This document shows, one piece after another, positions 1 to 55,212 of a stretch of DNA of 55,212 bases. Each line of letters begins with the position of its first letter. Position 1 is the first letter of the stretch. The translations under genes were made by a program, and so were the position numbers. Source of the stretch: a virus. The DNA lies in the IMG/VR virus record IMGVR_UViG_3300046557_000287, positions 1-55,212 of that record; one strand, given 5' to 3'. Under the pieces are notes generated by a model that worked only from the letters and a program-made list of their open reading frames with translations, made no database searches and was not told where the DNA came from.

Positions 1-67
1 TCTGGATCTTGACGACCTGGACCACCTGGAGCTCATTGCGTCAGAGGTCATGACCCAGATTTCGTAG
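1..67 (+). CDS. 3' end of a 29-residue acidic peptide that starts across the window end
   Basis: Frame 2 is open to a TAG at 65-67 and encodes an acidic, leucine-rich tail ending in ...SEVMTQIS. If base 55212 is joined to base 1, the frame continues back to an ATG at 55190 that overlaps the stop of the preceding gene (ATGA). The result is a 29-residue peptide, translationally coupled to a small membrane protein. No family is recognised. A short acidic peptide at the end of a membrane-protein and nuclease-like cassette could be an immunity or regulatory peptide, but that is inference. Confidence 0.45.
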   Translation, partial: LDLDDLDHLELIASEVMTQIS

Positions 68-84
68 GCCGCGGGGTGCTAGGT

Positions 85-154
85 CGGCCGACGTCGCTGC
101 AACCGCGCCTCTACCGGAGGAGAGTTGGGGTGGCTGCGGGAGCGACGTCGGCCG
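85..154. terminator. Long stem-loop downstream of the plus-strand cassette
   Basis: A perfect 14-bp stem (85-98 with 141-154) encloses a 42-nt loop. It lies 18 bp after the stop at 67, so it could end or stabilise the rightward transcript. No U-run follows, so a factor-independent terminator is uncertain. The stem contains GTCGGCCGAC, the core of the operator found at 6687, 8806 and 10061. Confidence 0.4.
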
Positions 155-209
155 TCAGGGGGTGAGGACACCGCGCCATTCGCCGGCGACGCTCTTCCCT
201 CCTGTCTTA

Positions 210-228
210 GTTATGTGGGGCGTGTGAC
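210..228 (-). promoter_or_regulatory. Early-type promoter relic with a 7-bp spacer
   Basis: GTTATG and TGTGAC (minus-strand CATAAC and GTCACA) match the -10 and -35 boxes of the four intact phage promoters, including their flanking bases. Here only 7 bp separate them instead of 17. No minus-strand gene follows, so it is probably inactive. Like the promoter at 29726, it lies just left of a cruciform repeat, so promoter and repeat seem to have been copied together. Confidence 0.5.
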
Positions 229-260
229 GCGGGGGCCGTCGACCTCCTCCGCGCCCTCTG

Positions 261-349
261 CGCAAAATCGCAAACTGACCCCCTTTTTCCATAACTCTCT
301 AATGCGTGTCTAGAGTTATGAAAAATAGGGGTCAGTTCGCGATTCTGCG
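261..349. repeat. 89-bp cruciform element, copy 1
   Basis: Two 38-nt arms (261-298 and 312-349), matching at 33 of 38 positions, flank a 13-nt loop CTAATGCGTGTCT. Copy 2 at 29801-29889 has the same 38-13-38 geometry, nearly the same arms, and a loop that is the exact reverse complement. The arms hold T/A runs beside C/G runs. The element sits between the integrase 3' end and the rightward cassette. A bidirectional terminator, replication origin or protein-bound cruciform are all possible. Confidence 0.75.
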
Positions 350-510
350 GCCAACCGTCACAGTCGGTGAGCAATTACACCCAAGTTGACACGGAGCGTC
401 AGCGCGACGGGGTCTCGCTCCGCTTCGCTGGAACTCTTCGGCCTCGTGCGATGGATGAGCGGCGCGACGAGGAGGCCGCAGAGCCGCCCTGTCGCCACCT
501 CATGTTGTTA
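350..510. other. Non-coding gap after the integrase
   Basis: No supported gene. A weak hairpin with 7-bp arms (CGGAGCG / CGCTCCG, about 392-422) is the only candidate terminator for the leftward integrase transcript. Confidence 0.35.
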
Positions 511-2235
511 TCAACTCGTTACCTCTTCGTCGTCCTCGTCGGGCAGTGCGGCCCACTCAATTTCGATTCGCTGGTCTGCAAGCTCAGCCGGCGGGCCACT
601 CTTCCCAGCCGCGGAAGAGACCAAGACCCTGTCGACAAAGAGGGCGATGAACGAACGCTTCTCGTCGACACCCCAGCGCGACCACACGCCTTCCTTTGCG
701 AACGGGTCCCCGTCGCCGGCGTCGTACCACTCGTCTACAGGCAGGCGCGCGGACGTGGTGGCTGACGCAGTCAGTTCCGCGATGCGCGCTGAGCAACGTT
801 CCTCGTGGGCGGCGTACTTGGCAAGCGTGTCCCGGAACGCCTTGCGTGCCGTCGGGCCGACGTAGGCGTCACGATCCTCCGTCAGCTCCTTAATGCTCTG
901 CTGAACGTGCTCCAACTGCGCTTCCTGCTCCGCCAACTCTTCGGCCGCTTCGGGGTCACTGCCCTGCACTGCGTACCGCGCAGCCGCCGCAGCCAGCCAT
1001 TCAGCGTCCTCAGGTGTGGAGGGGTCCATCGCACCCAGACGTGCCCACACTCGTTCCGCGATGATCCGGTCAGCGTGCGACATCATCATGCGCAGCACGT
1101 GGCGCGGCTCCTTGCCCACGGAGCGGTTGAGGTTGCAGACGTATGTTCCCGACGTGCGCGCAACAGTCATGCCTGACTTGCATCGGCTACAGCACAGCAC
1201 GCCCCACGAACCGAGCAACGTACGCTCTCCCGTCCGGTCGCGATGCGTCGCGGGCTTCCGGCCGTCGAGCAGCGCCTGAAGCGCGTACCAGCGGCGGGGC
1301 TCCACGAAGCCTGTGTGCGGTCGTACAGGCTCCCCGTTCTCGTCACGGAGGATCGTGCGCCGCTTAGTTTTCGGGTCCACTGGGCCAATCGCGAAACCCG
1401 CCAGCCGTGGATCTCGCAAGATCCGGAGTACTACCGTGGGGCTCCACTCGTATTCGGTCGCGTCGCCCTCTTCTGTTCTACGGCGCTTCTGTGCTGATTC
1501 GCGTAGAAGCTTGCCGTCCTCCTCACTGAGCATCGCAAGCGACGTGCGAGCGTGCTTGTCCGTGAGCCGCCTGGCGATGGCGTTGGCAGCGGTACCGTCC
1601 TCCGCTTCTTTGATCATGAAGTCGACGATGTCCGCAGGAAGCGCGTCCGGTCCTACGCCATGTTCGCTCCGCTCTCCTGGACTGAGAATGCGGATCGTCA
1701 GATCGTCCACTTGCTCCGTGTGGACCTGGAACCCGAAGGGCACCGGTCCGGAGGAGTGGGATCCTTTCGCCCTCAGTGCAGCGAAGGCGTCGCGGATGAA
1801 CTTGCTCTTGTTCTTGCTCTCTTGGTGCGCGAGACCCGCGATCAGTGCGAAGAAGGCAACGCCGAACGGGTTGTCGTCGCTTGTGTTGATGAAGGGCTCT
1901 TGCGTCGACACGATGGCGACGCCGACATTCGCCAACTCCTGTTGAATGCGCAGCGCTTCAGCCGCCCCCTGACGCGTGAGACGGCTCAGCATGTAGATCA
2001 CTACAACGTCGAACTTGCCTGCCTTCGCATCTTCCATAAGCCGCTCGAAGCCGGGGCGGAAGACCGTAGGGTCGTACCCGGAGAGCCCCACGTCCGCGTA
2101 GTTCTCGTCGACGTGCACCCAGTTCTCTTGCGAGTTGATGTAGGCGATGCTCTTTTCGCGCTGCATCTGCGGTGAAGCCTTGCTGTCCGTCTCGCTCTTG
2201 TGGCTTTGACGCTCGTAGGTAACTGCCCGAACCAT
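511..2235 (-). CDS. int: Large serine integrase
   Basis: Site-specific recombinase expected to join phage attP to host attB. The N-terminal resolvase domain has a YERQS motif whose Ser11 is the predicted nucleophile, followed by GLSG and an SRLTRQG segment near residues 85-95. A recombinase domain follows, then a zinc ribbon (CCSRCKSGM ... CN, near 355-375), a coiled coil and a basic tail. At 574 residues it matches the usual phage length of about 500-600. The frame is open to 2271, but ATG 2235 is preferred because GGGGACA lies 7 nt upstream. The attP candidate lies 38 bp upstream, the arrangement seen in several phages. It converges with the rightward cassette. Confidence 0.93.
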   Translation of the reverse strand: MVRAVTYERQSHKSETDSKASPQMQREKSIAYINSQENWVHVDENYADVGLSGYDPTVFRPGFERLMEDAKAGKFDVVVIYMLSRLTRQGAAEALRIQQELANVGVAIVSTQEPFINTSDDNPFGVAFFALIAGLAHQESKNKSKFIRDAFAALRAKGSHSSGPVPFGFQVHTEQVDDLTIRILSPGERSEHGVGPDALPADIVDFMIKEAEDGTAANAIARRLTDKHARTSLAMLSEEDGKLLRESAQKRRRTEEGDATEYEWSPTVVLRILRDPRLAGFAIGPVDPKTKRRTILRDENGEPVRPHTGFVEPRRWYALQALLDGRKPATHRDRTGERTLLGSWGVLCCSRCKSGMTVARTSGTYVCNLNRSVGKEPRHVLRMMMSHADRIIAERVWARLGAMDPSTPEDAEWLAAAAARYAVQGSDPEAAEELAEQEAQLEHVQQSIKELTEDRDAYVGPTARKAFRDTLAKYAAHEERCSARIAELTASATTSARLPVDEWYDAGDGDPFAKEGVWSRWGVDEKRSFIALFVDRVLVSSAAGKSGPPAELADQRIEIEWAALPDEDDEEVTS

Positions 2236-2272
2236 GTCGTGTCCCCTGTCCCCCAGGGCAATTAGCTCCATG

Positions 2273-2316
2273 GGTAGTTACGTTACCGGTTCAGTAGATC
2301 CGGTTAGGTTGCTACC
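2273..2316. promoter_or_regulatory. attP: Candidate attP
   Basis: A 44-bp imperfect palindrome lies directly upstream of the integrase. Its ends are GGTAG and CTACC, 14 of 20 arm positions are symmetric, and the central dinucleotide is GT at 2294-2295. Position, size and imperfect symmetry match attP sites of large serine integrases. Because the symmetry is kept and phage genes lie on both sides, it looks like an intact attP rather than a hybrid attL or attR. Integrase binding has not been shown. Confidence 0.6.
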
Positions 2317-2403
2317 TATAGGCTACCAAGCACACGCCCACGCGTACGGCGTTTGGCCGACCTGCAGCAAGCGGCGCGGGGTCTCCCGACCTAGCGTCGG
2401 CGT

Positions 2404-2661
2404 ATGGACTTCAACATCAGCGGCGAAGAGGAGGCGCTCCTCCTCCACCTCCGCGAAGTGCTGCGTGACGGCCTCATGCCCACAGAGGCGGACCTAGCCG
2501 ACGAGCTGGGCGACGAGGTCCGGGAACAGGTTCGCAGCCTCGCACGCCGCGGATGGCTCATCCTGCAGTCCGCTGACGTCAGCGACACGGCCTACGTCGA
2601 AGGACTCACACCGTGGGCGGAAACGGCGCTCTCCAGCCGACGGGACGTCGGGGGCTCCTAG
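2404..2661 (+). CDS. Small winged-helix-like protein next to attP
   Basis: 85 residues, divergent from the integrase with attP between them. The segment TEADLADELGDEVREQVRSLARRGWLIL reads as helix-turn-helix plus wing, so DNA binding is likely. No good ribosome binding site is visible before ATG 2404, so it may be leaderless. It could regulate int or assist excision, but the better directionality-factor candidate is at 22652. The hairpin at 2677 follows its stop. Confidence 0.6.
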   Translation: MDFNISGEEEALLLHLREVLRDGLMPTEADLADELGDEVREQVRSLARRGWLILQSADVSDTAYVEGLTPWAETALSSRRDVGGS

Positions 2662-2676
2662 AGCCGGACATGCGAA

Positions 2677-3033
2677 GACCCTCACCGCCCGGGGGTCTAA
2701 CCGCAGGCGGTGAGGGTCAGTGGAGCGGACAGAGATGCAGTCGGCCGACCTCATATCGAGCCCCGCGTCCCTGCCGCCCCTCCGCGGGCCGGGTTACCGG
2801 GCCCGGCGCGCGGGTCAGTGGCGGGGCTGACAGGGTGTCGGCACCACGTCAGCCCCGCTTCCGCGCAGCGGCTGTGTGACGAGCACCCGCGCGGGTCTGT
2901 GTGGGACAAGCTGCGAGAGGCACCGACGACCGCAGCTTGTCCCGGTCCTCACGCACTAGCGGGGGCCAGGCACGCGTGAGGGGTGTGAGTGGAGGCAGAC
3001 TGAGAGCACCCCTGCCCGTGAGCGCCTGCCTCC
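2677..3033. other. Tract of five consecutive stem-loops, no gene
   Basis: Five separate hairpins fill the gap between convergent genes: 2677-2718 (13-bp perfect stem), 2821-2858 (11-bp stem with a nested GGTG/CACC), 2903-2943 (13-bp stem), 2947-2981 (8-bp) and 2991-3033 (8-bp). None has an obvious U-run. They may be stacked bidirectional terminators or a structured non-coding RNA. No coding frame with a ribosome binding site is seen. Confidence 0.6.
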
Positions 3034-3078
3034 GGCCCGCAGTACGACCCTGAAGAGGAGGACCGCGGGGGATTTGAG

Positions 3079-3243
3079 TCAACGCCTCTTGGGCGGCTCT
3101 TGGGTTTTACGGTGGATCGGACATTCACACGCCGGCCAGGCGGAGGAGGCGTCAGGGATCTTCAACGGCGGGACTCTGTACGGCTTCTGACGGTGCGTCT
3201 GTTCCCCGGTTGCCCAGTCGACGTCATAGACGGCGATAGTCAT
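3079..3243 (-). CDS. Small hypothetical protein, 54 residues
   Basis: The frame begins MTIAVYDVDWATGEQ and ends in a Lys/Arg-rich tail after a CEC segment. It starts 2 nt after the upstream stop, and GGGGGTG within the upstream gene serves as ribosome binding site. Not recognised. Its position beside a helix-turn-helix/DUF397 pair is of a kind common on Streptomyces chromosomes. Confidence 0.65.
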   Translation of the reverse strand: MTIAVYDVDWATGEQTHRQKPYRVPPLKIPDASSAWPACECPIHRKTQEPPKRR

Positions 3244-3245
3244 CG

Positions 3246-3458
3246 TCACGACGTCACCCCCAACAGCGCCCGGTCCTTTGCGGCGCGGTGTGCATCCTTC
3301 AACGCGTTGCCTTCGTCGCAGTTGACGCCCGACTCGCTACACGTGACGCAGGACTGAATGTGATCCAGGTACTGCCTGTACGACTGGTTTATCTCCTGGC
3401 GCGCGTCATCCGCTAACGGGTGCTGCGTGTCGCGCTCTTGGCTTCTGCCCTCACTCAT
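3246..3458 (-). CDS. Small hypothetical protein, 70 residues
   Basis: Begins MSEGRSQERDTQHPLADD. Its middle carries a CVTCSESGVNCDEG segment whose three cysteines could bind metal. ATG 3458 is chosen over upstream starts because GGAGTGGGA lies about 8 nt before it. It forms a two-gene unit with the 54-residue gene, divergent from the regulator at 3721. Confidence 0.65.
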   Translation of the reverse strand: MSEGRSQERDTQHPLADDARQEINQSYRQYLDHIQSCVTCSESGVNCDEGNALKDAHRAAKDRALLGVTS

Positions 3459-3617
3459 CTGTCGTCCCACTCCGGTTGGCTTCGGAATGTCTCGTGCCAC
3501 GTGAGCAGCCCGGGACAACTTTCATCCACAGCGGGATAGTTGATCACTCCCCGTGCGGATCGACGTTCTCAGTGTGACGAACAACTCGCCTGTAGCGCAA
3601 GCCGACTGGGCAAAAAT

Positions 3618-3633
3618 GAAAACTATCGTTTTC
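3618..3633. promoter_or_regulatory. AT-rich inverted repeat, candidate regulator operator
   Basis: GAAAACTATCGTTTTC is a 6-4-6 inverted repeat in an unusually AT-rich patch of the divergent intergenic region, about 90 bp before the regulator start. It is a plausible autoregulatory site. No matching second site was seen. Confidence 0.35.
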
Positions 3634-3720
3634 GGCGCCACTCTCGACGAGCCGCTATGGAAAGCTGTAGTCATTGCCTCTCCAGGGCGTCAGACTTGGA
3701 CCGGAGCGAAGGGAGGGATG

Positions 3721-4575
3721 ATGAGCGACCCAACAGTCCGTAAGCGTCGGCTCGGTGGCGAACTTCGCCGTATGCGCGAAGCAAAGGGCCTGAAGCTCGA
3801 CGACGTTGCGGACAAGACCCCGCTCAACGCCGTGAAGGTGTCTCGAATCGAGAACGCAACCGTGGGCGTCAAGTTGGCCGACCTTGACGCGCTCCTGGAC
3901 GTCTACGGGGTCGACGACGTCAGCAAGCGCGCGGCTCTTCATAGCCTTGCCAAGGAGGGCAGCAAGCGCGGTTGGTGGCAGACGTACCGCCCAGCCATCT
4001 CCCCCGCCTACGCGGACTTGATCAGCCTGGAGGCTGACGCCCAGAACTTCCGCTCGTACGAGACCGCCCTCATCCCTGGACTCCTCCAGACAGCCGCCTA
4101 CGCCCGCAGCTCGATTCGCGCGGTCGGCATGACGCTTCCAGCCGACAGGGTGGACGCCCTGGTCGAGGTACGCGTGCAGCGTCAGGCAGTGCTCACGCGG
4201 CCGGAGCCCCTGGAGCTATGGGCAGTGATCCACGAGGCCGCACTTCATCCGACGTTCGCTGAACCGCTCCTGATGCGTGATCAGCTTCAACGCCTATTGG
4301 ATGTCTCCGAACTTCCGCACGTCTCGATACAGGTTCTTCCACTTGACGCAGGCCCCAATCCGGGGATGCTTGGCCCGTTCTCCGTGCTCGGCTTCCCGGG
4401 TACTGCGGACCTGGACGTCGTCATCGTGGAGAGCCTGACAAGCACCCTCTACGTCGAAGAACCTGCGGAAGTGTCGATTTACGGCAGCGCGTTCGAGCGG
4501 CTCCGGGCTGCTGCGCTGGCGTTCGACAAGTCGGCCGACCTCATCGCAAGACTGAAAAAGGACATCACCACATGA
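3721..4575 (+). CDS. XRE-family regulator with DUF5753-like domain
   Basis: 284 residues. Residues about 5-60 form a helix-turn-helix (RLGGELRRMREAKGLKLDDVADKT ... VSRIENATVGV). The rest matches the DUF5753 type, with WWQTYRP, YETALIPGLLQTAAYAR and a VQVLP-like strand. Start 3721 is chosen because GGGAGGG lies just before it; the open frame upstream has no such signal. Its stop overlaps the DUF397 gene (ATGA). In Streptomyces such pairs regulate development or act like toxin-antitoxin units. Here, divergent from a small operon near int and attP, it may control lysogeny, which is inference. Confidence 0.85.
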   Translation: MSDPTVRKRRLGGELRRMREAKGLKLDDVADKTPLNAVKVSRIENATVGVKLADLDALLDVYGVDDVSKRAALHSLAKEGSKRGWWQTYRPAISPAYADLISLEADAQNFRSYETALIPGLLQTAAYARSSIRAVGMTLPADRVDALVEVRVQRQAVLTRPEPLELWAVIHEAALHPTFAEPLLMRDQLQRLLDVSELPHVSIQVLPLDAGPNPGMLGPFSVLGFPGTADLDVVIVESLTSTLYVEEPAEVSIYGSAFERLRAAALAFDKSADLIARLKKDITT

Positions 4576-4784
4576 CGCACATCCGCAACGCCTCTGCGAC
4601 GGGCCTCCACTGGACGAAGTCCTCGTTCAGCGGCAGTGAGAGCAACTGCGTGGAGACGGCCGCCGGCCAGCTCCACGGCGCCGTTCCCGTCCGTGACTCC
4701 AAGAACCCCACCGGTCCCGCCCTCGTCCTCCGTGACAGTGCATGGGCGGTCTTCGTCGACGCCGTGAAGGCGGACGTCGTCTAA
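4572..4784 (+). CDS. DUF397 small partner protein
   Basis: 70 residues with the DUF397 pattern: LHWTKSSFSGSESNCVETA near residues 12-30, VPVRDSKNP near 38-46, and a W in a C-terminal FVDAV segment. ATGA overlap with the regulator implies translational coupling. Family members work with the adjacent XRE protein. A bidirectional terminator follows. Confidence 0.85.
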   Translation: MTHIRNASATGLHWTKSSFSGSESNCVETAAGQLHGAVPVRDSKNPTGPALVLRDSAWAVFVDAVKADVV

Positions 4785-4795
4785 TCCCACAACGC

Positions 4796-4833
4796 AGAAA
4801 GCCCCCTGCCTCGTGAGAGACAGGGGGCTTTCT
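4796..4833. terminator. Bidirectional terminator between convergent units
   Basis: A 13-bp perfect stem AGAAAGCCCCCTG / CAGGGGGCTTTCT ends in A and T runs on both sides. It can stop both the rightward regulator operon and the leftward gene ending at 4851. Confidence 0.8.
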
Positions 4834-4850
4834 GTGACTGGTGATGACCA

Positions 4851-5033
4851 TCAAGCACCAGGATTCAGGGGCTCACCGGTCAGCGGGTGCACTTCGAACA
4901 CATCCACACACTCGTGACCCGCCTTGCGTGCGGCGTCGGCCCGTGCTTCAGCGGCTGGCTTGTCGAACGCGACGGGGGTGACCCTCGTCTTCCCCGCGGC
5001 TGCGTCGAACCATCTAACTCTGTAGGTCGTCAC
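4851..5033 (-). CDS. Small hypothetical protein, 60 residues
   Basis: Starts at GTG 5033 (MTTYRVRWFDAAAGKTR), which overlaps the upstream stop as GTGA with GGAGAG before it. A short strand-rich N-terminus is followed by an Ala/Arg helix and a C-terminal DVFEVHPLTGEPL segment. Function unknown. Last gene of a short leftward operon. Confidence 0.65.
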   Translation of the reverse strand: MTTYRVRWFDAAAGKTRVTPVAFDKPAAEARADAARKAGHECVDVFEVHPLTGEPLNPGA

Positions 5034-5284
5034 TTGCTCTCCTCTACCGGCCATTGGGCGCCAATGGCGCCCACAAACGCCGTGAGCACCCGCTCCGCGA
5101 ACGCCTCCGCGTCGTCCGTGGTGTTGAAGTCTCGCAACGCCAGGCGGAAGGGGAGTGTCGTCACCAGCTTCCACGGTGCCGGGTCGTCGCGCCTCGTTGT
5201 CCGGGAGATCGTGAATAGCGGCCTGCGGTGGATGGTTCCGTGACGCGTCCCGTAGCGGGTCTCGTCCCACGTGATGCGCTTCAT
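5030..5284 (-). CDS. Hypothetical protein, 84 residues
   Basis: Begins MKRITWDETRYGTRHGT and ends PVEESK. No recognised domain. The middle segment DDAEAFAERVLTAFVGAI reads as a helix. Its stop overlaps the next start. It is 7 nt from the upstream membrane-protein gene, so it is part of the same operon. Confidence 0.65.
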   Translation of the reverse strand: MKRITWDETRYGTRHGTIHRRPLFTISRTTRRDDPAPWKLVTTLPFRLALRDFNTTDDAEAFAERVLTAFVGAIGAQWPVEESK

Positions 5285-5291
5285 GATCTCC

Positions 5292-5966
5292 TCACACGCC
5301 CACGGGGCGACGGTTGTTGAGGACGGTACGTGCCTGACGGAGGTCGACCTTCGGCCCCTCGTACTTGATCAGCCGAGGCGGCTTACTGTTCGCCGCACCG
5401 CGGACCGTCTCCGGCGCCACGTTCAGCGCGGCAGCAGCCTCCGCGTACGTCACCAGAACGGGCTTCTCCGGCTCTTTCACGGGCTCTGCGGGGACTTGGG
5501 TCCCCGACTCCCCCGCAGGCTCTTCAGCGGCTTCCTGCGCACGCCGCGCAAGCTCCTCACGGACCCACTCCGGGGCAGTCGGTTCCTTGTCAGCCTCCGT
5601 CGACGAGTGGAGGAGGAGTGCGCCGCCCAGGAACGCGAGCGCGGGCCAGCCGGCGACGATGACGCGGAGCTGCACGGGAAGGTGCTCCATGTCCAGCACT
5701 CCGGCCGTCGCCACGTTAGCGCTCAGCGATGCAGCGAGCGACGCCACAAACCACACCCACGCACCGCGCTTCGGAGCGCCAGGCGTCCGGAGCCTCTTCC
5801 ACGCCATGACCATCAGAAGGTCAACGCTGACCGGGTACGCCCATGCCTTCCATCCGCCCTGTCCCGCAGCCTCCGCGATGTCGTGGATGTGCGCGAAGCT
5901 GATTGCGGCGGCGAGCGTCGCCTGAATCAGGATGGGGTCCGCCAGCCGGCGAAGGTGGGTTCTCAT
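5292..5966 (-). CDS. DUF2637-like membrane protein with C-terminal DNA-binding-like segment
   Basis: 224 residues. The N-terminal half has about four hydrophobic helices (ILIQATLAAAISFAHI, YPVSVDLLMVMAW, WVWFVASLAASLSANVATAG, LRVIVAGWPALAFLGGALLL), the layout of DUF2637 proteins of actinomycete mobile elements. A charged linker leads to YAEAAAALNVAPETVRGAANSKPPRLIKYEG, which resembles an excisionase-type helix-turn-helix. GAGGAG precedes ATG 5966. Such proteins are linked to plasmid spread or chromosomal elements; the role in a phage is unknown. Confidence 0.7.
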   Translation of the reverse strand: MRTHLRRLADPILIQATLAAAISFAHIHDIAEAAGQGGWKAWAYPVSVDLLMVMAWKRLRTPGAPKRGAWVWFVASLAASLSANVATAGVLDMEHLPVQLRVIVAGWPALAFLGGALLLHSSTEADKEPTAPEWVREELARRAQEAAEEPAGESGTQVPAEPVKEPEKPVLVTYAEAAAALNVAPETVRGAANSKPPRLIKYEGPKVDLRQARTVLNNRRPVGV

Positions 5967-6002
5967 GGCTCCTCGTCAGTGTGAGTGGTCGTGCAGTTGG
6001 GA

Positions 6003-6035
6003 GGAGCCCCCGCCAGCTTGTGCGGCAGGGGCTCC
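6003..6035 (-). terminator. Terminator-like hairpin
   Basis: Stem GGAGCCCC / GGGGCTCC lies directly downstream of the gene ending at 6042 and upstream of the membrane-protein operon. It closes a single-gene unit. Confidence 0.6.
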
Positions 6036-6041
6036 AAGCGG

Positions 6042-6641
6042 TTAGCAGTGCTGCGCGAGCCGTCGACGGATCCCGTGGATACTGCTTCCGATGTGGTTCT
6101 TCCCGTCTCGCACGTAGAAGCCGACACGGCCGATCATCACGTCACTGCGGTGACCGCCAACCATGGCTACGGGGAGGAACACCTCCCACAGGCGATCATC
6201 GATCTGCTCGGCGTGGCCGCCCACGGCCTCAACGTCGGTGATCAGCGATGCAATGGTCTTCGGCGTCTCGTCGACGACCGGAGCGGCCTCCTTCAGGAAC
6301 TCCGCGATGACGGGGAACTGCGAATCGACGGAAGCCGCCACCGCCACCAGGGCGGGGAGGTCGGCGATGTCGTCGTCGACGAGGGACGCCACGACCGTCA
6401 TCGTCTCGCGGTTGAAGTCCCACTCTCCGACGAAAACGGGGTAGACGGCGCCGGTGAAGCCGTCGCGCTTGCCGCGGGAGACGTGGATCCGGTCCGCGTA
6501 TCCGTGAGCGCGCAGGGCGGCGTCAGCAACCTTGTACGCCTCTTCCGGGGTGTCGAACTCACGGAAGGTCTCAATGCGGATGGCGTGATCAACGCGGTCC
6601 CGGTAGGCGATGGACGACTCGTACTTGCCTTCGGTGATCAT
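6042..6641 (-). CDS. Hypothetical protein of an operator-controlled unit, 199 residues
   Basis: ATG 6641 (MITEGKYESSIAYRDR) follows GGAGGAG. Acidic N-terminal half; the C-terminus has GFYVRDGKNHIGSSIHGIRRR. No family recognised. It is a stand-alone unit: promoter with operator palindrome at 6676-6704, terminator hairpin at 6003. Units of the same design occur at 8346 and 9724, so it may belong to one regulon. Confidence 0.7.
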   Translation of the reverse strand: MITEGKYESSIAYRDRVDHAIRIETFREFDTPEEAYKVADAALRAHGYADRIHVSRGKRDGFTGAVYPVFVGEWDFNRETMTVVASLVDDDIADLPALVAVAASVDSQFPVIAEFLKEAAPVVDETPKTIASLITDVEAVGGHAEQIDDRLWEVFLPVAMVGGHRSDVMIGRVGFYVRDGKNHIGSSIHGIRRRLAQHC

Positions 6642-6675
6642 GTCCACTCCTCCGCTAGTCCCTTGCGATATCTCG

Positions 6676-6704
6676 ACTATGGCATGTTGTGTCGGCCGAC
6701 ACAA
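6676..6704 (-). promoter_or_regulatory. Promoter with perfect operator palindrome
   Basis: Minus-strand -35 TTGTGT and -10 CATAGT are 17 bp apart. The 18-bp palindrome TTGTGTCGGCCGACACAA (6687-6704) covers the -35 and the first part of the spacer, so a bound protein would block or reposition polymerase. Closely similar sites lie at 8806 and 10061. The 20-bp SalI palindrome starts 16 bp upstream. Confidence 0.65.
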
Positions 6705-6720
6705 GAGGCATCGGCGAACT

Positions 6721-6740
6721 TCCGCTAGTCGACTAGCGGA
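6721..6740. repeat. 20-bp SalI palindrome, copy 1
   Basis: Perfect TCCGCTAGTCGACTAGCGGA. The TAG stop of the gene at 6733-6912 lies inside it, and an operator-promoter starts 16 bp downstream. Confidence 0.85.
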
Positions 6741-6912
6741 GCTCCTCCGCGATCAGCGCGACCAACGCCCCCGCCGGCAGCGTCAGCACGTAGCCGCCAC
6801 GGACCCTCGTTCGCCCGTACCCGCACGTCACGGCCTGGCGGAGGAGGTGGCGGTATCGGACGTCGTCGACGAGCCCGGAGGCGCCGCACTCCAGCGTCAC
6901 GCGGTAACGCAT
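6733..6912 (-). CDS. Small hypothetical protein, 59 residues
   Basis: Begins MRYRVTLECGASGLVDDVRYRHLLRQAV and ends ALVALIAEELR. GGAGG lies 5 nt before ATG 6912. The stop codon is supplied by the SalI palindrome. The start lies inside the preceding gene. Function unknown. Confidence 0.65.
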   Translation of the reverse strand: MRYRVTLECGASGLVDDVRYRHLLRQAVTCGYGRTRVRGGYVLTLPAGALVALIAEELR

Positions 6913-7121
6913 GGGATCCTCCGCACACGTCGGCTGACGACGATGTGGGCGTCTGCGGGGAAGTAGACCGCTCCCCCGGCAACGGGCACGAGCGCGCTCC
7001 TCCACGGGCCAATGCCCGCCGCTCCGGTCGCCGTCCGCAACTTGCCGTGACGCTCGAAGACGTCGCCGGCGCGGATGTCACGGGCCCCCACGGTGACATC
7101 CTGTGTGATCTCTGCGGGCAT
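6897..7121 (-). CDS. Small hypothetical protein, 74 residues
   Basis: Begins MPAEITQDVTVGARDIRAGDVFERHGKLR, a KOW/SH3-like small beta pattern (DIRAGDVF). GGAGGAG precedes the start. It overlaps the following gene by 16 bp. Confidence 0.65.
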   Translation of the reverse strand: MPAEITQDVTVGARDIRAGDVFERHGKLRTATGAAGIGPWRSALVPVAGGAVYFPADAHIVVSRRVRRIPCVTA

Positions 7122-7147
7122 CGCTCCTCCTCCGTCGACGACTTGCG

Positions 7148-7759
7148 CTACTTGATCAACCGCAGGAGGGAGAACCCTGTCCCGCTTCCTTCACAGGTCT
7201 GAAGGACGAGGTCCGCGGAACCGAAGCCAGGCAGTGCGCCGCCCTGACGGTTGACTCGCAGGTGTCCGTACACGCGGTAAGTCCCCGCCAGCGGGCCGGA
7301 GATGACATAGACCGTGCGCCCGACGGGGACCCTGGACAGCCACTGATAGCCCATGAAGTTGTGCCCGGCCAGGATCCGGCCGGCGTACATGGTGAGCGCG
7401 CCAGCGTCGATGCAGCGCTGCGCGTGACCCGTGCAGTCTTCGTAGAAGGAGATCCGGATGTCCGCGGGTGGCGTGGCGATCAACTGGTGCTTCGTCGGCC
7501 TCGTCGACGGAGTGGCCAGCTTCTCCACGTTCAGCGTAGGCCGCGCGCCTCCGCGGGTCGTACTCGTCGACGTCCGCGGCTGCGGAGTCGGGCGGTACGG
7601 CTGCACGGGACCGACGAACGACACGAACGGCATGGGGCGAACTGCGTCCGCCTCAGGACTGTGCGCCGGCTGCGCCAGGACGACCGATAAGGCGGAGACC
7701 GTGACAACGGCTGCGGCGGATGCTGCAGCGCGCAGAAGGAAGCGGGAAGGTCTGGGCAT
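7148..7759 (-). CDS. Secreted sortase-like protein
   Basis: 203 residues with an Arg-containing N-terminus and hydrophobic segment AAAVVTVSALSVVLA, read as a signal peptide or anchor. A Pro/Thr-rich linker spans about residues 30-95. The C-terminal domain carries a sortase-type triad: His133 in AGHN, Cys189 in LVLQTCEG (compare TLxTC) and Arg200 in SLLRL, with PVGRTVYVISG and YRVYGHL strands between. Sortases are surface transpeptidases. A phage copy in the early region may change the host envelope or act on surface proteins. No sorting-signal substrate is seen in the window. Spacing between Cys and Arg fits the family. Confidence 0.65.
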   Translation of the reverse strand: MPRPSRFLLRAAASAAAVVTVSALSVVLAQPAHSPEADAVRPMPFVSFVGPVQPYRPTPQPRTSTSTTRGGARPTLNVEKLATPSTRPTKHQLIATPPADIRISFYEDCTGHAQRCIDAGALTMYAGRILAGHNFMGYQWLSRVPVGRTVYVISGPLAGTYRVYGHLRVNRQGGALPGFGSADLVLQTCEGSGTGFSLLRLIK

Positions 7760-7840
7760 GACTTCTCCAGTGAGTGAGTGCGGGGAGCACCCCGGGCGGC
7801 CTATGACAGCCGTACCGCTGAACGGTCCCGGGGCGAGTTG

Positions 7841-7990
7841 CTACGCGTCGCGGTCGATCAACTGAAACAGCTGTCGAGTGACGATCTCCAGGCGCCCGAA
7901 GTAGTACGCAGAGCGCACCTCGTCCGCGTCCATGCCGTTGACAATCTCCATGTACGCCTTGCGGAGTCGCTCCACCTCGTGGGTATCCAC
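7841..7990 (-). CDS. Small hypothetical protein, 49 residues
   Basis: Starts at GTG 7990 (MDTHEVERLRKAYMEIVNGMDADEVRSAYYFGR) with GGAGGAG upstream. Wholly helical in appearance and acidic. The open frame extends upstream through the tRNA-like element, which argues against a longer protein. Confidence 0.6.
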   Translation of the reverse strand: MDTHEVERLRKAYMEIVNGMDADEVRSAYYFGRLEIVTRQLFQLIDRDA

Positions 7991-8021
7991 TTCCTTCTCC
8001 TCCTGCGACTTGATCTTTGCG

Positions 8022-8095
8022 TGCCCCGCCGCGGATTCGAACCGCGCGCCCGCCGGCTCCTGGGGGGACCGGGTGAGGGCTTTCCTATGCGGGGC
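8022..8095 (-). tRNA. tRNA-like element, probably degenerate
   Basis: On the minus strand a perfect 7-bp acceptor stem (GCCCCGC / GCGGGGC) and a perfect 5-bp T stem with loop TTCGAAT sit in exact tRNA register, 74 nt including the discriminator A. The middle part does not fold into a standard anticodon arm: the best hairpin has a bulge and a 5-nt loop, and the D arm lacks its GG. No CCA is encoded. It is best read as a decayed tRNA gene or a tRNA mimic. Confidence 0.4.
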
Positions 8096-8102
8096 GGGTG
8101 GG

Positions 8103-8276
8103 TCAGGGGGTCCGCCGAAGCGCAATCAGGAACGCTGCCAGCCACAGAGCAACCGGCGCACCAAACGTGATTGCCGCATCCGTGTTGCTCTCGACGCCCA
8201 CGGTCAACCCCAGAGCCGCGAACGGGACGAACCACGTCGCCGCAAGGCCCAGAAGCGTCTTCTCGGTCCTGTCCAT
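8103..8276 (-). CDS. Small two-helix membrane protein, 57 residues
   Basis: Begins MDRTEKTLLGLAATWFVPFAALGLTVGV and ends LWLAAFLIALRRTP. Two hydrophobic helices are joined by a short polar loop, with positive charges at the end. GGAGGAG lies just before ATG 8276. Could be holin-like or an envelope modifier; no family is assigned. Confidence 0.65.
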   Translation of the reverse strand: MDRTEKTLLGLAATWFVPFAALGLTVGVESNTDAAITFGAPVALWLAAFLIALRRTP

Positions 8277-8290
8277 GTCTCCTCCTACGG

Positions 8291-8349
8291 CCTGCCTCAT
8301 CAGCGCGGGTAGGCCAGCCCCCGCGGACGCCCGAAGGCGTTTTGGCTAG
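8291..8349. repeat. Intergenic repeat with hairpin, copy A
   Basis: About 58 bp matching 9668-9726 at most positions. Shared parts are CTGCCTC.TCAG, GGTAG.CCA, and a short hairpin (ACGCC with GGCGT here, 8327-8340) followed by GGCTA. Each copy covers the 3' end of an operator-controlled gene. It probably acts as a terminator. Confidence 0.55.
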
Positions 8350-8747
8350 TTGGCGGCAAAAAGGCTCTGGATGCTGATCATCTGAGTTGTGGTGCTGACC
8401 CGAAGAACTGCGGCTCTCGTCTGGTCCAGGTGTGCCGCACAGGAGGCGAGACCCACGCCCTTCCCCGACGTCACGGTGTGGGTGGCGCGGGTGCCCTCGT
8501 CGCCAACGGCACAGGCAATGCACGGCATGTTGAAGAACGATGGAACGGGCTCCGTGCGCGTGGCAGCTGCGGCGCGGACGGCGTCCATGTCGACGCCCCA
8601 TTCTGCGGGGTTGGTCGGGAGAGTCCCGGTCCGGCACTGCTCGCCGATCCGGTCCTCACGCGCCTCCCACTGACTCCGCGTCATCAAGGGCCCGACGGCC
8701 CAACGGGCGTAGGTCTGGTAGTTGAACTCCCGCTGCATGTCGTTCAT
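8346..8747 (-). CDS. Hypothetical protein of an operator-controlled unit, 133 residues
   Basis: ATG 8747 (MNDMQREFNYQTYARW) follows GGGGGAGG. The middle holds FNMPCIACAVGDEGTRATHTV and a later C..H, a possible metal site. No family recognised. Single-gene unit: operator at 8806 upstream, repeat with hairpin downstream. Its flanks match those of the 9724 gene, suggesting a copied cassette. Confidence 0.65.
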   Translation of the reverse strand: MNDMQREFNYQTYARWAVGPLMTRSQWEAREDRIGEQCRTGTLPTNPAEWGVDMDAVRAAAATRTEPVPSFFNMPCIACAVGDEGTRATHTVTSGKGVGLASCAAHLDQTRAAVLRVSTTTQMISIQSLFAAN

Positions 8748-8793
8748 GGTGACCTCCCCCGCCGGACCCTCCGTGAGTCCTTGGCGTGACTTG

Positions 8794-8823
8794 ATAGTCG
8801 CATGGTTGTGTCGGCCGACACAA
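8794..8823 (-). promoter_or_regulatory. Operator palindrome and promoter
   Basis: Perfect TTGTGTCGGCCGACACAA at 8806-8823. Its left half on the minus strand gives a -35 of TTGTGT; the likely -10 is GACTAT at an 18-bp spacing. It directs the 8346 gene. Confidence 0.6.
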
Positions 8824-8839
8824 GAGGTGGCGGCAGAGT

Positions 8840-8859
8840 TCCGCAAGTCGACTTGCGGA
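8840..8859. repeat. SalI palindrome, stop-free version, copy 2
   Basis: TCCGCAAGTCGACTTGCGGA, perfect palindrome without TAG. It lies 6 bp past the stop of the gene ending at 8866 and 16 bp upstream of the operator, the same spacing as copy 1. Confidence 0.85.
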
Positions 8860-8865
8860 GGTCGG

Positions 8866-9648
8866 CTACGCGGCGTCGACGAGCGCCAGGGTGGAGACTG
8901 CAGCTTCCGCCTCTCTGAGGTCGCCCTCCGCCCACGCGTTGCGCTTCGACGCTGCGACGAACTCCCGCAGCTTCACGAACTTGACGACTGCGGCCGTCTC
9001 CTCGTCGGCGATGATCTCCTCTTGAGAGCGCGTGAAGTCGAAGCGTGCAAGCTCAGTGAGCGCCACCTCCCGCGCGCGCTTCCGCGACTTGAAAACGGGG
9101 CCAAGGTGAGTGTCCGGCTTCTCATCGGTCACCGACGGCAGGTGCCGGAGAATCCAGCCTCTCCCATAGCGGGCCGGCGACAGCCCCGGGATTACCTCGT
9201 CCACGTGCTCCGCTGCGCCCATGGACTCCGCAGCCTCCGCAGTGGCGTACTCCCCCGGAGCGACCTCCACGAAGTAGTCAGGGACTGCAGTCGCGTACGT
9301 CACCTTCGGCCAGCCCCTGCGCGCGTCTACGTAGGCGGATGTGGCGCCGTGGAACTTCAGCGGCTTGCGCTGCATGTGGCGCGTCCGCGCCTGAACGAGG
9401 GCGTTGTCTCGCGACCGCTGACCGGAGCCAGGAAGGCCCTCGGCGTCCGCCCACTTCTTGCGGCGCAGCGTCGCCAGCTCGTCGGCGTTACGCCGCTCCG
9501 CCTCCGTGCGGTCCATGTCGACGAGCGCGGCCTTCACGGCCTTCGTGTGCGCCGCCTCCAGCTGCTTCACGGAGCCGACTCGCTCTGTGCGAATGGTGCG
9601 CTCCACGCCGTGGACGCGGATCATGGTTTCCCGGAAGTCGTTGTTCAC
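8866..9648 (-). CDS. Hypothetical protein, 260 residues
   Basis: Starts at GTG 9648 (MNNDFRETMIRVHGVERTIRTERV) with GGGGAGGGG upstream. Charged and helical over residues 25-95, with a strand-rich centre (YATAVPDYFVEVAPGEYATAEAAESM). A gated segment HLGPVFKSRKRAREVALTEL is followed by an Ala/Glu-rich end. No known domain. Single gene between two operator units. Confidence 0.65.
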   Translation of the reverse strand: MNNDFRETMIRVHGVERTIRTERVGSVKQLEAAHTKAVKAALVDMDRTEAERRNADELATLRRKKWADAEGLPGSGQRSRDNALVQARTRHMQRKPLKFHGATSAYVDARRGWPKVTYATAVPDYFVEVAPGEYATAEAAESMGAAEHVDEVIPGLSPARYGRGWILRHLPSVTDEKPDTHLGPVFKSRKRAREVALTELARFDFTRSQEEIIADEETAAVVKFVKLREFVAASKRNAWAEGDLREAEAAVSTLALVDAA

Positions 9649-9667
9649 GGTGCCCCTCCCCTGCGGT

Positions 9668-9726
9668 CTGCCTCGTCAGGCCCGGTAGACCAATCCCGGA
9701 CGACGCCCCGGAGGGCGTTTCGGCTA
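9668..9726. repeat. Intergenic repeat with hairpin, copy B
   Basis: Counterpart of 8291-8349. It contains a hairpin ACGCC / GGCGT with a variant loop and covers the end of the gene at 9724. Confidence 0.55.
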
Positions 9727-10002
9727 TGCCGCAACGCGCTCCAGCTCCGTACCCCCACCGACGAATCCACGGCCTAGCTGAGTACGGACAAGGTGCTCCG
9801 CCGCAACGCGAGTGGAGTAACGTCCCGGGCCCAGCGTCACCGTGACGCCGATGGACTCCAACGGGCCGAACGCTCCGTCGCACCGATTCGGCGAGCCGAC
9901 AACGGTCATTTCGTAGGTGCGGCCGTCGCGAGTAACTCGCACTTTTTCGCCGTTCTTCAGCGACTGAATGAGGCTTATCGCCTGCGTCATTTCCGGGCTC
10001 AT
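9724..10002 (-). CDS. Hypothetical protein of an operator-controlled unit, 92 residues
   Basis: ATG 10002 (MSPEMTQAISLIQSLKNGEKVRVTRDGRTYEMTVVGS) follows GGGGAGG. The first third is helical, then an SH3-like small barrel (GEKVRVTRDGRTYEMTVV) is likely. Controlled by the variant operator at 10061. The promoter and 3' repeat match the 8346 cassette although the proteins differ. Confidence 0.65.
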   Translation of the reverse strand: MSPEMTQAISLIQSLKNGEKVRVTRDGRTYEMTVVGSPNRCDGAFGPLESIGVTVTLGPGRYSTRVAAEHLVRTQLGRGFVGGGTELERVAA

Positions 10003-10049
10003 CTCGTCCTCCCCTGCCAGACTCTCCGTGAGTCCCTGGCGTGACTCCA

Positions 10050-10078
10050 CAATGACACAGTTATGTCGGACGACACAA
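10050..10078 (-). promoter_or_regulatory. Variant operator and promoter
   Basis: TTATGTCGGACGACACAA at 10061-10078 differs from the perfect palindrome at two positions. Minus-strand -35 TTGTGT is followed after 17 bp by TCATTG, a weak -10. The leader after it (CCTGGCGTGACTC) repeats the leader of the 8346 unit. Confidence 0.55.
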
Positions 10079-10088
10079 CCCCTGAAGC

Positions 10089-10108
10089 TCCGCTAGTCGA
10101 CTAGCGGA
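10089..10108. repeat. 20-bp SalI palindrome, copy 3
   Basis: Perfect TCCGCTAGTCGACTAGCGGA, 10 bp upstream of the operator and 21 bp after the stop of the gene ending at 10130. Confidence 0.85.
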
Positions 10109-10129
10109 GCCTCAGGGAAAGTTGGGTGC

Positions 10130-10432
10130 CTACTCGCCAGCCAGGAACGCCGCCATGGCGACGACGTCCGCGCCCGTGTGGTCGGTGCCGGCCAGAAGGG
10201 CGCGGGCGCGTGTCACGAGCGCTTCGCGGTCTGCCGTTGAGGCAGGGGTGACGAGGCGCACCTCAGCCGCCCACACTCGCTCGTCGTCCGTGTCATCGAG
10301 CCTCACACGGAAGGGGATTCCGTCGTCAAGGTCGTCGACGTCGGTAACGACGCCAATCCTCCCGTTGAACTCTCCGTCGTACGAGCGGTACACCACGATC
10401 TCTACGCGGTCGCCCACGTTGACCTCACTCAT
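10130..10432 (-). CDS. Small SH3/KOW-like protein, 100 residues
   Basis: MSEVNVGDRVEIVVYRSYDGEFNGRIGVVTDVDDLDDGIPFRVRLDD forms a KOW/SH3-like barrel with an acidic loop. The C-terminal helix TADREALVTRARALLAGTDHTGADVVAMAAFLAGE resembles the end of the upstream protein. ATGA overlap with that gene, preceded by GGGAG. Confidence 0.7.
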   Translation of the reverse strand: MSEVNVGDRVEIVVYRSYDGEFNGRIGVVTDVDDLDDGIPFRVRLDDTDDERVWAAEVRLVTPASTADREALVTRARALLAGTDHTGADVVAMAAFLAGE

Positions 10433-10992
10433 GCGTTGTCTCCCGCAAGGAACTTGGCGACGTCCAGGAGGTCGCCGACGTCCCCGGAGCCGACGAGCCG
10501 ATGGGCCTCGTCCAAGAACGCCGCACGCGGTGAGGCAATGGGGGTCTCGTCGACGGCTGCGACGGTCGGCGCCTCGACCTTCTCCCAGCTGGTCGGTCCG
10601 AAGTACCAGTGACGAGGGGTCCCGAAACTGCCCGCTCGCTCCACCGCGACCTCAGTCCGGCCGCCGTAGCTATCCACGTTGGTGACGGTGAACTCGTCAC
10701 CGCGCTTGACGCTTGCGCCGTCTGCACTGTCGACGAGGATCCGGATGCGGTCCCCCACCTTGACGGGCTCGTCCGAGGTGACGTCCGCCGACTCCGCGAC
10801 CTCCCCGCCGTCGATCTCGTCCGCCAGCTTCAGGAGTCCACGCGCGAACTCCCGCGTCTTGAGCGGGGTAAGGAACGCCTCCATCTTGTACTGACCGCCG
10901 CTACGCGCCTTCAACTCCACGCTCTCGCCGTCGCGTCGTGCGGTGATGGTGTCCCTCAGGCCGCTGTTGCACTTGGCTACGTACTCGTTCAC
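10429..10992 (-). CDS. Hypothetical protein with SH3-like domain, 187 residues
   Basis: Starts at GTG 10992 (MNEYVAKCNSGLRDTITARRDGESVELKARSGGQYKMEAFLTPLKTREFARGLL) with GAGGAGAG upstream. An SH3-like module follows near residues 75-130 (VKVGDRIRILVDSADGASVKRGDEFTVTNVD), very like one in the 20493 protein. The C-terminal helix echoes the 10130 protein, so the two seem to share duplicated parts. Unknown role. Confidence 0.65.
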   Translation of the reverse strand: MNEYVAKCNSGLRDTITARRDGESVELKARSGGQYKMEAFLTPLKTREFARGLLKLADEIDGGEVAESADVTSDEPVKVGDRIRILVDSADGASVKRGDEFTVTNVDSYGGRTEVAVERAGSFGTPRHWYFGPTSWEKVEAPTVAAVDETPIASPRAAFLDEAHRLVGSGDVGDLLDVAKFLAGDNA

Positions 10993-11017
10993 GTTCTCTC
11001 CTCTTGTGGTGGGTATC

Positions 11018-11037
11018 TCCGCTAGTCGACTAGCGGA
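11018..11037. repeat. 20-bp SalI palindrome, copy 4
   Basis: Perfect TCCGCTAGTCGACTAGCGGA, 2 bp after the stop of the 47-residue gene and 26 bp before the start of the next. Confidence 0.85.
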
Positions 11038-11039
11038 GG

Positions 11040-11183
11040 TCAGTCGTCGAAGGTGAAGCCGGCCAACGGGTCGGCGTCCTCCAGGGCCTCCACGGCGTAG
11101 CGGACCTCGTCCGGCCACATGGCCGCTTCGGTCGGGCGCACGCCCTGGACGTCGTAGTCGTCGAGGGAGGGAAGTCGGGACAT
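11040..11183 (-). CDS. Small acidic protein, 47 residues
   Basis: Begins MSRLPSLDDYDVQGVRPTEAAMWPDEVRYAVEALED and ends in an acidic FTFDD. Weak ribosome binding site (GAG). Acidic, Trp/Tyr-containing and compact, just after the sigma gene. It could be a sigma partner, but that is only position. Confidence 0.55.
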   Translation of the reverse strand: MSRLPSLDDYDVQGVRPTEAAMWPDEVRYAVEALEDADPLAGFTFDD

Positions 11184-11215
11184 GGTGGGCTCTTTTCAGT
11201 AGGTCTGCGAACGCC

Positions 11216-11980
11216 TCATGCAGCCAGGTCGTGTGATGTGGCCACGGTCCGGGCGGACTTGAGTCCATTGCTGCGCAGCTTGCGGAGCGCCGCCAGCTTC
11301 ACCCCCATGTCCGCCGCCACCTCGTTGTCCGGGGTCGGCGTCATGGCGATTCCGTAGAACGCACGCAGCGCGTACGACTGACGTGGCGGAATCTGGCGCA
11401 GAAGGTAGCGGGCCAGGTCGATTTGCTCCGTCGGGCGGGTGAAGTCCGCCGTCGTGTCGGGGAGGATCTCAGCGAGCGTGGTCGTGGCACCTTCGCCATG
11501 CGAGATGGCCGCCTCCAGCGACTCCGTGTCGGCCAGGGCCTCCACGGTCGCGATGAACAGTTCACGGCTCATACGGCGCCGCGGGTCCTCGTCAGACCCG
11601 ACAATCATCCATGCGCCCTCCAAGTCGCCCTGCGTGTCCCAGAGCGCGCGGCGTACACGGAGCGCGGCCGACGACTCCACCGTCAGCGCCGTCGACGTGC
11701 ACACCCACTGAGCCGCAATAGCGCGCCGGATGGCCTGGTGTGCGTAGGTGGCGAGCGTGGCGGAGCTGGCGGCCGTGTTGTAGTCGCGGATGTGCTCCAG
11801 CAGCACCGCGCGTGCCTCCTGGAGGAGGTCCTCCGCCTGCTCCTCGTTGGCACTGGGGGCGACGGAGCGGACTGCGTGGCGGATGACGCCCTCGTACGCA
11901 CAGACGATGTCCCACATGGCGTCAGAGTCGCCCGACTGTGCGGCGTGGATCATCTCGTCCGTGACCTGCGTGCGGCTCAT
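11216..11980 (-). CDS. Phage sigma-70-family factor
   Basis: 254 residues. Residues about 25-95 look like sigma region 2 (MWDIVCAYEGVIRHAVRSVAP ... AEDLLQEARAVLLEHIRDYN ... TYAHQAIRRAI). Residues about 195-245 look like region 4 (YLLRQIPPRQSYALRAFYGIAMTPTPDNEVAADMGVKLAALRKLRSNGLKSAR). The gene has its own early-type promoter, so it may be early and drive later genes. GAGGAG precedes ATG 11980. The middle linker is longer than in minimal ECF factors. Confidence 0.75.
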   Translation of the reverse strand: MSRTQVTDEMIHAAQSGDSDAMWDIVCAYEGVIRHAVRSVAPSANEEQAEDLLQEARAVLLEHIRDYNTAASSATLATYAHQAIRRAIAAQWVCTSTALTVESSAALRVRRALWDTQGDLEGAWMIVGSDEDPRRRMSRELFIATVEALADTESLEAAISHGEGATTTLAEILPDTTADFTRPTEQIDLARYLLRQIPPRQSYALRAFYGIAMTPTPDNEVAADMGVKLAALRKLRSNGLKSARTVATSHDLAA

Positions 11981-12011
11981 GGCGTCTCCTCGTGTTCTTT
12001 GGTGTGACTTG

Positions 12012-12040
12012 GTTATGTGGGGGTGACCGGTCGATGTGAC
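12012..12040 (-). promoter_or_regulatory. Early-type promoter of the sigma gene
   Basis: Minus-strand -35 GTCACA (12035-12040), 17 bp, -10 CATAAC (12012-12017). Flanks (GCG before, ACCCCCA in the spacer, CAAGTCAC after) match the promoters at 23433, 29726 and 33185. The start codon is 31 nt downstream. Confidence 0.75.
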
Positions 12041-12051
12041 GCGGGACTTTT

Positions 12052-12065
12052 GTGACCCGGGTCAC
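12052..12065. promoter_or_regulatory. 14-bp palindrome upstream of the sigma promoter
   Basis: GTGACCCGGGTCAC is a perfect palindrome 11 bp upstream of the -35. Its half-site GTGAC resembles the reversed -35. Candidate regulator site found only here. Confidence 0.4.
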
Positions 12066-12120
12066 TCCATGAGGCACACGCGTGGCAAGGGGGTGCCGTG
12101 GCAGGGGTGTTGGGAATGAC

Positions 12121-12153
12121 AGAGCCCCCGTCCCGTGGCGGAACGGGGGCTCT
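12121..12153 (-). terminator. Terminator after the 72-residue gene
   Basis: Stem AGAGCCCCCGT / ACGGGGGCTCT, 11 bp, between the SalI palindrome and the sigma promoter. Confidence 0.7.
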
Positions 12154-12158
12154 GGAGG

Positions 12159-12178
12159 TCCGCTAGTCGACTAGCGGA
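12159..12178. repeat. 20-bp SalI palindrome, copy 5
   Basis: Perfect TCCGCTAGTCGACTAGCGGA, 2 bp after the stop at 12181, with the same GG spacer as copy 4. Confidence 0.85.
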
Positions 12179-12180
12179 GG

Positions 12181-12399
12181 TCAGCTAGAGATCAGTTCGC
12201 AGCGCAGGCCGAAGGCGGCTGCGATGCCCACATCGGCGAGCGCCGACGGGCACGTATCCCATCCGGGGAGTACGTAAAACTCCGTGACCGACGCCCAGGT
12301 CACGTCATCGTCGATCAGTACGGCGTCCAGCTCTTTGGCCAGCGACGCCAGGTCGTGACGCTGCTCGCTCGTCACTTGCGGCCCAGTCAGAATGATCAC
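12181..12399 (-). CDS. Hypothetical protein, 72 residues
   Basis: Starts at GTG 12399 (MIILTGPQVTSEQRHDLASLAKELDAVLIDDD) with GGGGGG upstream. Alternating strand and helix suggests a small alpha/beta fold, with WDTCPSALADVGIAAAF near the end. Not recognised. Confidence 0.65.
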   Translation of the reverse strand: MIILTGPQVTSEQRHDLASLAKELDAVLIDDDVTWASVTEFYVLPGWDTCPSALADVGIAAAFGLRCELISS

Positions 12400-12420
12400 T
12401 GCACCCCCCAGGGCACGGAC

Positions 12421-12807
12421 CTAAGCCTCCCCCTCCCAAAGGGAGAGGGACCGGTCCATTGATGCGGTGACGCCGCGCACGTAGGCAATCGCTGCTGCCA
12501 GGTACTGAGCGCCCATCTTGAGTTCTGCGATCAGAGCCACCCGGGCAGGGTCCAGGGCCGTGCGCTCTGTCGGGCGAGATGGGCCGTGCGTCGCCTGCCG
12601 GCCTCCACCGTCCGCGTCCACATCGGGTAGTCGCCCCGGCATGGTCACTGCGTCGTCGTAGACGATCAACATCCGACGGAGCTCGTCCACATCGGCGTTC
12701 AACGTGTCCAGGAGCTGTGTCATATGCCAGCCATCTGCGGCGTGCTCGGAACTGTAAGTCACATGGTCTCCACGGGCAATCATCGAACGGCCGATAAGTG
12801 GCGTCAC
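12421..12807 (-). CDS. Hypothetical helical protein, up to 128 residues
   Basis: The core from MTQLLDTLNADVDELRRMLIVYDD to the end is helical with a Gly/Arg-rich linker. The start is uncertain: GTG 12807, or ATG codons nearer the core. None has a good ribosome binding site. Two operator-like sites lie upstream (12864 and 12893). Function unknown. Confidence 0.5.
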   Translation of the reverse strand: MTPLIGRSMIARGDHVTYSSEHAADGWHMTQLLDTLNADVDELRRMLIVYDDAVTMPGRLPDVDADGGGRQATHGPSRPTERTALDPARVALIAELKMGAQYLAAAIAYVRGVTASMDRSLSLWEGEA

Positions 12808-12863
12808 CTATGGCCGTGTTGGGCAGATATGTCCATCATGGGAGCGTTCCCAGTTAGTCCTAC

Positions 12864-12910
12864 TTATGTCGGCCGACCTACCTCGCCAGGGGTTATGTCG
12901 GTCGGCACAA
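12864..12910. promoter_or_regulatory. Two operator-like half-palindromes
   Basis: TTATGTCGGCCGAC at 12864-12877 and TTATGTCGGTCGGCACAA at 12893-12910 resemble the operators at 6687, 8806 and 10061. They lie upstream of the 12421 gene, spaced 29 bp, nearly three helical turns. The first keeps one half only. Confidence 0.5.
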
Positions 12911-12978
12911 GTCCGCTTACGAAAGCGGCTGTTACTGAACCGTGACATATGTAGAACCTGTGAAGCCACGATGTAGGG

Positions 12979-13401
12979 TCAGTGATCTCTCTGCGTAACG
13001 AGAAGATCGCATTCCGTATCCGTCTGGCCTGCACTGACGGCTAGCCAGTCCGCCATGTCCAGGTCACACTTCGATCGGTTGCAGTCTCGACAACTCGGAG
13101 CCAGGTTCTCCCAGTTGTGAAGGCCGCCACTCGCGAGCGGCCGAATGTGGTCAACCTCCGCTACAACCTTTTCGCCAAATGCCGCGTCACAGTAGGCACA
13201 CGACCACCATTCGAGCTCCTCCCACCGACGCCAGACCTCAAAAAGTGACGGACCGTAAGGGGGAGCGGGCACACGGAGCGGGCGCATGGGGAACATGGGG
13301 CGCGAACCATGCCGACTAACGAGATTTCGAGCGGGTGGCGCCAATCGGCCAACGACGGTCACCCTGCGTACAGTTGGCGGACTCGTGCGGGCTTGGATCA
13401 T
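12979..13401 (-). CDS. HNH endonuclease
   Basis: 140 residues. Zinc-bound HNH: CAYC near 68-71, then VDHIRPLASGGLHNWENLAPSCRDCNRSK, with catalytic His and Asn and a second CxxC. ATGA overlap with the polymerase gene gives the start at 13401. The N-terminus is basic. HNH proteins next to phage polymerases may be homing-type nucleases or packaging helpers; no intron is visible in polA. Confidence 0.85.
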   Translation of the reverse strand: MIQARTSPPTVRRVTVVGRLAPPARNLVSRHGSRPMFPMRPLRVPAPPYGPSLFEVWRRWEELEWWSCAYCDAAFGEKVVAEVDHIRPLASGGLHNWENLAPSCRDCNRSKCDLDMADWLAVSAGQTDTECDLLVTQRDH

Positions 13402-15323
13402 GCCCGCGCCAGCTCCGCGGCTGCGGCTTCATCCGGGTGTGCGGCATACCAGGGGTCATTTTCGATCATGGTCGCCGCCTTCTTCATGTAGAGGGACCCC
13501 CAGCTTCGTCCGCCGACGTCAGGGTCCGTGTCCAGCGGGACGCCGAAGAAGTCCATCGACATCGCCACGCCAACCTCCCGCGCCACGTCCGCCACGATGT
13601 CGTCAGGAGCGCACCCCAACGCCTCGTCATGGATGGGCAGGAGAAGGTAGTCCGTTAGCCCCTTCTCGTCCATGTCGACGAGCGCCTGACACAGGACGTC
13701 GCGCGCGGTGCTTTGGACCGCATAATTTGTTGCGGCGTAGACCCTGTCCCGGTCGAGTGGTAGCCGGCGTCCAACGGGCGTCCACACGATGTAGCCATCC
13801 GAGCGCGCCTCACGCTGCAGCTTGTTGCTGTAGCGCTTGATCCCGCGATAGGTGCGGTCGTACGCAGAGATGGCCTTCTGGACGTCGGGAAGTGGGGCGC
13901 CAGTCTGGCGGGACAGCGTCCGCGCGCCGCCTCCGTAGACCTTGCCGAAGCCGACGCCCTTGCACAATTTCCTGTGAAACTTCGTGAAGTTCGGGCCGTA
14001 GATCAGCTCCGCCGTGAAGCCGTGGAGGTCGCGCCCCTCCGCGATGGCGCGCTTCATGACACCCTCGTCCGCCAGCGCCGCCAAGACGCGCATCTCCACC
14101 GCGGAGTAGTCCACGGAGAAGATCCGCATTCCCGGATCGGGAAGCAGCGCGCGCCGGATCGTCCAGTCCCCTGATGGAAGTTGCTGCAGCGGAGGGCCGG
14201 AGATCGACATGCGCGCGGTACGAGCCTGCAGTGAATTGATCTTCGGGTGAATGCGCCCGTTGACGTCCACGCCGTCGCGCATGGCCACGCCATAGGACGT
14301 CCGCCACTTGCCCGCGCGCTTCGAGTGAAGCACTGCGTCCGCCAGCGGATTTGGCGTACGCGTACCGCGCGATTGCCACTGCTCGTCACGGTCGGCCAGG
14401 TCCAAGAGAACCGACTTGTCCACCTTCAGAGCCCCACTGTCAGTGGTCTCCGTTAGCGTCTCGCCCATGCCCACGAGAGCGGTCGACACCTGCGCCGGAC
14501 TGTTGACCGACGCCACGCCGTACTTCGCCGCCCGGTCCGCGTGGAGGGTCGCCTCCTCCCCCAGCCGGCCGACGAGGTCACGGACGTATTCGTGGTCGAC
14601 GAGCATCCCGCGGCGCTCCATCTTGGCGCACACGAGCATCACGCGGTGCTCGAAGTCGATCAGGCGTTGCGGGATACCCGCGTCCTTTAGCCGCTTCAGC
14701 GCCACGGGAAGGAGTCGCGATACGAGGATCGCGTCCAGGCCCGCATACTGCAGGTAGGTCGGGTGGTTGATGTCGATGGCGCGCCACCCGGTCGCCTTCG
14801 TCTCCCCGATGGAATGGAAGACCTTCGTGAGGTCTTCCTGTGTGTCGGGGGCGTTCGGGTCCACGTCCTTTGCGCTGAGCTCCTTCAGCTTCAGTCCGTA
14901 TCCGCCCTCGTGTCGGGGTCGCGGATCGAACAAGTGAGCGATAACCTTCGTGTCCGTCACCTTCGGGGCCAGCGTCGCCAGCGGGACCCGGAGGTGGCGG
15001 TCCAACACCAAGAGATCGAAGGGGGCGTTGTGGAACGTCAGCCGCGGGAGCTCCAGCAGTGCACGGCGCGCAGCGTCCTGCGTCTCCGGACGGCTCTCCG
15101 TCTGCAGGACCCATGCCTCCCGCGCGTCCCCGAACTGCACCGTGCGGAGACCGTAGGTCGGACTGAAGGTGTCCAGCCCCGTGGTTTCTGTGTCCGCTCC
15201 GGTCATCAGACCATGTGCTGCCTGACGCTCTACGAACGCGTGGAACTCACGGAGGTCAGCCGACGTCTCCGGGACGCGGGTCATCGTCTCTTCGCCCGCG
15301 ATGCGGTAGGGGAAGTGCTTCAC
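13398..15323 (-). CDS. polA: Family A DNA polymerase with 3'-5' exonuclease
   Basis: 641 residues. Exonuclease motifs: GADTETTGLDTF (D/E pair, near 36-44), FHNAPFDLLVL and YLQYAGLDAI. Polymerase motifs: A, FSVDYSAVEMRVLAALA; B, RKLCKGVGFGKVYGG; C, PIHDEAL. It replicates phage DNA with the upstream primase-helicase. GTG 15323 overlaps the primase stop (GTGA) with GAGGAGG upstream; the longer open frame has no such signal. Phage-length, without a 5' nuclease domain. Confidence 0.95.
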   Translation of the reverse strand: MKHFPYRIAGEETMTRVPETSADLREFHAFVERQAAHGLMTGADTETTGLDTFSPTYGLRTVQFGDAREAWVLQTESRPETQDAARRALLELPRLTFHNAPFDLLVLDRHLRVPLATLAPKVTDTKVIAHLFDPRPRHEGGYGLKLKELSAKDVDPNAPDTQEDLTKVFHSIGETKATGWRAIDINHPTYLQYAGLDAILVSRLLPVALKRLKDAGIPQRLIDFEHRVMLVCAKMERRGMLVDHEYVRDLVGRLGEEATLHADRAAKYGVASVNSPAQVSTALVGMGETLTETTDSGALKVDKSVLLDLADRDEQWQSRGTRTPNPLADAVLHSKRAGKWRTSYGVAMRDGVDVNGRIHPKINSLQARTARMSISGPPLQQLPSGDWTIRRALLPDPGMRIFSVDYSAVEMRVLAALADEGVMKRAIAEGRDLHGFTAELIYGPNFTKFHRKLCKGVGFGKVYGGGARTLSRQTGAPLPDVQKAISAYDRTYRGIKRYSNKLQREARSDGYIVWTPVGRRLPLDRDRVYAATNYAVQSTARDVLCQALVDMDEKGLTDYLLLPIHDEALGCAPDDIVADVAREVGVAMSMDFFGVPLDTDPDVGGRSWGSLYMKKAATMIENDPWYAAHPDEAAAAELARA

Positions 15324-17806
15324 GCTGTTGCCTCCTCTCGTGACTGCCCGAAGATGTCCTGCGGCCCGTCGGATGCCGGTTCCGCAGCTGGCTCGTCTTC
15401 CGCAAGTCGACTTGCGGTCTGCTGCTCGGCATCTGTCGCAAGGCGGATGCCGTCGAATCCCCAGCGACTGCGAAACTGGCGCTTCGTGAACCCACGGCTC
15501 TCCAGCTCGACGCCCAGCGCCCAGCCGGATAGCACTTCCTTCCGGGAGAGACCCGCGTCCTCCGCCCATTCCGCGTACGCGCGTCGGACAGCCATGGGCG
15601 CTACCCGCGCGTCAGGCTCCTGGACGAGCCGTGCGGCGATGAACTCCGCTAGCCGGTCTTCGGATTCGCGGTAGTCCTGCGTGGCCGTGGCGACCGACGC
15701 AGGTTCGCCCAGTCCGTCGGCGTACCACTCCTGTGCGCCGGCGACGGCCCACGCGAGAATGCCCTCTGCCTCGTCGCGAAGCTTGGCGGGGAGCGTCTTG
15801 TCCGCCTTCGCTCCGCGGAAAGTCGCCTCGAAGGGGACGAGCTTCACACGTCGCCAGACGCCAAGATCCTGCGACAGAATCGCGGGCTTGTAATTGCCTG
15901 CGACCATGAGGAGGAAGTTCGGCACGTAGGTGAACGGCGCCCCGTACAAGGCACGGCATGTCACCGGGTCGCCGCCTGTCAGTTGCTTGACGAGCGCTTC
16001 CGCCAGGCGGCTGTACTTCTCCGTCTCGCTCGCCGTCACCAACCGCGCGCCGCGAAGAGCGGCCAGTTCGGGCGACGCCTGCCCGACGTTCACGCGCTGC
16101 TCGAAGGTAGAGAATTCGGTGCTCTTCGTAACGCCCTTCAGGACGTAGAGGAGTGCGTCCAGAAGGACCGACTTCCCGTTTGCACCCTGGCCGTGCATGA
16201 AGACGAAGCACTGTTCGGCCGTGCTGCCACTGATCCCGTAGCCGACGAGCCGTCGCATGAATGCGGGCATCTCCGGGTGGTTGGGAAACACCTCACCCAG
16301 GAAGCGCGCCCATCGCGGCGCCATGGCGTCGGGGTTGTAGGCCACGTCCAGACGCTTAGTGATCATGTCGGCTGGCGTGTGGGCGTGGAGCTCCCCTGTG
16401 CGTAGGTTCACGGTCCCGTTCGCCACGCTCAGGAGCTCCGCGTCCGCATCGAAGTCGGCTGCAGCCGCTGGGACTCCAGGCACGGAGGGAAGTTCTTTGA
16501 TCACGGCCTCGATGCTGCGGTTGGTCAGCGCCTTCAGCGCCAGCCGCCGCATGTCATCGTCACCGGACGCGATCAGCTCCGCGCCCATGAGGTGAAGCGC
16601 CTCCCGCACCTTCGCGTCACCGGAGACCCAGATGGTGCCGTCCCACACGAGATAGCCCAGTCCGCGGGCGTAGCGCACTCCCCCGCCACCGCGGGCCATG
16701 AAGTCCCGCAGCATCACGGCAATACCGACGTCCGTTGCGTTGAAGATCCCCCGCGCGGTCGCGCTCATCTCCGCCAGTGCATCGCCAGCGCGAGTGTCCG
16801 TCGACGTCGACGAGCGTTCGGGAGCGGGCGCCGGAGCCTCCAGGACCACAACCTCCGCCACACGCACCGCACGGTGCAGCTCCGTGGCGAAGGTGTCCGG
16901 GGTCCGCTCCCGCCAGTCGGTCAGATCCTCTTTGACGTTCGGGAACTGGAGCCGACGCACGGTCTGGCCGTCAGCGATGAAGGCCGCCAGGAGTGCATTC
17001 GTCCCGCGGTCCCCCGCCGTATCCGGGTCGAAGGCCAGGACAACGTCACGACCACGAAGCCCGGCGACGATCTCCGCCACCATGGCGGCGTTGTTCGCCA
17101 GGCCAGCGCCCCGGATGATCAGAGCGTCGTAGCCGACACCGACCGATGTCAGGCCGTCGCCTGGTCCCTCCGTGATCAGAACCGTGTCGTATCCCGTGCC
17201 AGCGGTGAGGAGCCCGTACTTCGCCCACGTTTTGCCGCCAGCGTTGAAGAGCGACGTCCACCGCGCGGGGCACTTGCCGGAGAGGTCGCGACCCTGCATA
17301 CCGCGGACCACACCATCGAAGCCGACGAGCGGGACCGTAATGCGCGGGTAGCGGGTGAAGCCTCGCGTCAACCACGCCTGCGGCCGGTCGCCCAGAGCCG
17401 CGTAGCCGACCTCCAGGTCTGCCGCCATGTCGACGGACAGACCGAAGCGGTCGGCCAGGTAGTCGACGGCTTCCGTCGACGAGGACAGTGCGGCCGACGT
17501 CTCGTCGACGAACATCCGCAATCCCGCGATTTCTCCGGGACCGATCGTCTCGGGTGCCTGCGCACTGATCGTCTTCACGCCCTGGCCGTCGACGTCGAAG
17601 AGGTCGCTCGTCGTCAGGTCGAGCTTCGCCAGGATCTCCGCACGGTCGCAGCCAGAACGGCAGACCATGAGGAGCTTCCCGTCCTCCTTCAGCGTCAGCT
17701 TCAGCGACGGGTGTTCGCGGTCCGCGTGCGCTGGGCACAGCGCTAGGTATCCGTCGTGGTCCTCCTCCACCCCGTTCAGGCGCCCAAGAAATTCAGTCAG
17801 TCGCAC
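15320..17806 (-). CDS. Bifunctional primase and D5-like SF3 helicase
   Basis: 828 residues. N-terminal zinc motif CPAHADREHPSL ... CRSGCDR, then a TOPRIM-like core (TVLITEGPGDGLTSVGVGYDALIIRGAGLA ... VVLAFDPDTAGDRG). A D5_N region leads to an SF3 helicase with Walker A GQGANGKSVLLDALL and LVTASETEK. It unwinds and primes the fork. GTG start with GGGGAG upstream. Near the C-terminus, a SalI palindrome encodes TASRLAED without breaking the frame, in a low-complexity Ala/Glu/Pro tail. Confidence 0.93.
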   Translation of the reverse strand: MRLTEFLGRLNGVEEDHDGYLALCPAHADREHPSLKLTLKEDGKLLMVCRSGCDRAEILAKLDLTTSDLFDVDGQGVKTISAQAPETIGPGEIAGLRMFVDETSAALSSSTEAVDYLADRFGLSVDMAADLEVGYAALGDRPQAWLTRGFTRYPRITVPLVGFDGVVRGMQGRDLSGKCPARWTSLFNAGGKTWAKYGLLTAGTGYDTVLITEGPGDGLTSVGVGYDALIIRGAGLANNAAMVAEIVAGLRGRDVVLAFDPDTAGDRGTNALLAAFIADGQTVRRLQFPNVKEDLTDWRERTPDTFATELHRAVRVAEVVVLEAPAPAPERSSTSTDTRAGDALAEMSATARGIFNATDVGIAVMLRDFMARGGGGVRYARGLGYLVWDGTIWVSGDAKVREALHLMGAELIASGDDDMRRLALKALTNRSIEAVIKELPSVPGVPAAAADFDADAELLSVANGTVNLRTGELHAHTPADMITKRLDVAYNPDAMAPRWARFLGEVFPNHPEMPAFMRRLVGYGISGSTAEQCFVFMHGQGANGKSVLLDALLYVLKGVTKSTEFSTFEQRVNVGQASPELAALRGARLVTASETEKYSRLAEALVKQLTGGDPVTCRALYGAPFTYVPNFLLMVAGNYKPAILSQDLGVWRRVKLVPFEATFRGAKADKTLPAKLRDEAEGILAWAVAGAQEWYADGLGEPASVATATQDYRESEDRLAEFIAARLVQEPDARVAPMAVRRAYAEWAEDAGLSRKEVLSGWALGVELESRGFTKRQFRSRWGFDGIRLATDAEQQTASRLAEDEPAAEPASDGPQDIFGQSREEATA
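15399..15418. repeat. SalI palindrome inside the primase gene, stop-free, copy 6
   Basis: TCCGCAAGTCGACTTGCGGT, one end base off the palindrome. Read on the minus strand it encodes ASRLA in the disordered C-terminal tail. Confidence 0.8.
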
Positions 17807-18108
17807 TGCGTCTCCCCTCGCTCGCGTCGCCTACCGCTGCCAGTCACACCACCGAGAGTCATCCCAATGCCGGTCCCCTCCCGCATCTGCCATCCGTCGT
17901 CTCGGTACTTCAGTGGCTCCCACTTCGTCAGGGACACGCGCGGTCCACAGTGGGTGTGTTCTCCGGCCTCCAGCGCCTTGAACAGCACCTCAGAGGCGGC
18001 GTCCAACGCACTGGGGATGTGACTCGCATGGGCGCGCGCCAGGCCCATGCACACCCGGCACCAGCAGTTCCAAAGCTCGTCGTCGTACGGGTCAAACCGA
18101 CTTGCCAC
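17797..18108 (-). CDS. Hypothetical protein, 103 residues
   Basis: Starts at GTG 18108 (MASRFDPYDDELWNCWCRVCMGLARAHASHIPSALDAASEVLF). CWCRVC plus later H..H..C residues suggest a zinc site. Overlaps the primase start by 10 bp, so coupled to it. Not recognised. Confidence 0.65.
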   Translation of the reverse strand: MASRFDPYDDELWNCWCRVCMGLARAHASHIPSALDAASEVLFKALEAGEHTHCGPRVSLTKWEPLKYRDDGWQMREGTGIGMTLGGVTGSGRRRERGETQCD

Positions 18109-18143
18109 CTGTCCGCCCCTCTTGTCGGTCTCGCTACGCCGAA

Positions 18144-18172
18144 AGCCCCCGGGACCGAAGTCACCGGGGGCT
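18144..18172 (-). terminator. GC-rich terminator
   Basis: Stem AGCCCCCGG / CCGGGGGCT followed on the minus strand by TTTCGGC. The same motif recurs at 21202, 27038 and 32265, giving a family of near-identical terminators. Confidence 0.7.
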
Positions 18173-18195
18173 AGGTCGTGCGCGTGTGGCTCGTG

Positions 18196-18375
18196 CTACT
18201 CGTCGTCTCCGACGGGAGCGAAGGACGTCACGCTCTTCACGGTGGAGACGTAGAAGCTGGCGTGCTTGTCGCCGCGCAGGAGCGCCGTTTCAACCCACCC
18301 TTCGGCGTCCTCCTCTGTCAGCGGCTCGTCACGGTAGACGTCGACGAACCCCGTGAACTCGATGCGTTGCTTCAC
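18196..18375 (-). CDS. Small hypothetical protein, 59 residues
   Basis: Starts at GTG 18375 (MKQRIEFTGFVDVYRDEPLTEEDAEGWVETALL), overlapping the upstream stop as GTGA. A strand-rich small fold with an acidic end (VGDDE). The terminator at 18144 follows. Confidence 0.65.
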   Translation of the reverse strand: MKQRIEFTGFVDVYRDEPLTEEDAEGWVETALLRGDKHASFYVSTVKSVTSFAPVGDDE

Positions 18376-18779
18376 GCTGTCTCCCTCGTCGATGTGTCGA
18401 TCAGTGCGTACGCGGCCGGCGCAGCCGCCTGGAGTGCTGCCTCCATGTCCCGCATCCGGTTCAGCAGTCGCACGTCCGTCGCCACATCGCGCACGACGTA
18501 GCCGTCTCCGACGCCCTTCATACGCCGCTTCACCACGGCGCAGCCGAACGGCTTGCCGGCGTTGATGGCTTCACGGTTCGCCTGCGCGATGTAGTCGGCG
18601 AGAGTGATCGTCTTCTCTGCCTTCGCCTCCAGGGCGTGCAGGTAGTAGCCGTCGATGTCGCCGATGTCCTTCGCGCCCATCTGCACGTTGCGGTGTGCGT
18701 CGGGGTTGTGGTGCGAGCGGAGGAAGTCGACGATCAGCGACTCCCACGCTGTGCCTTTGGCCTTACTCGGATTGGACAC
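18372..18779 (-). CDS. PD-(D/E)XK Holliday-junction-resolvase-like nuclease
   Basis: 135 residues. KGTAWESLIVDFLRSHH, then GDIDGYYLHALEAKAEKTITLADYIAQANREA gives the D ... ExK active-site pattern of archaeal Hjc and phage VRR-type nucleases; Lys in EAK would complete it. GTG 18779 lies in the last codons of the upstream gene. Likely resolves branched replication intermediates before packaging. Confidence 0.75.
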   Translation of the reverse strand: MSNPSKAKGTAWESLIVDFLRSHHNPDAHRNVQMGAKDIGDIDGYYLHALEAKAEKTITLADYIAQANREAINAGKPFGCAVVKRRMKGVGDGYVVRDVATDVRLLNRMRDMEAALQAAAPAAYALIDTSTRETA

Positions 18780-19134
18780 TCGCCAGCCCCTCCCGTGCGA
18801 CTGCCGCCGCCTCCTCCCAGCACTGCAGGAACGTGGCGACGTGCTCCGGATAGTGGTCCACTCCGTCGTCCTCCCCGCACTCGATGCCCTTGTGGATGTC
18901 GTAGTCCAGGTCCGCGACGTACAAGCGGAGAGCACGGTCCAGCCGGTCGGGGTCCAGGCCAACGTCAGAGGGGACCTCAGTCAGAGGGCCGTGCATATCT
19001 CTCACGTCCTCGGTGCTGTCCTCGGTCCCCAGGAAGAGGAAGTTGCCATTCGCTCTCGCCGTGAGTCGCACCGTGCCCGGCTCGAACTCCGTCCACGTGT
19101 CGCCGTCACAGTCGATGAACTGACGCTCTGCCAT
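18763..19134 (-). CDS. Hypothetical protein, 123 residues
   Basis: ATG 19134 (MAERQFIDCDGDTWTEFEPGTVRLTARANGNFLFLG), with GAGGAGCGCTG upstream; TGATG overlap with the gene before. The N-terminal DGDTWxEF and MHGPLTEV resemble the modular small proteins at 20015 and 20493. The C-terminal half is helical. Confidence 0.65.
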   Translation of the reverse strand: MAERQFIDCDGDTWTEFEPGTVRLTARANGNFLFLGTEDSTEDVRDMHGPLTEVPSDVGLDPDRLDRALRLYVADLDYDIHKGIECGEDDGVDHYPEHVATFLQCWEEAAAVAREGLASVQSE

Positions 19135-19310
19135 CAGCGCTCCTCTTCCCACTTGTCGAAGACACGACTGAGCGACCGGTTTACCTGCGCCACCGTTGCC
19201 AGTCGCTCCAGGTCGACGCACGTCTGCTCCTCCAAGAAGCGCGCCGCCTCGTCCTCCGTCAGATACAGACAGAAGCGATGCCGCGTCGACGTCTTGCGGT
19301 ACGCCCTCAT
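19134..19310 (-). CDS. Small hypothetical protein, 58 residues
   Basis: Begins MRAYRKTSTRHRFCLYLTEDEAARFLEEQ. The LTEDEA helix repeats in the 20015 protein (LRLTEDEANELR). Coupled on both sides (ATGA, TGATG). Unknown. Confidence 0.65.
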   Translation of the reverse strand: MRAYRKTSTRHRFCLYLTEDEAARFLEEQTCVDLERLATVAQVNRSLSRVFDKWEEER

Positions 19311-19549
19311 ACAGCCGCCACCTCCGGCCACAGGTGCAGGAGCGCCGCCCCGTCCGCCTTCTTCAGCACGACCACGTTCGAGCCCAGTTCCACGCGGCGC
19401 ATCGTCGTGCGGTAGTTGGACCACGCGACGAGGAGCCGCGGAGTGGTGCCGACCATGTAGACGACGCCCGTCCGCATGGAACCGGTCGACGTCGCTGAGC
19501 ACAGGACGTAGTCCCCCGCCTCGATGACAACCCCGAATGCGTCCTTCAC
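19307..19549 (-). CDS. Small SH3-like protein, 80 residues
   Basis: GTG 19549 (MKDAFGVVIEAGDYVLCSATSTGSMRTGVVYMVG). KOW/SH3-like strands. GTGA overlap with the upstream gene. Confidence 0.65.
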   Translation of the reverse strand: MKDAFGVVIEAGDYVLCSATSTGSMRTGVVYMVGTTPRLLVAWSNYRTTMRRVELGSNVVVLKKADGAALLHLWPEVAAV

Positions 19550-19821
19550 TGGATCTCCGCCCACTCAGTCGCCGCGCGCTCCACGTACTGACGCACCTTG
19601 CGATTCGTGCCCCAAAGAGCGCCCTCCCGCTGACGTCTGAACTGTCCGCGCGCGGCCCCAGCCGTTTCGTACGGTCCGCGGAAGGTGCGCTGCGTACGCC
19701 ACTCGTCCAGGTACTCCGGGATGTCAGGGGTGTCCCGTCGCCACTCCGGATTGCGCGTTGGGACCTCGTACTCCAGCACGGCGCGGAAGACCTCCGCGCT
19801 GTCACCTGCATGTCGCGCCAT
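19546..19821 (-). CDS. Hypothetical protein, 91 residues
   Basis: MARHAGDSAEVFRAVLEYEVPTRNPEWRRDTPDIPEYLDEWRTQ. Charged and helical. The ribosome binding site region GAGGAGCGCTGATGGC repeats exactly that of the gene at 18763. Confidence 0.65.
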   Translation of the reverse strand: MARHAGDSAEVFRAVLEYEVPTRNPEWRRDTPDIPEYLDEWRTQRTFRGPYETAGAARGQFRRQREGALWGTNRKVRQYVERAATEWAEIQ

Positions 19822-20018
19822 CAGCGCTCCTCACTGTTGATCACGTGCACGAACGCCCCACGGACGAGTGCGCAGCCGATGGCCTCCCAGTAGCGCGGGA
19901 AGTCCTTCCGCGCTGTCGCTGCGTGGTGGATGTAGATCAGATCGTCAGGGCCGGCAAACCGAAGATCTCCCAGCGCGGGAGCGTTGGCGGCGTCGATGAC
20001 GTGCATGGCGCCGCTCAC
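19821..20018 (-). CDS. Hypothetical protein, 65 residues
   Basis: GTG 20018 (MSGAMHVIDAANAPALGDLRFAGPDDLIYIHHAATARKDFPRYWEAIG) overlaps the upstream stop as GTGA. Small alpha/beta look. Unknown. Confidence 0.6.
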   Translation of the reverse strand: MSGAMHVIDAANAPALGDLRFAGPDDLIYIHHAATARKDFPRYWEAIGCALVRGAFVHVINSEER

Positions 20019-20413
20019 TCAGCGACCTTCGTCAACGGACCGTAGTTGTGGGCAACCTCCGCCAGAGACCAATTCCAGTTGCCACGATCCCCGCCCCGTC
20101 CTACCAGCCGCCCACGCGGGGAGCCGTTGGACGCCAGGCCACCCCCAAACTCGAAGCGGTCGTTCTCGACATCCTCGTACAGTGCGCCCAGCTCGTACGT
20201 CACACCCGCGTACTCGAAGGTGTCGGTGGCTTCGTCGGCAGGCTCCGAAGCGTTGGGCGTGGCCAACGCGCGGTAGACACTGGTCAACGTCGGCGTACTG
20301 ATCGTCTTCCCGACAACCATCCGCAGCTCGTTCGCCTCGTCCTCCGTCAGCCGGAGGAGAACGCTCGTCTCCTCGACCGTGCGCGTGATCGTCTCGTACT
20401 GTGCCGATGCCAT
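20015..20413 (-). CDS. Modular hypothetical protein, 132 residues
   Basis: ATG 20413 (MASAQYETITRTVEETSVLLRLTEDEANELRMVV) after GAGGAGAG. The N-terminal helical part carries the LTEDEA motif. The C-terminal module (YELGALYEDVENDRFEFGGG ... AEVAHNYGPLTKV) matches the end of the 20493 protein. Looks like shuffled modules. Confidence 0.65.
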   Translation of the reverse strand: MASAQYETITRTVEETSVLLRLTEDEANELRMVVGKTISTPTLTSVYRALATPNASEPADEATDTFEYAGVTYELGALYEDVENDRFEFGGGLASNGSPRGRLVGRGGDRGNWNWSLAEVAHNYGPLTKVAE

Positions 20414-20451
20414 GCTCTCTCCTCGACTCGACTGCAGTGCTTTCACGCACT

Positions 20452-20483
20452 CAGCCCCCTGGCCACGTGGGCGCAGGGGGCTG
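20452..20483 (-). terminator. Terminator after the 226-residue gene
   Basis: Stem CAGCCCCCTG / CAGGGGGCTG, 10 bp, 9 bp past the stop at 20493. Confidence 0.7.
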
Positions 20484-20492
20484 GGTGGTACG

Positions 20493-21173
20493 TCAGATCT
20501 TGGTCAGGGGGCCGTAGGTACGAGCAACGTAAGCCAGGGTGTGACTGTCGTCGCAGATCGTGTAGCCGTGCATCTCCCCACGCACTTCGCCGTCAACGTC
20601 CTTGAAGCGCCAGGCGTCGCCGTCCCTGTCCCGGTACTGCGCGGTCAGGTCGTAGTCCACGCCACTGAGGGTATGAGCGTTGGCGTCCGTGACCTTCTCC
20701 ACGTTGGCCAGCGTGAAGAACCACGTACCGTACGCGCGGCCGTCAGTGTGGAGCCCACCTCCCACGAGGCGCCGAACGGTGAAGATGTCGCCCTTGCTGA
20801 CAGACGCATTGTTCGCCCGGTCCACCAGCACACGGACCCGGTCCCCGACCTTGATCGCGTCAACCGGAATCACGGTGAGGTTGCCCTCCGCCGCAGTCGT
20901 CTCCCCCACCTCCGCACGGACGACGTACCAAATGATGTACCGGTTCCTGTACGGGCCGGCGAGCACCTCCACGGGGTCCGACTCACCGTGCATCTTCGCC
21001 TTGTCGCCAGCGGTGAAGGCGGGGCGCGCGGACAAGAGGGTCGCCGTGACATACGCCTCCGCGCCCGACTCGTCGCGTGCCACGTACTTGTTGCCGCCGA
21101 ACGGTCCGTAGGTGATCTCCATGTTCCCTCGGGTGCTGTGCTTCGCCTTGTCGCCAACCTTGAAATCCGTCAC
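20493..21173 (-). CDS. Multi-module SH3/KOW-like protein, 226 residues
   Basis: GTG 21173 (MTDFKVGDKAKHSTRGNMEITYGPFGG) after GGAGGAGAG. Three successive barrel-like modules begin FKVGDKAK, FTAGDKAK and IKVGDRVRVLV. The C-terminal module ends DSHTLAYVARTYGPLTKI, shared with the 20015 protein. The third module matches the 10429 protein. May bind nucleic acid or protein; single gene between terminators. Confidence 0.7.
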   Translation of the reverse strand: MTDFKVGDKAKHSTRGNMEITYGPFGGNKYVARDESGAEAYVTATLLSARPAFTAGDKAKMHGESDPVEVLAGPYRNRYIIWYVVRAEVGETTAAEGNLTVIPVDAIKVGDRVRVLVDRANNASVSKGDIFTVRRLVGGGLHTDGRAYGTWFFTLANVEKVTDANAHTLSGVDYDLTAQYRDRDGDAWRFKDVDGEVRGEMHGYTICDDSHTLAYVARTYGPLTKI

Positions 21174-21201
21174 GGTCTCTCCTCCGTAAGTGCCATGCGA
21201 A

Positions 21202-21230
21202 AGCCCCCGCATCGTCGAAGTGCGGGGGCT
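21202..21230 (-). terminator. GC-rich terminator
   Basis: Stem AGCCCCCGCA / TGCGGGGGCT followed by TTTCG on the minus strand; same family as 18144. Confidence 0.7.
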
Positions 21231-21247
21231 GAAACTGCGTTGGTCTG

Positions 21248-21517
21248 TCAGACTGCGGGGGCGTCGCCCAGGACGACCACGTGCTCCGCGCTGACGTACT
21301 GCGGGACGAGCGTCGACCGCGCGCTGAAGCCGGAGTCACGTCCCGTCGGCTGCACCTTCAGCCGCGGAATGATGCGGCCAGCTCTCTTGTCGCTCATGGT
21401 CTCCAGGACGATGGCCTCCGTCTGCCTGACGCGGTTCCCGCGGCGGGTGGCGTAGGCAACGACCTTCCCCGCGCGGATTTCCGCGCCGGTGAAATCCGTC
21501 AGTCGGGTTTTGCTCAT
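21248..21517 (-). CDS. Hypothetical protein, 89 residues
   Basis: MSKTRLTDFTGAEIRAGKVVAYATRRGNRVRQTEAIVLETM. Strand-rich and basic in the middle, likely a small barrel. ATGA overlap with the methyltransferase C-part; GGAGGAGAG upstream. Confidence 0.65.
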   Translation of the reverse strand: MSKTRLTDFTGAEIRAGKVVAYATRRGNRVRQTEAIVLETMSDKRAGRIIPRLKVQPTGRDSGFSARSTLVPQYVSAEHVVVLGDAPAV

Positions 21518-22386
21518 GTGCTCTCCTCCGTGAATTCCTTCTGTGCCAGGCACCAGCGGAACGCGTAGTAGGACTGCATGGGCACTACGCCGTTTCCGAT
21601 TCGGCCTATCTGCTCTTCGCGGGTGAGCTCCGGAACGTCCGTCACCCATCCGTCCGGAAGGCCCATGAGCCATTCCGCGAATTTGGGCGCCAGCTTCACG
21701 CCTCCACGAGGACCAAACATGATGGGGACTGGCGCCGCTGTACCCATCAGAACTTCCCAGCGGTGAACGGCTTTTGCGAACGGACCCCACCACTCAGGCG
21801 GCGAATGGGGACCGTCAACCGGTTCTGCGTCAGGGTCGACGTTTAGGAGGAAGACGACCTCATCCTCCAGCGTCGGACCGTGACCACCCTGCTTTCGCTT
21901 GTCAGGGTGCTGCGCCGATCCGTTGGTTGCCAGGTTCGCCGTCGGGGTCTTGAAGAGCTGCTCTGCCTTCTCCCGCGGAAAGAGACGGGCGACAGCCGTC
22001 ACGAGGTCATCGCCTCCGGAACCATCCCGTGCACGCTTCGCGAAGTCGGGCCCGCGTGTGGCGTCAGAGACCGTCGGGGACGGAAGGTGTGGCCACGCAA
22101 AACCACCTGTCCCGATGGTGTGGGGCGCCGACCTCACTAGCTCGAAGAGACGTCCATGTCGCGTCATACCCGATCTCGTGAAGCGATGCGAGGACTTCGT
22201 CTTGTCCCCGATTACGGAGTGCGCTGACGTTCTCCAGGAACGCGTATCGCGGTCGAATGATCCGTATTGCTTCGGCGACGTTGAACCAGACGCTTGACCG
22301 GTCACCCTTGATTCCCTCCCGCTTACCGGCATTTGAGATGTCCTGGCAAGGGAACCCCGCCGTGATGGTGTCGACTTCGCCGACAA
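21514..22386 (-). CDS. C-terminal part of a split cytosine-5 methyltransferase (second frame)
   Basis: Frame open from TTG 22386 (290 residues). Residues from about 38 carry the region typical after motif VIII (GSFDRDTRSWRTS ... RSGMTRHGRLFEL ... LPSPTVSDATRG), a presumed target-recognition area. Later, EEQIGRIGNGVVPMQSYYAF matches motif X. The N-terminal catalytic part is in another frame (22064-22564), and the two overlap by 323 bp, with both frames looking conserved over about 210 bp. A separate start inside the overlap is possible. Confidence 0.7.
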   Translation of the reverse strand: MSAKSTPSRRGSLARTSQMPVSGRESRVTGQASGSTSPKQYGSFDRDTRSWRTSAHSVIGDKTKSSHRFTRSGMTRHGRLFELVRSAPHTIGTGGFAWPHLPSPTVSDATRGPDFAKRARDGSGGDDLVTAVARLFPREKAEQLFKTPTANLATNGSAQHPDKRKQGGHGPTLEDEVVFLLNVDPDAEPVDGPHSPPEWWGPFAKAVHRWEVLMGTAAPVPIMFGPRGGVKLAPKFAEWLMGLPDGWVTDVPELTREEQIGRIGNGVVPMQSYYAFRWCLAQKEFTEEST

Positions 22387-22564
22387 GGGGCGTCCACGAC
22401 TGGTACCGGATGTCTCCGATGTTCGGAGCGTCCGGGAACCGATAGCTCATGACTTTGCACGCCGCCCCGTGAACTTCTGCGACGACAGTGACTTTGTCGC
22501 CAATCAGGGCTTCGACCGCAACTCCAAGTCCGCCGTATCCGGCGCAGAGTTCAAGGATCGGCAA
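22064..22564 (-). CDS. dcm: N-terminal catalytic part of a split cytosine-5 methyltransferase
   Basis: 166 residues from TTG 22564 with GGAGGGGG upstream. Motif I CAGYGGLG (7-14), motif IV FPCQDIS with catalytic Cys73, motif VI ENV (111-113), motif VIII RDRWF (151-155), then stop. Motifs IX-X lie in the overlapping second frame. Together they would make a 5-methylcytosine enzyme protecting phage DNA from host restriction. No paired endonuclease is seen. Confidence 0.85.
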   Translation of the reverse strand: MPILELCAGYGGLGVAVEALIGDKVTVVAEVHGAACKVMSYRFPDAPNIGDIRYQSWTPLVGEVDTITAGFPCQDISNAGKREGIKGDRSSVWFNVAEAIRIIRPRYAFLENVSALRNRGQDEVLASLHEIGYDATWTSLRASEVGAPHHRDRWFCVATPSVPDGL

Positions 22565-22600
22565 GAGCCGCCCCCTCCTGTGTGCGTATGCTCGTGAGTA

Positions 22601-22639
22601 CGCCCTCCTCCCCCGAATTCAGGTCGGGAGAGGAGGGCG
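22601..22639 (-). terminator. Terminator after the directionality-factor gene
   Basis: Stem CGCCCTCCTC / GAGGAGGGCG, 10 bp, 12 bp past the stop at 22652; it isolates this gene from the methyltransferase. Confidence 0.7.
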
Positions 22640-22651
22640 CATGTATGGCTG

Positions 22652-23368
22652 CTACGCAGCAGCCGCCAGGTCGGCCGGCTGGGCAATCTCAGCCGCGCCA
22701 AGCACCGTGATGACGGGCTTGTTGTACGACACGTCTCGACCGGCCTTCGTCGTGTAGCTGACGTTTTCGATCGCGAGTGTTGCGCGGACTGGACCGTCGT
22801 ACTCGTCGACGTCACGGAGGACGGTGTGCAAGACCTTGACGAGCTCCCACGAGCCGCTGTTGAAACGGAAGACGCCCAGCTCCAGCGCGTTCGCCAACTT
22901 GAACTGAACGTCGATGGAGGGCTTCGGGCCCCTGCCGGAACGTGCCTTGTCCTTACGGTCGGTCAGCAGTGGCGGGCAACCGCAGCCGACGCCCTTGTCC
23001 TCATCCGGGGAGAGGAATTCGACGCCGTCGCAGTGGTGGACGAGGCCGTTGTTCCCGAAGAGCTTCATGGAGGCGTCGATCTTGTCCGACGACTCGATGA
23101 TGATCTCAACCGACGCGGAGTCGGTCAGGATCTCCAAGTTGTCTTCCTTGTCGGTGTCCCACTCCTCCGACTCCCCGCCCATGAGCCGCGCGACCTCTGC
23201 GGCGACGGTCGGATCACCGGTCGTGACGCGCCACTCGGAGAGTGCTTCCGGCTGCTTGCCGACGAGGCGCCCGGATCGGAAACGGCCGACGATGTCAGAG
23301 CTGAACTGCCGCTCGCGCGGCTTGCTGTCGGGGTCCGTGTCCCAAATACGCTTCACGTTGTTCGCCAT
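22652..23368 (-). CDS. Gp3-like recombination directionality factor
   Basis: 238 residues. The N-terminal KRIWDTDPDSKPRERQFSSDIVGRFRSG and WRVTTGDPTVAAEVARLMGG followed by EEWDT...EDNLEIL match my memory of the Gp3-like family of Streptomyces phage phiC31. There Gp3 binds the serine integrase and switches it to excision. A CDGVEFL ... CGCPP cluster suggests a metal site. MANN start with GAGAGGC upstream. A dedicated early-type promoter and a terminator make it a single-gene unit, far from int by about 20 kb. Confidence 0.8.
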   Translation of the reverse strand: MANNVKRIWDTDPDSKPRERQFSSDIVGRFRSGRLVGKQPEALSEWRVTTGDPTVAAEVARLMGGESEEWDTDKEDNLEILTDSASVEIIIESSDKIDASMKLFGNNGLVHHCDGVEFLSPDEDKGVGCGCPPLLTDRKDKARSGRGPKPSIDVQFKLANALELGVFRFNSGSWELVKVLHTVLRDVDEYDGPVRATLAIENVSYTTKAGRDVSYNKPVITVLGAAEIAQPADLAAAA

Positions 23369-23432
23369 CTATGAGTGCCTCTCGTAAGTGTGAGTAGCTG
23401 TAACTGAGGGCTCGTCCTCCCCCGTTGACTTA

Positions 23433-23461
23433 GTTATGTGGGGGCTGGCACTCGATGTGAC
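23433..23461 (-). promoter_or_regulatory. Early-type promoter of the directionality factor
   Basis: Minus-strand -35 GTCACA, 17 bp, -10 CATAAC. Same boxes and flanks as 12012. The start codon is about 65 nt downstream. Confidence 0.75.
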
Positions 23462-23474
23462 GCGCGGATTCAGC

Positions 23475-23494
23475 TCCGCTAGTCGACTTGCGGA
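23475..23494. repeat. SalI palindrome, hybrid, copy 7
   Basis: TCCGCTAGTCGACTTGCGGA: one arm carries TAG, the other the stop-free variant. It encodes the last codons and TAG of the 23479 gene, 13 bp upstream of the promoter -35. Confidence 0.85.
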
Positions 23495-24099
23495 GTGCGT
23501 CGCTCCGGTCGCGGAACGAACGGGCGCCCTTCTCGGGTCGCCTTCTCCAGCTCGTACAGGGCCTCGTAGACGGGGCGAAGGTGGGAGGCCATCAAGTCCC
23601 CAGCCGTCGCAGCGTCCATGCACCATCCGCGAACGTGCGCCACCTCGTCGGCGAACGCGCGGAGTCGGTCGCGCTGGGCGGTCAACTGCGCTGCCTGGCC
23701 ACGCATGTAGTCCATGGCCTCGTCGCCGTGATTGGACTCCACGACCGCACGCCGGCGAGCGGAAAGCCACGCCAGGCGGTAGCGGTCGCGCTCCTCGTGG
23801 ATACCGTCGTATGCCACGACGACGTTCTCCAGCATGGCCACCTTGGCGTTCACCTGGTCCACATAGAGAGCCGCGCCGCCCACCTTCGCTTCGGACAGGC
23901 GCAGGGCCCGCGTCAGCCGCTCAATCTCCGCGTGTGCCTCCGCAACGTCGGCGTGCATGCCAGTGCAGATGCCGTCAACGTCCGCGCCTAGCTCGTCCTC
24001 CAACTGGACAATGCGCTCCGCCATCTCGCGCGCACCCCACCCCTGGTACATCGCCTCGATGCGCTCGTCGCGGTTGTACTCGTCGACGTCGTCAGCCAT
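23479..24099 (-). CDS. Coiled-coil protein, 206 residues
   Basis: Long charged helices with heptad-like spacing (MAERIVQLEDELGADVDG ... VAEAHAEIERLTRALRLSEAKVGG ... LTAQRDRLRAFADEVAHV). The end PQVD and its stop are written by the SalI palindrome. ATG 24099 lies inside the upstream gene. Unknown role. Confidence 0.7.
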   Translation of the reverse strand: MADDVDEYNRDERIEAMYQGWGAREMAERIVQLEDELGADVDGICTGMHADVAEAHAEIERLTRALRLSEAKVGGAALYVDQVNAKVAMLENVVVAYDGIHEERDRYRLAWLSARRRAVVESNHGDEAMDYMRGQAAQLTAQRDRLRAFADEVAHVRGWCMDAATAGDLMASHLRPVYEALYELEKATREGRPFVPRPERRTPQVD

Positions 24100-24634
24100 T
24101 CGCCAGCCTCCACATCTGTCGGTCCGTCGATGTCACGCGCTGCGGACGCAGAAGCTTGTAGAGGTCCCCGGGCGTGACGTCGCCAGGAAGTCGGCCGTCG
24201 TCGAAGAGCTGCACGCTGGCACGGAGATAGACCTCGTCGACGAGCTGGCTGCAGATCAGATGCCCGCTGTCTGCGATGAAGTCGGTCACCCACGCGGGGC
24301 GTACGCGGAAGTGCGCCAGGCCCAGAGAGACGTAATCCAGGTAGCTGTACGGGGTGCCGACGAGGGCAACGGCCTCTAGCACCATGGCGTCACGCTGTGA
24401 GTCGGTCAGCGGGATCAGGCCCGATGACCAGATGACCGGCTCGCTCGCCTCCTCCAGCGAGATGAGCTCAGCGCCGCCAGGCATCGCCTGAACGATCATC
24501 CCGTTTCCGACGTAGATCAGGGCGTGTTGAACCGGAGACGCGTCGCCGATGATCGCCTGACCTGCGGCTATCGCGCGGCCAGTGATGCCGGAGATCCGCG
24601 TCAGTGCGAAGTCTCCGGGGAGTGGGGTCACCAT
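24092..24634 (-). CDS. Permuted papain-like (YiiX/NlpC-P60-type) cysteine peptidase
   Basis: 180 residues; ATG 24634 follows AAAGGAGAAA. PGDFALTRISG and VQHALIYVGNGMIVQAMPGGAELISLEEA give the His side. Later LVGTPYSYLDYVSLGLAHF and GHLICSQLVDEVYL give the Cys (ICSQ), the permuted order seen in YiiX-like enzymes. No signal peptide, so acts inside or at infection. Substrate unknown; could be lipid, peptide or amide bonds. Confidence 0.7.
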   Translation of the reverse strand: MVTPLPGDFALTRISGITGRAIAAGQAIIGDASPVQHALIYVGNGMIVQAMPGGAELISLEEASEPVIWSSGLIPLTDSQRDAMVLEAVALVGTPYSYLDYVSLGLAHFRVRPAWVTDFIADSGHLICSQLVDEVYLRASVQLFDDGRLPGDVTPGDLYKLLRPQRVTSTDRQMWRLANG

Positions 24635-24993
24635 GAATCTTTCTCCTTTGCGCTGGGGTCCCACAGGCGGCAGCCTGCCTCCTGCACAACCGCAGTCAGG
24701 GACCGGGCGAGTTCTGACACGTCGGTGGAGTCCACGCGTGTGGACAGTTGGGCGCGCTCAAGAGCCGCCGTCAGGTGCTTCACGGCGCACTCTTCCGCGG
24801 TGTCGTGATAGCGCGTCCCGGGGCGGTAGCTGACGAGCGGAACCGCACGGTTCGCAAGCCCGTTCACCCCGGCATACGTCAGCGCCGTCCCGATGGTGCA
24901 ACCGATGTCCTCCGTCACGATGTCCACGCGATGGAGAAACGGACCGGCGTCGAACGTCAAATACGGCGCCGGCCGGTTCAGGTTGACCGTCAT
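24628..24993 (-). CDS. Hypothetical protein, 121 residues
   Basis: MTVNLNRPAPYLTFDAGPFLHRVDIVTEDIGCTIGTALTYAG. ATGA overlap with the upstream gene, GGAGG inside it. Mixed alpha/beta with a helical AVKHLTAALERAQL region. Unknown. Confidence 0.65.
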   Translation of the reverse strand: MTVNLNRPAPYLTFDAGPFLHRVDIVTEDIGCTIGTALTYAGVNGLANRAVPLVSYRPGTRYHDTAEECAVKHLTAALERAQLSTRVDSTDVSELARSLTAVVQEAGCRLWDPSAKEKDSW

Positions 24994-25193
24994 ACGTCCT
25001 CCGGACGCTCGTTGTAGAAGTCGTTCAGAACGGCGGAGGCAAACTGCACGCCAAGCCCCTCCGCGCGGGCCGCCCAGTAGGCACGCACCGCGCCCTCTCG
25101 GTCGTCGACGAAGTACTGAACGCTGATGCGCGCGTCTCCTGGTGGTCGCGGGTGGTACGTCTTGACGCGGTAGACCCACGTGGGCCCATTCAC
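24990..25193 (-). CDS. Hypothetical protein, 67 residues
   Basis: GTG 25193 (MNGPTWVYRVKTYHPRPPGDARISVQYFVDDREGAVRAYWAAR) overlaps the upstream stop as GTGA. Small strand-strand-helix pattern. Confidence 0.65.
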   Translation of the reverse strand: MNGPTWVYRVKTYHPRPPGDARISVQYFVDDREGAVRAYWAARAEGLGVQFASAVLNDFYNERPEDV

Positions 25194-25360
25194 CTCGTCC
25201 CCCACTTCGGACCGCGGAACGTGGCGCCCACGGCGGGACGGTGGTTGGCGGGAAGCGCCCTGCGCAGGAACATCCGGCGTTCCAGATTCGGCGCCGGCTC
25301 CGGGCGCTCGAACTGTGCGGCCCACTCGTCGAAGATGAGCTGAAACAGGGTCCTCGTCAT
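25190..25360 (-). CDS. Small hypothetical protein, 56 residues
   Basis: MTRTLFQLIFDEWAAQFERPEPAPNLERRMFLRRALPANH. TAGGAGG lies 5 nt before ATG 25360. Amphipathic N-terminal helix, basic end. Coupled to the next gene. Confidence 0.65.
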   Translation of the reverse strand: MTRTLFQLIFDEWAAQFERPEPAPNLERRMFLRRALPANHRPAVGATFRGPKWGTR

Positions 25361-25368
25361 ACGTCCTC

Positions 25369-25803
25369 CTATAGGTCCGTGTGTGCCTCGCTAAGCGCCT
25401 GCGAGATGAGCGGCGCCCACTTCCTCCGACGCGCCTCCAGCGCAGCCCTGTAGGGCGCCTCGTAAGCGCGGAAGAAGTCGTCTGACGTCGGCTGGTGCGC
25501 CCCGTACACGGAGTGCAGCGGGACGATCCGCTCCAACTTCAGCCGTGCCGCGTACCGCTGGTAGGTGCGGAGTTTCTCGCGCGCTTGCTTCAGCTCCCAG
25601 TACGTACGGGCCTCCATCGAGCGGCGCCACGTGTTGCCCTCACAGCGCGTGCACGACGCTGCGCGGCCATGGGTGGGGAGTTCGCGGAAGTCGTTCCGGT
25701 CCTTGCGGCGCCGGCAGAGTCCAACGCAGAGGAGGGTGTCCTTTCCGCGTGGGTGCGTGCGCTCGAACTCGTGGCGAATGGCGTCGGCGAGTGTGTAAGT
25801 CAC
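25369..25803 (-). CDS. Zinc-ribbon protein, 144 residues
   Basis: GTG 25803 (MTYTLADAIRHEFERTHPRG). CVGLCRRRKDRNDFRELPTHGRAASCTRCEG gives a CxxxC ... CxxC ribbon near residues 27-57, like zinc parts of phage HNH-type proteins, but no HNH core follows. The rest is helical and basic. GTGA overlap upstream. Confidence 0.7.
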   Translation of the reverse strand: MTYTLADAIRHEFERTHPRGKDTLLCVGLCRRRKDRNDFRELPTHGRAASCTRCEGNTWRRSMEARTYWELKQAREKLRTYQRYAARLKLERIVPLHSVYGAHQPTSDDFFRAYEAPYRAALEARRRKWAPLISQALSEAHTDL

Positions 25804-26201
25804 GCTGCCTCCAGCTTCGCCAGGTCCGCCCTGTGCTCCTCGATGTTGTCCCACGTGTGGAGAGACACCGCTCCGGCCTCCAGCTCCGCAATGCGCACCC
25901 GCTTGCGCTCGATGGCTTCCTTTCGTCGCTCCTCCGCCCTCTCCGCGTCGGTCGGGAGGTCGCTCTCCGGCAGCGCGTCGACGATGACGAGACGATCCGC
26001 TCCGACGTGAACGCGCTTACGGTCGTTGCTCCAGCCCCCGCCGTACGCGCGCCGAACGATCTTCACCCACACGCGGCCGGACGGCGCGAAGCCATCGACC
26101 ACACCCTCTACGAGCGCGATCGACCGGCCCACTGGGGCGCCGTAGATGCACGTAGCGCCCTCTGCGATGACGACACCTCGTGCGTCCTTCGCGGCGCTCA
26201 T
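25800..26201 (-). CDS. Hypothetical protein, 133 residues
   Basis: MSAAKDARGVVIAEGATCIYGAPVGRSIALVEGVVDGFAPSGRVWVKIVRR is SH3-like. Then a charged coiled coil (DAERAEERRKEAIERKRVRIAELEAG). ATGA with the upstream gene. Confidence 0.65.
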   Translation of the reverse strand: MSAAKDARGVVIAEGATCIYGAPVGRSIALVEGVVDGFAPSGRVWVKIVRRAYGGGWSNDRKRVHVGADRLVIVDALPESDLPTDAERAEERRKEAIERKRVRIAELEAGAVSLHTWDNIEEHRADLAKLEAA

Positions 26202-26410
26202 GCTGCCCCCACCTTCGCCAGCATGGCCACCAGCCACGAGCCTGCCAGGTAGTCGACGATTTCAGGCGACCACCCGCGGCGGACGAGGTCAGCCTTCATG
26301 CCGTCAGCAGCGTCGAAGAGCGGCGTGACGACCGCCTCCCGCGCGGCCATGATCCCTTGCGTGAACTCCTCCCGCATCTGGTCAATGTCGGGGGCTTGGT
26401 TGCCGAACAT
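26198..26410 (-). CDS. Small hypothetical protein, 70 residues
   Basis: MFGNQAPDIDQMREEFTQGIMAAREAVVTPLFDAADGMKADL. Helical. ATG 26410 in a TGATG overlap is chosen; GTG 26413 is equally possible. Confidence 0.6.
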   Translation of the reverse strand: MFGNQAPDIDQMREEFTQGIMAAREAVVTPLFDAADGMKADLVRRGWSPEIVDYLAGSWLVAMLAKVGAA

Positions 26411-26712
26411 CACTTACCGCCCTTCGGGTCGTGGTCTCCAAGAAACGGCAGCAGCGCGCAGAATCGGGCCCGTGCCTCGACCTGTCCTTGCAGTCGCGCG
26501 TAAGCCCGGTTGCACGCGTCCACAATCGCCGACTCAGCGTCGTCGTGGTTCCGCTCATGGACGTAGGCATGTTCCAACTCGCGTGACCCGAAGTGTTTTC
26601 GCTGCTCTCGGATCTCGACCACGAGGCCGATAAGTCGAGTGTCCGCGACCCTGTAGAACCACCCGTCGGGAAGCTCCGGGGCGCCGGCGTCGACAAGCTC
26701 TCGCATACTCAT
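26410..26712 (-). CDS. Hypothetical protein, 100 residues
   Basis: MSMRELVDAGAPELPDGWFYRVADTRLIGLVVEIREQRKHFGSRELEHAYVHE. GAGGAG upstream. Strand then helix; His-rich middle. Unknown. Confidence 0.65.
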   Translation of the reverse strand: MSMRELVDAGAPELPDGWFYRVADTRLIGLVVEIREQRKHFGSRELEHAYVHERNHDDAESAIVDACNRAYARLQGQVEARARFCALLPFLGDHDPKGGK

Positions 26713-26834
26713 GTGCTCTCCTCACGCATCATTTCCGCCAGCAACGGTCCGAACTGCCGGGGCTGGCCCAGCAGTCCGGCCGCGCAGAGGCGTTCTAGAA
26801 AGCGGTGTGCCGTGTCGACGGTGCGCGCCTTCAC
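26709..26834 (-). CDS. Very small protein, 41 residues
   Basis: GTG 26834 (MKARTVDTAHRFLERLCAAGLLGQP) overlaps the upstream stop (GTGA) and ends as ATGA with the next gene. Coupled at both ends, helical, basic. Confidence 0.6.
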   Translation of the reverse strand: MKARTVDTAHRFLERLCAAGLLGQPRQFGPLLAEMMREEST

Positions 26835-27007
26835 GCCGCCACCTCGTCCATCTCGTCGCGGAGGGCGTCCAGGTCGTCGCCGTTCATGCGGACGGTGCTG
26901 ATCGTCGCGCCGGACGCGCTCTGAGTCTCAAGGTCGTACTCGATGCCGACACGTCGAATGGTCACCGTGGAGCCGTCGGCCGTGTGGATGGTGCGCGGGT
27001 ACCTCAT
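26831..27007 (-). CDS. Small protein, 58 residues
   Basis: MRYPRTIHTADGSTVTIRRVGIEYDLETQSASGATISTVRMNGDDLDALRDEMDEVAA. GGAGGAGAG upstream. Beta-rich first half, acidic helix last. First gene after the terminator at 27038, so head of a short transcript or reached by read-through. Confidence 0.65.
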   Translation of the reverse strand: MRYPRTIHTADGSTVTIRRVGIEYDLETQSASGATISTVRMNGDDLDALRDEMDEVAA

Positions 27008-27037
27008 GGTCTCTCCTCCGTATGGCTACACGCCGAA

Positions 27038-27066
27038 AGCCCCCGGCGCCGTGGCAACCGGGGGCT
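27038..27066 (-). terminator. GC-rich terminator
   Basis: Stem AGCCCCCGG / CCGGGGGCT followed by TTTCGGCG on the minus strand; 5 bp from a SalI palindrome. Confidence 0.7.
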
Positions 27067-27071
27067 AAGGG

Positions 27072-27091
27072 TCCGCTAGTCGACTAGCGGT
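27072..27091. repeat. SalI palindrome, copy 8
   Basis: TCCGCTAGTCGACTAGCGGT, last base off. It lies 2 bp past the stop of the 25-residue gene. Confidence 0.8.
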
Positions 27092-27093
27092 GA

Positions 27094-27171
27094 TCAGTGC
27101 GGCTTCGGGCAGGCGCTCTTGTGGCACATGTGCGTCCAGCAGTAGTCAGGGCTGCGCTGGTCGTCGCTCAC
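27094..27171 (-). CDS. Micro-protein, 25 residues, Cys/His-rich
   Basis: GTG 27171 (MSDDQRSPDYCWTHMCHKSACPKPH) overlaps the upstream stop as GTGA. Three Cys and three His in 16 residues suggest metal binding. Short, so confidence is modest. Confidence 0.5.
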   Translation of the reverse strand: MSDDQRSPDYCWTHMCHKSACPKPH

Positions 27172-27437
27172 TTGCGTCTCTTGCATGTCGGGTCGGCGAC
27201 CACTGCCACCGCCTTACCTCCGCCAGCGTCGGAGCCGCGGGTGGTGAAGATCCGGTATCCGTTTCCGTCGCACTTGGATGCAACGTTGGCGAACCCGTCG
27301 GGCATCGAGTAGATGACGGCCGGAGTGTCGTCCTTCCGCTCTACCGGAGCGTCGTTGAACGGCTCCGTGAGGCTGGCGCAGCCAGTCAGAGCCACGGCGC
27401 TGAGCGCCAGAACTGCGACGCTGATGACCTTCTTCAT
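27168..27437 (-). CDS. Lipoprotein
   Basis: 89 residues. MKKVISVAVLALSAVALTGCASL is a lipoprotein signal with lipobox LTGC (Cys20). The mature part ends ADPTCKRRK. ATGA overlap with the RNA ligase gene. Phage lipoproteins at the membrane often block superinfection; here that is inference. Confidence 0.8.
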   Translation of the reverse strand: MKKVISVAVLALSAVALTGCASLTEPFNDAPVERKDDTPAVIYSMPDGFANVASKCDGNGYRIFTTRGSDAGGGKAVAVVADPTCKRRK

Positions 27438-28108
27438 GCTGCGGCCTCCCACTTGCCGGCGTCGCGACGAACGTCGTTGAGCGGACCGGACGCGAGCCGC
27501 TGAGCGCCGCCGTCCTGGTGGTCCGTGGTCACCTTGAACACGCGGCCAGACGCCACGTGAAAGACACACACGCCCTCAGGCTTCTCGAACCCCGGAGCCG
27601 CTATCGATCCGAAGGTGCGGAGATCGTCAACGGTCTGCCAGATGGCGGCCTCACTGAACGGGCCGACGTACAGCGTCGGAACCGTGCTGACGAGCGCGGC
27701 ACCCACGTAACGGGGCTCCAGATCCGCCCACTTGTGCGTGTTGAAGAGGCTGAACCGCTTCTCGTCCAGCGCGTAGCGCCGCTGGATCCCCTGACCCCAC
27801 CACTCGCCAAAGTGCGTGCCGACGCCCAGAAGTTCGATCAGTTCCGCGGCGTTCGCGTGGGTCCACGCGGCGAAGCCGTAGTTGTCCGACGTCGGCGTGA
27901 TGAGCCGCTTCCTCGACTGCGCCGCGATGGAGTAGGTCCCGGGGAGGTCCTTGTTCTCCCGGATGTGGATCGCGGCGTTCGTACCGTCGATCTTCTCCGT
28001 GATGACGATGTCCCGGAAGAGCCGCGGGGTCTTCGGCCACTCCTTGAACTCGAAGCCGTCCAGGAGGCCAGACTCCGCGGTCTTCTCCGCCAGTTCGTGC
28101 AACGACAT
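27434..28108 (-). CDS. RNA ligase
   Basis: 224 residues, nucleotidyltransferase fold. Motif I EKIDGTN with predicted AMP-accepting Lys39, motif III FGEWWGQGI, motif IV EGVCVFH, motif V FKVTT. Rnl2-like or smaller. It would seal RNA nicks, for instance in tRNA cut by host defence. No kinase-phosphatase partner is seen. ATG after GAGGAGAG. Confidence 0.85.
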   Translation of the reverse strand: MSLHELAEKTAESGLLDGFEFKEWPKTPRLFRDIVITEKIDGTNAAIHIRENKDLPGTYSIAAQSRKRLITPTSDNYGFAAWTHANAAELIELLGVGTHFGEWWGQGIQRRYALDEKRFSLFNTHKWADLEPRYVGAALVSTVPTLYVGPFSEAAIWQTVDDLRTFGSIAAPGFEKPEGVCVFHVASGRVFKVTTDHQDGGAQRLASGPLNDVRRDAGKWEAAA

Positions 28109-28139
28109 GTGCTCTCCTCTGCGTCAGGGCGTGCGAAAG

Positions 28140-28167
28140 AGCGGGGCGCCACCGTGGACGCCCCGCT
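28140..28167 (-). terminator. Terminator after the membrane-protein gene
   Basis: Stem AGCGGGGCG / CGCCCCGCT, followed by CTTTCG on the minus strand, 16 bp past the stop at 28184. Confidence 0.7.
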
Positions 28168-28183
28168 GTGTGAGTTCCTCGTG

Positions 28184-28432
28184 TTACTTGCGGAACTTCT
28201 TCAGCGTGAGTGCCAGCAGATCCACGCCCGCCGTCAGCAGAACGGCCGTCCCGAAGCCGACTGCCGGGATGACAGCGGCGATGCCGTGTAGCGCGCCCAT
28301 GACGAGCATGAGAACGAAGGCCTGAACCGGAAAGACGGCAACGGCCACCACCAGGGCGGCCAGCGTCATGCCGGCCTTGACCTCTAGGGCTTCCTCTGCC
28401 AGCTGCGCGGGTGTCTTGTAGAAGTCGGTCAT
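28184..28432 (-). CDS. Small membrane protein, 82 residues
   Basis: MTDFYKTPAQLAEEALEVKAG, then two hydrophobic helices (TLAALVVAVAVFPVQAFVLMLVMGALHG and VGFGTAVLLTAGVDLLALTL) and a basic end. GGGGGAGAG precedes ATG 28432. ATGA with the HNH gene. Confidence 0.7.
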   Translation of the reverse strand: MTDFYKTPAQLAEEALEVKAGMTLAALVVAVAVFPVQAFVLMLVMGALHGIAAVIPAVGFGTAVLLTAGVDLLALTLKKFRK

Positions 28433-28869
28433 GAGCTCTCCCCCTTCAGTCGCGCGGTCTCCCGCGCTCGAACATCGGCTTCGCGGGCTCGACGGCACGT
28501 CTTGCAGACACGCCGGCCATCGGGCTTCTGGTACAAGTTCGAACCAGACAGTGCGTGCCCAGCCCTGCAATGCGTGCGTCGCGCATTCTGAGCTGCGAAA
28601 GACTCCCCGCGCATCACGTTCTCGACCAGCGTCACGGGCTCCAGGTGATCGGGGTTAACGCACGTCCGCTCTCGGCACAAATGATCCAGCTGCAGACCCG
28701 CCGGAATCGGCCCCACTAGCAGCTCATAAGCGAAACGGTGGGCTGACACGTTCCGTCGGTCCCGCGCCGTGAACTCCCCGTAACCGCTGGTTTTGAGATG
28801 CGCAGTCCAAGTCATGCAGCCGCCAACTTCTGCGGGAAGCAGGACCTTAGCCCAGAACCGTTGCCCCAT
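28429..28869 (-). CDS. HNH endonuclease (HNH_3-like)
   Basis: 146 residues. AHRFAYELLVGPIPAGLQLDHLCRERTCVNPDHLEPVT is the HNH core of phage free-standing nucleases. A C-terminal zinc part HCRAGHAL ... CKTCRRAREADV follows. Weak ribosome site at ATG 28869. Likely a mobile homing-type gene between the exonuclease and a membrane-protein gene. Confidence 0.85.
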   Translation of the reverse strand: MGQRFWAKVLLPAEVGGCMTWTAHLKTSGYGEFTARDRRNVSAHRFAYELLVGPIPAGLQLDHLCRERTCVNPDHLEPVTLVENVMRGESFAAQNARRTHCRAGHALSGSNLYQKPDGRRVCKTCRRAREADVRARETARLKGESS

Positions 28870-28879
28870 TGTCAGTCGC

Positions 28880-29683
28880 TCACGCCGCACGGCGCTGCGT
28901 CCCAGTCTCCGTCTCTCCGCCCTTCGCGATCGGCCGGCCAACGACGCCCTTCTTCCCGTCGCGCTCCCAGTCGAAGACGTCGCGAAGCGCGAGGAACGCA
29001 CGGAACACGTCCTCACCACAGGCCACGGGGACGAACTGCCAGCCCTCCGGGCGGACATGCAGCACAGCACCGCCGTCCAGTGCGGGAACGTCGACCGACT
29101 CCCCCGTGTCGGCCAGGATGATGCGGTCCGCGTACCGGTAGGCCGCCAGCTGCAGCGCCACCGAGTCGTAAACGGCCTTCGACGTCTTCCAGTCGATGAT
29201 CACCGTCTCGCCATCGATGCGTGCGATGGCGTCGAAGCTGCCGGCGTAGTGGTGCGCGTCGCTCCAGACCGTTTCCTCCAGGTGGAGGAACTCCGGCTGC
29301 GTCTCCTGAAGGAACTCGTCGAACCACCTGACGTGGGCCTTGATGTCCTGGTGGACATGGCGCAGGTTGATCACGTCACCGCGCGCCTGGCGCTCAAAGA
29401 GGTCGTGTGCGGCGCTGCCAAGATCAGACGCAGCCTTGGACTTCCGGCGGTGCGCGTTCTTCAGGTAGTCGACCGCTCCGGCGGGATCCCGCTGGACGAG
29501 CTGGCTGACGATGTCCCAGTTGGTGACAGCCGCCTCCGCGCTCTCTTTCGCGGCCCAGAAGGTGAGGAAGTCTTTCGGCAACATACCGACAACGGACGTC
29601 ACCCCTGGCACCTTGATGTGCCCGTCTTCAGGATCGATGTAGAAGCGGCTTCCGCCCCGTTTGATGGTGCTCACTCCGGCCAT
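28880..29683 (-). CDS. RecB/Cas4-like PD-(D/E)XK exonuclease
   Basis: 267 residues. LGSAAHDLFERQARG, then HYAGSFDAIARIDGETVIIDWKTSKAVYDSVALQLAAYRYA holds the D ... D-W-K core and the QxxxY motif of RecB-type nucleases. Works in DNA repair or recombination. First gene after the early-type promoter at 29726. GGGGG precedes ATG 29683. Confidence 0.85.
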   Translation of the reverse strand: MAGVSTIKRGGSRFYIDPEDGHIKVPGVTSVVGMLPKDFLTFWAAKESAEAAVTNWDIVSQLVQRDPAGAVDYLKNAHRRKSKAASDLGSAAHDLFERQARGDVINLRHVHQDIKAHVRWFDEFLQETQPEFLHLEETVWSDAHHYAGSFDAIARIDGETVIIDWKTSKAVYDSVALQLAAYRYADRIILADTGESVDVPALDGGAVLHVRPEGWQFVPVACGEDVFRAFLALRDVFDWERDGKKGVVGRPIAKGGETETGTQRRAA

Positions 29684-29725
29684 ACGGCCCCCTGCGCTAG
29701 TCGCTCGCTCTTCCCTTGCGACTTA

Positions 29726-29754
29726 GTTATGTGGGGGTGGGGGTCGGTTGTGAC
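29726..29754 (-). promoter_or_regulatory. Early-type promoter of the exonuclease operon
   Basis: Minus-strand -35 GTCACA, 17 bp, -10 CATAAC. Start codon 42 nt downstream. The cruciform repeat begins 46 bp upstream, like the relic at 210. Confidence 0.75.
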
Positions 29755-29800
29755 GCCAGGCGGGCAAGATCTTCCCTCGTCCTCCGCCGCGGAGCGGGAA

Positions 29801-29889
29801 CGCAGAAACGCGAACTGACCCCTTTTTTTCATAACTCTAGACACGCATTAGAGAGTTATGAAAACAGGGGTCTAGTTCGCGATTTTGCG
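29801..29889. repeat. 89-bp cruciform element, copy 2
   Basis: Arms 29801-29838 and 29852-29889 with loop AGACACGCATTAG, the reverse complement of the loop in copy 1. Arms are close to those of copy 1. It lies between two leftward units, the metalloprotease-side genes and the exonuclease operon. Confidence 0.75.
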
Positions 29890-29926
29890 CAGCGAGGTGT
29901 GGAGGAGGCTGGGCGACGTAGAGAGG

Positions 29927-30661
29927 TCAGCTCTTCGCGCGGCTCAACCTGCGTAGCTTGCTGATGCGTTGCTGCATCGCAGCTAGCTCCTCGTCGAGCT
30001 TGGCCCGCTGGCCTGGCGCCATGTGGGACTTGATGACGTCCTCGTCCAGCTGATCAAGGATGCTGCTAGCGGCGTGGGCTAGGCGAAGGTGGTCAGCCGT
30101 TGCCTTGACTGGGTGGCCGGCGTTGGCTGGCTCCTCGTCGGACGTCTTCTTGCCCTTACCAGACTTCTTTGGTGTTGACGCCTCTGCAGTCTCCGCAGCC
30201 TTCAGGCCAGCGATCAAGGCCGCGTTCTTGGCGCGGCTGTCCTGCATCCGCTCCAGCGCTGACGTTGGCTTGAGGTTGATTGCTTCAAGCTCGCGCGCTG
30301 TCATGTGACGTCGCAAGAGGTTGTTCACGTGCCATCTGACGGCCGTCTGGACCTTGCTCGTGCTGTCAGGGCCGATGCCGGACTGGCGGTACATCCCGGC
30401 GATTTTTTGGCGGTACTCGTGGCCGCTACCACGCATGTCGTCTAGCTGAATGCGTATGGCGATGACAATCGCCGCAATGTTCTTGAGGAGGATCGTCGGA
30501 TGGTGCTCAATCCGCTCGTACTCCTTGGTGTAGGCCGCTCCACGGGCAAGGAGAGACGCCTCAGTCTCGCCCCGTAGGTCGTCTAGCTGGAGCTCCGGCA
30601 GTGCATCCAGGTCGACCGTGGACACGCCCCCGGTTGACCTCCGGGCAACGTCCTTAGCCAT
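29927..30661 (-). CDS. Hypothetical protein, 244 residues
   Basis: MAKDVARRSTGGVSTVDLDALPELQLDDLRGETEASLLARG, helical centre (IEHHPTILLKNIAAIVIAIRIQLDDMRG), a Lys-rich linker and a C-terminal coiled coil with basic end. Looks DNA-associated. GAGAGG precedes ATG. Its position between a cruciform and the metalloprotease-like gene makes a regulatory role possible, not shown. Confidence 0.65.
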   Translation of the reverse strand: MAKDVARRSTGGVSTVDLDALPELQLDDLRGETEASLLARGAAYTKEYERIEHHPTILLKNIAAIVIAIRIQLDDMRGSGHEYRQKIAGMYRQSGIGPDSTSKVQTAVRWHVNNLLRRHMTARELEAINLKPTSALERMQDSRAKNAALIAGLKAAETAEASTPKKSGKGKKTSDEEPANAGHPVKATADHLRLAHAASSILDQLDEDVIKSHMAPGQRAKLDEELAAMQQRISKLRRLSRAKS

Positions 30662-30722
30662 GGAATGACCTCTCAAGACACGGATTGAGCCGACGTGGGC
30701 AGGCTATCGCAAAGCACTTTCT

Positions 30723-30757
30723 ATGGACAGAGGCTACCTCTCTGAGTCGCTGTCCAT
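30723..30757 (-). terminator. Hairpin after the metalloprotease-like gene
   Basis: Stem ATGGACAG / CTGTCCAT, 8 bp with 19-nt loop, 15 bp past the stop at 30772. Confidence 0.5.
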
Positions 30758-30771
30758 GCGCTGCTCTCGCA

Positions 30772-31395
30772 TCATTCGAAGTCCTGACCACACACAGCGC
30801 ACGTGATGGCTCCCAGTGCTGCGACTGTCTGACTGACTCTGATCGTCCTGGGCTTCGGCTTGCAGCTGCATTGGAGTGCCAGCCTGTCGGGGCGCTTCGA
30901 CCGTGGCGCGTCTGGGACGACGAGGTGAGGGAGAACCTGCGGGATAGCCGTCTTCAGCGCTGCCAGGTCGTCGGCGTATCGATGTCGTGCGGCGTCGGTC
31001 AGTTGCGGCGAAACGTATCCGCGGCCTTGCACGCGTTCTGTGTTGTCTGGCCAGATAAGCCCTACCTCCTCCGCAGCTGTCAGGTAGGAGGCGTTGTGAT
31101 ACGCACCGCGCATGGTCGTGTCTTTGATGCCCCGTGTCCAACAGAGGACGTGTGCAGCCTCGTGGAGGACTCGCTCCAAGACGGCTTCTTCACCCTCCTG
31201 GAGGGTGTCCACACCAACCACTAGACCAGTAACTAGGCCGTCGGCTTCATATGCCCAACGTTCTGGGCCATGGTTCGTCGACGGCGGGGTAGGCGCTAGG
31301 GCAATACGCGCAGGTGGGAGGTCTGGAATGTGGTCGCGGAGATGCGTCCAAAGTGCATCGAGCGACTCCAGTAGGGGGCCTGGTGAGGTCGGCAT
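30772..31395 (-). CDS. HEAAH metalloprotease-like protein with C-terminal zinc ribbon
   Basis: 207 residues. ERVLHEAAHVLCWTRGIKDTTMRGAYHNASYLTAAEEVGL has the zincin HExxH and a downstream Glu. CSCKPKPRTIRVSQTVAALGAITCAVCGQDF is a C-terminal zinc ribbon. Such proteins are frequent on actinomycete plasmids and integrative elements, some called SprT-like. No ribosome site at ATG 31395, possibly leaderless. Confidence 0.7.
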   Translation of the reverse strand: MPTSPGPLLESLDALWTHLRDHIPDLPPARIALAPTPPSTNHGPERWAYEADGLVTGLVVGVDTLQEGEEAVLERVLHEAAHVLCWTRGIKDTTMRGAYHNASYLTAAEEVGLIWPDNTERVQGRGYVSPQLTDAARHRYADDLAALKTAIPQVLPHLVVPDAPRSKRPDRLALQCSCKPKPRTIRVSQTVAALGAITCAVCGQDFE

Positions 31396-31435
31396 GGCGC
31401 GGACGGTACATCCGGTATGTCACCCACCACAACCG

Positions 31436-31455
31436 ACCGCTAGTCGACTAGCGGA
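31436..31455. repeat. SalI palindrome, copy 9
   Basis: ACCGCTAGTCGACTAGCGGA, first base off. It lies 40 bp upstream of the metalloprotease-like gene and 17 bp past a terminator, so it again marks a unit boundary. Confidence 0.8.
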
Positions 31456-31472
31456 GGGGGTGGAACGCAAAA

Positions 31473-31507
31473 AGCCCCGTCCTCCCTGGTCAAGGGAAGA
31501 CGGGGCT
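31473..31507 (-). terminator. Terminator with T-run after an HNH gene
   Basis: Stem AGCCCCGTC / GACGGGGCT followed on the minus strand by TTTTTGCG; the clearest rho-independent terminator of the region. Confidence 0.8.
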
Positions 31508-31593
31508 AGATTACACAGAGCGAGGCTTTACGGGGAGCAAGCGTTTTCTTGCGCCTTGGGTGTAGATGACACCTTTTGTGGTGCCGACGCGGC

Positions 31594-32256
31594 TCAGTCT
31601 TCGTCAGCTGGCAGGAGGATCGGCGCCAGCTCCGGGAAGCGCTCAGCTAGCCACTCGTACGGGTCGCGAGCGTGCTTGCCGCCTACGCCCCGGTTGCACT
31701 TGATGCAGGAGGGAACGATGTTCGCGAGGCTGTGTTCCCCTCCGCGGGACAACGGCATCACGTGTTCGATCTCCTCGTAGGGTCCGCCGCAGAAGGCGCA
31801 GCCGTAGAGGTCGCGCTCTTCCCAGTTGCGGAGCATGTCGTCAACGGTGAAGGGGATAACCACTGCACCACACTGTTGTGCACGCCTGGTTGCCCTTCTG
31901 AGCTGGCCTTTCAGCGGGTTTTCCTCGTTGTATCTACGCTGGTAAGCCAACACTTTGGTGCGGTTGGCTTCGTAGTAGCGGCGACGACCTTCGGCCACCT
32001 TGTGTGGGTTCTCCTGGCGATACCGCCGTTGGTACTCGCGCTTCTGTTCCCTGTGGGTGGCGTAGTACGTGCTAGCAGGCACCGCGCGACGGTCCCCCCG
32101 GGAGCGACGCTCGCTTGTGTATGCGGCCATGCACGCCCGGCAATAGCCTTGTCTACCGTCACGTGCGCGCGCACTTCTACCGAACTCGCTTAGTTGCTTT
32201 GTCTTGTCGCACCTGGGGCAACGCTTGACGTCGACAGGTTCGATAGTTGGCTCCAT
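31594..32256 (-). CDS. HNH endonuclease with N-terminal zinc finger
   Basis: 220 residues. CPRCDKTKQLSEFGRSARARDGRQGYCRAC is an N-terminal zinc finger. Then Arg/Tyr-rich repeats (REQKREYQRRYRQENPHK) and HNH core CAFCGGPYEEIEHVMPLSRGGEHSLANIVPSCIKCNR. The start ATG is 8 bp past the hairpin of the upstream gene with no ribosome site, as if the gene was inserted. Own T-run terminator at 31473. Confidence 0.85.
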   Translation of the reverse strand: MEPTIEPVDVKRCPRCDKTKQLSEFGRSARARDGRQGYCRACMAAYTSERRSRGDRRAVPASTYYATHREQKREYQRRYRQENPHKVAEGRRRYYEANRTKVLAYQRRYNEENPLKGQLRRATRRAQQCGAVVIPFTVDDMLRNWEERDLYGCAFCGGPYEEIEHVMPLSRGGEHSLANIVPSCIKCNRGVGGKHARDPYEWLAERFPELAPILLPADED

Positions 32257-32264
32257 ACGCCGAA

Positions 32265-32293
32265 AGCCCCCGGCTCCGAAGAGACCGGGGGCT
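32265..32293 (-). terminator. GC-rich terminator
   Basis: Stem AGCCCCCGG / CCGGGGGCT with TTTCGGCG after it, directly before the HNH start. Confidence 0.7.
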
Positions 32294-32297
32294 GGCA

Positions 32298-32555
32298 TTA
32301 CTTGGCGGGCGTGACCTTCGCCCTCGTCGACTCCCCCGCGATCAGAGGCAGCGCCACTACAACGACGCTGGCGACCGTCTGCGCTGTCCCTTCGTTGGCC
32401 AGCGCCGGCACGAGAACCGCGCCAGCCATGAAGAGGCTGACCAGCAGCGCACGGGCGCGGACTGGCTCTGTGGTGGCGAAGACCTGCGCAGCGACGAGCG
32501 CTCGAAGGGTCAGCGTGTTGACTGCGCTCGTCAGTTTGCTGAAGAAGTGCCTCAT
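32298..32555 (-). CDS. Small membrane protein, 85 residues
   Basis: Basic N-terminus, then two hydrophobic helices (ALLVSLFMAGAVLVPALAN and TVASVVVVALPLIAG). AAAGGAA upstream. Holin-like shape, but located in the early region after the kinase gene. Confidence 0.65.
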   Translation of the reverse strand: MRHFFSKLTSAVNTLTLRALVAAQVFATTEPVRARALLVSLFMAGAVLVPALANEGTAQTVASVVVVALPLIAGESTRAKVTPAK

Positions 32556-32566
32556 GCAGGTTCCTT

Positions 32567-33154
32567 TCAGGAGTGGGATCGTGCGAAGTGGCGCCGGGAC
32601 TCGAAGCGGTAGATGTGCTCCGCGATGTCCATCAACTTGGCGTGGAGGTCGTCGACGTCCCCGCCGTTGAAGACGTAGTGATCGGCGTCGTCCGACGTCA
32701 GCGCGCCTTCCGACTCGTGGTCGAGCTGGGGCACGTCAGGACGGTCGATGTAGACGAGGTGGAAGCCAGCGCGACGGAGGCTGTCCGCTTCATTGGGGAA
32801 GCGGACGTCAGTGATGACCACAGGGACGCCCGCCTCGTTGGCGGCCTGCACCTTGGCCAGTGCAGCGCGGAGCCAGAAGTCCGGGTCAATGGCGCGAATT
32901 GCCATCCCCAGCTCCTGGAGGGTGCGGCGGACCTCGTTGTACGCCTTGGCATCCTCCCAGCCGTTGCGGGCAACTAGGACGGACAGCCGTTCGGCGATGT
33001 CGCCGTTGGTGTACGTAATCGGGTCCAGCTTGAGCGCCGCTTCCTTCAACGCGTCCGCGAACCCCACCCGTCGGTATCCACGCTCGTTGACGAGCCACTC
33101 GCCGGCCGTGTCCTTGCCGACGCGTGCGCGTCCGATGATGCCCACGTTCCCCAT
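32567..33154 (-). CDS. Deoxynucleoside monophosphate kinase
   Basis: 195 residues. P-loop GRARVGKDT near residues 8-16, then GFADALKEAALKLDP, RRTLQELGM.IR and DPDFWLRAAL typical of phage dNMP kinases; VVITDVRFPNEAD follows. Supplies dNDPs for replication. GGAGG precedes ATG 33154. First gene after the early-type promoter. Confidence 0.88.
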   Translation of the reverse strand: MGNVGIIGRARVGKDTAGEWLVNERGYRRVGFADALKEAALKLDPITYTNGDIAERLSVLVARNGWEDAKAYNEVRRTLQELGMAIRAIDPDFWLRAALAKVQAANEAGVPVVITDVRFPNEADSLRRAGFHLVYIDRPDVPQLDHESEGALTSDDADHYVFNGGDVDDLHAKLMDIAEHIYRFESRRHFARSHS

Positions 33155-33184
33155 GCGTCCTCCACGTCTTGTGTGCGTGAAGTT

Positions 33185-33213
33185 GTTATGTGGGGGTCGC
33201 CAGGACTTGTGAC
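33185..33213 (-). promoter_or_regulatory. Early-type promoter of the kinase operon
   Basis: Minus-strand -35 GTCACA, 17 bp, -10 CATAAC; start codon 30 nt downstream. Confidence 0.75.
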
Positions 33214-33500
33214 GCGTAGACGACAACTACGCAGGGCGCTACGCTCGTTAGCACAGCACACCTGACACCTAGGCCCGACTCCTAGGCAGAGCGCCAGAAC
33301 CTCTCGGCGATGGCTCTCGCGTCGGATCGCCTGGCAACCCCTCAAGGAAGTATTGCCTCGTCGCGTTGGCAACGCCGCTCCACCTGACGTTTTGAAGGTC
33401 GGCAAAACCTCAGCTCCTAACCACACGTTCACTCGTGGTGGTCGAGCTGAGGTGTGCACTCCCCACCACTCGATCACCCTCCAAGAAGGGTTCGATCCCA
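33214..33500. other. Non-coding region with a strong stem-loop
   Basis: Holds no supported gene. A 10-bp stem ACCTCAGCTC / GAGCTGAGGT (33407-33416 with 33444-33453) contains a nested hairpin, 48 nt before the plus-strand gene. Two CCTAGG copies lie near 33274-33293. Could be a promoter and leader for that gene, or a processing site. Confidence 0.5.
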
Positions 33501-33728
33501 GTGGATGGGTCAATCATCCTGGCTGTGTTGGCCGTCTTCGGCGTTGCCGCCATCGTCCTTTGGTCGCTGAAGGGCTTCGTTCAGCAACTGCAGGACCTCT
33601 TCGAAGCGATGCCTGCGTTCTTTGCCTCGTTCCACCGTGCGCGGAAGGCGCTACGGGATGAGCAGCATCCCCAAGTGCGTTCGTCAGCTGGCGCGGAACC
33701 ACCAGAGCAGCGGAGTGACGCGGCTTGA
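33501..33728 (+). CDS. Lone plus-strand small membrane protein, 75 residues
   Basis: GTG 33501 (MDGSIILAVLAVFGVAAIVLWSLKGFVQQLQDLFEAMPAFFASFHRARKALRDEQ). One N-terminal hydrophobic helix, then an amphipathic basic helix and a polar tail. AAGGG lies about 12 nt upstream. It converges on the holin-like gene (stop 4 bp away). Architecture resembles the plus-strand gene at 54091. Possible moron or superinfection-exclusion protein. Confidence 0.6.
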   Translation: MDGSIILAVLAVFGVAAIVLWSLKGFVQQLQDLFEAMPAFFASFHRARKALRDEQHPQVRSSAGAEPPEQRSDAA

Positions 33729-33732
33729 TGCG

Positions 33733-34035
33733 TCAGGTCTCTCCGCCTGGCCGTGGACGGCCTAGAAGCAGGTGCTCCGCGTCGTGGCCAGCCTGCCATT
33801 CGCGTACATGGGCGACGGATTCGCGGACGCCGTCGACGTCGTCCCGGACGTCGTCAATGCGGGCATGTAGTGCAGCTCCCAAGGAGTCCAGGGCGTTTCG
33901 GGTTGCCGTCCCCTCAGCCTCCACGGCGCCGCTGGTACGACGCTGGAGGGAGAGGAGCGCGGGGACGGCTGCGACCACGGCAGCGCCAAGCACTGACGCA
34001 GCCGTGACCACCGCAACGAGGACTTCCGGCGCCAT
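33733..34035 (-). CDS. Holin-like / DUF2746-like membrane protein
   Basis: 100 residues. N-terminal hydrophobic helix (VLVAVVTAASVLGAAVVAAVPALLSL), then an acidic coiled coil (ALHARIDDVRDDVDGVRESVAHVREW). TAATG overlap with the endolysin gene. Single-helix holins with coiled-coil tails occur beside endolysins in actinophages. Last gene of the late block. Confidence 0.65.
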   Translation of the reverse strand: MAPEVLVAVVTAASVLGAAVVAAVPALLSLQRRTSGAVEAEGTATRNALDSLGAALHARIDDVRDDVDGVRESVAHVREWQAGHDAEHLLLGRPRPGGET

Positions 34036-34853
34036 TACCCCTTGACCTTGAAACCGCGCTTCGCGCCCAGCTTCGTCAGGGAGGCCAGGCCAGGGATGCC
34101 GTCAGCCGCGGAACCGCTGTAGCCGCAACGCAGCTGCCACTTGCGGTACGCGGCGACGGTCGTCGAGCCAAAGGACCCGTCAGACGCATACGCCGCGGAG
34201 AGCAGCCCTTCCGCCTTCAGCGCCGCTTCGACGAGCTTGACGTCAGTCGGGTGAGTCGTCCCGCCCTGCTTCAGGCCAGGGTCCCGACGCGCAGCCGCGA
34301 TCACGTTGGAGAGGTCGACGGTTGGCTTCGTCGACGGCTTTGACGGCGCAGTGACGATGCCGGCAAGCACCTTTGCGCGCTTCAGGATCTCCGGGAGCTG
34401 CGCCACGATCTTGGTTCCTGGGCACGAGGTGTGGCCGCCCCACGCGGAGCCGCCCATCCCGTGATAGCCCAGTCCGCGGCCCGTGGTGCTGGTCGTCAGC
34501 TGCAGCGGGACACCGTGGGTCGTGTGCGCCCACGCGAGCACCTGCGCACAGCGGTTGATCTGCGCGTCCGTCAGGGAGTCGCCGCCTCGTCCCTCGTTTT
34601 CGACGGACAGCCAGGTGTGGTTTCCGCCTGCCTGCGCCCATGCGCGGTCCTTCGTGTCGACCCACTGGCGGAGCTGGCCGTCCTTGCCAGTGCCGAAGTG
34701 GGACGAAGCCTGTGCAGCGGGGTTGTCGAACCACGCTTCACTGCCATTCAGCGTGCCGTCCATGATGTGGATGACGACGCCGTAGACAGCGTCCTGGCCA
34801 CCCTTCGTGAAGTTGGCGACTGGGCGCCAGGTTGCGCCGCTCATGCGGGCCAT
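34035..34853 (-). CDS. Endolysin: N-acetylmuramoyl-L-alanine amidase with peptidoglycan-binding domain
   Basis: 272 residues. Amidase_2 fold: His29 in VVIHIMDG, SSHFGTGKDG, the second His in GLGYHGMGG and Cys in GHTSCPG. A Pro/Thr linker leads to a C-terminal peptidoglycan-binding-like repeat (DVKLVEAALKAEGLLSAAYASDGSFGSTTVAAYRKWQLRCGYSG...GIPGLASLTKLG). GGAGGGG precedes ATG. Confidence 0.9.
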   Translation of the reverse strand: MARMSGATWRPVANFTKGGQDAVYGVVIHIMDGTLNGSEAWFDNPAAQASSHFGTGKDGQLRQWVDTKDRAWAQAGGNHTWLSVENEGRGGDSLTDAQINRCAQVLAWAHTTHGVPLQLTTSTTGRGLGYHGMGGSAWGGHTSCPGTKIVAQLPEILKRAKVLAGIVTAPSKPSTKPTVDLSNVIAAARRDPGLKQGGTTHPTDVKLVEAALKAEGLLSAAYASDGSFGSTTVAAYRKWQLRCGYSGSAADGIPGLASLTKLGAKRGFKVKG

Positions 34854-34879
34854 GTGATCCCCTCCAGGGCATGAAAAAA

Positions 34880-34897
34880 GCCCCGTCGCTGCGGGGC
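34880..34897 (-). terminator. Terminator between tail genes and lysis genes
   Basis: Stem GCCCCG / CGGGGC, then TTTTTT on the minus strand. Read-through or a separate start would be needed for lysis genes. Confidence 0.75.
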
Positions 34898-34919
34898 GTG
34901 AGTGTCTAGCGGTGCTGCG

Positions 34920-35552
34920 TCAGTCGCCAGCGGGACTGAACTGGATCCCGTCGAGCGCGAACCACGGTGGGGACTGGGTCGTTCCTGTGCCTCCGCCAGC
35001 CTCGACGGTGTAGCGAAGTGCGGCGTCGCTGCCGACTTCCACGCGCGCCGTGTAGTGCGTGACGCCGGACGTGGTCACTCGGTTTGAACCGGTGACGTAG
35101 TAGCGGCCAGTTGCGGGGGCTACGGCGCTCGGCAAGGTGGCGAACTGGACGATGGTTCCGTCCGTTATCAGATTCCCGTTGTTCGAGCGCTTTACGGTGC
35201 CGCGGAGTTCAATTCCTCCGCCCGCCTTTCGACGCCAGCCGGGGCTTCCCGCATTCGCCGCGTAGCCACTGGAAAACGCGAGCGGTGTCCACGGCCCATC
35301 GGACAACAGGAGCCATGTGTTATCGCCCTGGCGTGCTTCCCAGCGGTCTTCGGCGATGAGGTAGGTAATCATCCCGGGACGCGGCGTTGAGGCGCCAGTC
35401 AGCGCCGCCGCGCGAGCGTTGGCGTTGGCGAAACGCATGACTGACAGCGGAACGACGCCGTTTACCAGCGTTGCCGTTGCCGTTTCGATGTTGGGTGTGT
35501 CGGAGAGGACAGGGTACTGAACTCCCTGCCCGTAGCTGTCATTGCTTGGCAT
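34920..35552 (-). CDS. Minor tail protein, probably receptor-side
   Basis: 210 residues, Gly/Thr/Ala-rich and strand-rich: GYAANAGSPGWRRKAGGGIELRGTVKRSNNGNL ... VEAGGGTGTTQSPPWFALDGIQFSP. Last tail gene before lysis; GAGGAGC precedes the start. Likely a fibre or tip component; no family named. Confidence 0.7.
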   Translation of the reverse strand: MPSNDSYGQGVQYPVLSDTPNIETATATLVNGVVPLSVMRFANANARAAALTGASTPRPGMITYLIAEDRWEARQGDNTWLLLSDGPWTPLAFSSGYAANAGSPGWRRKAGGGIELRGTVKRSNNGNLITDGTIVQFATLPSAVAPATGRYYVTGSNRVTTSGVTHYTARVEVGSDAALRYTVEAGGGTGTTQSPPWFALDGIQFSPAGD

Positions 35553-35573
35553 TCAGTGGTGCTCCTCTGGTAC

Positions 35574-35831
35574 TTACGAAGTCGCCAGCGCACCGACGAC
35601 GAGCCAATTTCCGTCAGGGTTGAAGTCCGCCCTGACGCGGTCGCCGACTGTCGGCGTGTACGACTTCAGCCGACGCACTCGCGCAATTGGGCCGCGGGCC
35701 GTGGAGATGTCGACGGTCCCGTCCGTGTACGTGGCCGTCACGGAGGCCAGGCACCAACCGGCGACCTCCTGGGCCACGGAGCGGCTGACGGCTCGCTGTA
35801 TGGCGTCTGCGAGGCTCTGACGTGGTCTCAT
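35574..35831 (-). CDS. Small tail-tip protein, 85 residues
   Basis: MRPRQSLADAIQRAVSRSVAQEVAGWCLASVTATYTDGTVDISTARG, with an OB-like PTVGDRVRADFNPDGNWLVVGAL end, as in small tail-hub proteins. ATGA overlap upstream. Confidence 0.65.
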   Translation of the reverse strand: MRPRQSLADAIQRAVSRSVAQEVAGWCLASVTATYTDGTVDISTARGPIARVRRLKSYTPTVGDRVRADFNPDGNWLVVGALATS

Positions 35832-36937
35832 GTCGCATCTTCCTTGCCTCCGCGCAGCACGAGCGACGCCGATCCTTCGGCCGTCAGCGGGATCGTGAAG
35901 GACTGCGCGATGAAGAGCTCTTTCCGCCCGGAGTGAGCGACGCGGAGGCAGTCGCCAGCCTCCAAAGCGGGGTTCGGAATTGCCGTTACGGCGGTTGCCA
36001 CATTGGGCGCGATGGCGTCGAAGAGGGCGTAGTTCGCGGCGGACTGGCATTGCCCCACCGTCGTCCATAGCCCGGACGAAATGACCTTCGGGACGTGGCC
36101 GTATGGGCCGTCCCATCGGGTAGGACTCGACGGCGCGTTGTCGTAGGCAACGGCGCTTACTGGCGCCGTTGTTGACGATGTGTTCTCACCACTTGCTACA
36201 ACGGCGTTGTAAACGGCCGTTCTTGACATCTGGCGTGAGGCAGACATCAGCGTTCCGCCTTCCCCCTCCGCGATGTCCCACACAACGGAGGCGGACAACA
36301 CCTCTGGGATATCCGCGAGTACGAAACGGTCCAATGCGTCGACGTATATTTCCGCCTGCATCGCCAAAGCAATCTGCTGAACTGCGTCCCACCGATCGCT
36401 ATTCGCGTTCCATGTGACAACGGCGCACGCTGGATTTCGAGCGCCTGTCGTTGCATTGACAATGACTGCGTTCGGTAGCGTCTGCCGGATGAGGTAGGTA
36501 ATCGCGTCAACGCACGTTGAGTAGCCGCGTGTTGTCGTCGGGACAACGAACTTGTCGTCGATGATGTAGCACTCTGACGACTGGCCGGTGAGCGTCACGG
36601 GTCCCGTGAGGGTGTCGCCCTGCGGCTCAGCGATGCGGAAAGTGCCGAGAGGGACCGTCTCCACGGCGTTACCCGCGAAGCGGATCCCGCGCGACACCAC
36701 GAGCGTCTGCCCGTACACAGCGAGAGGGTCTAGCGGACCCCACGGGAGGTAACTCGGGTCGCCCATCGTCAGGGAGAGCGTCCGCCGTACCTTGCTCCCG
36801 CGGTCCACCGTGACCGACCCGTCCGTAACCGGGAGGTCGGCCACGGTGACAGCGCCGGCGTACATGGCGGTTACTTGCGTGACCATGGAATGCGACGTGG
36901 TGAGGGCCGTCAGGAACTGCGATGAAACCGGCTGCAT
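35828..36937 (-). CDS. Tail protein (DUF5047-like)
   Basis: 369 residues from ATG 36937 (GGGGGATAGGG upstream). MQPVSSQFLTALTTSHSMVTQVTAMYAG opening and GSVTVDRGSKVRRTLSLTMGD are typical of actinophage DUF5047 tail proteins, which sit near the tail tip. Confidence 0.78.
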   Translation of the reverse strand: MQPVSSQFLTALTTSHSMVTQVTAMYAGAVTVADLPVTDGSVTVDRGSKVRRTLSLTMGDPSYLPWGPLDPLAVYGQTLVVSRGIRFAGNAVETVPLGTFRIAEPQGDTLTGPVTLTGQSSECYIIDDKFVVPTTTRGYSTCVDAITYLIRQTLPNAVIVNATTGARNPACAVVTWNANSDRWDAVQQIALAMQAEIYVDALDRFVLADIPEVLSASVVWDIAEGEGGTLMSASRQMSRTAVYNAVVASGENTSSTTAPVSAVAYDNAPSSPTRWDGPYGHVPKVISSGLWTTVGQCQSAANYALFDAIAPNVATAVTAIPNPALEAGDCLRVAHSGRKELFIAQSFTIPLTAEGSASLVLRGGKEDAT

Positions 36938-36939
36938 CC

Positions 36940-39180
36940 CTATCCCCCACTCACTCCGGTATAGACGTCGAGCCACGATGTGGCAGCGTCCAGAACGGCG
37001 AACCAGTCATCGTTGCCGTCGTTGACGGTCTGCCAGGTGCGGCCGGCGGATCCGATGGCGCCACCAATGGGGCGGTCGACCTCCACCAGCGGGACAGTCC
37101 AGGTCCGGTCGCTGTATTCGGCGTAATCGACAACGGGCGCTTCGGTGACGTCGCCCACCTGGACGTAGGCGTCACGTTCGCCCCAGAGCGACGGCCACTG
37201 AAGTAGCAGGGTGTTCCCCGTCTCCAAGAGCCACCACATATCCGCCAGATCCTGCGCCGTCTCGGTGACCAGCGTCATCGTGCCTTCACGCGACGTGCGG
37301 ACGTCGGAGATGACGATGGGACGAGCACGGCCGCGGATGGGGTTGATGCCTTGCCGTGCTTTCCTCGTCCACGCCGGCGCCCCGCCCCGGGCGACAACAG
37401 CCGTCGTCTGACGCGCTGGCAAGCCGGGATCCTTGAGGACAACCTCCTCCGGAGGAGGCTCCGGAATGACGATGGCGTCGGATCCAGTTGCCCGGTAGGC
37501 AGGCAAGGTTGTCCACACCTTCAGGTAGTACGTGACTTCCTGCCCTAGTGGCGCCTCGTAGTCCTCCACTGCGGCCACGTCGCCAGTGATGGGTACGGCG
37601 GTGAGGTCCCCGGACGAACCGCGGACGGCCGTCATCGAGCCGTCGGGGGTCATTCGCGACAGGCTCCACGTCGCGTAGCCGCCAGTGGTGAGCCCCTGAA
37701 TGGAGATCTGTGCCCCATAGGTGTCCGGATCCGGATCCGCGATTACCGCCAGACCGCCCGGAACCAGCTGCACCTCGTCCAGGTATACGGGCTCACCCGC
37801 AGGAAGCGACGTGATCCTGATGCCGATAGACAGGGTCGCTGACCCAGTGGGCGCTACGACAGACGTAGGGAGCGTGTACCAGCCGTTACCTGTGGACGGA
37901 GCCAGCAACCAACGCATATCCAACGACCGCATCAGCGCGCCGGTTGCGTCGTACCACGCGAAGACAAAGGTGATGTATCGGTAGTCAGTAGAGAGAACCC
38001 TGTGCACGCGGGGCGTCAACTGGTACGCCTGGCGTGGCGTCACGGGGACTCTGGCCGCAAGCTCCACCAGCGCGTCAGTTCCTGTGCCGTCGACCCGGAG
38101 GGACGCTATCCCCTCCCATGCGAAGTCGAGGGAGCGGCTGATGGTGCAACCGCTGACCGCAGTCCAGCCGCTGGTGTCCACCTCCATGCCCTGCGTGTTG
38201 TAGCCAAACAGGGAGCCAGCGGGTACCGGTGCCAGCCGAAGCAAAATCTGGTCCACATTCCACGTCTGCCCCGCGGCCGTTGCCACAGGGCTGAACGCAA
38301 CACGTGCTTGAGTGGCGCCGGCTGGAGCCGTCCCGATGACGCTGCAGCGGGTCATGGAGGTCGTCGATGACAAGATCCACGGTTGTGACTGACGTGTGCC
38401 CACGACTACGCCGCCAGCGTCGTACCAGATCAGCTGCACATTGAACTGAAGCGCGGTGAGGCTGGGCTGAACCCACGCAGTCACGACGTATTCCAGGCCC
38501 GCCACCACAGGCACGAGTCCCGTCAGACGGGCCTCCATGGCTCCTGCAGTTACGGACGTCAGGGCGAGTGAGCACCAGCCTTCGAAGCTCACCGTCGACG
38601 AGCGGCTGACCGTCGTGTTCGTTACCGCGGTCCAGCCTGCAGCGTCGACCTCCATCCCCTGCACTCCGTATGACAGAAGGTTGCCCGCGATCCAGTTTGG
38701 AGGCCCGAAACTGGCTATATCCATGGCGACAGCGCCCGCGGCAGTCATGCCAGACACTGTGACTGTCACTGATGCGTACAAGGCTCCAACAGGCGCCGTC
38801 GCAATGAGGATCGGTGGCGGCGTGTTCCATCCGGTCGTGTTCACCAGCGTTGTGCCGGCGGACGTCACAGAGCTGAGCGCCGTACCGCCGGTCACTGCTG
38901 CGTACCAATCGACACGCACCGTCGCCGTACGGCCAGCAACGGCCGTGATGTTGGCGAGGTACGCGTAGGCCGTGTACTCCTGACCCGCCGTCACGGCCAC
39001 CCTTGCGGATGTGGTGGCCGTGACTACTCCCGCTGCAGTTGCTGTCATTCCGAGCGAAGAGGCGCCCGAATAGAACCGGGTGCTCTTCGACAGCGTGGTG
39101 TTGGCTCCCGCAGTCCAGCCGCTCGTATCCGTCTCGATGCCGCTCGTGTTGGCGGGCAGTAGGTTCGTGGCTACGCTCAT
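36940..39180 (-). CDS. Large minor tail protein with three carbohydrate-binding-like modules
   Basis: 746 residues. Three tandem modules of about 155-160 residues start NLLPANTSGIETDTSGWTAG, LLSYGVQGMEVDAAGWTAVT and LFGYNTQGMEVDTSGWTAVS, each with a CBM-like jelly-roll pattern. The C-terminal part (RARPIVISDVRTSREGTMTLVTETAQDLADMWWLLETG) looks like a distal tail domain. Likely binds wall polysaccharide. The start is in the last codons of the upstream gene. Confidence 0.8.
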   Translation of the reverse strand: MSVATNLLPANTSGIETDTSGWTAGANTTLSKSTRFYSGASSLGMTATAAGVVTATTSARVAVTAGQEYTAYAYLANITAVAGRTATVRVDWYAAVTGGTALSSVTSAGTTLVNTTGWNTPPPILIATAPVGALYASVTVTVSGMTAAGAVAMDIASFGPPNWIAGNLLSYGVQGMEVDAAGWTAVTNTTVSRSSTVSFEGWCSLALTSVTAGAMEARLTGLVPVVAGLEYVVTAWVQPSLTALQFNVQLIWYDAGGVVVGTRQSQPWILSSTTSMTRCSVIGTAPAGATQARVAFSPVATAAGQTWNVDQILLRLAPVPAGSLFGYNTQGMEVDTSGWTAVSGCTISRSLDFAWEGIASLRVDGTGTDALVELAARVPVTPRQAYQLTPRVHRVLSTDYRYITFVFAWYDATGALMRSLDMRWLLAPSTGNGWYTLPTSVVAPTGSATLSIGIRITSLPAGEPVYLDEVQLVPGGLAVIADPDPDTYGAQISIQGLTTGGYATWSLSRMTPDGSMTAVRGSSGDLTAVPITGDVAAVEDYEAPLGQEVTYYLKVWTTLPAYRATGSDAIVIPEPPPEEVVLKDPGLPARQTTAVVARGGAPAWTRKARQGINPIRGRARPIVISDVRTSREGTMTLVTETAQDLADMWWLLETGNTLLLQWPSLWGERDAYVQVGDVTEAPVVDYAEYSDRTWTVPLVEVDRPIGGAIGSAGRTWQTVNDGNDDWFAVLDAATSWLDVYTGVSGG

Positions 39181-39338
39181 CCGCCGTCTCCCACGCCGTC
39201 GCCTTCACCCCGCCGCGGAATGGTGTCCATATCTACCGGGGCTTCCGTCGGAGGCGGAGCCGTGTAGATGGGCGACTCCGTGGGCTCCTCCGGCTCGGGG
39301 TCCGTGGTGTTGCCCTCGTCGGCCGTTGCCTCACTCAT
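39177..39338 (-). CDS. Small acidic Pro-rich protein, 53 residues
   Basis: MSEATADEGNTTDPEPEEPTESPIYTAPPPTEAPVDMD. ATGA overlap with the tape measure and overlap with the next gene. Disordered and acidic, found between tape measure and distal tail genes. Possibly a small structural or assembly factor. Confidence 0.6.
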   Translation of the reverse strand: MSEATADEGNTTDPEPEEPTESPIYTAPPPTEAPVDMDTIPRRGEGDGVGDGG

Positions 39339-42300
39339 GAGTTCCACCGTCCTGTGTTGATGGCTGCGGCCGTGCCCGACTCATGCAGCTCAATTTGGGT
39401 GTCGACGATCTCTGTGATTTCGCGGTCCCCGACGAAGACCCGAACGTCAGCGTGCAGCTCTGCGGGCCCGCTGCTCCGTCCGGCGCTTGCGCGGAGGGTG
39501 TCCCACTGAGATCCAGTGAAGACCGGTTCTGGCCTCCCGGTCCCGTTCGCTACAAGGGAGAGACCTTCGGGAAGGTAGCCGCCCTCGTCGTACCAGTGGG
39601 GGCTACGCGCCTGCCACTGCGAGAGTGCGGAGGCAGGAGAGCCGTAGCGGCTGTCGATGTAGCCGAGACCCCAACGAATCTGCGTCGCGTAGTTGGTCAG
39701 CCAGTCGGAGCCAGCAGACGCCATCTTCGACGCGGGGAGTGCCTGCGGGATTCCGTAGGCGCCCGACGATGGGTTGCGAGCGCGGTAGTTCCACCCGCTC
39801 TCACCGTTCCAAAGGGTCTTCAGCGGACCGAACTGCGAGGCTCCCCAACCGTGCCGGCTGAGCTGACCCTTCGCGTAGTTCTGGGCTGCGCCCGAAGCCT
39901 GCGCCCCGTAGCCTGCGCCGCCACCCGCCAGGTACGCCATGGGGTCGACCGCGCGGCCGTTAACCCGTGCCTCCAGGTGGAGATGCGGGCCAGTGACGTT
40001 GCCCGTCGCGCCCACGCGCCCGATGACGTCGCCCTGATGGACGGACTTGCCGACCGACGTCAGGAGCTGACTCATGTGCGCATACAGCGACGACAGTCCC
40101 CCGCCGTGGTTGATCATGGCGTGTATGCCGTACGGGCCTCCGCTCGTCGCCTGCGAGACGCGACCGTCGGCAACCGCCTTGATGGCGGTTCCGACTGCGG
40201 CCGGAAAGTCTAGGCCTGTGTGATGCCCGGACGACCACATTGAGCCGGCAACGCCGAACTTGGTCCCGTAGGGGACGTTCACGGGCTTGGCCCACTGCCC
40301 GTTGCCGCCTCCCGAACCTCCCCCGCCGAAGCCGAAGACGTTGAGCGCCTTGTCCTTCAGGGCGGACAGCATCTCGCCCGGGATCTTGGCCACAGACTTG
40401 GACCATGGGTTGGTCATCAGCGGCTCAAGCTGGTTCTTGATGAAGCCAGTTGCCTTGTCGAAGACCTTCGAAGGGTTCGCGTAGTCCGCTGCGCCGGAGA
40501 TGAAGTTTCCGACGTCGTTCCCACGGTCCTTGAACCAACCGACGATGCCACCGTCCTGGAACGCTGACATCCCGCCGGCTATCGCACGCTGAACGCCTCC
40601 AACGCCACCTGAACGGGCCGCAGCATTCCAGGAGTTGATACGGTCTGCGCCGATTGCGCGCGTCCACTCCGGGCGCATTACGGCTTCGCCGCCACCGACC
40701 GCGATAACGCGATCGTCACGGCCAGGCGAGTAGCCGGACATGATGCCGCCCTCGTGGAACCCCTTCAGGTCCATTGGCTTCAGTTTCCCGACGCCAGTAA
40801 TGGACGCTACGTGATTCCAGAGGGGGACAATTCCCTCGTTATACACGTGGGAAATCACGAAGGCGACAGGCTTCTTCGCAATGTCGGCTACCTGATCCCA
40901 GTGCTTTTTGATGCCGTCGCGGGCTGTCTTAAAGGCTGCAACCACGGGACCCATAAGCGCCCGGACTTTATCCATGGGTGGCTTGACGCCCTTTTGGTAC
41001 AGCCAATCCGCCTTGTCGGCAATCCATCCGAAGACAGGGCTGATCGCCTTTTCCCAGAGCCATTTCGCCATCTCGCCCAGCAGCTGGAGCGCCTTCTTCG
41101 ATTCGGCCATGGCAGGCTTGATCGCCTTATTGTAAAGCCATGTCGCCTTGTCGCCGATCCACTGGAACGTAGGCTTGATGGCCTTTTCCCACAGCCACGT
41201 TGCCTTATCGCCGATCCACCCAAAGGTTGGACTGATGACCTTTTCCCAGAGCCATTTACCGATTGCACCCAGCGCCTGAAACGCCAGGTAGGCGGGCAGG
41301 AGGAAGAGCGTCACCAGCGCTGTGAACAGCAGTTTCGCCGCCTCCCCGATGAAGGAGAACGCCGGACCGATCACGTTTTGCCAGAGCCAGACGGCTATGT
41401 CTGCGATCTTCTTTATCGCCCACCAGATGGCATCGAACGTGGGCTTCAAGATCACGTTCCAGAGCCACAGGGCGACGGCTGCAATTGCGTGAATCGCGCC
41501 GTCGACGATCGCACGGAACCAATCCCAGTGCGTGTAGGCGTAGATGACTGCTGCGACGAGTAGAACGATGATGAGGATTATGGCCTCTATCAGCGGGACA
41601 ATGCCCGTCGCCTGCAGCGCAACGGCCCAGCCGGAAGTAACCAGCGTGGCGGCTGCGATGACGATTTCGTAGAGTCCCATGGCGACGGCAAAGGCCGCCA
41701 TTCCCACCGCAATTGCCTTCTGTGCGAAGAAGAGACCCCACAGAACCTGAACGAATCCAGGTGCGTTCGTTGACAGCCACGAAATGGCCTGGAAAAGCGG
41801 ACCCACGACAGCGAACATGGCGGACGAGAGAGGTGACAGAGCCTGCGCAACGTCGAGTGCGGCCGTCAGGATGTCGCCCAAGAATTCTGCCAGCCCCGGG
41901 GACGTGTCCTTGACGTACTTCAGGAACTTCTCGAAGTCAGGTGAGCCTTTAAGGCTTGTCCCCCAGCGTGCGAACCGCGCCGTGATGTCGTCCGACTTCT
42001 TCGCGATCCCATCCATGTGGGGAAGGAACGCGTCGATGATGCCCGCAACGCCCTTGATGACGTTACCGAACGCGACGCCGAAGCCGACAACGGCAGGCTG
42101 GACGCTTTCCTTCAAATCCGCCTTGAAGCCCTGCCAGAACGGCGTTTTCATCTGCGCCGACGCCTTGTCGTACAGCGTCTTCACTCCAGCCGCTGCGCCA
42201 AGCACTAGCGGTGTGAAGCCAGGAAGCGACGCCTTCGCGCTGTCCACTCCGCGCGTGAAGAGCGGCAGCACCTCCGGGTGAAGGCTGCGGGACCACTCCT

Positions 42301-44020
42301 TGAACGCCGACGTGAGCCCGCGGGGGCCGGCGATGGAGTCGAAGAGTGCGCGCTGCTCCGGCGTCATCTTCGCGAGCATCTTCCGGTACTCGTCCGACTT
42401 GGTGACAGCCTTCGTCGTCGCGTCGACGCCGGAAAGCCGTGCCGACTCCACGCCCCGCTCAGCAGATGCGATGGACTCTGCAGCAGAGACCTGCGTATTC
42501 GCGGCGTTCTGGACTGCGTCGCTGAGTGCGCGCTGAGCGTCGACGACCGTCTGTGCTGCGTCGACCTGCGCGCGGGCGGATGCCTGCTGTACGTCGGCGA
42601 GCGCCTTGACGTTGTCGATGACGTCGCGCTGTGCGTCGACCACACGCTGAGTCGCAGCCTTGACAGCGTCGTTACCTGCGACGCCCGCCTTCCGCTGCTT
42701 CGCTGCCTCCTTCTGGAGGTCGGCGTAAGACTGCTTCTGCTCTTTCGCGGCCTGGACAGCTTGGTCGTACGTCAGCTGTGCGGCTTCGCGCTGAAGGTCG
42801 GTGGCCATCGGGTCGGCCAGAACCGCGTTCAGGTCTTCTTGTGCTTGCTGGACGCGAAGCGTCGCAGCGCGCTGATCGAGCGCGCCGTCAGTGAGCTTGT
42901 CGTTCAGCGCCTTCAGTTGCGCTACAGCGTCAGCGCGCGCCTGCGTGAGGTCGAGCTCAGCCTGACGTGCGGTGCGCTGTGCGTCGGAGAGCGAACGCTC
43001 CGCGCGCTCCACCGAGTCAGCTGCCTGCCGGCGCTGGTCCGCGGCCCGCTGGACCGCCTGCGCGACCCCTCGTTCGGCCGTCTCCACCTGGCGGTTCGCC
43101 TGTGCGATGGACTGCGCGGCCTGACGGTGGGCGGAGGCCAAGGTGGACTGAGCGCCCGCTAGCTGTAGCGCGTGCTGCGCCGCCTGCGTGTTGCTCTTCG
43201 CGCTCGTGTCCGTCGCCTGCGCGGACTCCTTCTCTGCAGCCTTCTTCGCCTGCAGCGCTTCCGTAACGCCCTTGATGGCGGGAATCGCGACGAGGGCAAG
43301 ACCGCCCAGACCGGCACCTGCAGCCGTCGCCATGGCAGCGACGCCACCCAGACCAGCGGCCAGCGCGGGACCCAGCGGGATAGCCGTCAGGATGGCGGCC
43401 TGAATGCTGAGCGCCAGCAGCGCGCCCGTTGCCTGCGCCGTGTCGGCGTGGACACGGATCCGTGGCTCACGTGCGTCGACTGCGGCAATTTCCGCCTGCA
43501 GTTCCGCCAGTGCTGCGCGAGCCGTCGCCGTGTCTGCGCGGACGGCTACGTTCGGGTGGTTGGCACCCAGCCGCTTCAGCTCCGCTTCGATCCGCTTCAC
43601 TTCCGCGGCTGCAGCTGCCACGTCGACGTCCACGCCGATGCGCTTGTTGCTGAGCGTCTCCATGCGCGCCCGCAGCCGTGCCAGCTCCGCGTCAACTCCG
43701 GTATCACTCAGCCGGATATCGAGCTTCGGCATGGCCTTGAACGCCGCTTCGAGCCGCCGGCGCAGGGATCCGGCGAAGGCTCCACCTACGTCGGATCCCT
43801 GGCGCGTGGCAGCACGCTGAGCAGCGGTACCGCCCTGCGTGACAGCGCTGGGGATGGAGATGACGATGTTGCGCGAAATCTCGTTGCCCATGCGCTCGCC
43901 AGCTTCACGGCCGACGCGGTCCGCAGCCGGAAGTACAGCCGCCTTCAGTCGACTGTGAAAGTTGGTCACGAGGGGAACGACGTCTACGGCAGCACTGCCG
44001 ACGATGTCCAGATCTGCCAT
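39335..44020 (-). CDS. Tape measure protein with M23 peptidase and lytic transglycosylase domains
   Basis: 1561 residues. Long Ala/Gln coiled coils (residues about 90-560), hydrophobic stretches around 800-900, and Trp-rich repeats (WLWEKxIxPxFxWIGDKA) near 930-1010. M23-like: HHTGLDFPAAVGTAI ... INHGGGLSSLYAHM ... GPHLHLEARV. Transglycosylase-like: GPLKTLWNGESGWNYRARNPSSGAYGIPQALP. Sets tail length and opens the wall. ATG 44020 preferred over GTG 44023. Confidence 0.92.
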   Translation of the reverse strand: MADLDIVGSAAVDVVPLVTNFHSRLKAAVLPAADRVGREAGERMGNEISRNIVISIPSAVTQGGTAAQRAATRQGSDVGGAFAGSLRRRLEAAFKAMPKLDIRLSDTGVDAELARLRARMETLSNKRIGVDVDVAAAAAEVKRIEAELKRLGANHPNVAVRADTATARAALAELQAEIAAVDAREPRIRVHADTAQATGALLALSIQAAILTAIPLGPALAAGLGGVAAMATAAGAGLGGLALVAIPAIKGVTEALQAKKAAEKESAQATDTSAKSNTQAAQHALQLAGAQSTLASAHRQAAQSIAQANRQVETAERGVAQAVQRAADQRRQAADSVERAERSLSDAQRTARQAELDLTQARADAVAQLKALNDKLTDGALDQRAATLRVQQAQEDLNAVLADPMATDLQREAAQLTYDQAVQAAKEQKQSYADLQKEAAKQRKAGVAGNDAVKAATQRVVDAQRDVIDNVKALADVQQASARAQVDAAQTVVDAQRALSDAVQNAANTQVSAAESIASAERGVESARLSGVDATTKAVTKSDEYRKMLAKMTPEQRALFDSIAGPRGLTSAFKEWSRSLHPEVLPLFTRGVDSAKASLPGFTPLVLGAAAGVKTLYDKASAQMKTPFWQGFKADLKESVQPAVVGFGVAFGNVIKGVAGIIDAFLPHMDGIAKKSDDITARFARWGTSLKGSPDFEKFLKYVKDTSPGLAEFLGDILTAALDVAQALSPLSSAMFAVVGPLFQAISWLSTNAPGFVQVLWGLFFAQKAIAVGMAAFAVAMGLYEIVIAAATLVTSGWAVALQATGIVPLIEAIILIIVLLVAAVIYAYTHWDWFRAIVDGAIHAIAAVALWLWNVILKPTFDAIWWAIKKIADIAVWLWQNVIGPAFSFIGEAAKLLFTALVTLFLLPAYLAFQALGAIGKWLWEKVISPTFGWIGDKATWLWEKAIKPTFQWIGDKATWLYNKAIKPAMAESKKALQLLGEMAKWLWEKAISPVFGWIADKADWLYQKGVKPPMDKVRALMGPVVAAFKTARDGIKKHWDQVADIAKKPVAFVISHVYNEGIVPLWNHVASITGVGKLKPMDLKGFHEGGIMSGYSPGRDDRVIAVGGGEAVMRPEWTRAIGADRINSWNAAARSGGVGGVQRAIAGGMSAFQDGGIVGWFKDRGNDVGNFISGAADYANPSKVFDKATGFIKNQLEPLMTNPWSKSVAKIPGEMLSALKDKALNVFGFGGGGSGGGNGQWAKPVNVPYGTKFGVAGSMWSSGHHTGLDFPAAVGTAIKAVADGRVSQATSGGPYGIHAMINHGGGLSSLYAHMSQLLTSVGKSVHQGDVIGRVGATGNVTGPHLHLEARVNGRAVDPMAYLAGGGAGYGAQASGAAQNYAKGQLSRHGWGASQFGPLKTLWNGESGWNYRARNPSSGAYGIPQALPASKMASAGSDWLTNYATQIRWGLGYIDSRYGSPASALSQWQARSPHWYDEGGYLPEGLSLVANGTGRPEPVFTGSQWDTLRASAGRSSGPAELHADVRVFVGDREITEIVDTQIELHESGTAAAINTGRWNS

Positions 44021-44472
44021 CACGCCTCCTGCGTCTGATTTCTCAGCCGCGGGTCAAGTGCGCGGCGCTGCTCGTCCGTCAGGCCCAATCGGGCTGCGGA
44101 CTTGGGGGGAATCCCGGGGCGTGGAGTCGGTGTGAATTCCGGCGGCTTAGCGCCAGTTGCCGCAATGGCCACACTGCGGCTAAGCGTTATTTCGTCCTTG
44201 ATGCTTGCAAGAAGCATTTCGACGCCGCTCCATGCGGCTTTGTCCGGGCGGTACTCAGCTCCGGGCGTTGACGGGGCGCGTTCCTCCGCCTCGTTGCGCA
44301 GCGCGGTTTTCGTCGCGCTCTCTGGCTGCAGATGCTGAATCAGGATCCGCAGCCGGCGAAGTGAAAGGCGCCCGCGGTAGACGTCCAGGAGGTCGATACC
44401 GCGGAACGCCAAGTCAGCTTCTAGCGCCTCCGCGCACGAGTCGAGGACTTGGAGCGTCCACCAGACTTTCCC
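44020..44472 (-). CDS. Tail assembly chaperone, frameshift extension (GT)
   Basis: The extension is read after a -1 slip at GGGAAAG (44466-44472): KVWWTLQVLDSCAEALEADLAFRGIDLLDVYRGRLSLRR ... It is made only as a fusion to the 44421-44741 product. An internal TTG exists but no ribosome site supports it. The fusion works as chaperone for the tape measure. It ends 4 nt into the tape measure start. Confidence 0.85.
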   Translation of the reverse strand, partial: GKVWWTLQVLDSCAEALEADLAFRGIDLLDVYRGRLSLRRLRILIQHLQPESATKTALRNEAEERAPSTPGAEYRPDKAAWSGVEMLLASIKDEITLSRSVAIAATGAKPPEFTPTPRPGIPPKSAARLGLTDEQRRALDPRLRNQTQEA

Positions 44473-44741
44473 GGGGTCTCTCCCGTGGACTCCATGGCCG
44501 CAGTGGTGAACGCGTTGATCTCGTCGAAGGTGGGGTCAAGGTCGAGGAACACCTGAACGTCGTCCTCGTGGAGGACACCAGCCGCCCACGCGTCGTAGTC
44601 GCCAGCGCGAAGCGCGCGCAGGTACGACGGGCGCCAGTGGTTGGCAGGCTTGATACGGAGGTCGACGCCGTCCAGCGGGACGGTCGCGAACTCCTCGGTG
44701 GCCTCGTTCTCCTGGGCCTCAGCTGGGGTGATCTCAGTCAT
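44421..44741 (-). CDS. Tail assembly chaperone (G)
   Basis: 106 residues. MTEITPAEAQENEATEEFATVPLDGVDLRIKPANHWRPSYLRALRAGDYDAWAAGVL. Ends in a basic tail past the slippery site. AGGAG precedes ATG. Confidence 0.85.
   Translation of the reverse strand: MTEITPAEAQENEATEEFATVPLDGVDLRIKPANHWRPSYLRALRAGDYDAWAAGVLHEDDVQVFLDLDPTFDEINAFTTAAMESTGETPGKSGGRSKSSTRARRR
44466..44472 (-). other. Programmed -1 frameshift site
   Basis: Heptamer G GGA AAG on the minus strand in correct phase. The slip joins the two chaperone frames, about 45 nt before the zero-frame stop. Confidence 0.85.
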
Positions 44742-44795
44742 GCGCGCGGGTCTCCTAAGTCAGGGAATGGCTGCGCGGGTCGAAGTGCGATGGAA

Positions 44796-44832
44796 AGCGG
44801 AGCCCCGGACCCGCGCGGTACAGGGCTCCGCT
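44796..44832 (-). terminator. Hairpin after the major tail gene
   Basis: Stem AGCGGAGCCC / GGGCTCCGCT, 10 bp; no U-run. May dampen read-through so that the tail tube protein is made in excess. Confidence 0.6.
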
Positions 44833-44838
44833 TGTCAC

Positions 44839-45429
44839 TCACGGCGTGGGGAAGAAGGAACTGACGTCCACGTCGCCGTAGTCAATGGAGCGCTTCACTG
44901 CAGGGGCGTTCAGTGCACCCTTGTAGAACTTGAAGGTCATCTGAACGGCCATGACGTCGCTCGTCTGCGGCTGCTCGTCGCCCCTCTCCGTGACCTTGCC
45001 GTTCGGCATGTAGAGGCGGTTTCGCTTGTCGCCGTCAGCGGTGTCGAAGACGAACGCGTAACGCAGGTCCGACGGCTTGTCGGGCAGGGCGTACGTGACG
45101 GTGCCTGCGGTTGGCGACAGGGAGGCAATGGGGACGTTGTCGTACAGGGCGCGGACAAGAGGGTTCAGCCCCTCCAGGAAGGTGACCTGAAGGCTCTTCA
45201 CGCTCTTCGTCATGAGGGTTCGGATTGGCTCCAGAGAGCCAGCCGCCTCAACGTCCTTCGACTCCTCTTCGATCTTGAAGAGGCCGCCCTCCGTGGTGAC
45301 CCAGCCCAAATTCACCCACGGGGTCGCCGGGTCGGAAAAAGCCGTCGGGGAAGTCGTGTTGATGGGCGCCGCGTAGACGAGATAGTCAGTCGCGCCGAAA
45401 GTGAGATCGGCATTGCGGGTATCCGCCAT
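44839..45429 (-). CDS. Major tail protein
   Basis: 196 residues. MADTRNADLTFGATDYLVYAAPINTTSPTAFSDPATPWVNLGWVTTEGG, strand-rich tail-tube fold, with SLQVTFLEGLNPLVRALY and MAVQMTFKFYKG. GGAGGC precedes ATG 45429. Flanked by hairpins, as expected for a highly expressed gene. Confidence 0.85.
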   Translation of the reverse strand: MADTRNADLTFGATDYLVYAAPINTTSPTAFSDPATPWVNLGWVTTEGGLFKIEEESKDVEAAGSLEPIRTLMTKSVKSLQVTFLEGLNPLVRALYDNVPIASLSPTAGTVTYALPDKPSDLRYAFVFDTADGDKRNRLYMPNGKVTERGDEQPQTSDVMAVQMTFKFYKGALNAPAVKRSIDYGDVDVSSFFPTP

Positions 45430-45453
45430 GATGCCTCCAGGGCATACGAGAGG

Positions 45454-45477
45454 CCCGAATGCCGGAAGCAATTCGGG
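45454..45477 (-). terminator. Small hairpin before the major tail gene
   Basis: Stem CCCGAAT / ATTCGGG, 7 bp with 10-nt loop; may attenuate or be an RNA-processing site. Confidence 0.45.
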
Positions 45478-45492
45478 TAAAGGGTTTGGGGG

Positions 45493-45861
45493 TTACGCGG
45501 CCCGAAGGCTCACGGTGTAGGCGGCGCCACGTCGGTGGATCGCCTCGTTCGCCCACGGCTGGCGCGACGGCCCGGAGTCGCATCGGACATCGCGGATCAC
45601 AGCAGCGCCCACAGGTCCGCGGAGAAACAGCAGTGCATCACGGACATGGCCAGCAAGCGTGCGTGCCTCGTCGGCCGTGGCAGCGAAGACGTCGACGGCG
45701 ATACGGGGACGCATCGAGAACCGCTCGTCCGCTCCCCCGACGCGCTCCACGCGGATCACGGGGAGGACGTCCTCCAGGTCGGCCGGAGTCTCTGCGCAGC
45801 CAAAGGCGCCGAAAGTGGCTTCGGCCCACGGGGCTAGAACGCTCTCGATGTCAGCCGCCAC
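45493..45861 (-). CDS. Tail terminator protein
   Basis: 122 residues from GTG 45861. DLEDVLPVIRVERVGGADERFSMRPRIAVDVFAATADEARTLAGHVRDAL matches small tail-terminator proteins. Overlaps the upstream gene by 11 bp. Confidence 0.72.
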   Translation of the reverse strand: MAADIESVLAPWAEATFGAFGCAETPADLEDVLPVIRVERVGGADERFSMRPRIAVDVFAATADEARTLAGHVRDALLFLRGPVGAAVIRDVRCDSGPSRQPWANEAIHRRGAAYTVSLRAA

Positions 45862-46213
45862 TATGCGCCGCCTTCACGGCGTCGATGGCTTTCTGAAGAG
45901 GCGCGTAGCGCGGGACTCGTCCGTCTCCGTGCTCCACACGCCAGGCGTGTCCTGCGGTGTTGATCAGCCGCGCGCTCGCACGCTGGCGGGGCTTCCCGTG
46001 AAACGGAACGTTTTTGTAGATCGCCCGGACTTCGAAGCCGGCCCGGTAGAGACCCGGGTGCTTGTCCTCCTCCGGGTCGCCCGTCGGAGACACAGCCTGT
46101 GCGGCGGACATGAGCTTTTCCGCAGCAGCGACACACGGCGCCTGGAGCCAGGGCCTCGTCAGCATCTTGCCGATACCGGAGTATCGGCCCGTGTACTTCG
46201 AGCGGTACGCCAT
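45851..46213 (-). CDS. HK97 gp10-like tail-component protein
   Basis: 120 residues. MAYRSKYTGRYSGIGKML ... HAWRVEHGDGRVPRYAPLQKAID. Position between head closure and tail terminator supports the call. AGGAGGT precedes ATG. Confidence 0.65.
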   Translation of the reverse strand: MAYRSKYTGRYSGIGKMLTRPWLQAPCVAAAEKLMSAAQAVSPTGDPEEDKHPGLYRAGFEVRAIYKNVPFHGKPRQRASARLINTAGHAWRVEHGDGRVPRYAPLQKAIDAVKAAHSGG

Positions 46214-46566
46214 CAGCCAGTCACCTCCTGGAGTGCGGCCTCCATGTGGGCCAGGGACGTCAGCGGGAAGTCGAGCGGGCGCCCGATCACCTCGTAGGTC
46301 TCGGAGCCGCGGAGGATCTGGTCCGACGCGCGCACGTCCGTCCCCAGCGGGGCGAAGAGCACGCGGCGAGTGGTCACCGTCGTCGAGGCGTCGTGCAGCT
46401 CCGACGAGCTCCCTACGGTCACGCCGTAGGGGCTCATCACTGCACAGCCGCTGACGGTGATCAGCACGGGCGGACCAGGGATCCTCGTGCCCGTGGAGTC
46501 GCGCGTGGGAGTGCCGGGACGCTTGATGGTGATCGTCTCCGCCATGAGCGACGCTATGAGGCTCAT
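46213..46566 (-). CDS. Head closure protein
   Basis: 117 residues. MAETITIKRPGTPTRDSTGTRIPGPP ... VLFAPLGTDVRASDQILRGSETYEVIGRPLDFPLTSLAHMEAAL is typical of head-tail stopper proteins. ATGA and TGATG overlaps on both sides. Confidence 0.72.
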   Translation of the reverse strand: MSLIASLMAETITIKRPGTPTRDSTGTRIPGPPVLITVSGCAVMSPYGVTVGSSSELHDASTTVTTRRVLFAPLGTDVRASDQILRGSETYEVIGRPLDFPLTSLAHMEAALQEVTG

Positions 46567-46940
46567 GGGCCACCCCAGTACGTAACAGGCGGCGCCACGT
46601 CCTCCGGCGCGATGTTCAGAGACCCAGCGCCCGACGCCATGCCGACCGCTCGTCGCAGCCGGCGCCGCTCGTCGTCGGAGAGGGCTACGCCCGTCTGCGC
46701 GTCGGCGTATGAGGTGAGCATCCCGCCTGCCTGCTCACTGCGGACGCCGGCAGGGTTGGTGAAGGTTCTTGCGGCAACCGCCAGGGCGACGGCCTTGACG
46801 CCAGGCTGCGGGGGGTCAGTGATCCGGCCCCCGACCTCCCCCGCCAGGGCGTCGGCTGTCATCTCCAGCGCCAGCGCGCATTGGGCGTCCGTCAGCCGCG
46901 GAACGAAGGCGCGGAGCTCAGACGCCGTGAACAGTGCCAT
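46563..46940 (-). CDS. Head-tail adaptor
   Basis: 125 residues from ATG 46940. ALFTASELRAFVPRLTDAQCALALEMTADALAGEVGGR ... EQAGGMLTSYADAQTGVALSDDERRRLRRAVG, the helical gp6-like adaptor pattern. Overlaps the upstream gene by 23 bp. Confidence 0.72.
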   Translation of the reverse strand: MALFTASELRAFVPRLTDAQCALALEMTADALAGEVGGRITDPPQPGVKAVALAVAARTFTNPAGVRSEQAGGMLTSYADAQTGVALSDDERRRLRRAVGMASGAGSLNIAPEDVAPPVTYWGGP

Positions 46941-47163
46941 CCGTTCCGCCCGCCTTACGTCGAGGAGCCGCACGCTTCGCGGGCGCCTTCTTTGGCGGCG
47001 TAGGCACTGGTTCCGCAAGTCGACTTGCGGACGGCGCCTCTGCCCACGCCTTCGGGTTGGTAATGAGCGCCTGCGCCCACTCCGGGACCTCGTCCGCGGG
47101 GCTGAACACGTGGGCCACGCCGTCGGCGTCCGTCACGTGGACGTGTGTCTTCAGGGTTGCCAT
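46918..47163 (-). CDS. Small head-region protein with Lys/Arg/Pro tail
   Basis: 81 residues. MATLKTHVHVTDADGVAHVFSPADEVPEWAQALITNPKAW, then a tail that contains PSASRLAEP written by a SalI palindrome, then PPKKAPAKRAAPRRKAGG. Small proteins of this kind follow the capsid gene in many actinophages. GAGGC precedes the start. Confidence 0.7.
   Translation of the reverse strand: MATLKTHVHVTDADGVAHVFSPADEVPEWAQALITNPKAWAEAPSASRLAEPVPTPPKKAPAKRAAPRRKAGGTDGTVHGV
47012..47031. repeat. SalI palindrome inside a head gene, stop-free, copy 10
   Basis: TCCGCAAGTCGACTTGCGGA, perfect. It encodes SASRLA in the flexible tail and is the only copy in the late region. Confidence 0.85.
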
Positions 47164-47186
47164 GCGTGAATGCCTCGCGTTTCGGG

Positions 47187-48203
47187 TTAGAGAACGTCAG
47201 CCTGGAACGTGAGGTCAGGGGCCGCCACGACAGGGAGCGCGATTGCGGTAGCGCGGGTCCACACGGTCTGTGGGTCCTCCGACTTGTACGCACCAACGGC
47301 CACGCCCGCAGCGTCGCCAGCCAGGCCGTAGCGCGGGTCGTCCGCCTCCACAGGGACACCCCAAAGGGTCTGACCCACGGCGTCGCCGAAGTCCGGCAGA
47401 AAGAGGATCTTGTCCACAGGAGTGATCCGCGTGGGGGTCCCACTGACGGACACCTGCGCGTCGTAGATGACCACTGGCGGGATGTCGAAGTCCGCAAGAA
47501 CGGTGTTCAGCTGGTCGCGGGTCAGGACCGTTGGCGGGTTGGTCTGGTTCGCCAGCTTCGTCAGACCCACGTTCCGCCGCAGGGCGTTGTAGATCGTCCG
47601 GGACATCAGGGTGTACGCCGGGAGATGCCCGTTCGTGGTGTTGTACGTGTCGAGCCACGTCGAGAGGTCGCCGTAAGCGTCGGCAGTCGCGTAAGTGCTC
47701 CACGGAGTGGAGGCCGTCACACTGTGCGCGGCGTTGCGACCGAAGTCCACGCTCGCCTGAACACCGTTCTCGTTCAGGTTCACGGCGCCGCTGAAGAGCG
47801 CCTCACCGCGCGCCAGCTCCATACGGGCTTCGATCTGGCGAGCCAGGCGGACGCCGTCGTCGAGCATGGCGTCCCGGATCTCAGCGTTCTGAGTGTCGAT
47901 GTTCCGGCGCTTGATGCGCTCGTACTCGCTGACGTTCATCTTGCGCGAGATGGGCGGCAGTTCGCCGCTCACGCGGGCGCCACCCGGTCGGGTGCCGACG
48001 TCAGAGCTGGCGTCGTACGCACGGAAGACGGCCGCTTCGGTCAGGCCACCTCCACCACGGGTGAACCGGTAGGAGAGATCGTTGATGGTGCGATTGGGGA
48101 GCCACTGGTCCAGGGCGAACGCGTTTTCTGGTCGGTCGGCCAGCGCCGCCCGCGCGTACCCGGTCAGCTCTGCCGGGGTCGCGTACTCGTCAATGAGCTG
48201 CAT
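47187..48203 (-). CDS. Major capsid protein
   Basis: 338 residues of the lambda gpE-like (Phage_cap_E) kind: LDQWLPNRTINDLSYRFTRG, GARVSGELPPISRKMNVSEYERI, NAEIRDAMLDDGVRLARQIEARMELARGEAL, and a LLTRDQLN.VLADFDIPPVVIYDAQV segment. Forms the head shell. GAGAGGT precedes ATG. Confidence 0.9.
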   Translation of the reverse strand: MQLIDEYATPAELTGYARAALADRPENAFALDQWLPNRTINDLSYRFTRGGGGLTEAAVFRAYDASSDVGTRPGGARVSGELPPISRKMNVSEYERIKRRNIDTQNAEIRDAMLDDGVRLARQIEARMELARGEALFSGAVNLNENGVQASVDFGRNAAHSVTASTPWSTYATADAYGDLSTWLDTYNTTNGHLPAYTLMSRTIYNALRRNVGLTKLANQTNPPTVLTRDQLNTVLADFDIPPVVIYDAQVSVSGTPTRITPVDKILFLPDFGDAVGQTLWGVPVEADDPRYGLAGDAAGVAVGAYKSEDPQTVWTRATAIALPVVAAPDLTFQADVL

Positions 48204-48219
48204 GGTTGGTGGTTACCTC

Positions 48220-48618
48220 TCAGATGAAGATGACACGGGAGGCGAGATCCACCTTGCCCGCAGCGTCGACGGCAACGGGAAGCTTGGACTCCCGAACCGC
48301 GCAGTGGACGAGCATCGAGCCGACAGCGCTGGACAGGGTCGCTCCACGTCGGGTGACGACCTCCACGCCCGTGAAGAGGAAACCAACGAGGGTCTGACGA
48401 CCGTCGCTCGCTGCATCGTCATACGGGCCGAACTTCCCGCCGGTCGTGATCTTGCCCAGCGGAATGCCGCTCTTGATGTAGCCGTCCGGGTAGTGCGTGC
48501 CAGCCGTGAACTTGGTGACGTCGAGCGACACGCTCAGCGCAATGTCGGTGCCGTGGTCGCCGGCGAGCCAATCGCGCTTGTCCTGAGAGAAGCTCTCAGT
48601 GATGAGGCCGAGATTCAT
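48220..48618 (-). CDS. Head decoration protein
   Basis: 132 residues. AGTHYPDGYIKSGIPLGKITTGGKFGPYDDAASDGRQTLVGFLFTGVEV matches lambda gpD-like stabilising proteins. GGAGG precedes ATG. Confidence 0.82.
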   Translation of the reverse strand: MNLGLITESFSQDKRDWLAGDHGTDIALSVSLDVTKFTAGTHYPDGYIKSGIPLGKITTGGKFGPYDDAASDGRQTLVGFLFTGVEVVTRRGATLSSAVGSMLVHCAVRESKLPVAVDAAGKVDLASRVIFI

Positions 48619-48635
48619 GGGTCCTCCTGTGAGGG

Positions 48636-49274
48636 TCAGGTCTTGTTGTGGCGAGCGCGATACAGCTCCGCGCCGGATGCCGTGGTCTTGGTGTCGCCCC
48701 CGACGTCGGTCCCACGAGGTCCGCCAGCGCGCGGCGGAGGTGGTGGGGTGCCGAAGCCAGAAGGTGCGAAGTCCTTCAACAGGTCGTCCGCGTCCGCCTC
48801 CAGCTCCTCCTTCGTGGAGCCCTGGAGCCGTCGCGCCTGTGCCGGCGTGAGGCCCTTCTCCGCGGCAACGGTGACGCGCAGTGCGTCCGCACGCGCCTCG
48901 TCCCGCTCGCGCTCCGCGGTGAGTTGAGCCGCCTCCGCAGCGTCCTTCTCCGCCTGGAGCCGCTCAGCGTCGGTCAGCTCAGCAGCCTTGCGTGTGGTGA
49001 GCTCCGCCTCTGCAGCGCGGAGGCGCTCCAGCTCCGCAGCATCCGGAGCGGCGTTGGCTCGCTGCTCGTGCTTGCGCGCGTGGTGCTTCCAATACGCGGC
49101 CTGATGCTCGGGAGTCATGTCGGCCGTCGGAGTGTTGTCCGGGAATCCGTGCTCGTTGACCTTCGGGATTCCGCCCCCGCCACCACCCGCGTTCGGGTCG
49201 TCTTCGAAGAGGTTCCAGGGCTGAGCAGCGAAGGTGAGCAGCGCATTACGGCGCGCGAGAGTGCGACGAGGCAT
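48636..49274 (-). CDS. Scaffold protein
   Basis: 212 residues from ATG 49274. Poly-Gly stretch, then a long Glu/Ala coiled coil (AAELERLRAAEAELTTRKAAELTDAERLQAEKDAAEAAQLTAERERDEARADAL) and a Pro/Gly end. GGGGAAA upstream. Confidence 0.82.
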   Translation of the reverse strand: MPRRTLARRNALLTFAAQPWNLFEDDPNAGGGGGGIPKVNEHGFPDNTPTADMTPEHQAAYWKHHARKHEQRANAAPDAAELERLRAAEAELTTRKAAELTDAERLQAEKDAAEAAQLTAERERDEARADALRVTVAAEKGLTPAQARRLQGSTKEELEADADDLLKDFAPSGFGTPPPPPRAGGPRGTDVGGDTKTTASGAELYRARHNKT

Positions 49275-49315
49275 GGTGGTTTCCCCTGTCGGGAGTCGTT
49301 GGCCCATGGCGGGCG

Positions 49316-50125
49316 TCAGGTCGGAAGATTGATGTCGTCAGGGCCCGTGAACCGCTGACCCCGGTAGCCCAGAACGGGGCCGATTTCCCCGTGATTGCGG
49401 GCGATGATGATCTTTCGATAGTCGACTGCGCGTCCTCCGCGGTCAAAGGTTCCTAGCGCTGCCTCTACCGCGTCGTGGATCTTCTCTAGCCGGTCCTCGT
49501 CGATGATCTGGCCAGGGTCGTAATTGGCCTTGACCGTCTTGACGAGGCAGTCACACCCAGGATGAATGGGCGCAAGATCCTTCTTGTGGTAGCGCTGAGT
49601 CGACGCGATCATGCACAGCGCGCAGTCGTATTCGCCCTGCAGCTCCCTGACCGTGTACTCCACGGCTGGCTGCTGATCGGCCACTTCCCGCACGGTGTGC
49701 GTGCGCGCTAGCTGCATGTCCGTCTTGGTGATGATCTCCAGGCGGTTCGCACCGCGCTCTGTGGCGACGTCTATCGGCTCGCCCTGTGACAGCGCAGTCC
49801 AGACGTCATGGAATGGCCGCGCGTACACCTCTTCGGGGTCAACGTCGCGTAGCGCACGTCCGGTCACCGTGTCGAAGTCCAGGTTCACGCGCGGCTGATC
49901 GTCCGCGATGTCTCGGTACAGCTGCTCTAGGTACGTGGCAGTCAGGGACGCAATCTGACGCTGTCCAGCGATGATCACGGGGAGCGTCGTCCGCTGAAAG
50001 CGGGCCAGGTCGGCGTCACGGTAGGAGCCAAGTCCCGTCCATGCGCGACTAGTACGGCCCAGTACGCTCGCCCAGACGTTGCCGAAGGCGGCGCCGTACT
50101 GACGGTCAAGCCGCGTCAAGGACAT
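49316..50125 (-). CDS. MuF-like head morphogenesis protein
   Basis: 269 residues. Middle helical; C-terminal ARTHTVREVADQQPAVEYTVRELQGEYDCALCMIASTQRYHKKDLAPIHPGCDCLVKTV holds the CxxC and HPxCxC cluster of MuF domains. ATG 50125 lies within the end of the portal gene. Confidence 0.8.
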   Translation of the reverse strand: MSLTRLDRQYGAAFGNVWASVLGRTSRAWTGLGSYRDADLARFQRTTLPVIIAGQRQIASLTATYLEQLYRDIADDQPRVNLDFDTVTGRALRDVDPEEVYARPFHDVWTALSQGEPIDVATERGANRLEIITKTDMQLARTHTVREVADQQPAVEYTVRELQGEYDCALCMIASTQRYHKKDLAPIHPGCDCLVKTVKANYDPGQIIDEDRLEKIHDAVEAALGTFDRGGRAVDYRKIIIARNHGEIGPVLGYRGQRFTGPDDINLPT

Positions 50126-51617
50126 CTTCACGTCCGATCACAGTCCGCGGATCCTGCTTCGCGTCGCGCTTCGCCTGAAGAGATACAGGCTGCGGGTCGC
50201 TCGTCGGCGTCGCGTTCAAGGCGTCTTGCGCGCGGTCGATCTCCATACGGTCGATCTCCGCAGGCGTGTAGCCCATGTCTTCCATGCGCTGGCGCCATGG
50301 GACGCCGGCACTGGCCTTCTTCACTGCAGCGTCGGCAAGCTCGCTGATACTGCGCGACTCCGGGTCACGCCAGACGGTTTCAGCGTCGTACGCGTTGGCT
50401 CGTGTCTCGTCGCCCAGCACACGGAACGCCAGGCGCATCACGTGCTCCCAGCTCTCGCCGAAGTTGCGCTGACGGTCGCGAACCTTCGAGATTAGGCCCG
50501 TCTCTGCGGCCTTCAGGGCGTCGCCGCTCACGTTGACCACGGCGCCAATGAGGTAGTGCGGAGGCGTCCGGCTAATCGCGGCCAAGTCCTGGACCGCAGC
50601 CTCCACGGCGCGGACATATGGGACGAGGTCCGTTGCCGCGAACTCGCCGAACTTCACGTCGGGGTCGTCCGTCGTCCAGAGCTTCCGAATGTCGAGCTGG
50701 AACGGCTGGATCTTTGCCCCAGTCACGGGGTCCTCGTCGACCTCCAGGCCCGCGGCCCAACGCTGGCGGAAAGCGCCGTACTTCATGGCCGCTATGAGAT
50801 TGATCAAAGAGAGGTTGATCCGATTCTGAATGCTGATCACGTCCTCGTGCTCCGCGAAGCCCTCCGGCCGGCGGTTGCGCCGGTTGATGAAGGGCACGAA
50901 GGGGACCATGTCCAGCTCGTTGCGACGGCTGGCGTCGCTCGCGTTGGGCAGAACCAGCGCATCCCACTGGCGCAGTGCATGGCCGCGGACTGCGAACACA
51001 GGGGCAGTCGACTTCGTCACGAACTCGTGGATCTCCTGCGGAGTCCACAGAGTCGCGCGCGTCTGGCCAGTCCAGTCGTCGCGCCAGAGCTTCAGCCCTG
51101 CGGCAAGCTTCCGACGGTTTCCCTGCGTGTGCTCTACGGCCACCTGTCGGGGCGTCTCGTGGGTCAGGACCGGTCGGCCGTTGTCGCCCTTCTCCACGAG
51201 GACGAACGCTCTCCGCTGCGACAGAGCGCCGTAGTGGACGAGGTCAGAATCCGCGTCCATCGAGTTCTCTTGCCAGATGCGGTTAGCGTCCTCGTCGGCC
51301 GACTTGGCGGACTTACCCGTCTTGGCCTTGCCGAAGCGGAAGCCGTCGACGCCCATACGCTCAGCCGGGGAATCTATGACGAGCGACGTCCAGTTGGTGC
51401 GTGCGTCCTTCATCCACGCTGCAACCTCCAGCGGGTCAACTCCCGGAACGTGTGGAAGTGGTGCGCGACCTTCGGCGTACCGGCGCAGGGTGTTGAGCCC
51501 TGGAGTCACCTCTCCGTCGCAGTCAGGACGTGAGTCCTCCCGTTCCTCCAGGAGCTGCGCCCCCAGCCGCTGCAGCCACCATCCAGGAGACTCAACCTTT
51601 GATGCATCGATAGGCAC
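50106..51617 (-). CDS. Portal protein
   Basis: 503 residues, SPP1 gp6-like. WWLQRLGAQLLEERE, VPFVPFINRRNRRPEGFAEHEDVISIQNRINLSLINLIAAMKYGAFRQRWAAGLEV, and a C-terminal stem. Start GTG with GGAGG upstream. Confidence 0.9.
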   Translation of the reverse strand: MPIDASKVESPGWWLQRLGAQLLEEREDSRPDCDGEVTPGLNTLRRYAEGRAPLPHVPGVDPLEVAAWMKDARTNWTSLVIDSPAERMGVDGFRFGKAKTGKSAKSADEDANRIWQENSMDADSDLVHYGALSQRRAFVLVEKGDNGRPVLTHETPRQVAVEHTQGNRRKLAAGLKLWRDDWTGQTRATLWTPQEIHEFVTKSTAPVFAVRGHALRQWDALVLPNASDASRRNELDMVPFVPFINRRNRRPEGFAEHEDVISIQNRINLSLINLIAAMKYGAFRQRWAAGLEVDEDPVTGAKIQPFQLDIRKLWTTDDPDVKFGEFAATDLVPYVRAVEAAVQDLAAISRTPPHYLIGAVVNVSGDALKAAETGLISKVRDRQRNFGESWEHVMRLAFRVLGDETRANAYDAETVWRDPESRSISELADAAVKKASAGVPWRQRMEDMGYTPAEIDRMEIDRAQDALNATPTSDPQPVSLQAKRDAKQDPRTVIGREDVLDAA

Positions 51618-51629
51618 TTACGAACCTCC

Positions 51630-53339
51630 TTAGAAGGCGACGAGACGGCCGGACTTCTTCTTTCGCTTTGTGATTCCTGCAGCAACGGCGTCAGCACGGC
51701 ACTCGTAAGCGAGTGCGGCGCTCATGGCGGCGTCGATCTTCTTCGGGGACTTCGCGTGTTCCTTGCCAATGCCGATGTGGTTGCGGCCCATGGGGCGGCG
51801 CTTAGCGTTCAGCACGTGGCGAGTGAGCGTGGCGCCCAGTCGGGAGAACGGCGCCTCGTCGTCAGCCTTCGCAGTGCCGGCGTAGGACAGCGCCTTGTCG
51901 TCGACGGCCTCCGTGAAGCGGTCTAGCGCCTGCTCCATGGCCGTCGGGCGGTTCGTCCACCACTCCAGCGGACGCGCCTGTGTGGCGCGCACCTGGAGGT
52001 TCTCGCCGAAGTCAGCCGTCCAGCGGTCCACGTAGTCCTGCCAGTGCGGCGGGTCGGCGTAGAAGCCGCAGACTTCGTAGAGGTCGAACGCGCGCGACAC
52101 AGCGGCGTCGACGTCTTCGCGGTCGACTTGCCAGCCGTCACCCTCTGGTCCCTCCGGGCGCTCCCAGACTCCGAGTAGCTGCAGATGTCCGTCGGAGACG
52201 CGGCAGGCAGCAAGCGCCGTAGCGTCGTCGCGGATGGATCCGTCGAATCCCAGCGTCACGAGGTCGCCCGCAGCTATCTCCTCAGCTCGTCGGCACAGCT
52301 CCCACGCATCCGGATCCATCCACGCATCGGAGGAGGACGTCCGGCTGTTCAGGAAGTAGCGTTTCCCGTCCGCGGAGTCGTTGCGAAGGTCGTAGAAGTC
52401 GTCGACCAACGTGTCTTCGTCGATCCACTCCATCGCGTCGCCGTAGGCGTCACGGAGGGCCGCGCGAAGCTCCAGCTCGTTCTTCAAGTCCTTGACGACG
52501 CCGTAACGGTGGTCGTAGAGGAGACGGGCGCGACCGCGCTTCTTGCGCCCTTCGCGAATCGCTTCGGCTTCCTCGTAGGTGCGTTCCGCTACGGAGTCCT
52601 GGCCAGGGGCGAACATGGTCGTGGTTTCGAGATACCACGTCTGCGCGATCTTCTTCCGTTTGCGGAGGTTTCGCGTGACGGTCGCGTACATGCGCCGCAG
52701 TTCAGGCGTGTTGTAGAGGTGGCTCTCGTCGAAGCAGACCCACGTTTCCTTCCCGCCGTCCTTCGACGAGGACGAAGCGGTTGACGGCGTGATTTCTCCG
52801 CCGTCAGGAAGGTTGATACGCGTCAAACCGGGGTCCACGCCCGGGACTTGCGAGAGCCGCGACGACTCGTCGACGCAGTTGAAGTAGATCGTGTCGAAGA
52901 CGTTCCCGGTCTGCCCTTCCTCCGTCGCCATGATGCGGAGGTACGGGACGCGGACCGGTCGGCCCATCGGCTCGCCGGCCTCGTAGACGTACTCGAAGCC
53001 AAGCCCCCACGGGTCGCGGTAGACCTCCCCGCCCTCTGCCCAGCTGTCGAAGCGGCAAGGGCCGAAGGCTTCAAAGAGGCCAAGTCGCGCACCCAAGCCG
53101 GACTTGTCGCAGCCCTTTGGGCGGCTGAAGAAAGCGGAGTCGTAGAGGAGTCGGCCCTTCTCGTCGTCGACCGCGTAGCAGTCCACGACGAAGCCCGTGT
53201 ATTCGTCCCCGTGGCGTACCGGTTCGCCCTGGACGTCGCCGGGGCCGTGGACGACAAAGAACTCCATCCACGCAACCGCCATCCACCCCAGAGAGCGAGA
53301 GCGGTCGTGTCCGGGGGCGCGAACCGTGACATGCGGCAT
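51630..53339 (-). CDS. Terminase large subunit
   Basis: 569 residues. ATPase: SRPKGCDKSGLGA near 72-84 (Walker A), WVCFDESHLYN (Walker B). Nuclease: LGFDGSIRDDATALAA near 365, and a late Asp pattern. Drives DNA packaging. GGGGGG precedes ATG. Confidence 0.92.
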   Translation of the reverse strand: MPHVTVRAPGHDRSRSLGWMAVAWMEFFVVHGPGDVQGEPVRHGDEYTGFVVDCYAVDDEKGRLLYDSAFFSRPKGCDKSGLGARLGLFEAFGPCRFDSWAEGGEVYRDPWGLGFEYVYEAGEPMGRPVRVPYLRIMATEEGQTGNVFDTIYFNCVDESSRLSQVPGVDPGLTRINLPDGGEITPSTASSSSKDGGKETWVCFDESHLYNTPELRRMYATVTRNLRKRKKIAQTWYLETTTMFAPGQDSVAERTYEEAEAIREGRKKRGRARLLYDHRYGVVKDLKNELELRAALRDAYGDAMEWIDEDTLVDDFYDLRNDSADGKRYFLNSRTSSSDAWMDPDAWELCRRAEEIAAGDLVTLGFDGSIRDDATALAACRVSDGHLQLLGVWERPEGPEGDGWQVDREDVDAAVSRAFDLYEVCGFYADPPHWQDYVDRWTADFGENLQVRATQARPLEWWTNRPTAMEQALDRFTEAVDDKALSYAGTAKADDEAPFSRLGATLTRHVLNAKRRPMGRNHIGIGKEHAKSPKKIDAAMSAALAYECRADAVAAGITKRKKKSGRLVAF

Positions 53340-53358
53340 CGTCGCCCCCCTCTGATGG

Positions 53359-53823
53359 TTAGCCGGTCAGCCTCGCTCGCCGTGAGTTGATGTCTGAGAC
53401 ATTCGCGGTGCTCTGAACGGGCGCCTGACGGACTGGCGCGGGATCGTCGACCTTGAGCTTCAGACGCGCCCGGTCCTCGGGCGTAGCGCCGAATTTGGCT
53501 GCCCTCAGCCGCACTTCAGCGGCTAGCGTCCACTGGCCCTTGTCCCACATGGAGTGGTGCATCAGGGCCGTGTCGACGAGGAACGCCCAGTCGGTGTCAG
53601 TGAAGGTGGACGCCTGCGCGGACTCGCGCCAGGTCTGCCACCACGCACGCGTCATGGGGTGCCACTCCGTGAGCTCACCGGTCTTGGTGTTGACGCCGAG
53701 AACGCCGTCCGGGAGTTCAGGGCCGCGGAGTTCATCGTCAGGGACGATCACAGTTTCAGGCTCCGCGGCGTTGCGCCGGCGGCGCTTCGATGGGTCCTTT
53801 GGGGCGGGACCTCGTCCAGCCAT
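53359..53823 (-). CDS. Terminase small subunit-like
   Basis: 154 residues. MAGRGPAPKDPSKRRRRNA is the usual start of actinophage small terminases. WHPMTRAWWQTWRESAQASTFTDTDWAFLVDTALMHHSMWDKG follows. AAGGGGG precedes ATG. First gene of the late block. Confidence 0.85.
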   Translation of the reverse strand: MAGRGPAPKDPSKRRRRNAAEPETVIVPDDELRGPELPDGVLGVNTKTGELTEWHPMTRAWWQTWRESAQASTFTDTDWAFLVDTALMHHSMWDKGQWTLAAEVRLRAAKFGATPEDRARLKLKVDDPAPVRQAPVQSTANVSDINSRRARLTG

Positions 53824-54090
53824 CACAACCCCCTTCCCGGGTGCTATCGTGAGAGTGCTCAGTTCGGGGCAGTTCCCCGGTAATCGGTGTTGGTTCTGAC
53901 GGCTAATCACCGAACTGTTATGCCACTGAGAATCAAGATCCATTTCGAGTTCTGATCCGCCACGCACCTTCACTGAAGGACGACGTAGCACGTCAGGGGC
54001 GAACTCGGTTCGGCTTTGCGTGTTTACGCATGGGTCGGATCGAGCGCCCGTGCCCGGTCCGACCCCTCCACGAGGGAGTTCAGGAACCGG
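53824..54090. other. Divergent intergenic region; possible late promoter and packaging site
   Basis: Separates the late block from the plus-strand cassette. Contains GTTATG at 53917-53922 (minus CATAAC) without a matching GTCACA at 17 bp, a GGGGCAGTTCCCC hairpin and an 8-bp stem GGGTCGGA / TCCGACCC (54030-54063). The late promoter and a cos or pac site are expected here by position only. Confidence 0.45.
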
Positions 54091-54321
54091 ATGGAAACCG
54101 TCGGATGGGCCGCAGCAGCCGTGATGTTCATCAGCGGCGCCGTGTGGGTACTTGGGCACGCACTTGATCAAGTGCCAGTACTGAGCCGAAAGTTCGTCAA
54201 GGCAGTCCGGTCGGTACGTCAGGTGCGGGACGAGCTGAGCCGCCCCCGCTCCGCTCCGGAGCTTCCAGCAGTCCAGCAACCGGAGGAGCACAGTGCCGCC
54301 GGAGTCTCCGACTCCGCCTGA
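54091..54321 (+). CDS. Small plus-strand membrane protein, 76 residues
   Basis: METVGWAAAAVMFISGAVWVLGHALDQVPVLSRKFVKAVRSVRQVRDELSRPRSAPE. One N-terminal hydrophobic helix, then a basic amphipathic part and an acidic Ser/Glu end. Weak ribosome site (GGAACC). Similar in shape to the gene at 33501. First gene of the rightward cassette. Confidence 0.6.
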   Translation: METVGWAAAAVMFISGAVWVLGHALDQVPVLSRKFVKAVRSVRQVRDELSRPRSAPELPAVQQPEEHSAAGVSDSA

Positions 54322-54396
54322 CCGCCCCCCGAAACCCCGTCAGCTGACTTGCGCGCCCGGTATCATGGAGCGCAGAAACCACAGAGAGGGGGTGAC

Positions 54397-54951
54397 ATGG
54401 ACTTCGAGACAAGGCTCCTATTGGCGTTTGCCGACCGTCACCTGACGGTCGATCGCGGCGAACAGCAAGCAGACTTGATCTTTTCGTCCGGCGAGACAAC
54501 CGTCTACCTGGAGTTGAAGCACTACCTCAGGTCGCGATCGCGGCAGGGTACATGCTTTGACATGCTCCGAGAGCCATCAGGCTTCTGGGACCTGACGCAA
54601 CTTCAGCTTGCTCAAGCGAAAAACGACGCGCGGACGCGGGTCGCGAAAGCCGTTGAAAGGCTGCGCGCGGCCTCCGCAGCAGACGAGCGGCGGGCTGCAG
54701 CCCGGGAGTTCCTCGCAGCGCTGGCTGAACTCGTTGCCGTTCTTCTGCACTTCCTAGTTCGCGTCCTCCTGTTGCTGCTCTCCCGCCTGCTAGGCGAAAG
54801 CGCAGCAATGAATGCGCCGGCATGGAAGCCTGTCCCCATCGAGACCACACCCCAGGTCGCTCCCAGGGGACCGAACTCCGCCTTCCCCGTGAACACGTAC
54901 CGGGGCGGGCACGACTGCAGCACGCTGGGGAGCGTCGAACTAGCTGCCTGA
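54397..54951 (+). CDS. Membrane-anchored PD-(D/E)XK nuclease-like protein
   Basis: 184 residues. FETRLLLAFADRHLTVDRGEQQADLIFSSGETTVYLELKHY gives the D ... ExK pattern and strand order of restriction-type nucleases within the first 45 residues. After a charged helix, LAELVAVLLHFLVRVLLLLLSRLL is a hydrophobic membrane segment. GAGGGGG precedes ATG 54397, and a TATCAT -10-like box lies at 54361. Nuclease plus membrane helix suggests exclusion of incoming DNA, but this is inference. Confidence 0.55.
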   Translation: MDFETRLLLAFADRHLTVDRGEQQADLIFSSGETTVYLELKHYLRSRSRQGTCFDMLREPSGFWDLTQLQLAQAKNDARTRVAKAVERLRAASAADERRAAAREFLAALAELVAVLLHFLVRVLLLLLSRLLGESAAMNAPAWKPVPIETTPQVAPRGPNSAFPVNTYRGGHDCSTLGSVELAA

Positions 54952-54989
54952 GTGACCCGCCGACCATGCAAGGTCGGAAGGTTCAGATC

Positions 54990-55193
54990 ATGTTTTCCCT
55001 GCCAGACACAGCCCCGTGGGGGGCATTCTTGGCTGTCGCCGTTCTCGGAATCGTCTTCTTCGGCTTGCGCGGCATCCTCCGCGCTGTATGGCCGCAGACC
55101 TCCGCCCACCGCAAGGAGTTGTGGGCGGAGTGGCAGCGGCAGCGCGCACAGGAGCGGACTCGCCAGCGGGAGGAGATCGACAACCGGGAATGA
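54990..55193 (+). CDS. Small plus-strand membrane protein, 67 residues
   Basis: MFSLPDTAPWGAFLAVAVLGIVFFGLRGILRAVWPQTSAHRKELWAEWQRQRAQERTRQREE. One hydrophobic helix and a charged helical tail. ATG 54990 has GGAAGG 8 nt upstream; ATG 54966 is an alternative. Its stop overlaps the next start (ATGA). Confidence 0.6.
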   Translation: MFSLPDTAPWGAFLAVAVLGIVFFGLRGILRAVWPQTSAHRKELWAEWQRQRAQERTRQREEIDNRE

Positions 55194-55212
55194 GGCGTGC
55201 AGGGCGGGAGTC
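55190..55212 (+). CDS. 5' end of the 29-residue peptide that continues at base 1
   Basis: ATG 55190 overlaps the upstream TGA. The frame reads MRRAGRES to the window end and, if joined to base 1, continues to a stop at 67. Short, so support comes mainly from coupling and the open join. Confidence 0.45.

Follow-up and report, generated by a model that had tools for sequence, protein, structure and literature searches.

The 20-bp palindrome that occurs ten times in this 55,212-nucleotide stretch of viral DNA (the window, a 55-kb viral record) most probably serves as a set of scattered operators for the phage-encoded immunity repressor, which we infer to be the binder; the system would be organised as in phiC31. 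We put the probability of this reading at roughly 0.8. What is new here is the operator sequence, the scattered-operator kind being already known from phiC31.

The proteins encoded in the window matched those of Streptomyces phage Samy over almost the whole length, and the integrase, recombination directionality factor (RDF), primase, polymerase, exonuclease and dNMP kinase also matched phiC31. Judged by these proteins, the window belongs to a temperate phage of Streptomyces with Samy and phiC31 as relatives. The order dNMP kinase, repressor-like gene, exonuclease was as in phiC31. The following genes were relevant for the analysis.

511-2271, minus strand: large serine integrase, a relative of phiC31 Int, which marks a temperate phage.
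3553-4575, plus strand: XRE/DUF5753 regulator, orthologue of Samy gp91.
29927-30676, minus strand: P0001, the putative immunity repressor, probably translated from an ATG at 30661 (244 aa), in the position of phiC31 c with the dNMP kinase and exonuclease genes on either side.
30772-31395, minus strand: SprT-like metalloprotease gene, first of the repressor operon, orthologue of Samy gp31.

All ten palindromes that had been reported in an earlier note on this DNA were present, with 0-3 mismatches to the 20-mer, and the operator word of the copies was CCGCTAGTCGACTAGCGG. Dinucleotide shuffles of the window, a comparison that the earlier note had proposed, gave 0.01 expected copies and a maximum of one. 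When the relaxed 16-bp dyad CGYNARWCGWYTNRCG was searched for in the window, it matched the same ten places only, even with one mismatch allowed, and the flanking sequence differed from copy to copy. It is highly probable that the palindromes are non-random and functional. Their positions (no strand assigned) and those of three associated promoter palindromes are as follows.

6721-6740: candidate operator copy and a perfect palindrome of 20 bp, lying 16 bp ahead of a minus-strand TTGTGT promoter.
8840-8859: candidate operator copy of the CAAGTCGACTTG variant, lying 16 bp ahead of a TTGTGT promoter.
10089-10108: candidate operator copy lying 10 bp ahead of a TTGTGT promoter.
11018-11037: candidate operator copy between the Samy gp69 and gp70 orthologues, from stop codon to next ribosome-binding site; slot kept in relatives.
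12159-12178: candidate operator copy where the sigma-factor gene borders on the Samy gp67 orthologue; a strong hairpin comes next, and relatives keep the slot.
15399-15418: candidate operator copy within the DNA primase gene, at its 3' end; several relatives keep the slot.
23475-23494: candidate operator copy ahead of the RDF gene.
27072-27091: candidate operator copy 2 bp past a TGA, ahead of a hairpin and a Samy gp38-like gene.
31436-31455: candidate operator copy lying 43 bp ahead of the metalloprotease-repressor operon.
47012-47031: candidate operator copy within the orthologue of Samy gp12, the head-tail connector gene; relatives keep the slot.
6687-6704, minus strand: second palindrome TTGTGTCGGCCGACACAA, overlapping the -35 region of a promoter.
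8806-8823, minus strand: promoter palindrome TTGTGTCGGCCGACACAA.
10061-10078, minus strand: promoter palindrome TTGTGTCGTCCGACATAA.

The placement of the copies relative to genes agreed for the most part with what had been claimed. The count of seven copies near gene 3' ends was reproduced approximately: the stop codon of the upstream minus-strand ORF lay inside the palindrome or 3-21 bp from it for six copies (6721, 8840, 10089, 11018, 12159 and 23475), and at 27072 the TGA ended 2 bp before the palindrome. A location 10-16 bp upstream of a -35 box had been given for four copies and was found for three (6721, 8840 and 10089), each of which was followed at that distance by a promoter resembling TTGTGT-N17-CATAGT; the copy at 31436 had a TTGTGG only 3 bp away, in front of the repressor operon. 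That the bases of the copies are not needed by any gene was true in part, as the copies at 15399 (primase gene) and 47012 (head-connector gene) were inside coding sequence. The slot between the gp69 and gp70 orthologues and the two in-gene slots were without an obvious promoter.

Relatives of P0001 were taken from 20 viral contigs and seven Streptomyces genomes and the phages carrying them were examined for similar sites. The degenerate 16-bp dyad CGYNARWCGWYTNRCG (exact or with one mismatch) was found in 6-14 copies in each of 17 phages, the window included, and all 17 encoded a P0001-type protein. The core of the dyad was AGTCGACT in the window and in eight relatives (G001, G002, G004, G006, G008, G009, G010 and G017), asymmetric (AAACGACT/AGTCGTTT) in Samy, G005, G007, G011 and G013, AAACGTTT in G012 and G014, and mixed in G015. 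The two most distant carriers of a P0001-type protein (G016 and G018) were without a dyad set, and a search for dyad families in these two and in Halsey, Barnstormer and MaGuCo yielded none with four or more copies.

The positions of the sites were retained across phages despite the different core sequences, which is the opposite of the lack of conservation that the earlier note had named as a refutation. For every one of 16 relatives, between three and eight of the ten window sites had a positional counterpart at the same offset from the edge of an orthologous gene (P<=0.001 for each relative, with a null mean of 0.06-0.16). One matching slot was within the gp12-like connector gene, others preceded the protease-repressor operon and the RDF gene, and further ones were located before the primase gene, at its end, at gp67/sigma gene, at gp69/gp70 and at the gp84 end. 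Relatives as well as the window had a site in front of the repressor operon. Retained positions combined with changed sequence fit operators whose protein has changed specificity and contradict a mobile repeat. The suggestion that the palindrome is a small mobile element (REP or MITE-like) could draw on the near-identical copies dispersed in one genome, but these had counterparts with different cores in 16 relatives, their flanks were unlike, and the motif was almost missing from host chromosomes outside these prophages; we therefore consider this explanation extremely improbable.

Frequencies in host DNA pointed in the same direction. Of the 49 exact motif hits in the seven Streptomyces genomes, which amount to about 59 Mb, 46 were on the contig carrying the repressor gene. 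The symmetric 16-mer CGCTAGTCGACTAGCG was present in only 4 of 393 Streptomyces genomes; the earlier note had named an equal frequency in host DNA as a refutation. Three unexplained palindromes of a host-chromosome cluster (L123) were looked for as dispersed operators in other viral contigs, where each had a single copy per listed stretch, which lends that role no support.

Copies follow stop codons and three copies (12159, 27072 and 31436) adjoin strong hairpins, which could suggest a function at the RNA level, with the palindromes folding into hairpins that serve as terminators or anti-terminator signals where genes end. The terminator-like hairpins are however separate structures beside the dyads, and several copies are located upstream of promoters. 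In Samy-type relatives, moreover, the same slots hold CGTAAAACGACTCACG, the halves of which are unable to pair, so that the frame of the DNA dyad is kept but the hairpin is not. Because these hybrid sites cannot form a stem, a function as RNA hairpin is very unlikely. A role in partition (parS-like) or DNA organisation rather than in transcription is equally hard to credit. Sites of the parS type are also dispersed palindromes of 16-20 bp, a description which the window copies fit, but the latter have fixed offsets to promoters, stop codons and the repressor operon. Furthermore, no ParB-like protein was found among the genes identified (a subset of the ORFs was scanned), and the phage has no need to partition as a plasmid because it carries a serine integrase. 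The sites are best read as operators. There is good support for the broader claim that they are bound by a phage protein at the boundaries of transcription units, with a repressor operator being more likely than the activator, anti-terminator or insulator role proposed earlier.

The candidate for the binding protein is P0001, a protein of about 245 amino acids that is related to Samy gp32 (42-46% identity). We infer its role from synteny, from its co-occurrence with the sites, from the site upstream of its operon and from a report on expression in Samy. Searches with the single protein sequence returned zero viral relatives, those described above having come via alignment, and neither Pfam nor PHROGs gave a hit, leaving P0001 without a recognised DNA-binding family. 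Profile comparison with the phiC31 c family (PF25746, phrog_19947) gave probabilities of 30% and 2%, and homology of P0001 to phiC31 c is not established. The predicted structure was all-helical (mean pLDDT 81), and in this model helices 86-99 and 103-124 may form a helix-turn-helix. Sequence and fold searches against the PDB gave no meaningful match, and the best viral fold match to the model was a 94-aa phiAAU2 protein (E 0.11).

The length of the loop in the predicted helix-turn-helix was compared with the operator core. Repressors with a four-residue deletion in the loop had AAACGTTT sites in all cases (4/4, two of them outside the motif definition), those with a one-residue insertion paired with hybrid sites, and the remaining ones paired with AGTCGACT, with the exception of G005 and G007 (hybrid), G015 (mixed) and the most distant members. 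Loop length tracked the operator core, but the loop groups are clades as well and the correlation is suggestive only. When distances between whole repressors were compared with distances between operators, the Spearman correlation was 0.27 (rank 21 among 54 phage proteins), which did not single out the repressor; by its best sliding window it ranked 8 of 51. G002 and G004 had the operator core of the window with repressors only 36-40% identical, yet Samy, at 42-46%, has a different core.

These results leave some room for another phage regulator, such as the XRE/DUF5753 protein (3553-4575) or another conserved protein, as the binder of the sites, in which case P0001 would have a different function. 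The XRE protein clearly is a regulator of the helix-turn-helix type, encoded on the opposite strand in a classic repressor arrangement. P0001 falls outside the recognised DNA-binding families and was unremarkable in the covariation test. However, the XRE homologue was undetected in 7 of the 17 site-bearing genomes while P0001 relatives occurred in 17 of 17, and it is P0001 that occupies the position of phiC31 c and whose operon is preceded by a site. We regard a different binder as rather unlikely and favour P0001 as the immunity repressor.

The earlier note knew of no described counterpart to the palindrome, but both the dispersed repressor sites of phiC31 and the stoperators of cluster A mycobacteriophages are counterparts. 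In 1994 Ingham and colleagues reportedly described the phiC31 sites, naming them conserved inverted repeats. The phiC31 genome contained 15 perfect copies of TACTCACGTGAGTA, of which one was upstream of c and nine started 8-27 bp past a stop codon; phiBT1 uses the phiC31 word, and TG1 and RemusLoopin have dispersed dyad variants of their own. The window shares with phiC31 (and with phiBT1 and TG1) the 10-16 near-identical dyads scattered over the genome of a temperate Streptomyces phage. It is also like phiC31 in that the dyads are mostly right past stop codons and near promoters (about 7/10 at most 21 bp from a gene end and three at promoters in the window) and in the repressor gene flanked by dNMP kinase and exonuclease genes, with a site upstream. 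The phiC31 repressor gene is located downstream of structural genes, and the genomes of phiC31 and L5 have multiple (18-30) dispersed repressor binding sites (PMC4557955). The two systems differ in their operator words, CCGCTAGTCGACTAGCGG in the window and CTACTCACGTGAGTAG in phiC31; the latter was not in the palindrome list of the window, and phiC31 had no match to CGYNARWCGWYTNRCG. They also differ in the repressor, as c has 683 aa and the much shorter window protein did not match the c family models. The window system is of the phiC31 dispersed-operator kind by its architecture rather than by any established repressor homology.

The Samy prophage of Streptomyces ambofaciens, whose gp32 is a putative immunity repressor, has the same gene order and a related repressor. 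Its sites, 13 in number, are dispersed too, several of them at gene borders shared with the window and similarly placed before a TTGTGT promoter, but these are asymmetric hybrids (AAACG.ACT) whereas the window sites are symmetric. The searched passages of the Samy paper do not mention the repeats. The cluster A phages L5 and Bxb1 likewise have many dispersed repressor sites, most of them away from promoters (PMC6550527). In the window several sites are between or inside genes without an evident promoter. Bound repressor at L5 stoperators blocks elongation, and immunity groups of cluster A differ in site sequence (PMC6550527). In contrast to stoperators, which are 13 bp, asymmetric and oriented with transcription, the window sites are palindromes of 16-20 bp, and the L5 repressor binds as a monomer (PMC4557955, PMC6550527).

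In a lysogen, the repressor encoded at 29927-30676 would bind each dyad, probably as a dimer with one subunit per half-site. Binding at 6721, 8840 and 10089 (early promoters) and at 31436 (its own operon) would block or modulate initiation, the last site likely providing autoregulation of the metalloprotease-repressor operon. At 11018, 12159, 27072, 15399 and 47012 the bound protein may stop elongating RNA polymerase in the manner of a stoperator; since the gp69/gp70 and in-gene slots have no obvious promoter, a block to elongation by bound repressor is the simplest reading for them. Some operators thus probably act at promoters and others as elongation roadblocks. A more far-reaching and tentative idea, which we hold to be less probable, is that the repressor has a fold new to solved structures and is unrelated or very distant to phiC31 c, and that it and about ten fixed slots switch specificity together (between AGTCGACT, AAACGACT and AAACGTTT cores, asymmetric hybrids included), generating new immunity groups without movement of sites; such operators would also occur outside prophages in some host chromosomes, possibly as decoys or sensors.

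On the operator reading, an unexplained repeat becomes a readable immunity code: the likely repressor sites of about two dozen Streptomyces prophages can be listed from sequence alone, and shared immunity among such prophages could be predicted in the same way. The family would offer a natural experiment both in the joint change of specificity of one repressor and ten dispersed operators and in genome silencing by repressors bound away from promoters, and Samy-type phages gain a testable switch.

Early promoters on the minus strand of the window carry a second palindrome, TTGTGTCGNNCGACAYAA, which overlaps their -35 region; 10 matches to it were found (both strands counted) compared with 0.65 expected.

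Window 6687, 8806, 10061, 12864 and 12893: second palindrome TTGTGTCGNNCGACAYAA, at minus-strand promoters

Variants of this palindrome are present at the same place in the relatives of the window, and it may serve as operator for a further regulator, e.g. the XRE/DUF5753 protein. In Samy (OR263580) 13/13 of the operators themselves (sites 8367-52414) are asymmetric hybrids, and the left nine sites have the opposite orientation to the four in the right arm, which precede TTGTGT promoters. The same orientation trend was observed in the related genomes G011 and G013.

Two further dispersed elements were found, one in the window and one in the phage MaGuCo.

Window 211, 12013, 23434, 29727 and 33186: CCCCACATAA-type motif, five copies
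Window 11216-11980: phage-encoded sigma factor
MaGuCo (L051) 19671-41005: AAGATGGCCA element, ten copies across the genome

The five copies in the window compare with 0.007 expected, relatives of the motif (CCCCATAACTAA and CCAATAACTAG) are carried by the other phages, and motifs of this type may be the promoters that the phage's sigma factor uses. The MaGuCo element may be an operator or a start-associated element belonging to that phage itself.

Window-type operators also occur in Streptomyces chromosomes, as single long copies or within a cluster.

L132:1496-1521 (G325): single copy, 26-bp perfect palindrome
L133:1497-1520 (G180): single copy, 24-bp perfect palindrome
L123:6640-6960 (Streptomyces sp. 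NRRL F-5630, G025 contig C40): seven palindromes in a 320-bp intergenic stretch

No phage structural genes were found in the wider surroundings (L140, L141) of the two single copies. The G325 copy has a GntR-like gene about 350 bp away and several more palindromes close by, and the G180 copy is downstream of a transporter-like gene, at a distance of about 300 bp.

The NRRL F-5630 cluster is located outside the prophage and adjoins a CRISPR array with a period of 61 bp. None of 392 other Streptomyces genomes conserves the 320-bp stretch as a whole. Among its seven palindromes are an operator of the window type (CCGCTAGTCGACTAGCGG) and one of the G012 type, another core type of the same dyad (AGCGCAAAACGTTTAGCGCT), with the phiC31-like CTCACGTGAGTAG next to them. 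This cluster of operator-like palindromes is a possible candidate for a decoy or sensor.
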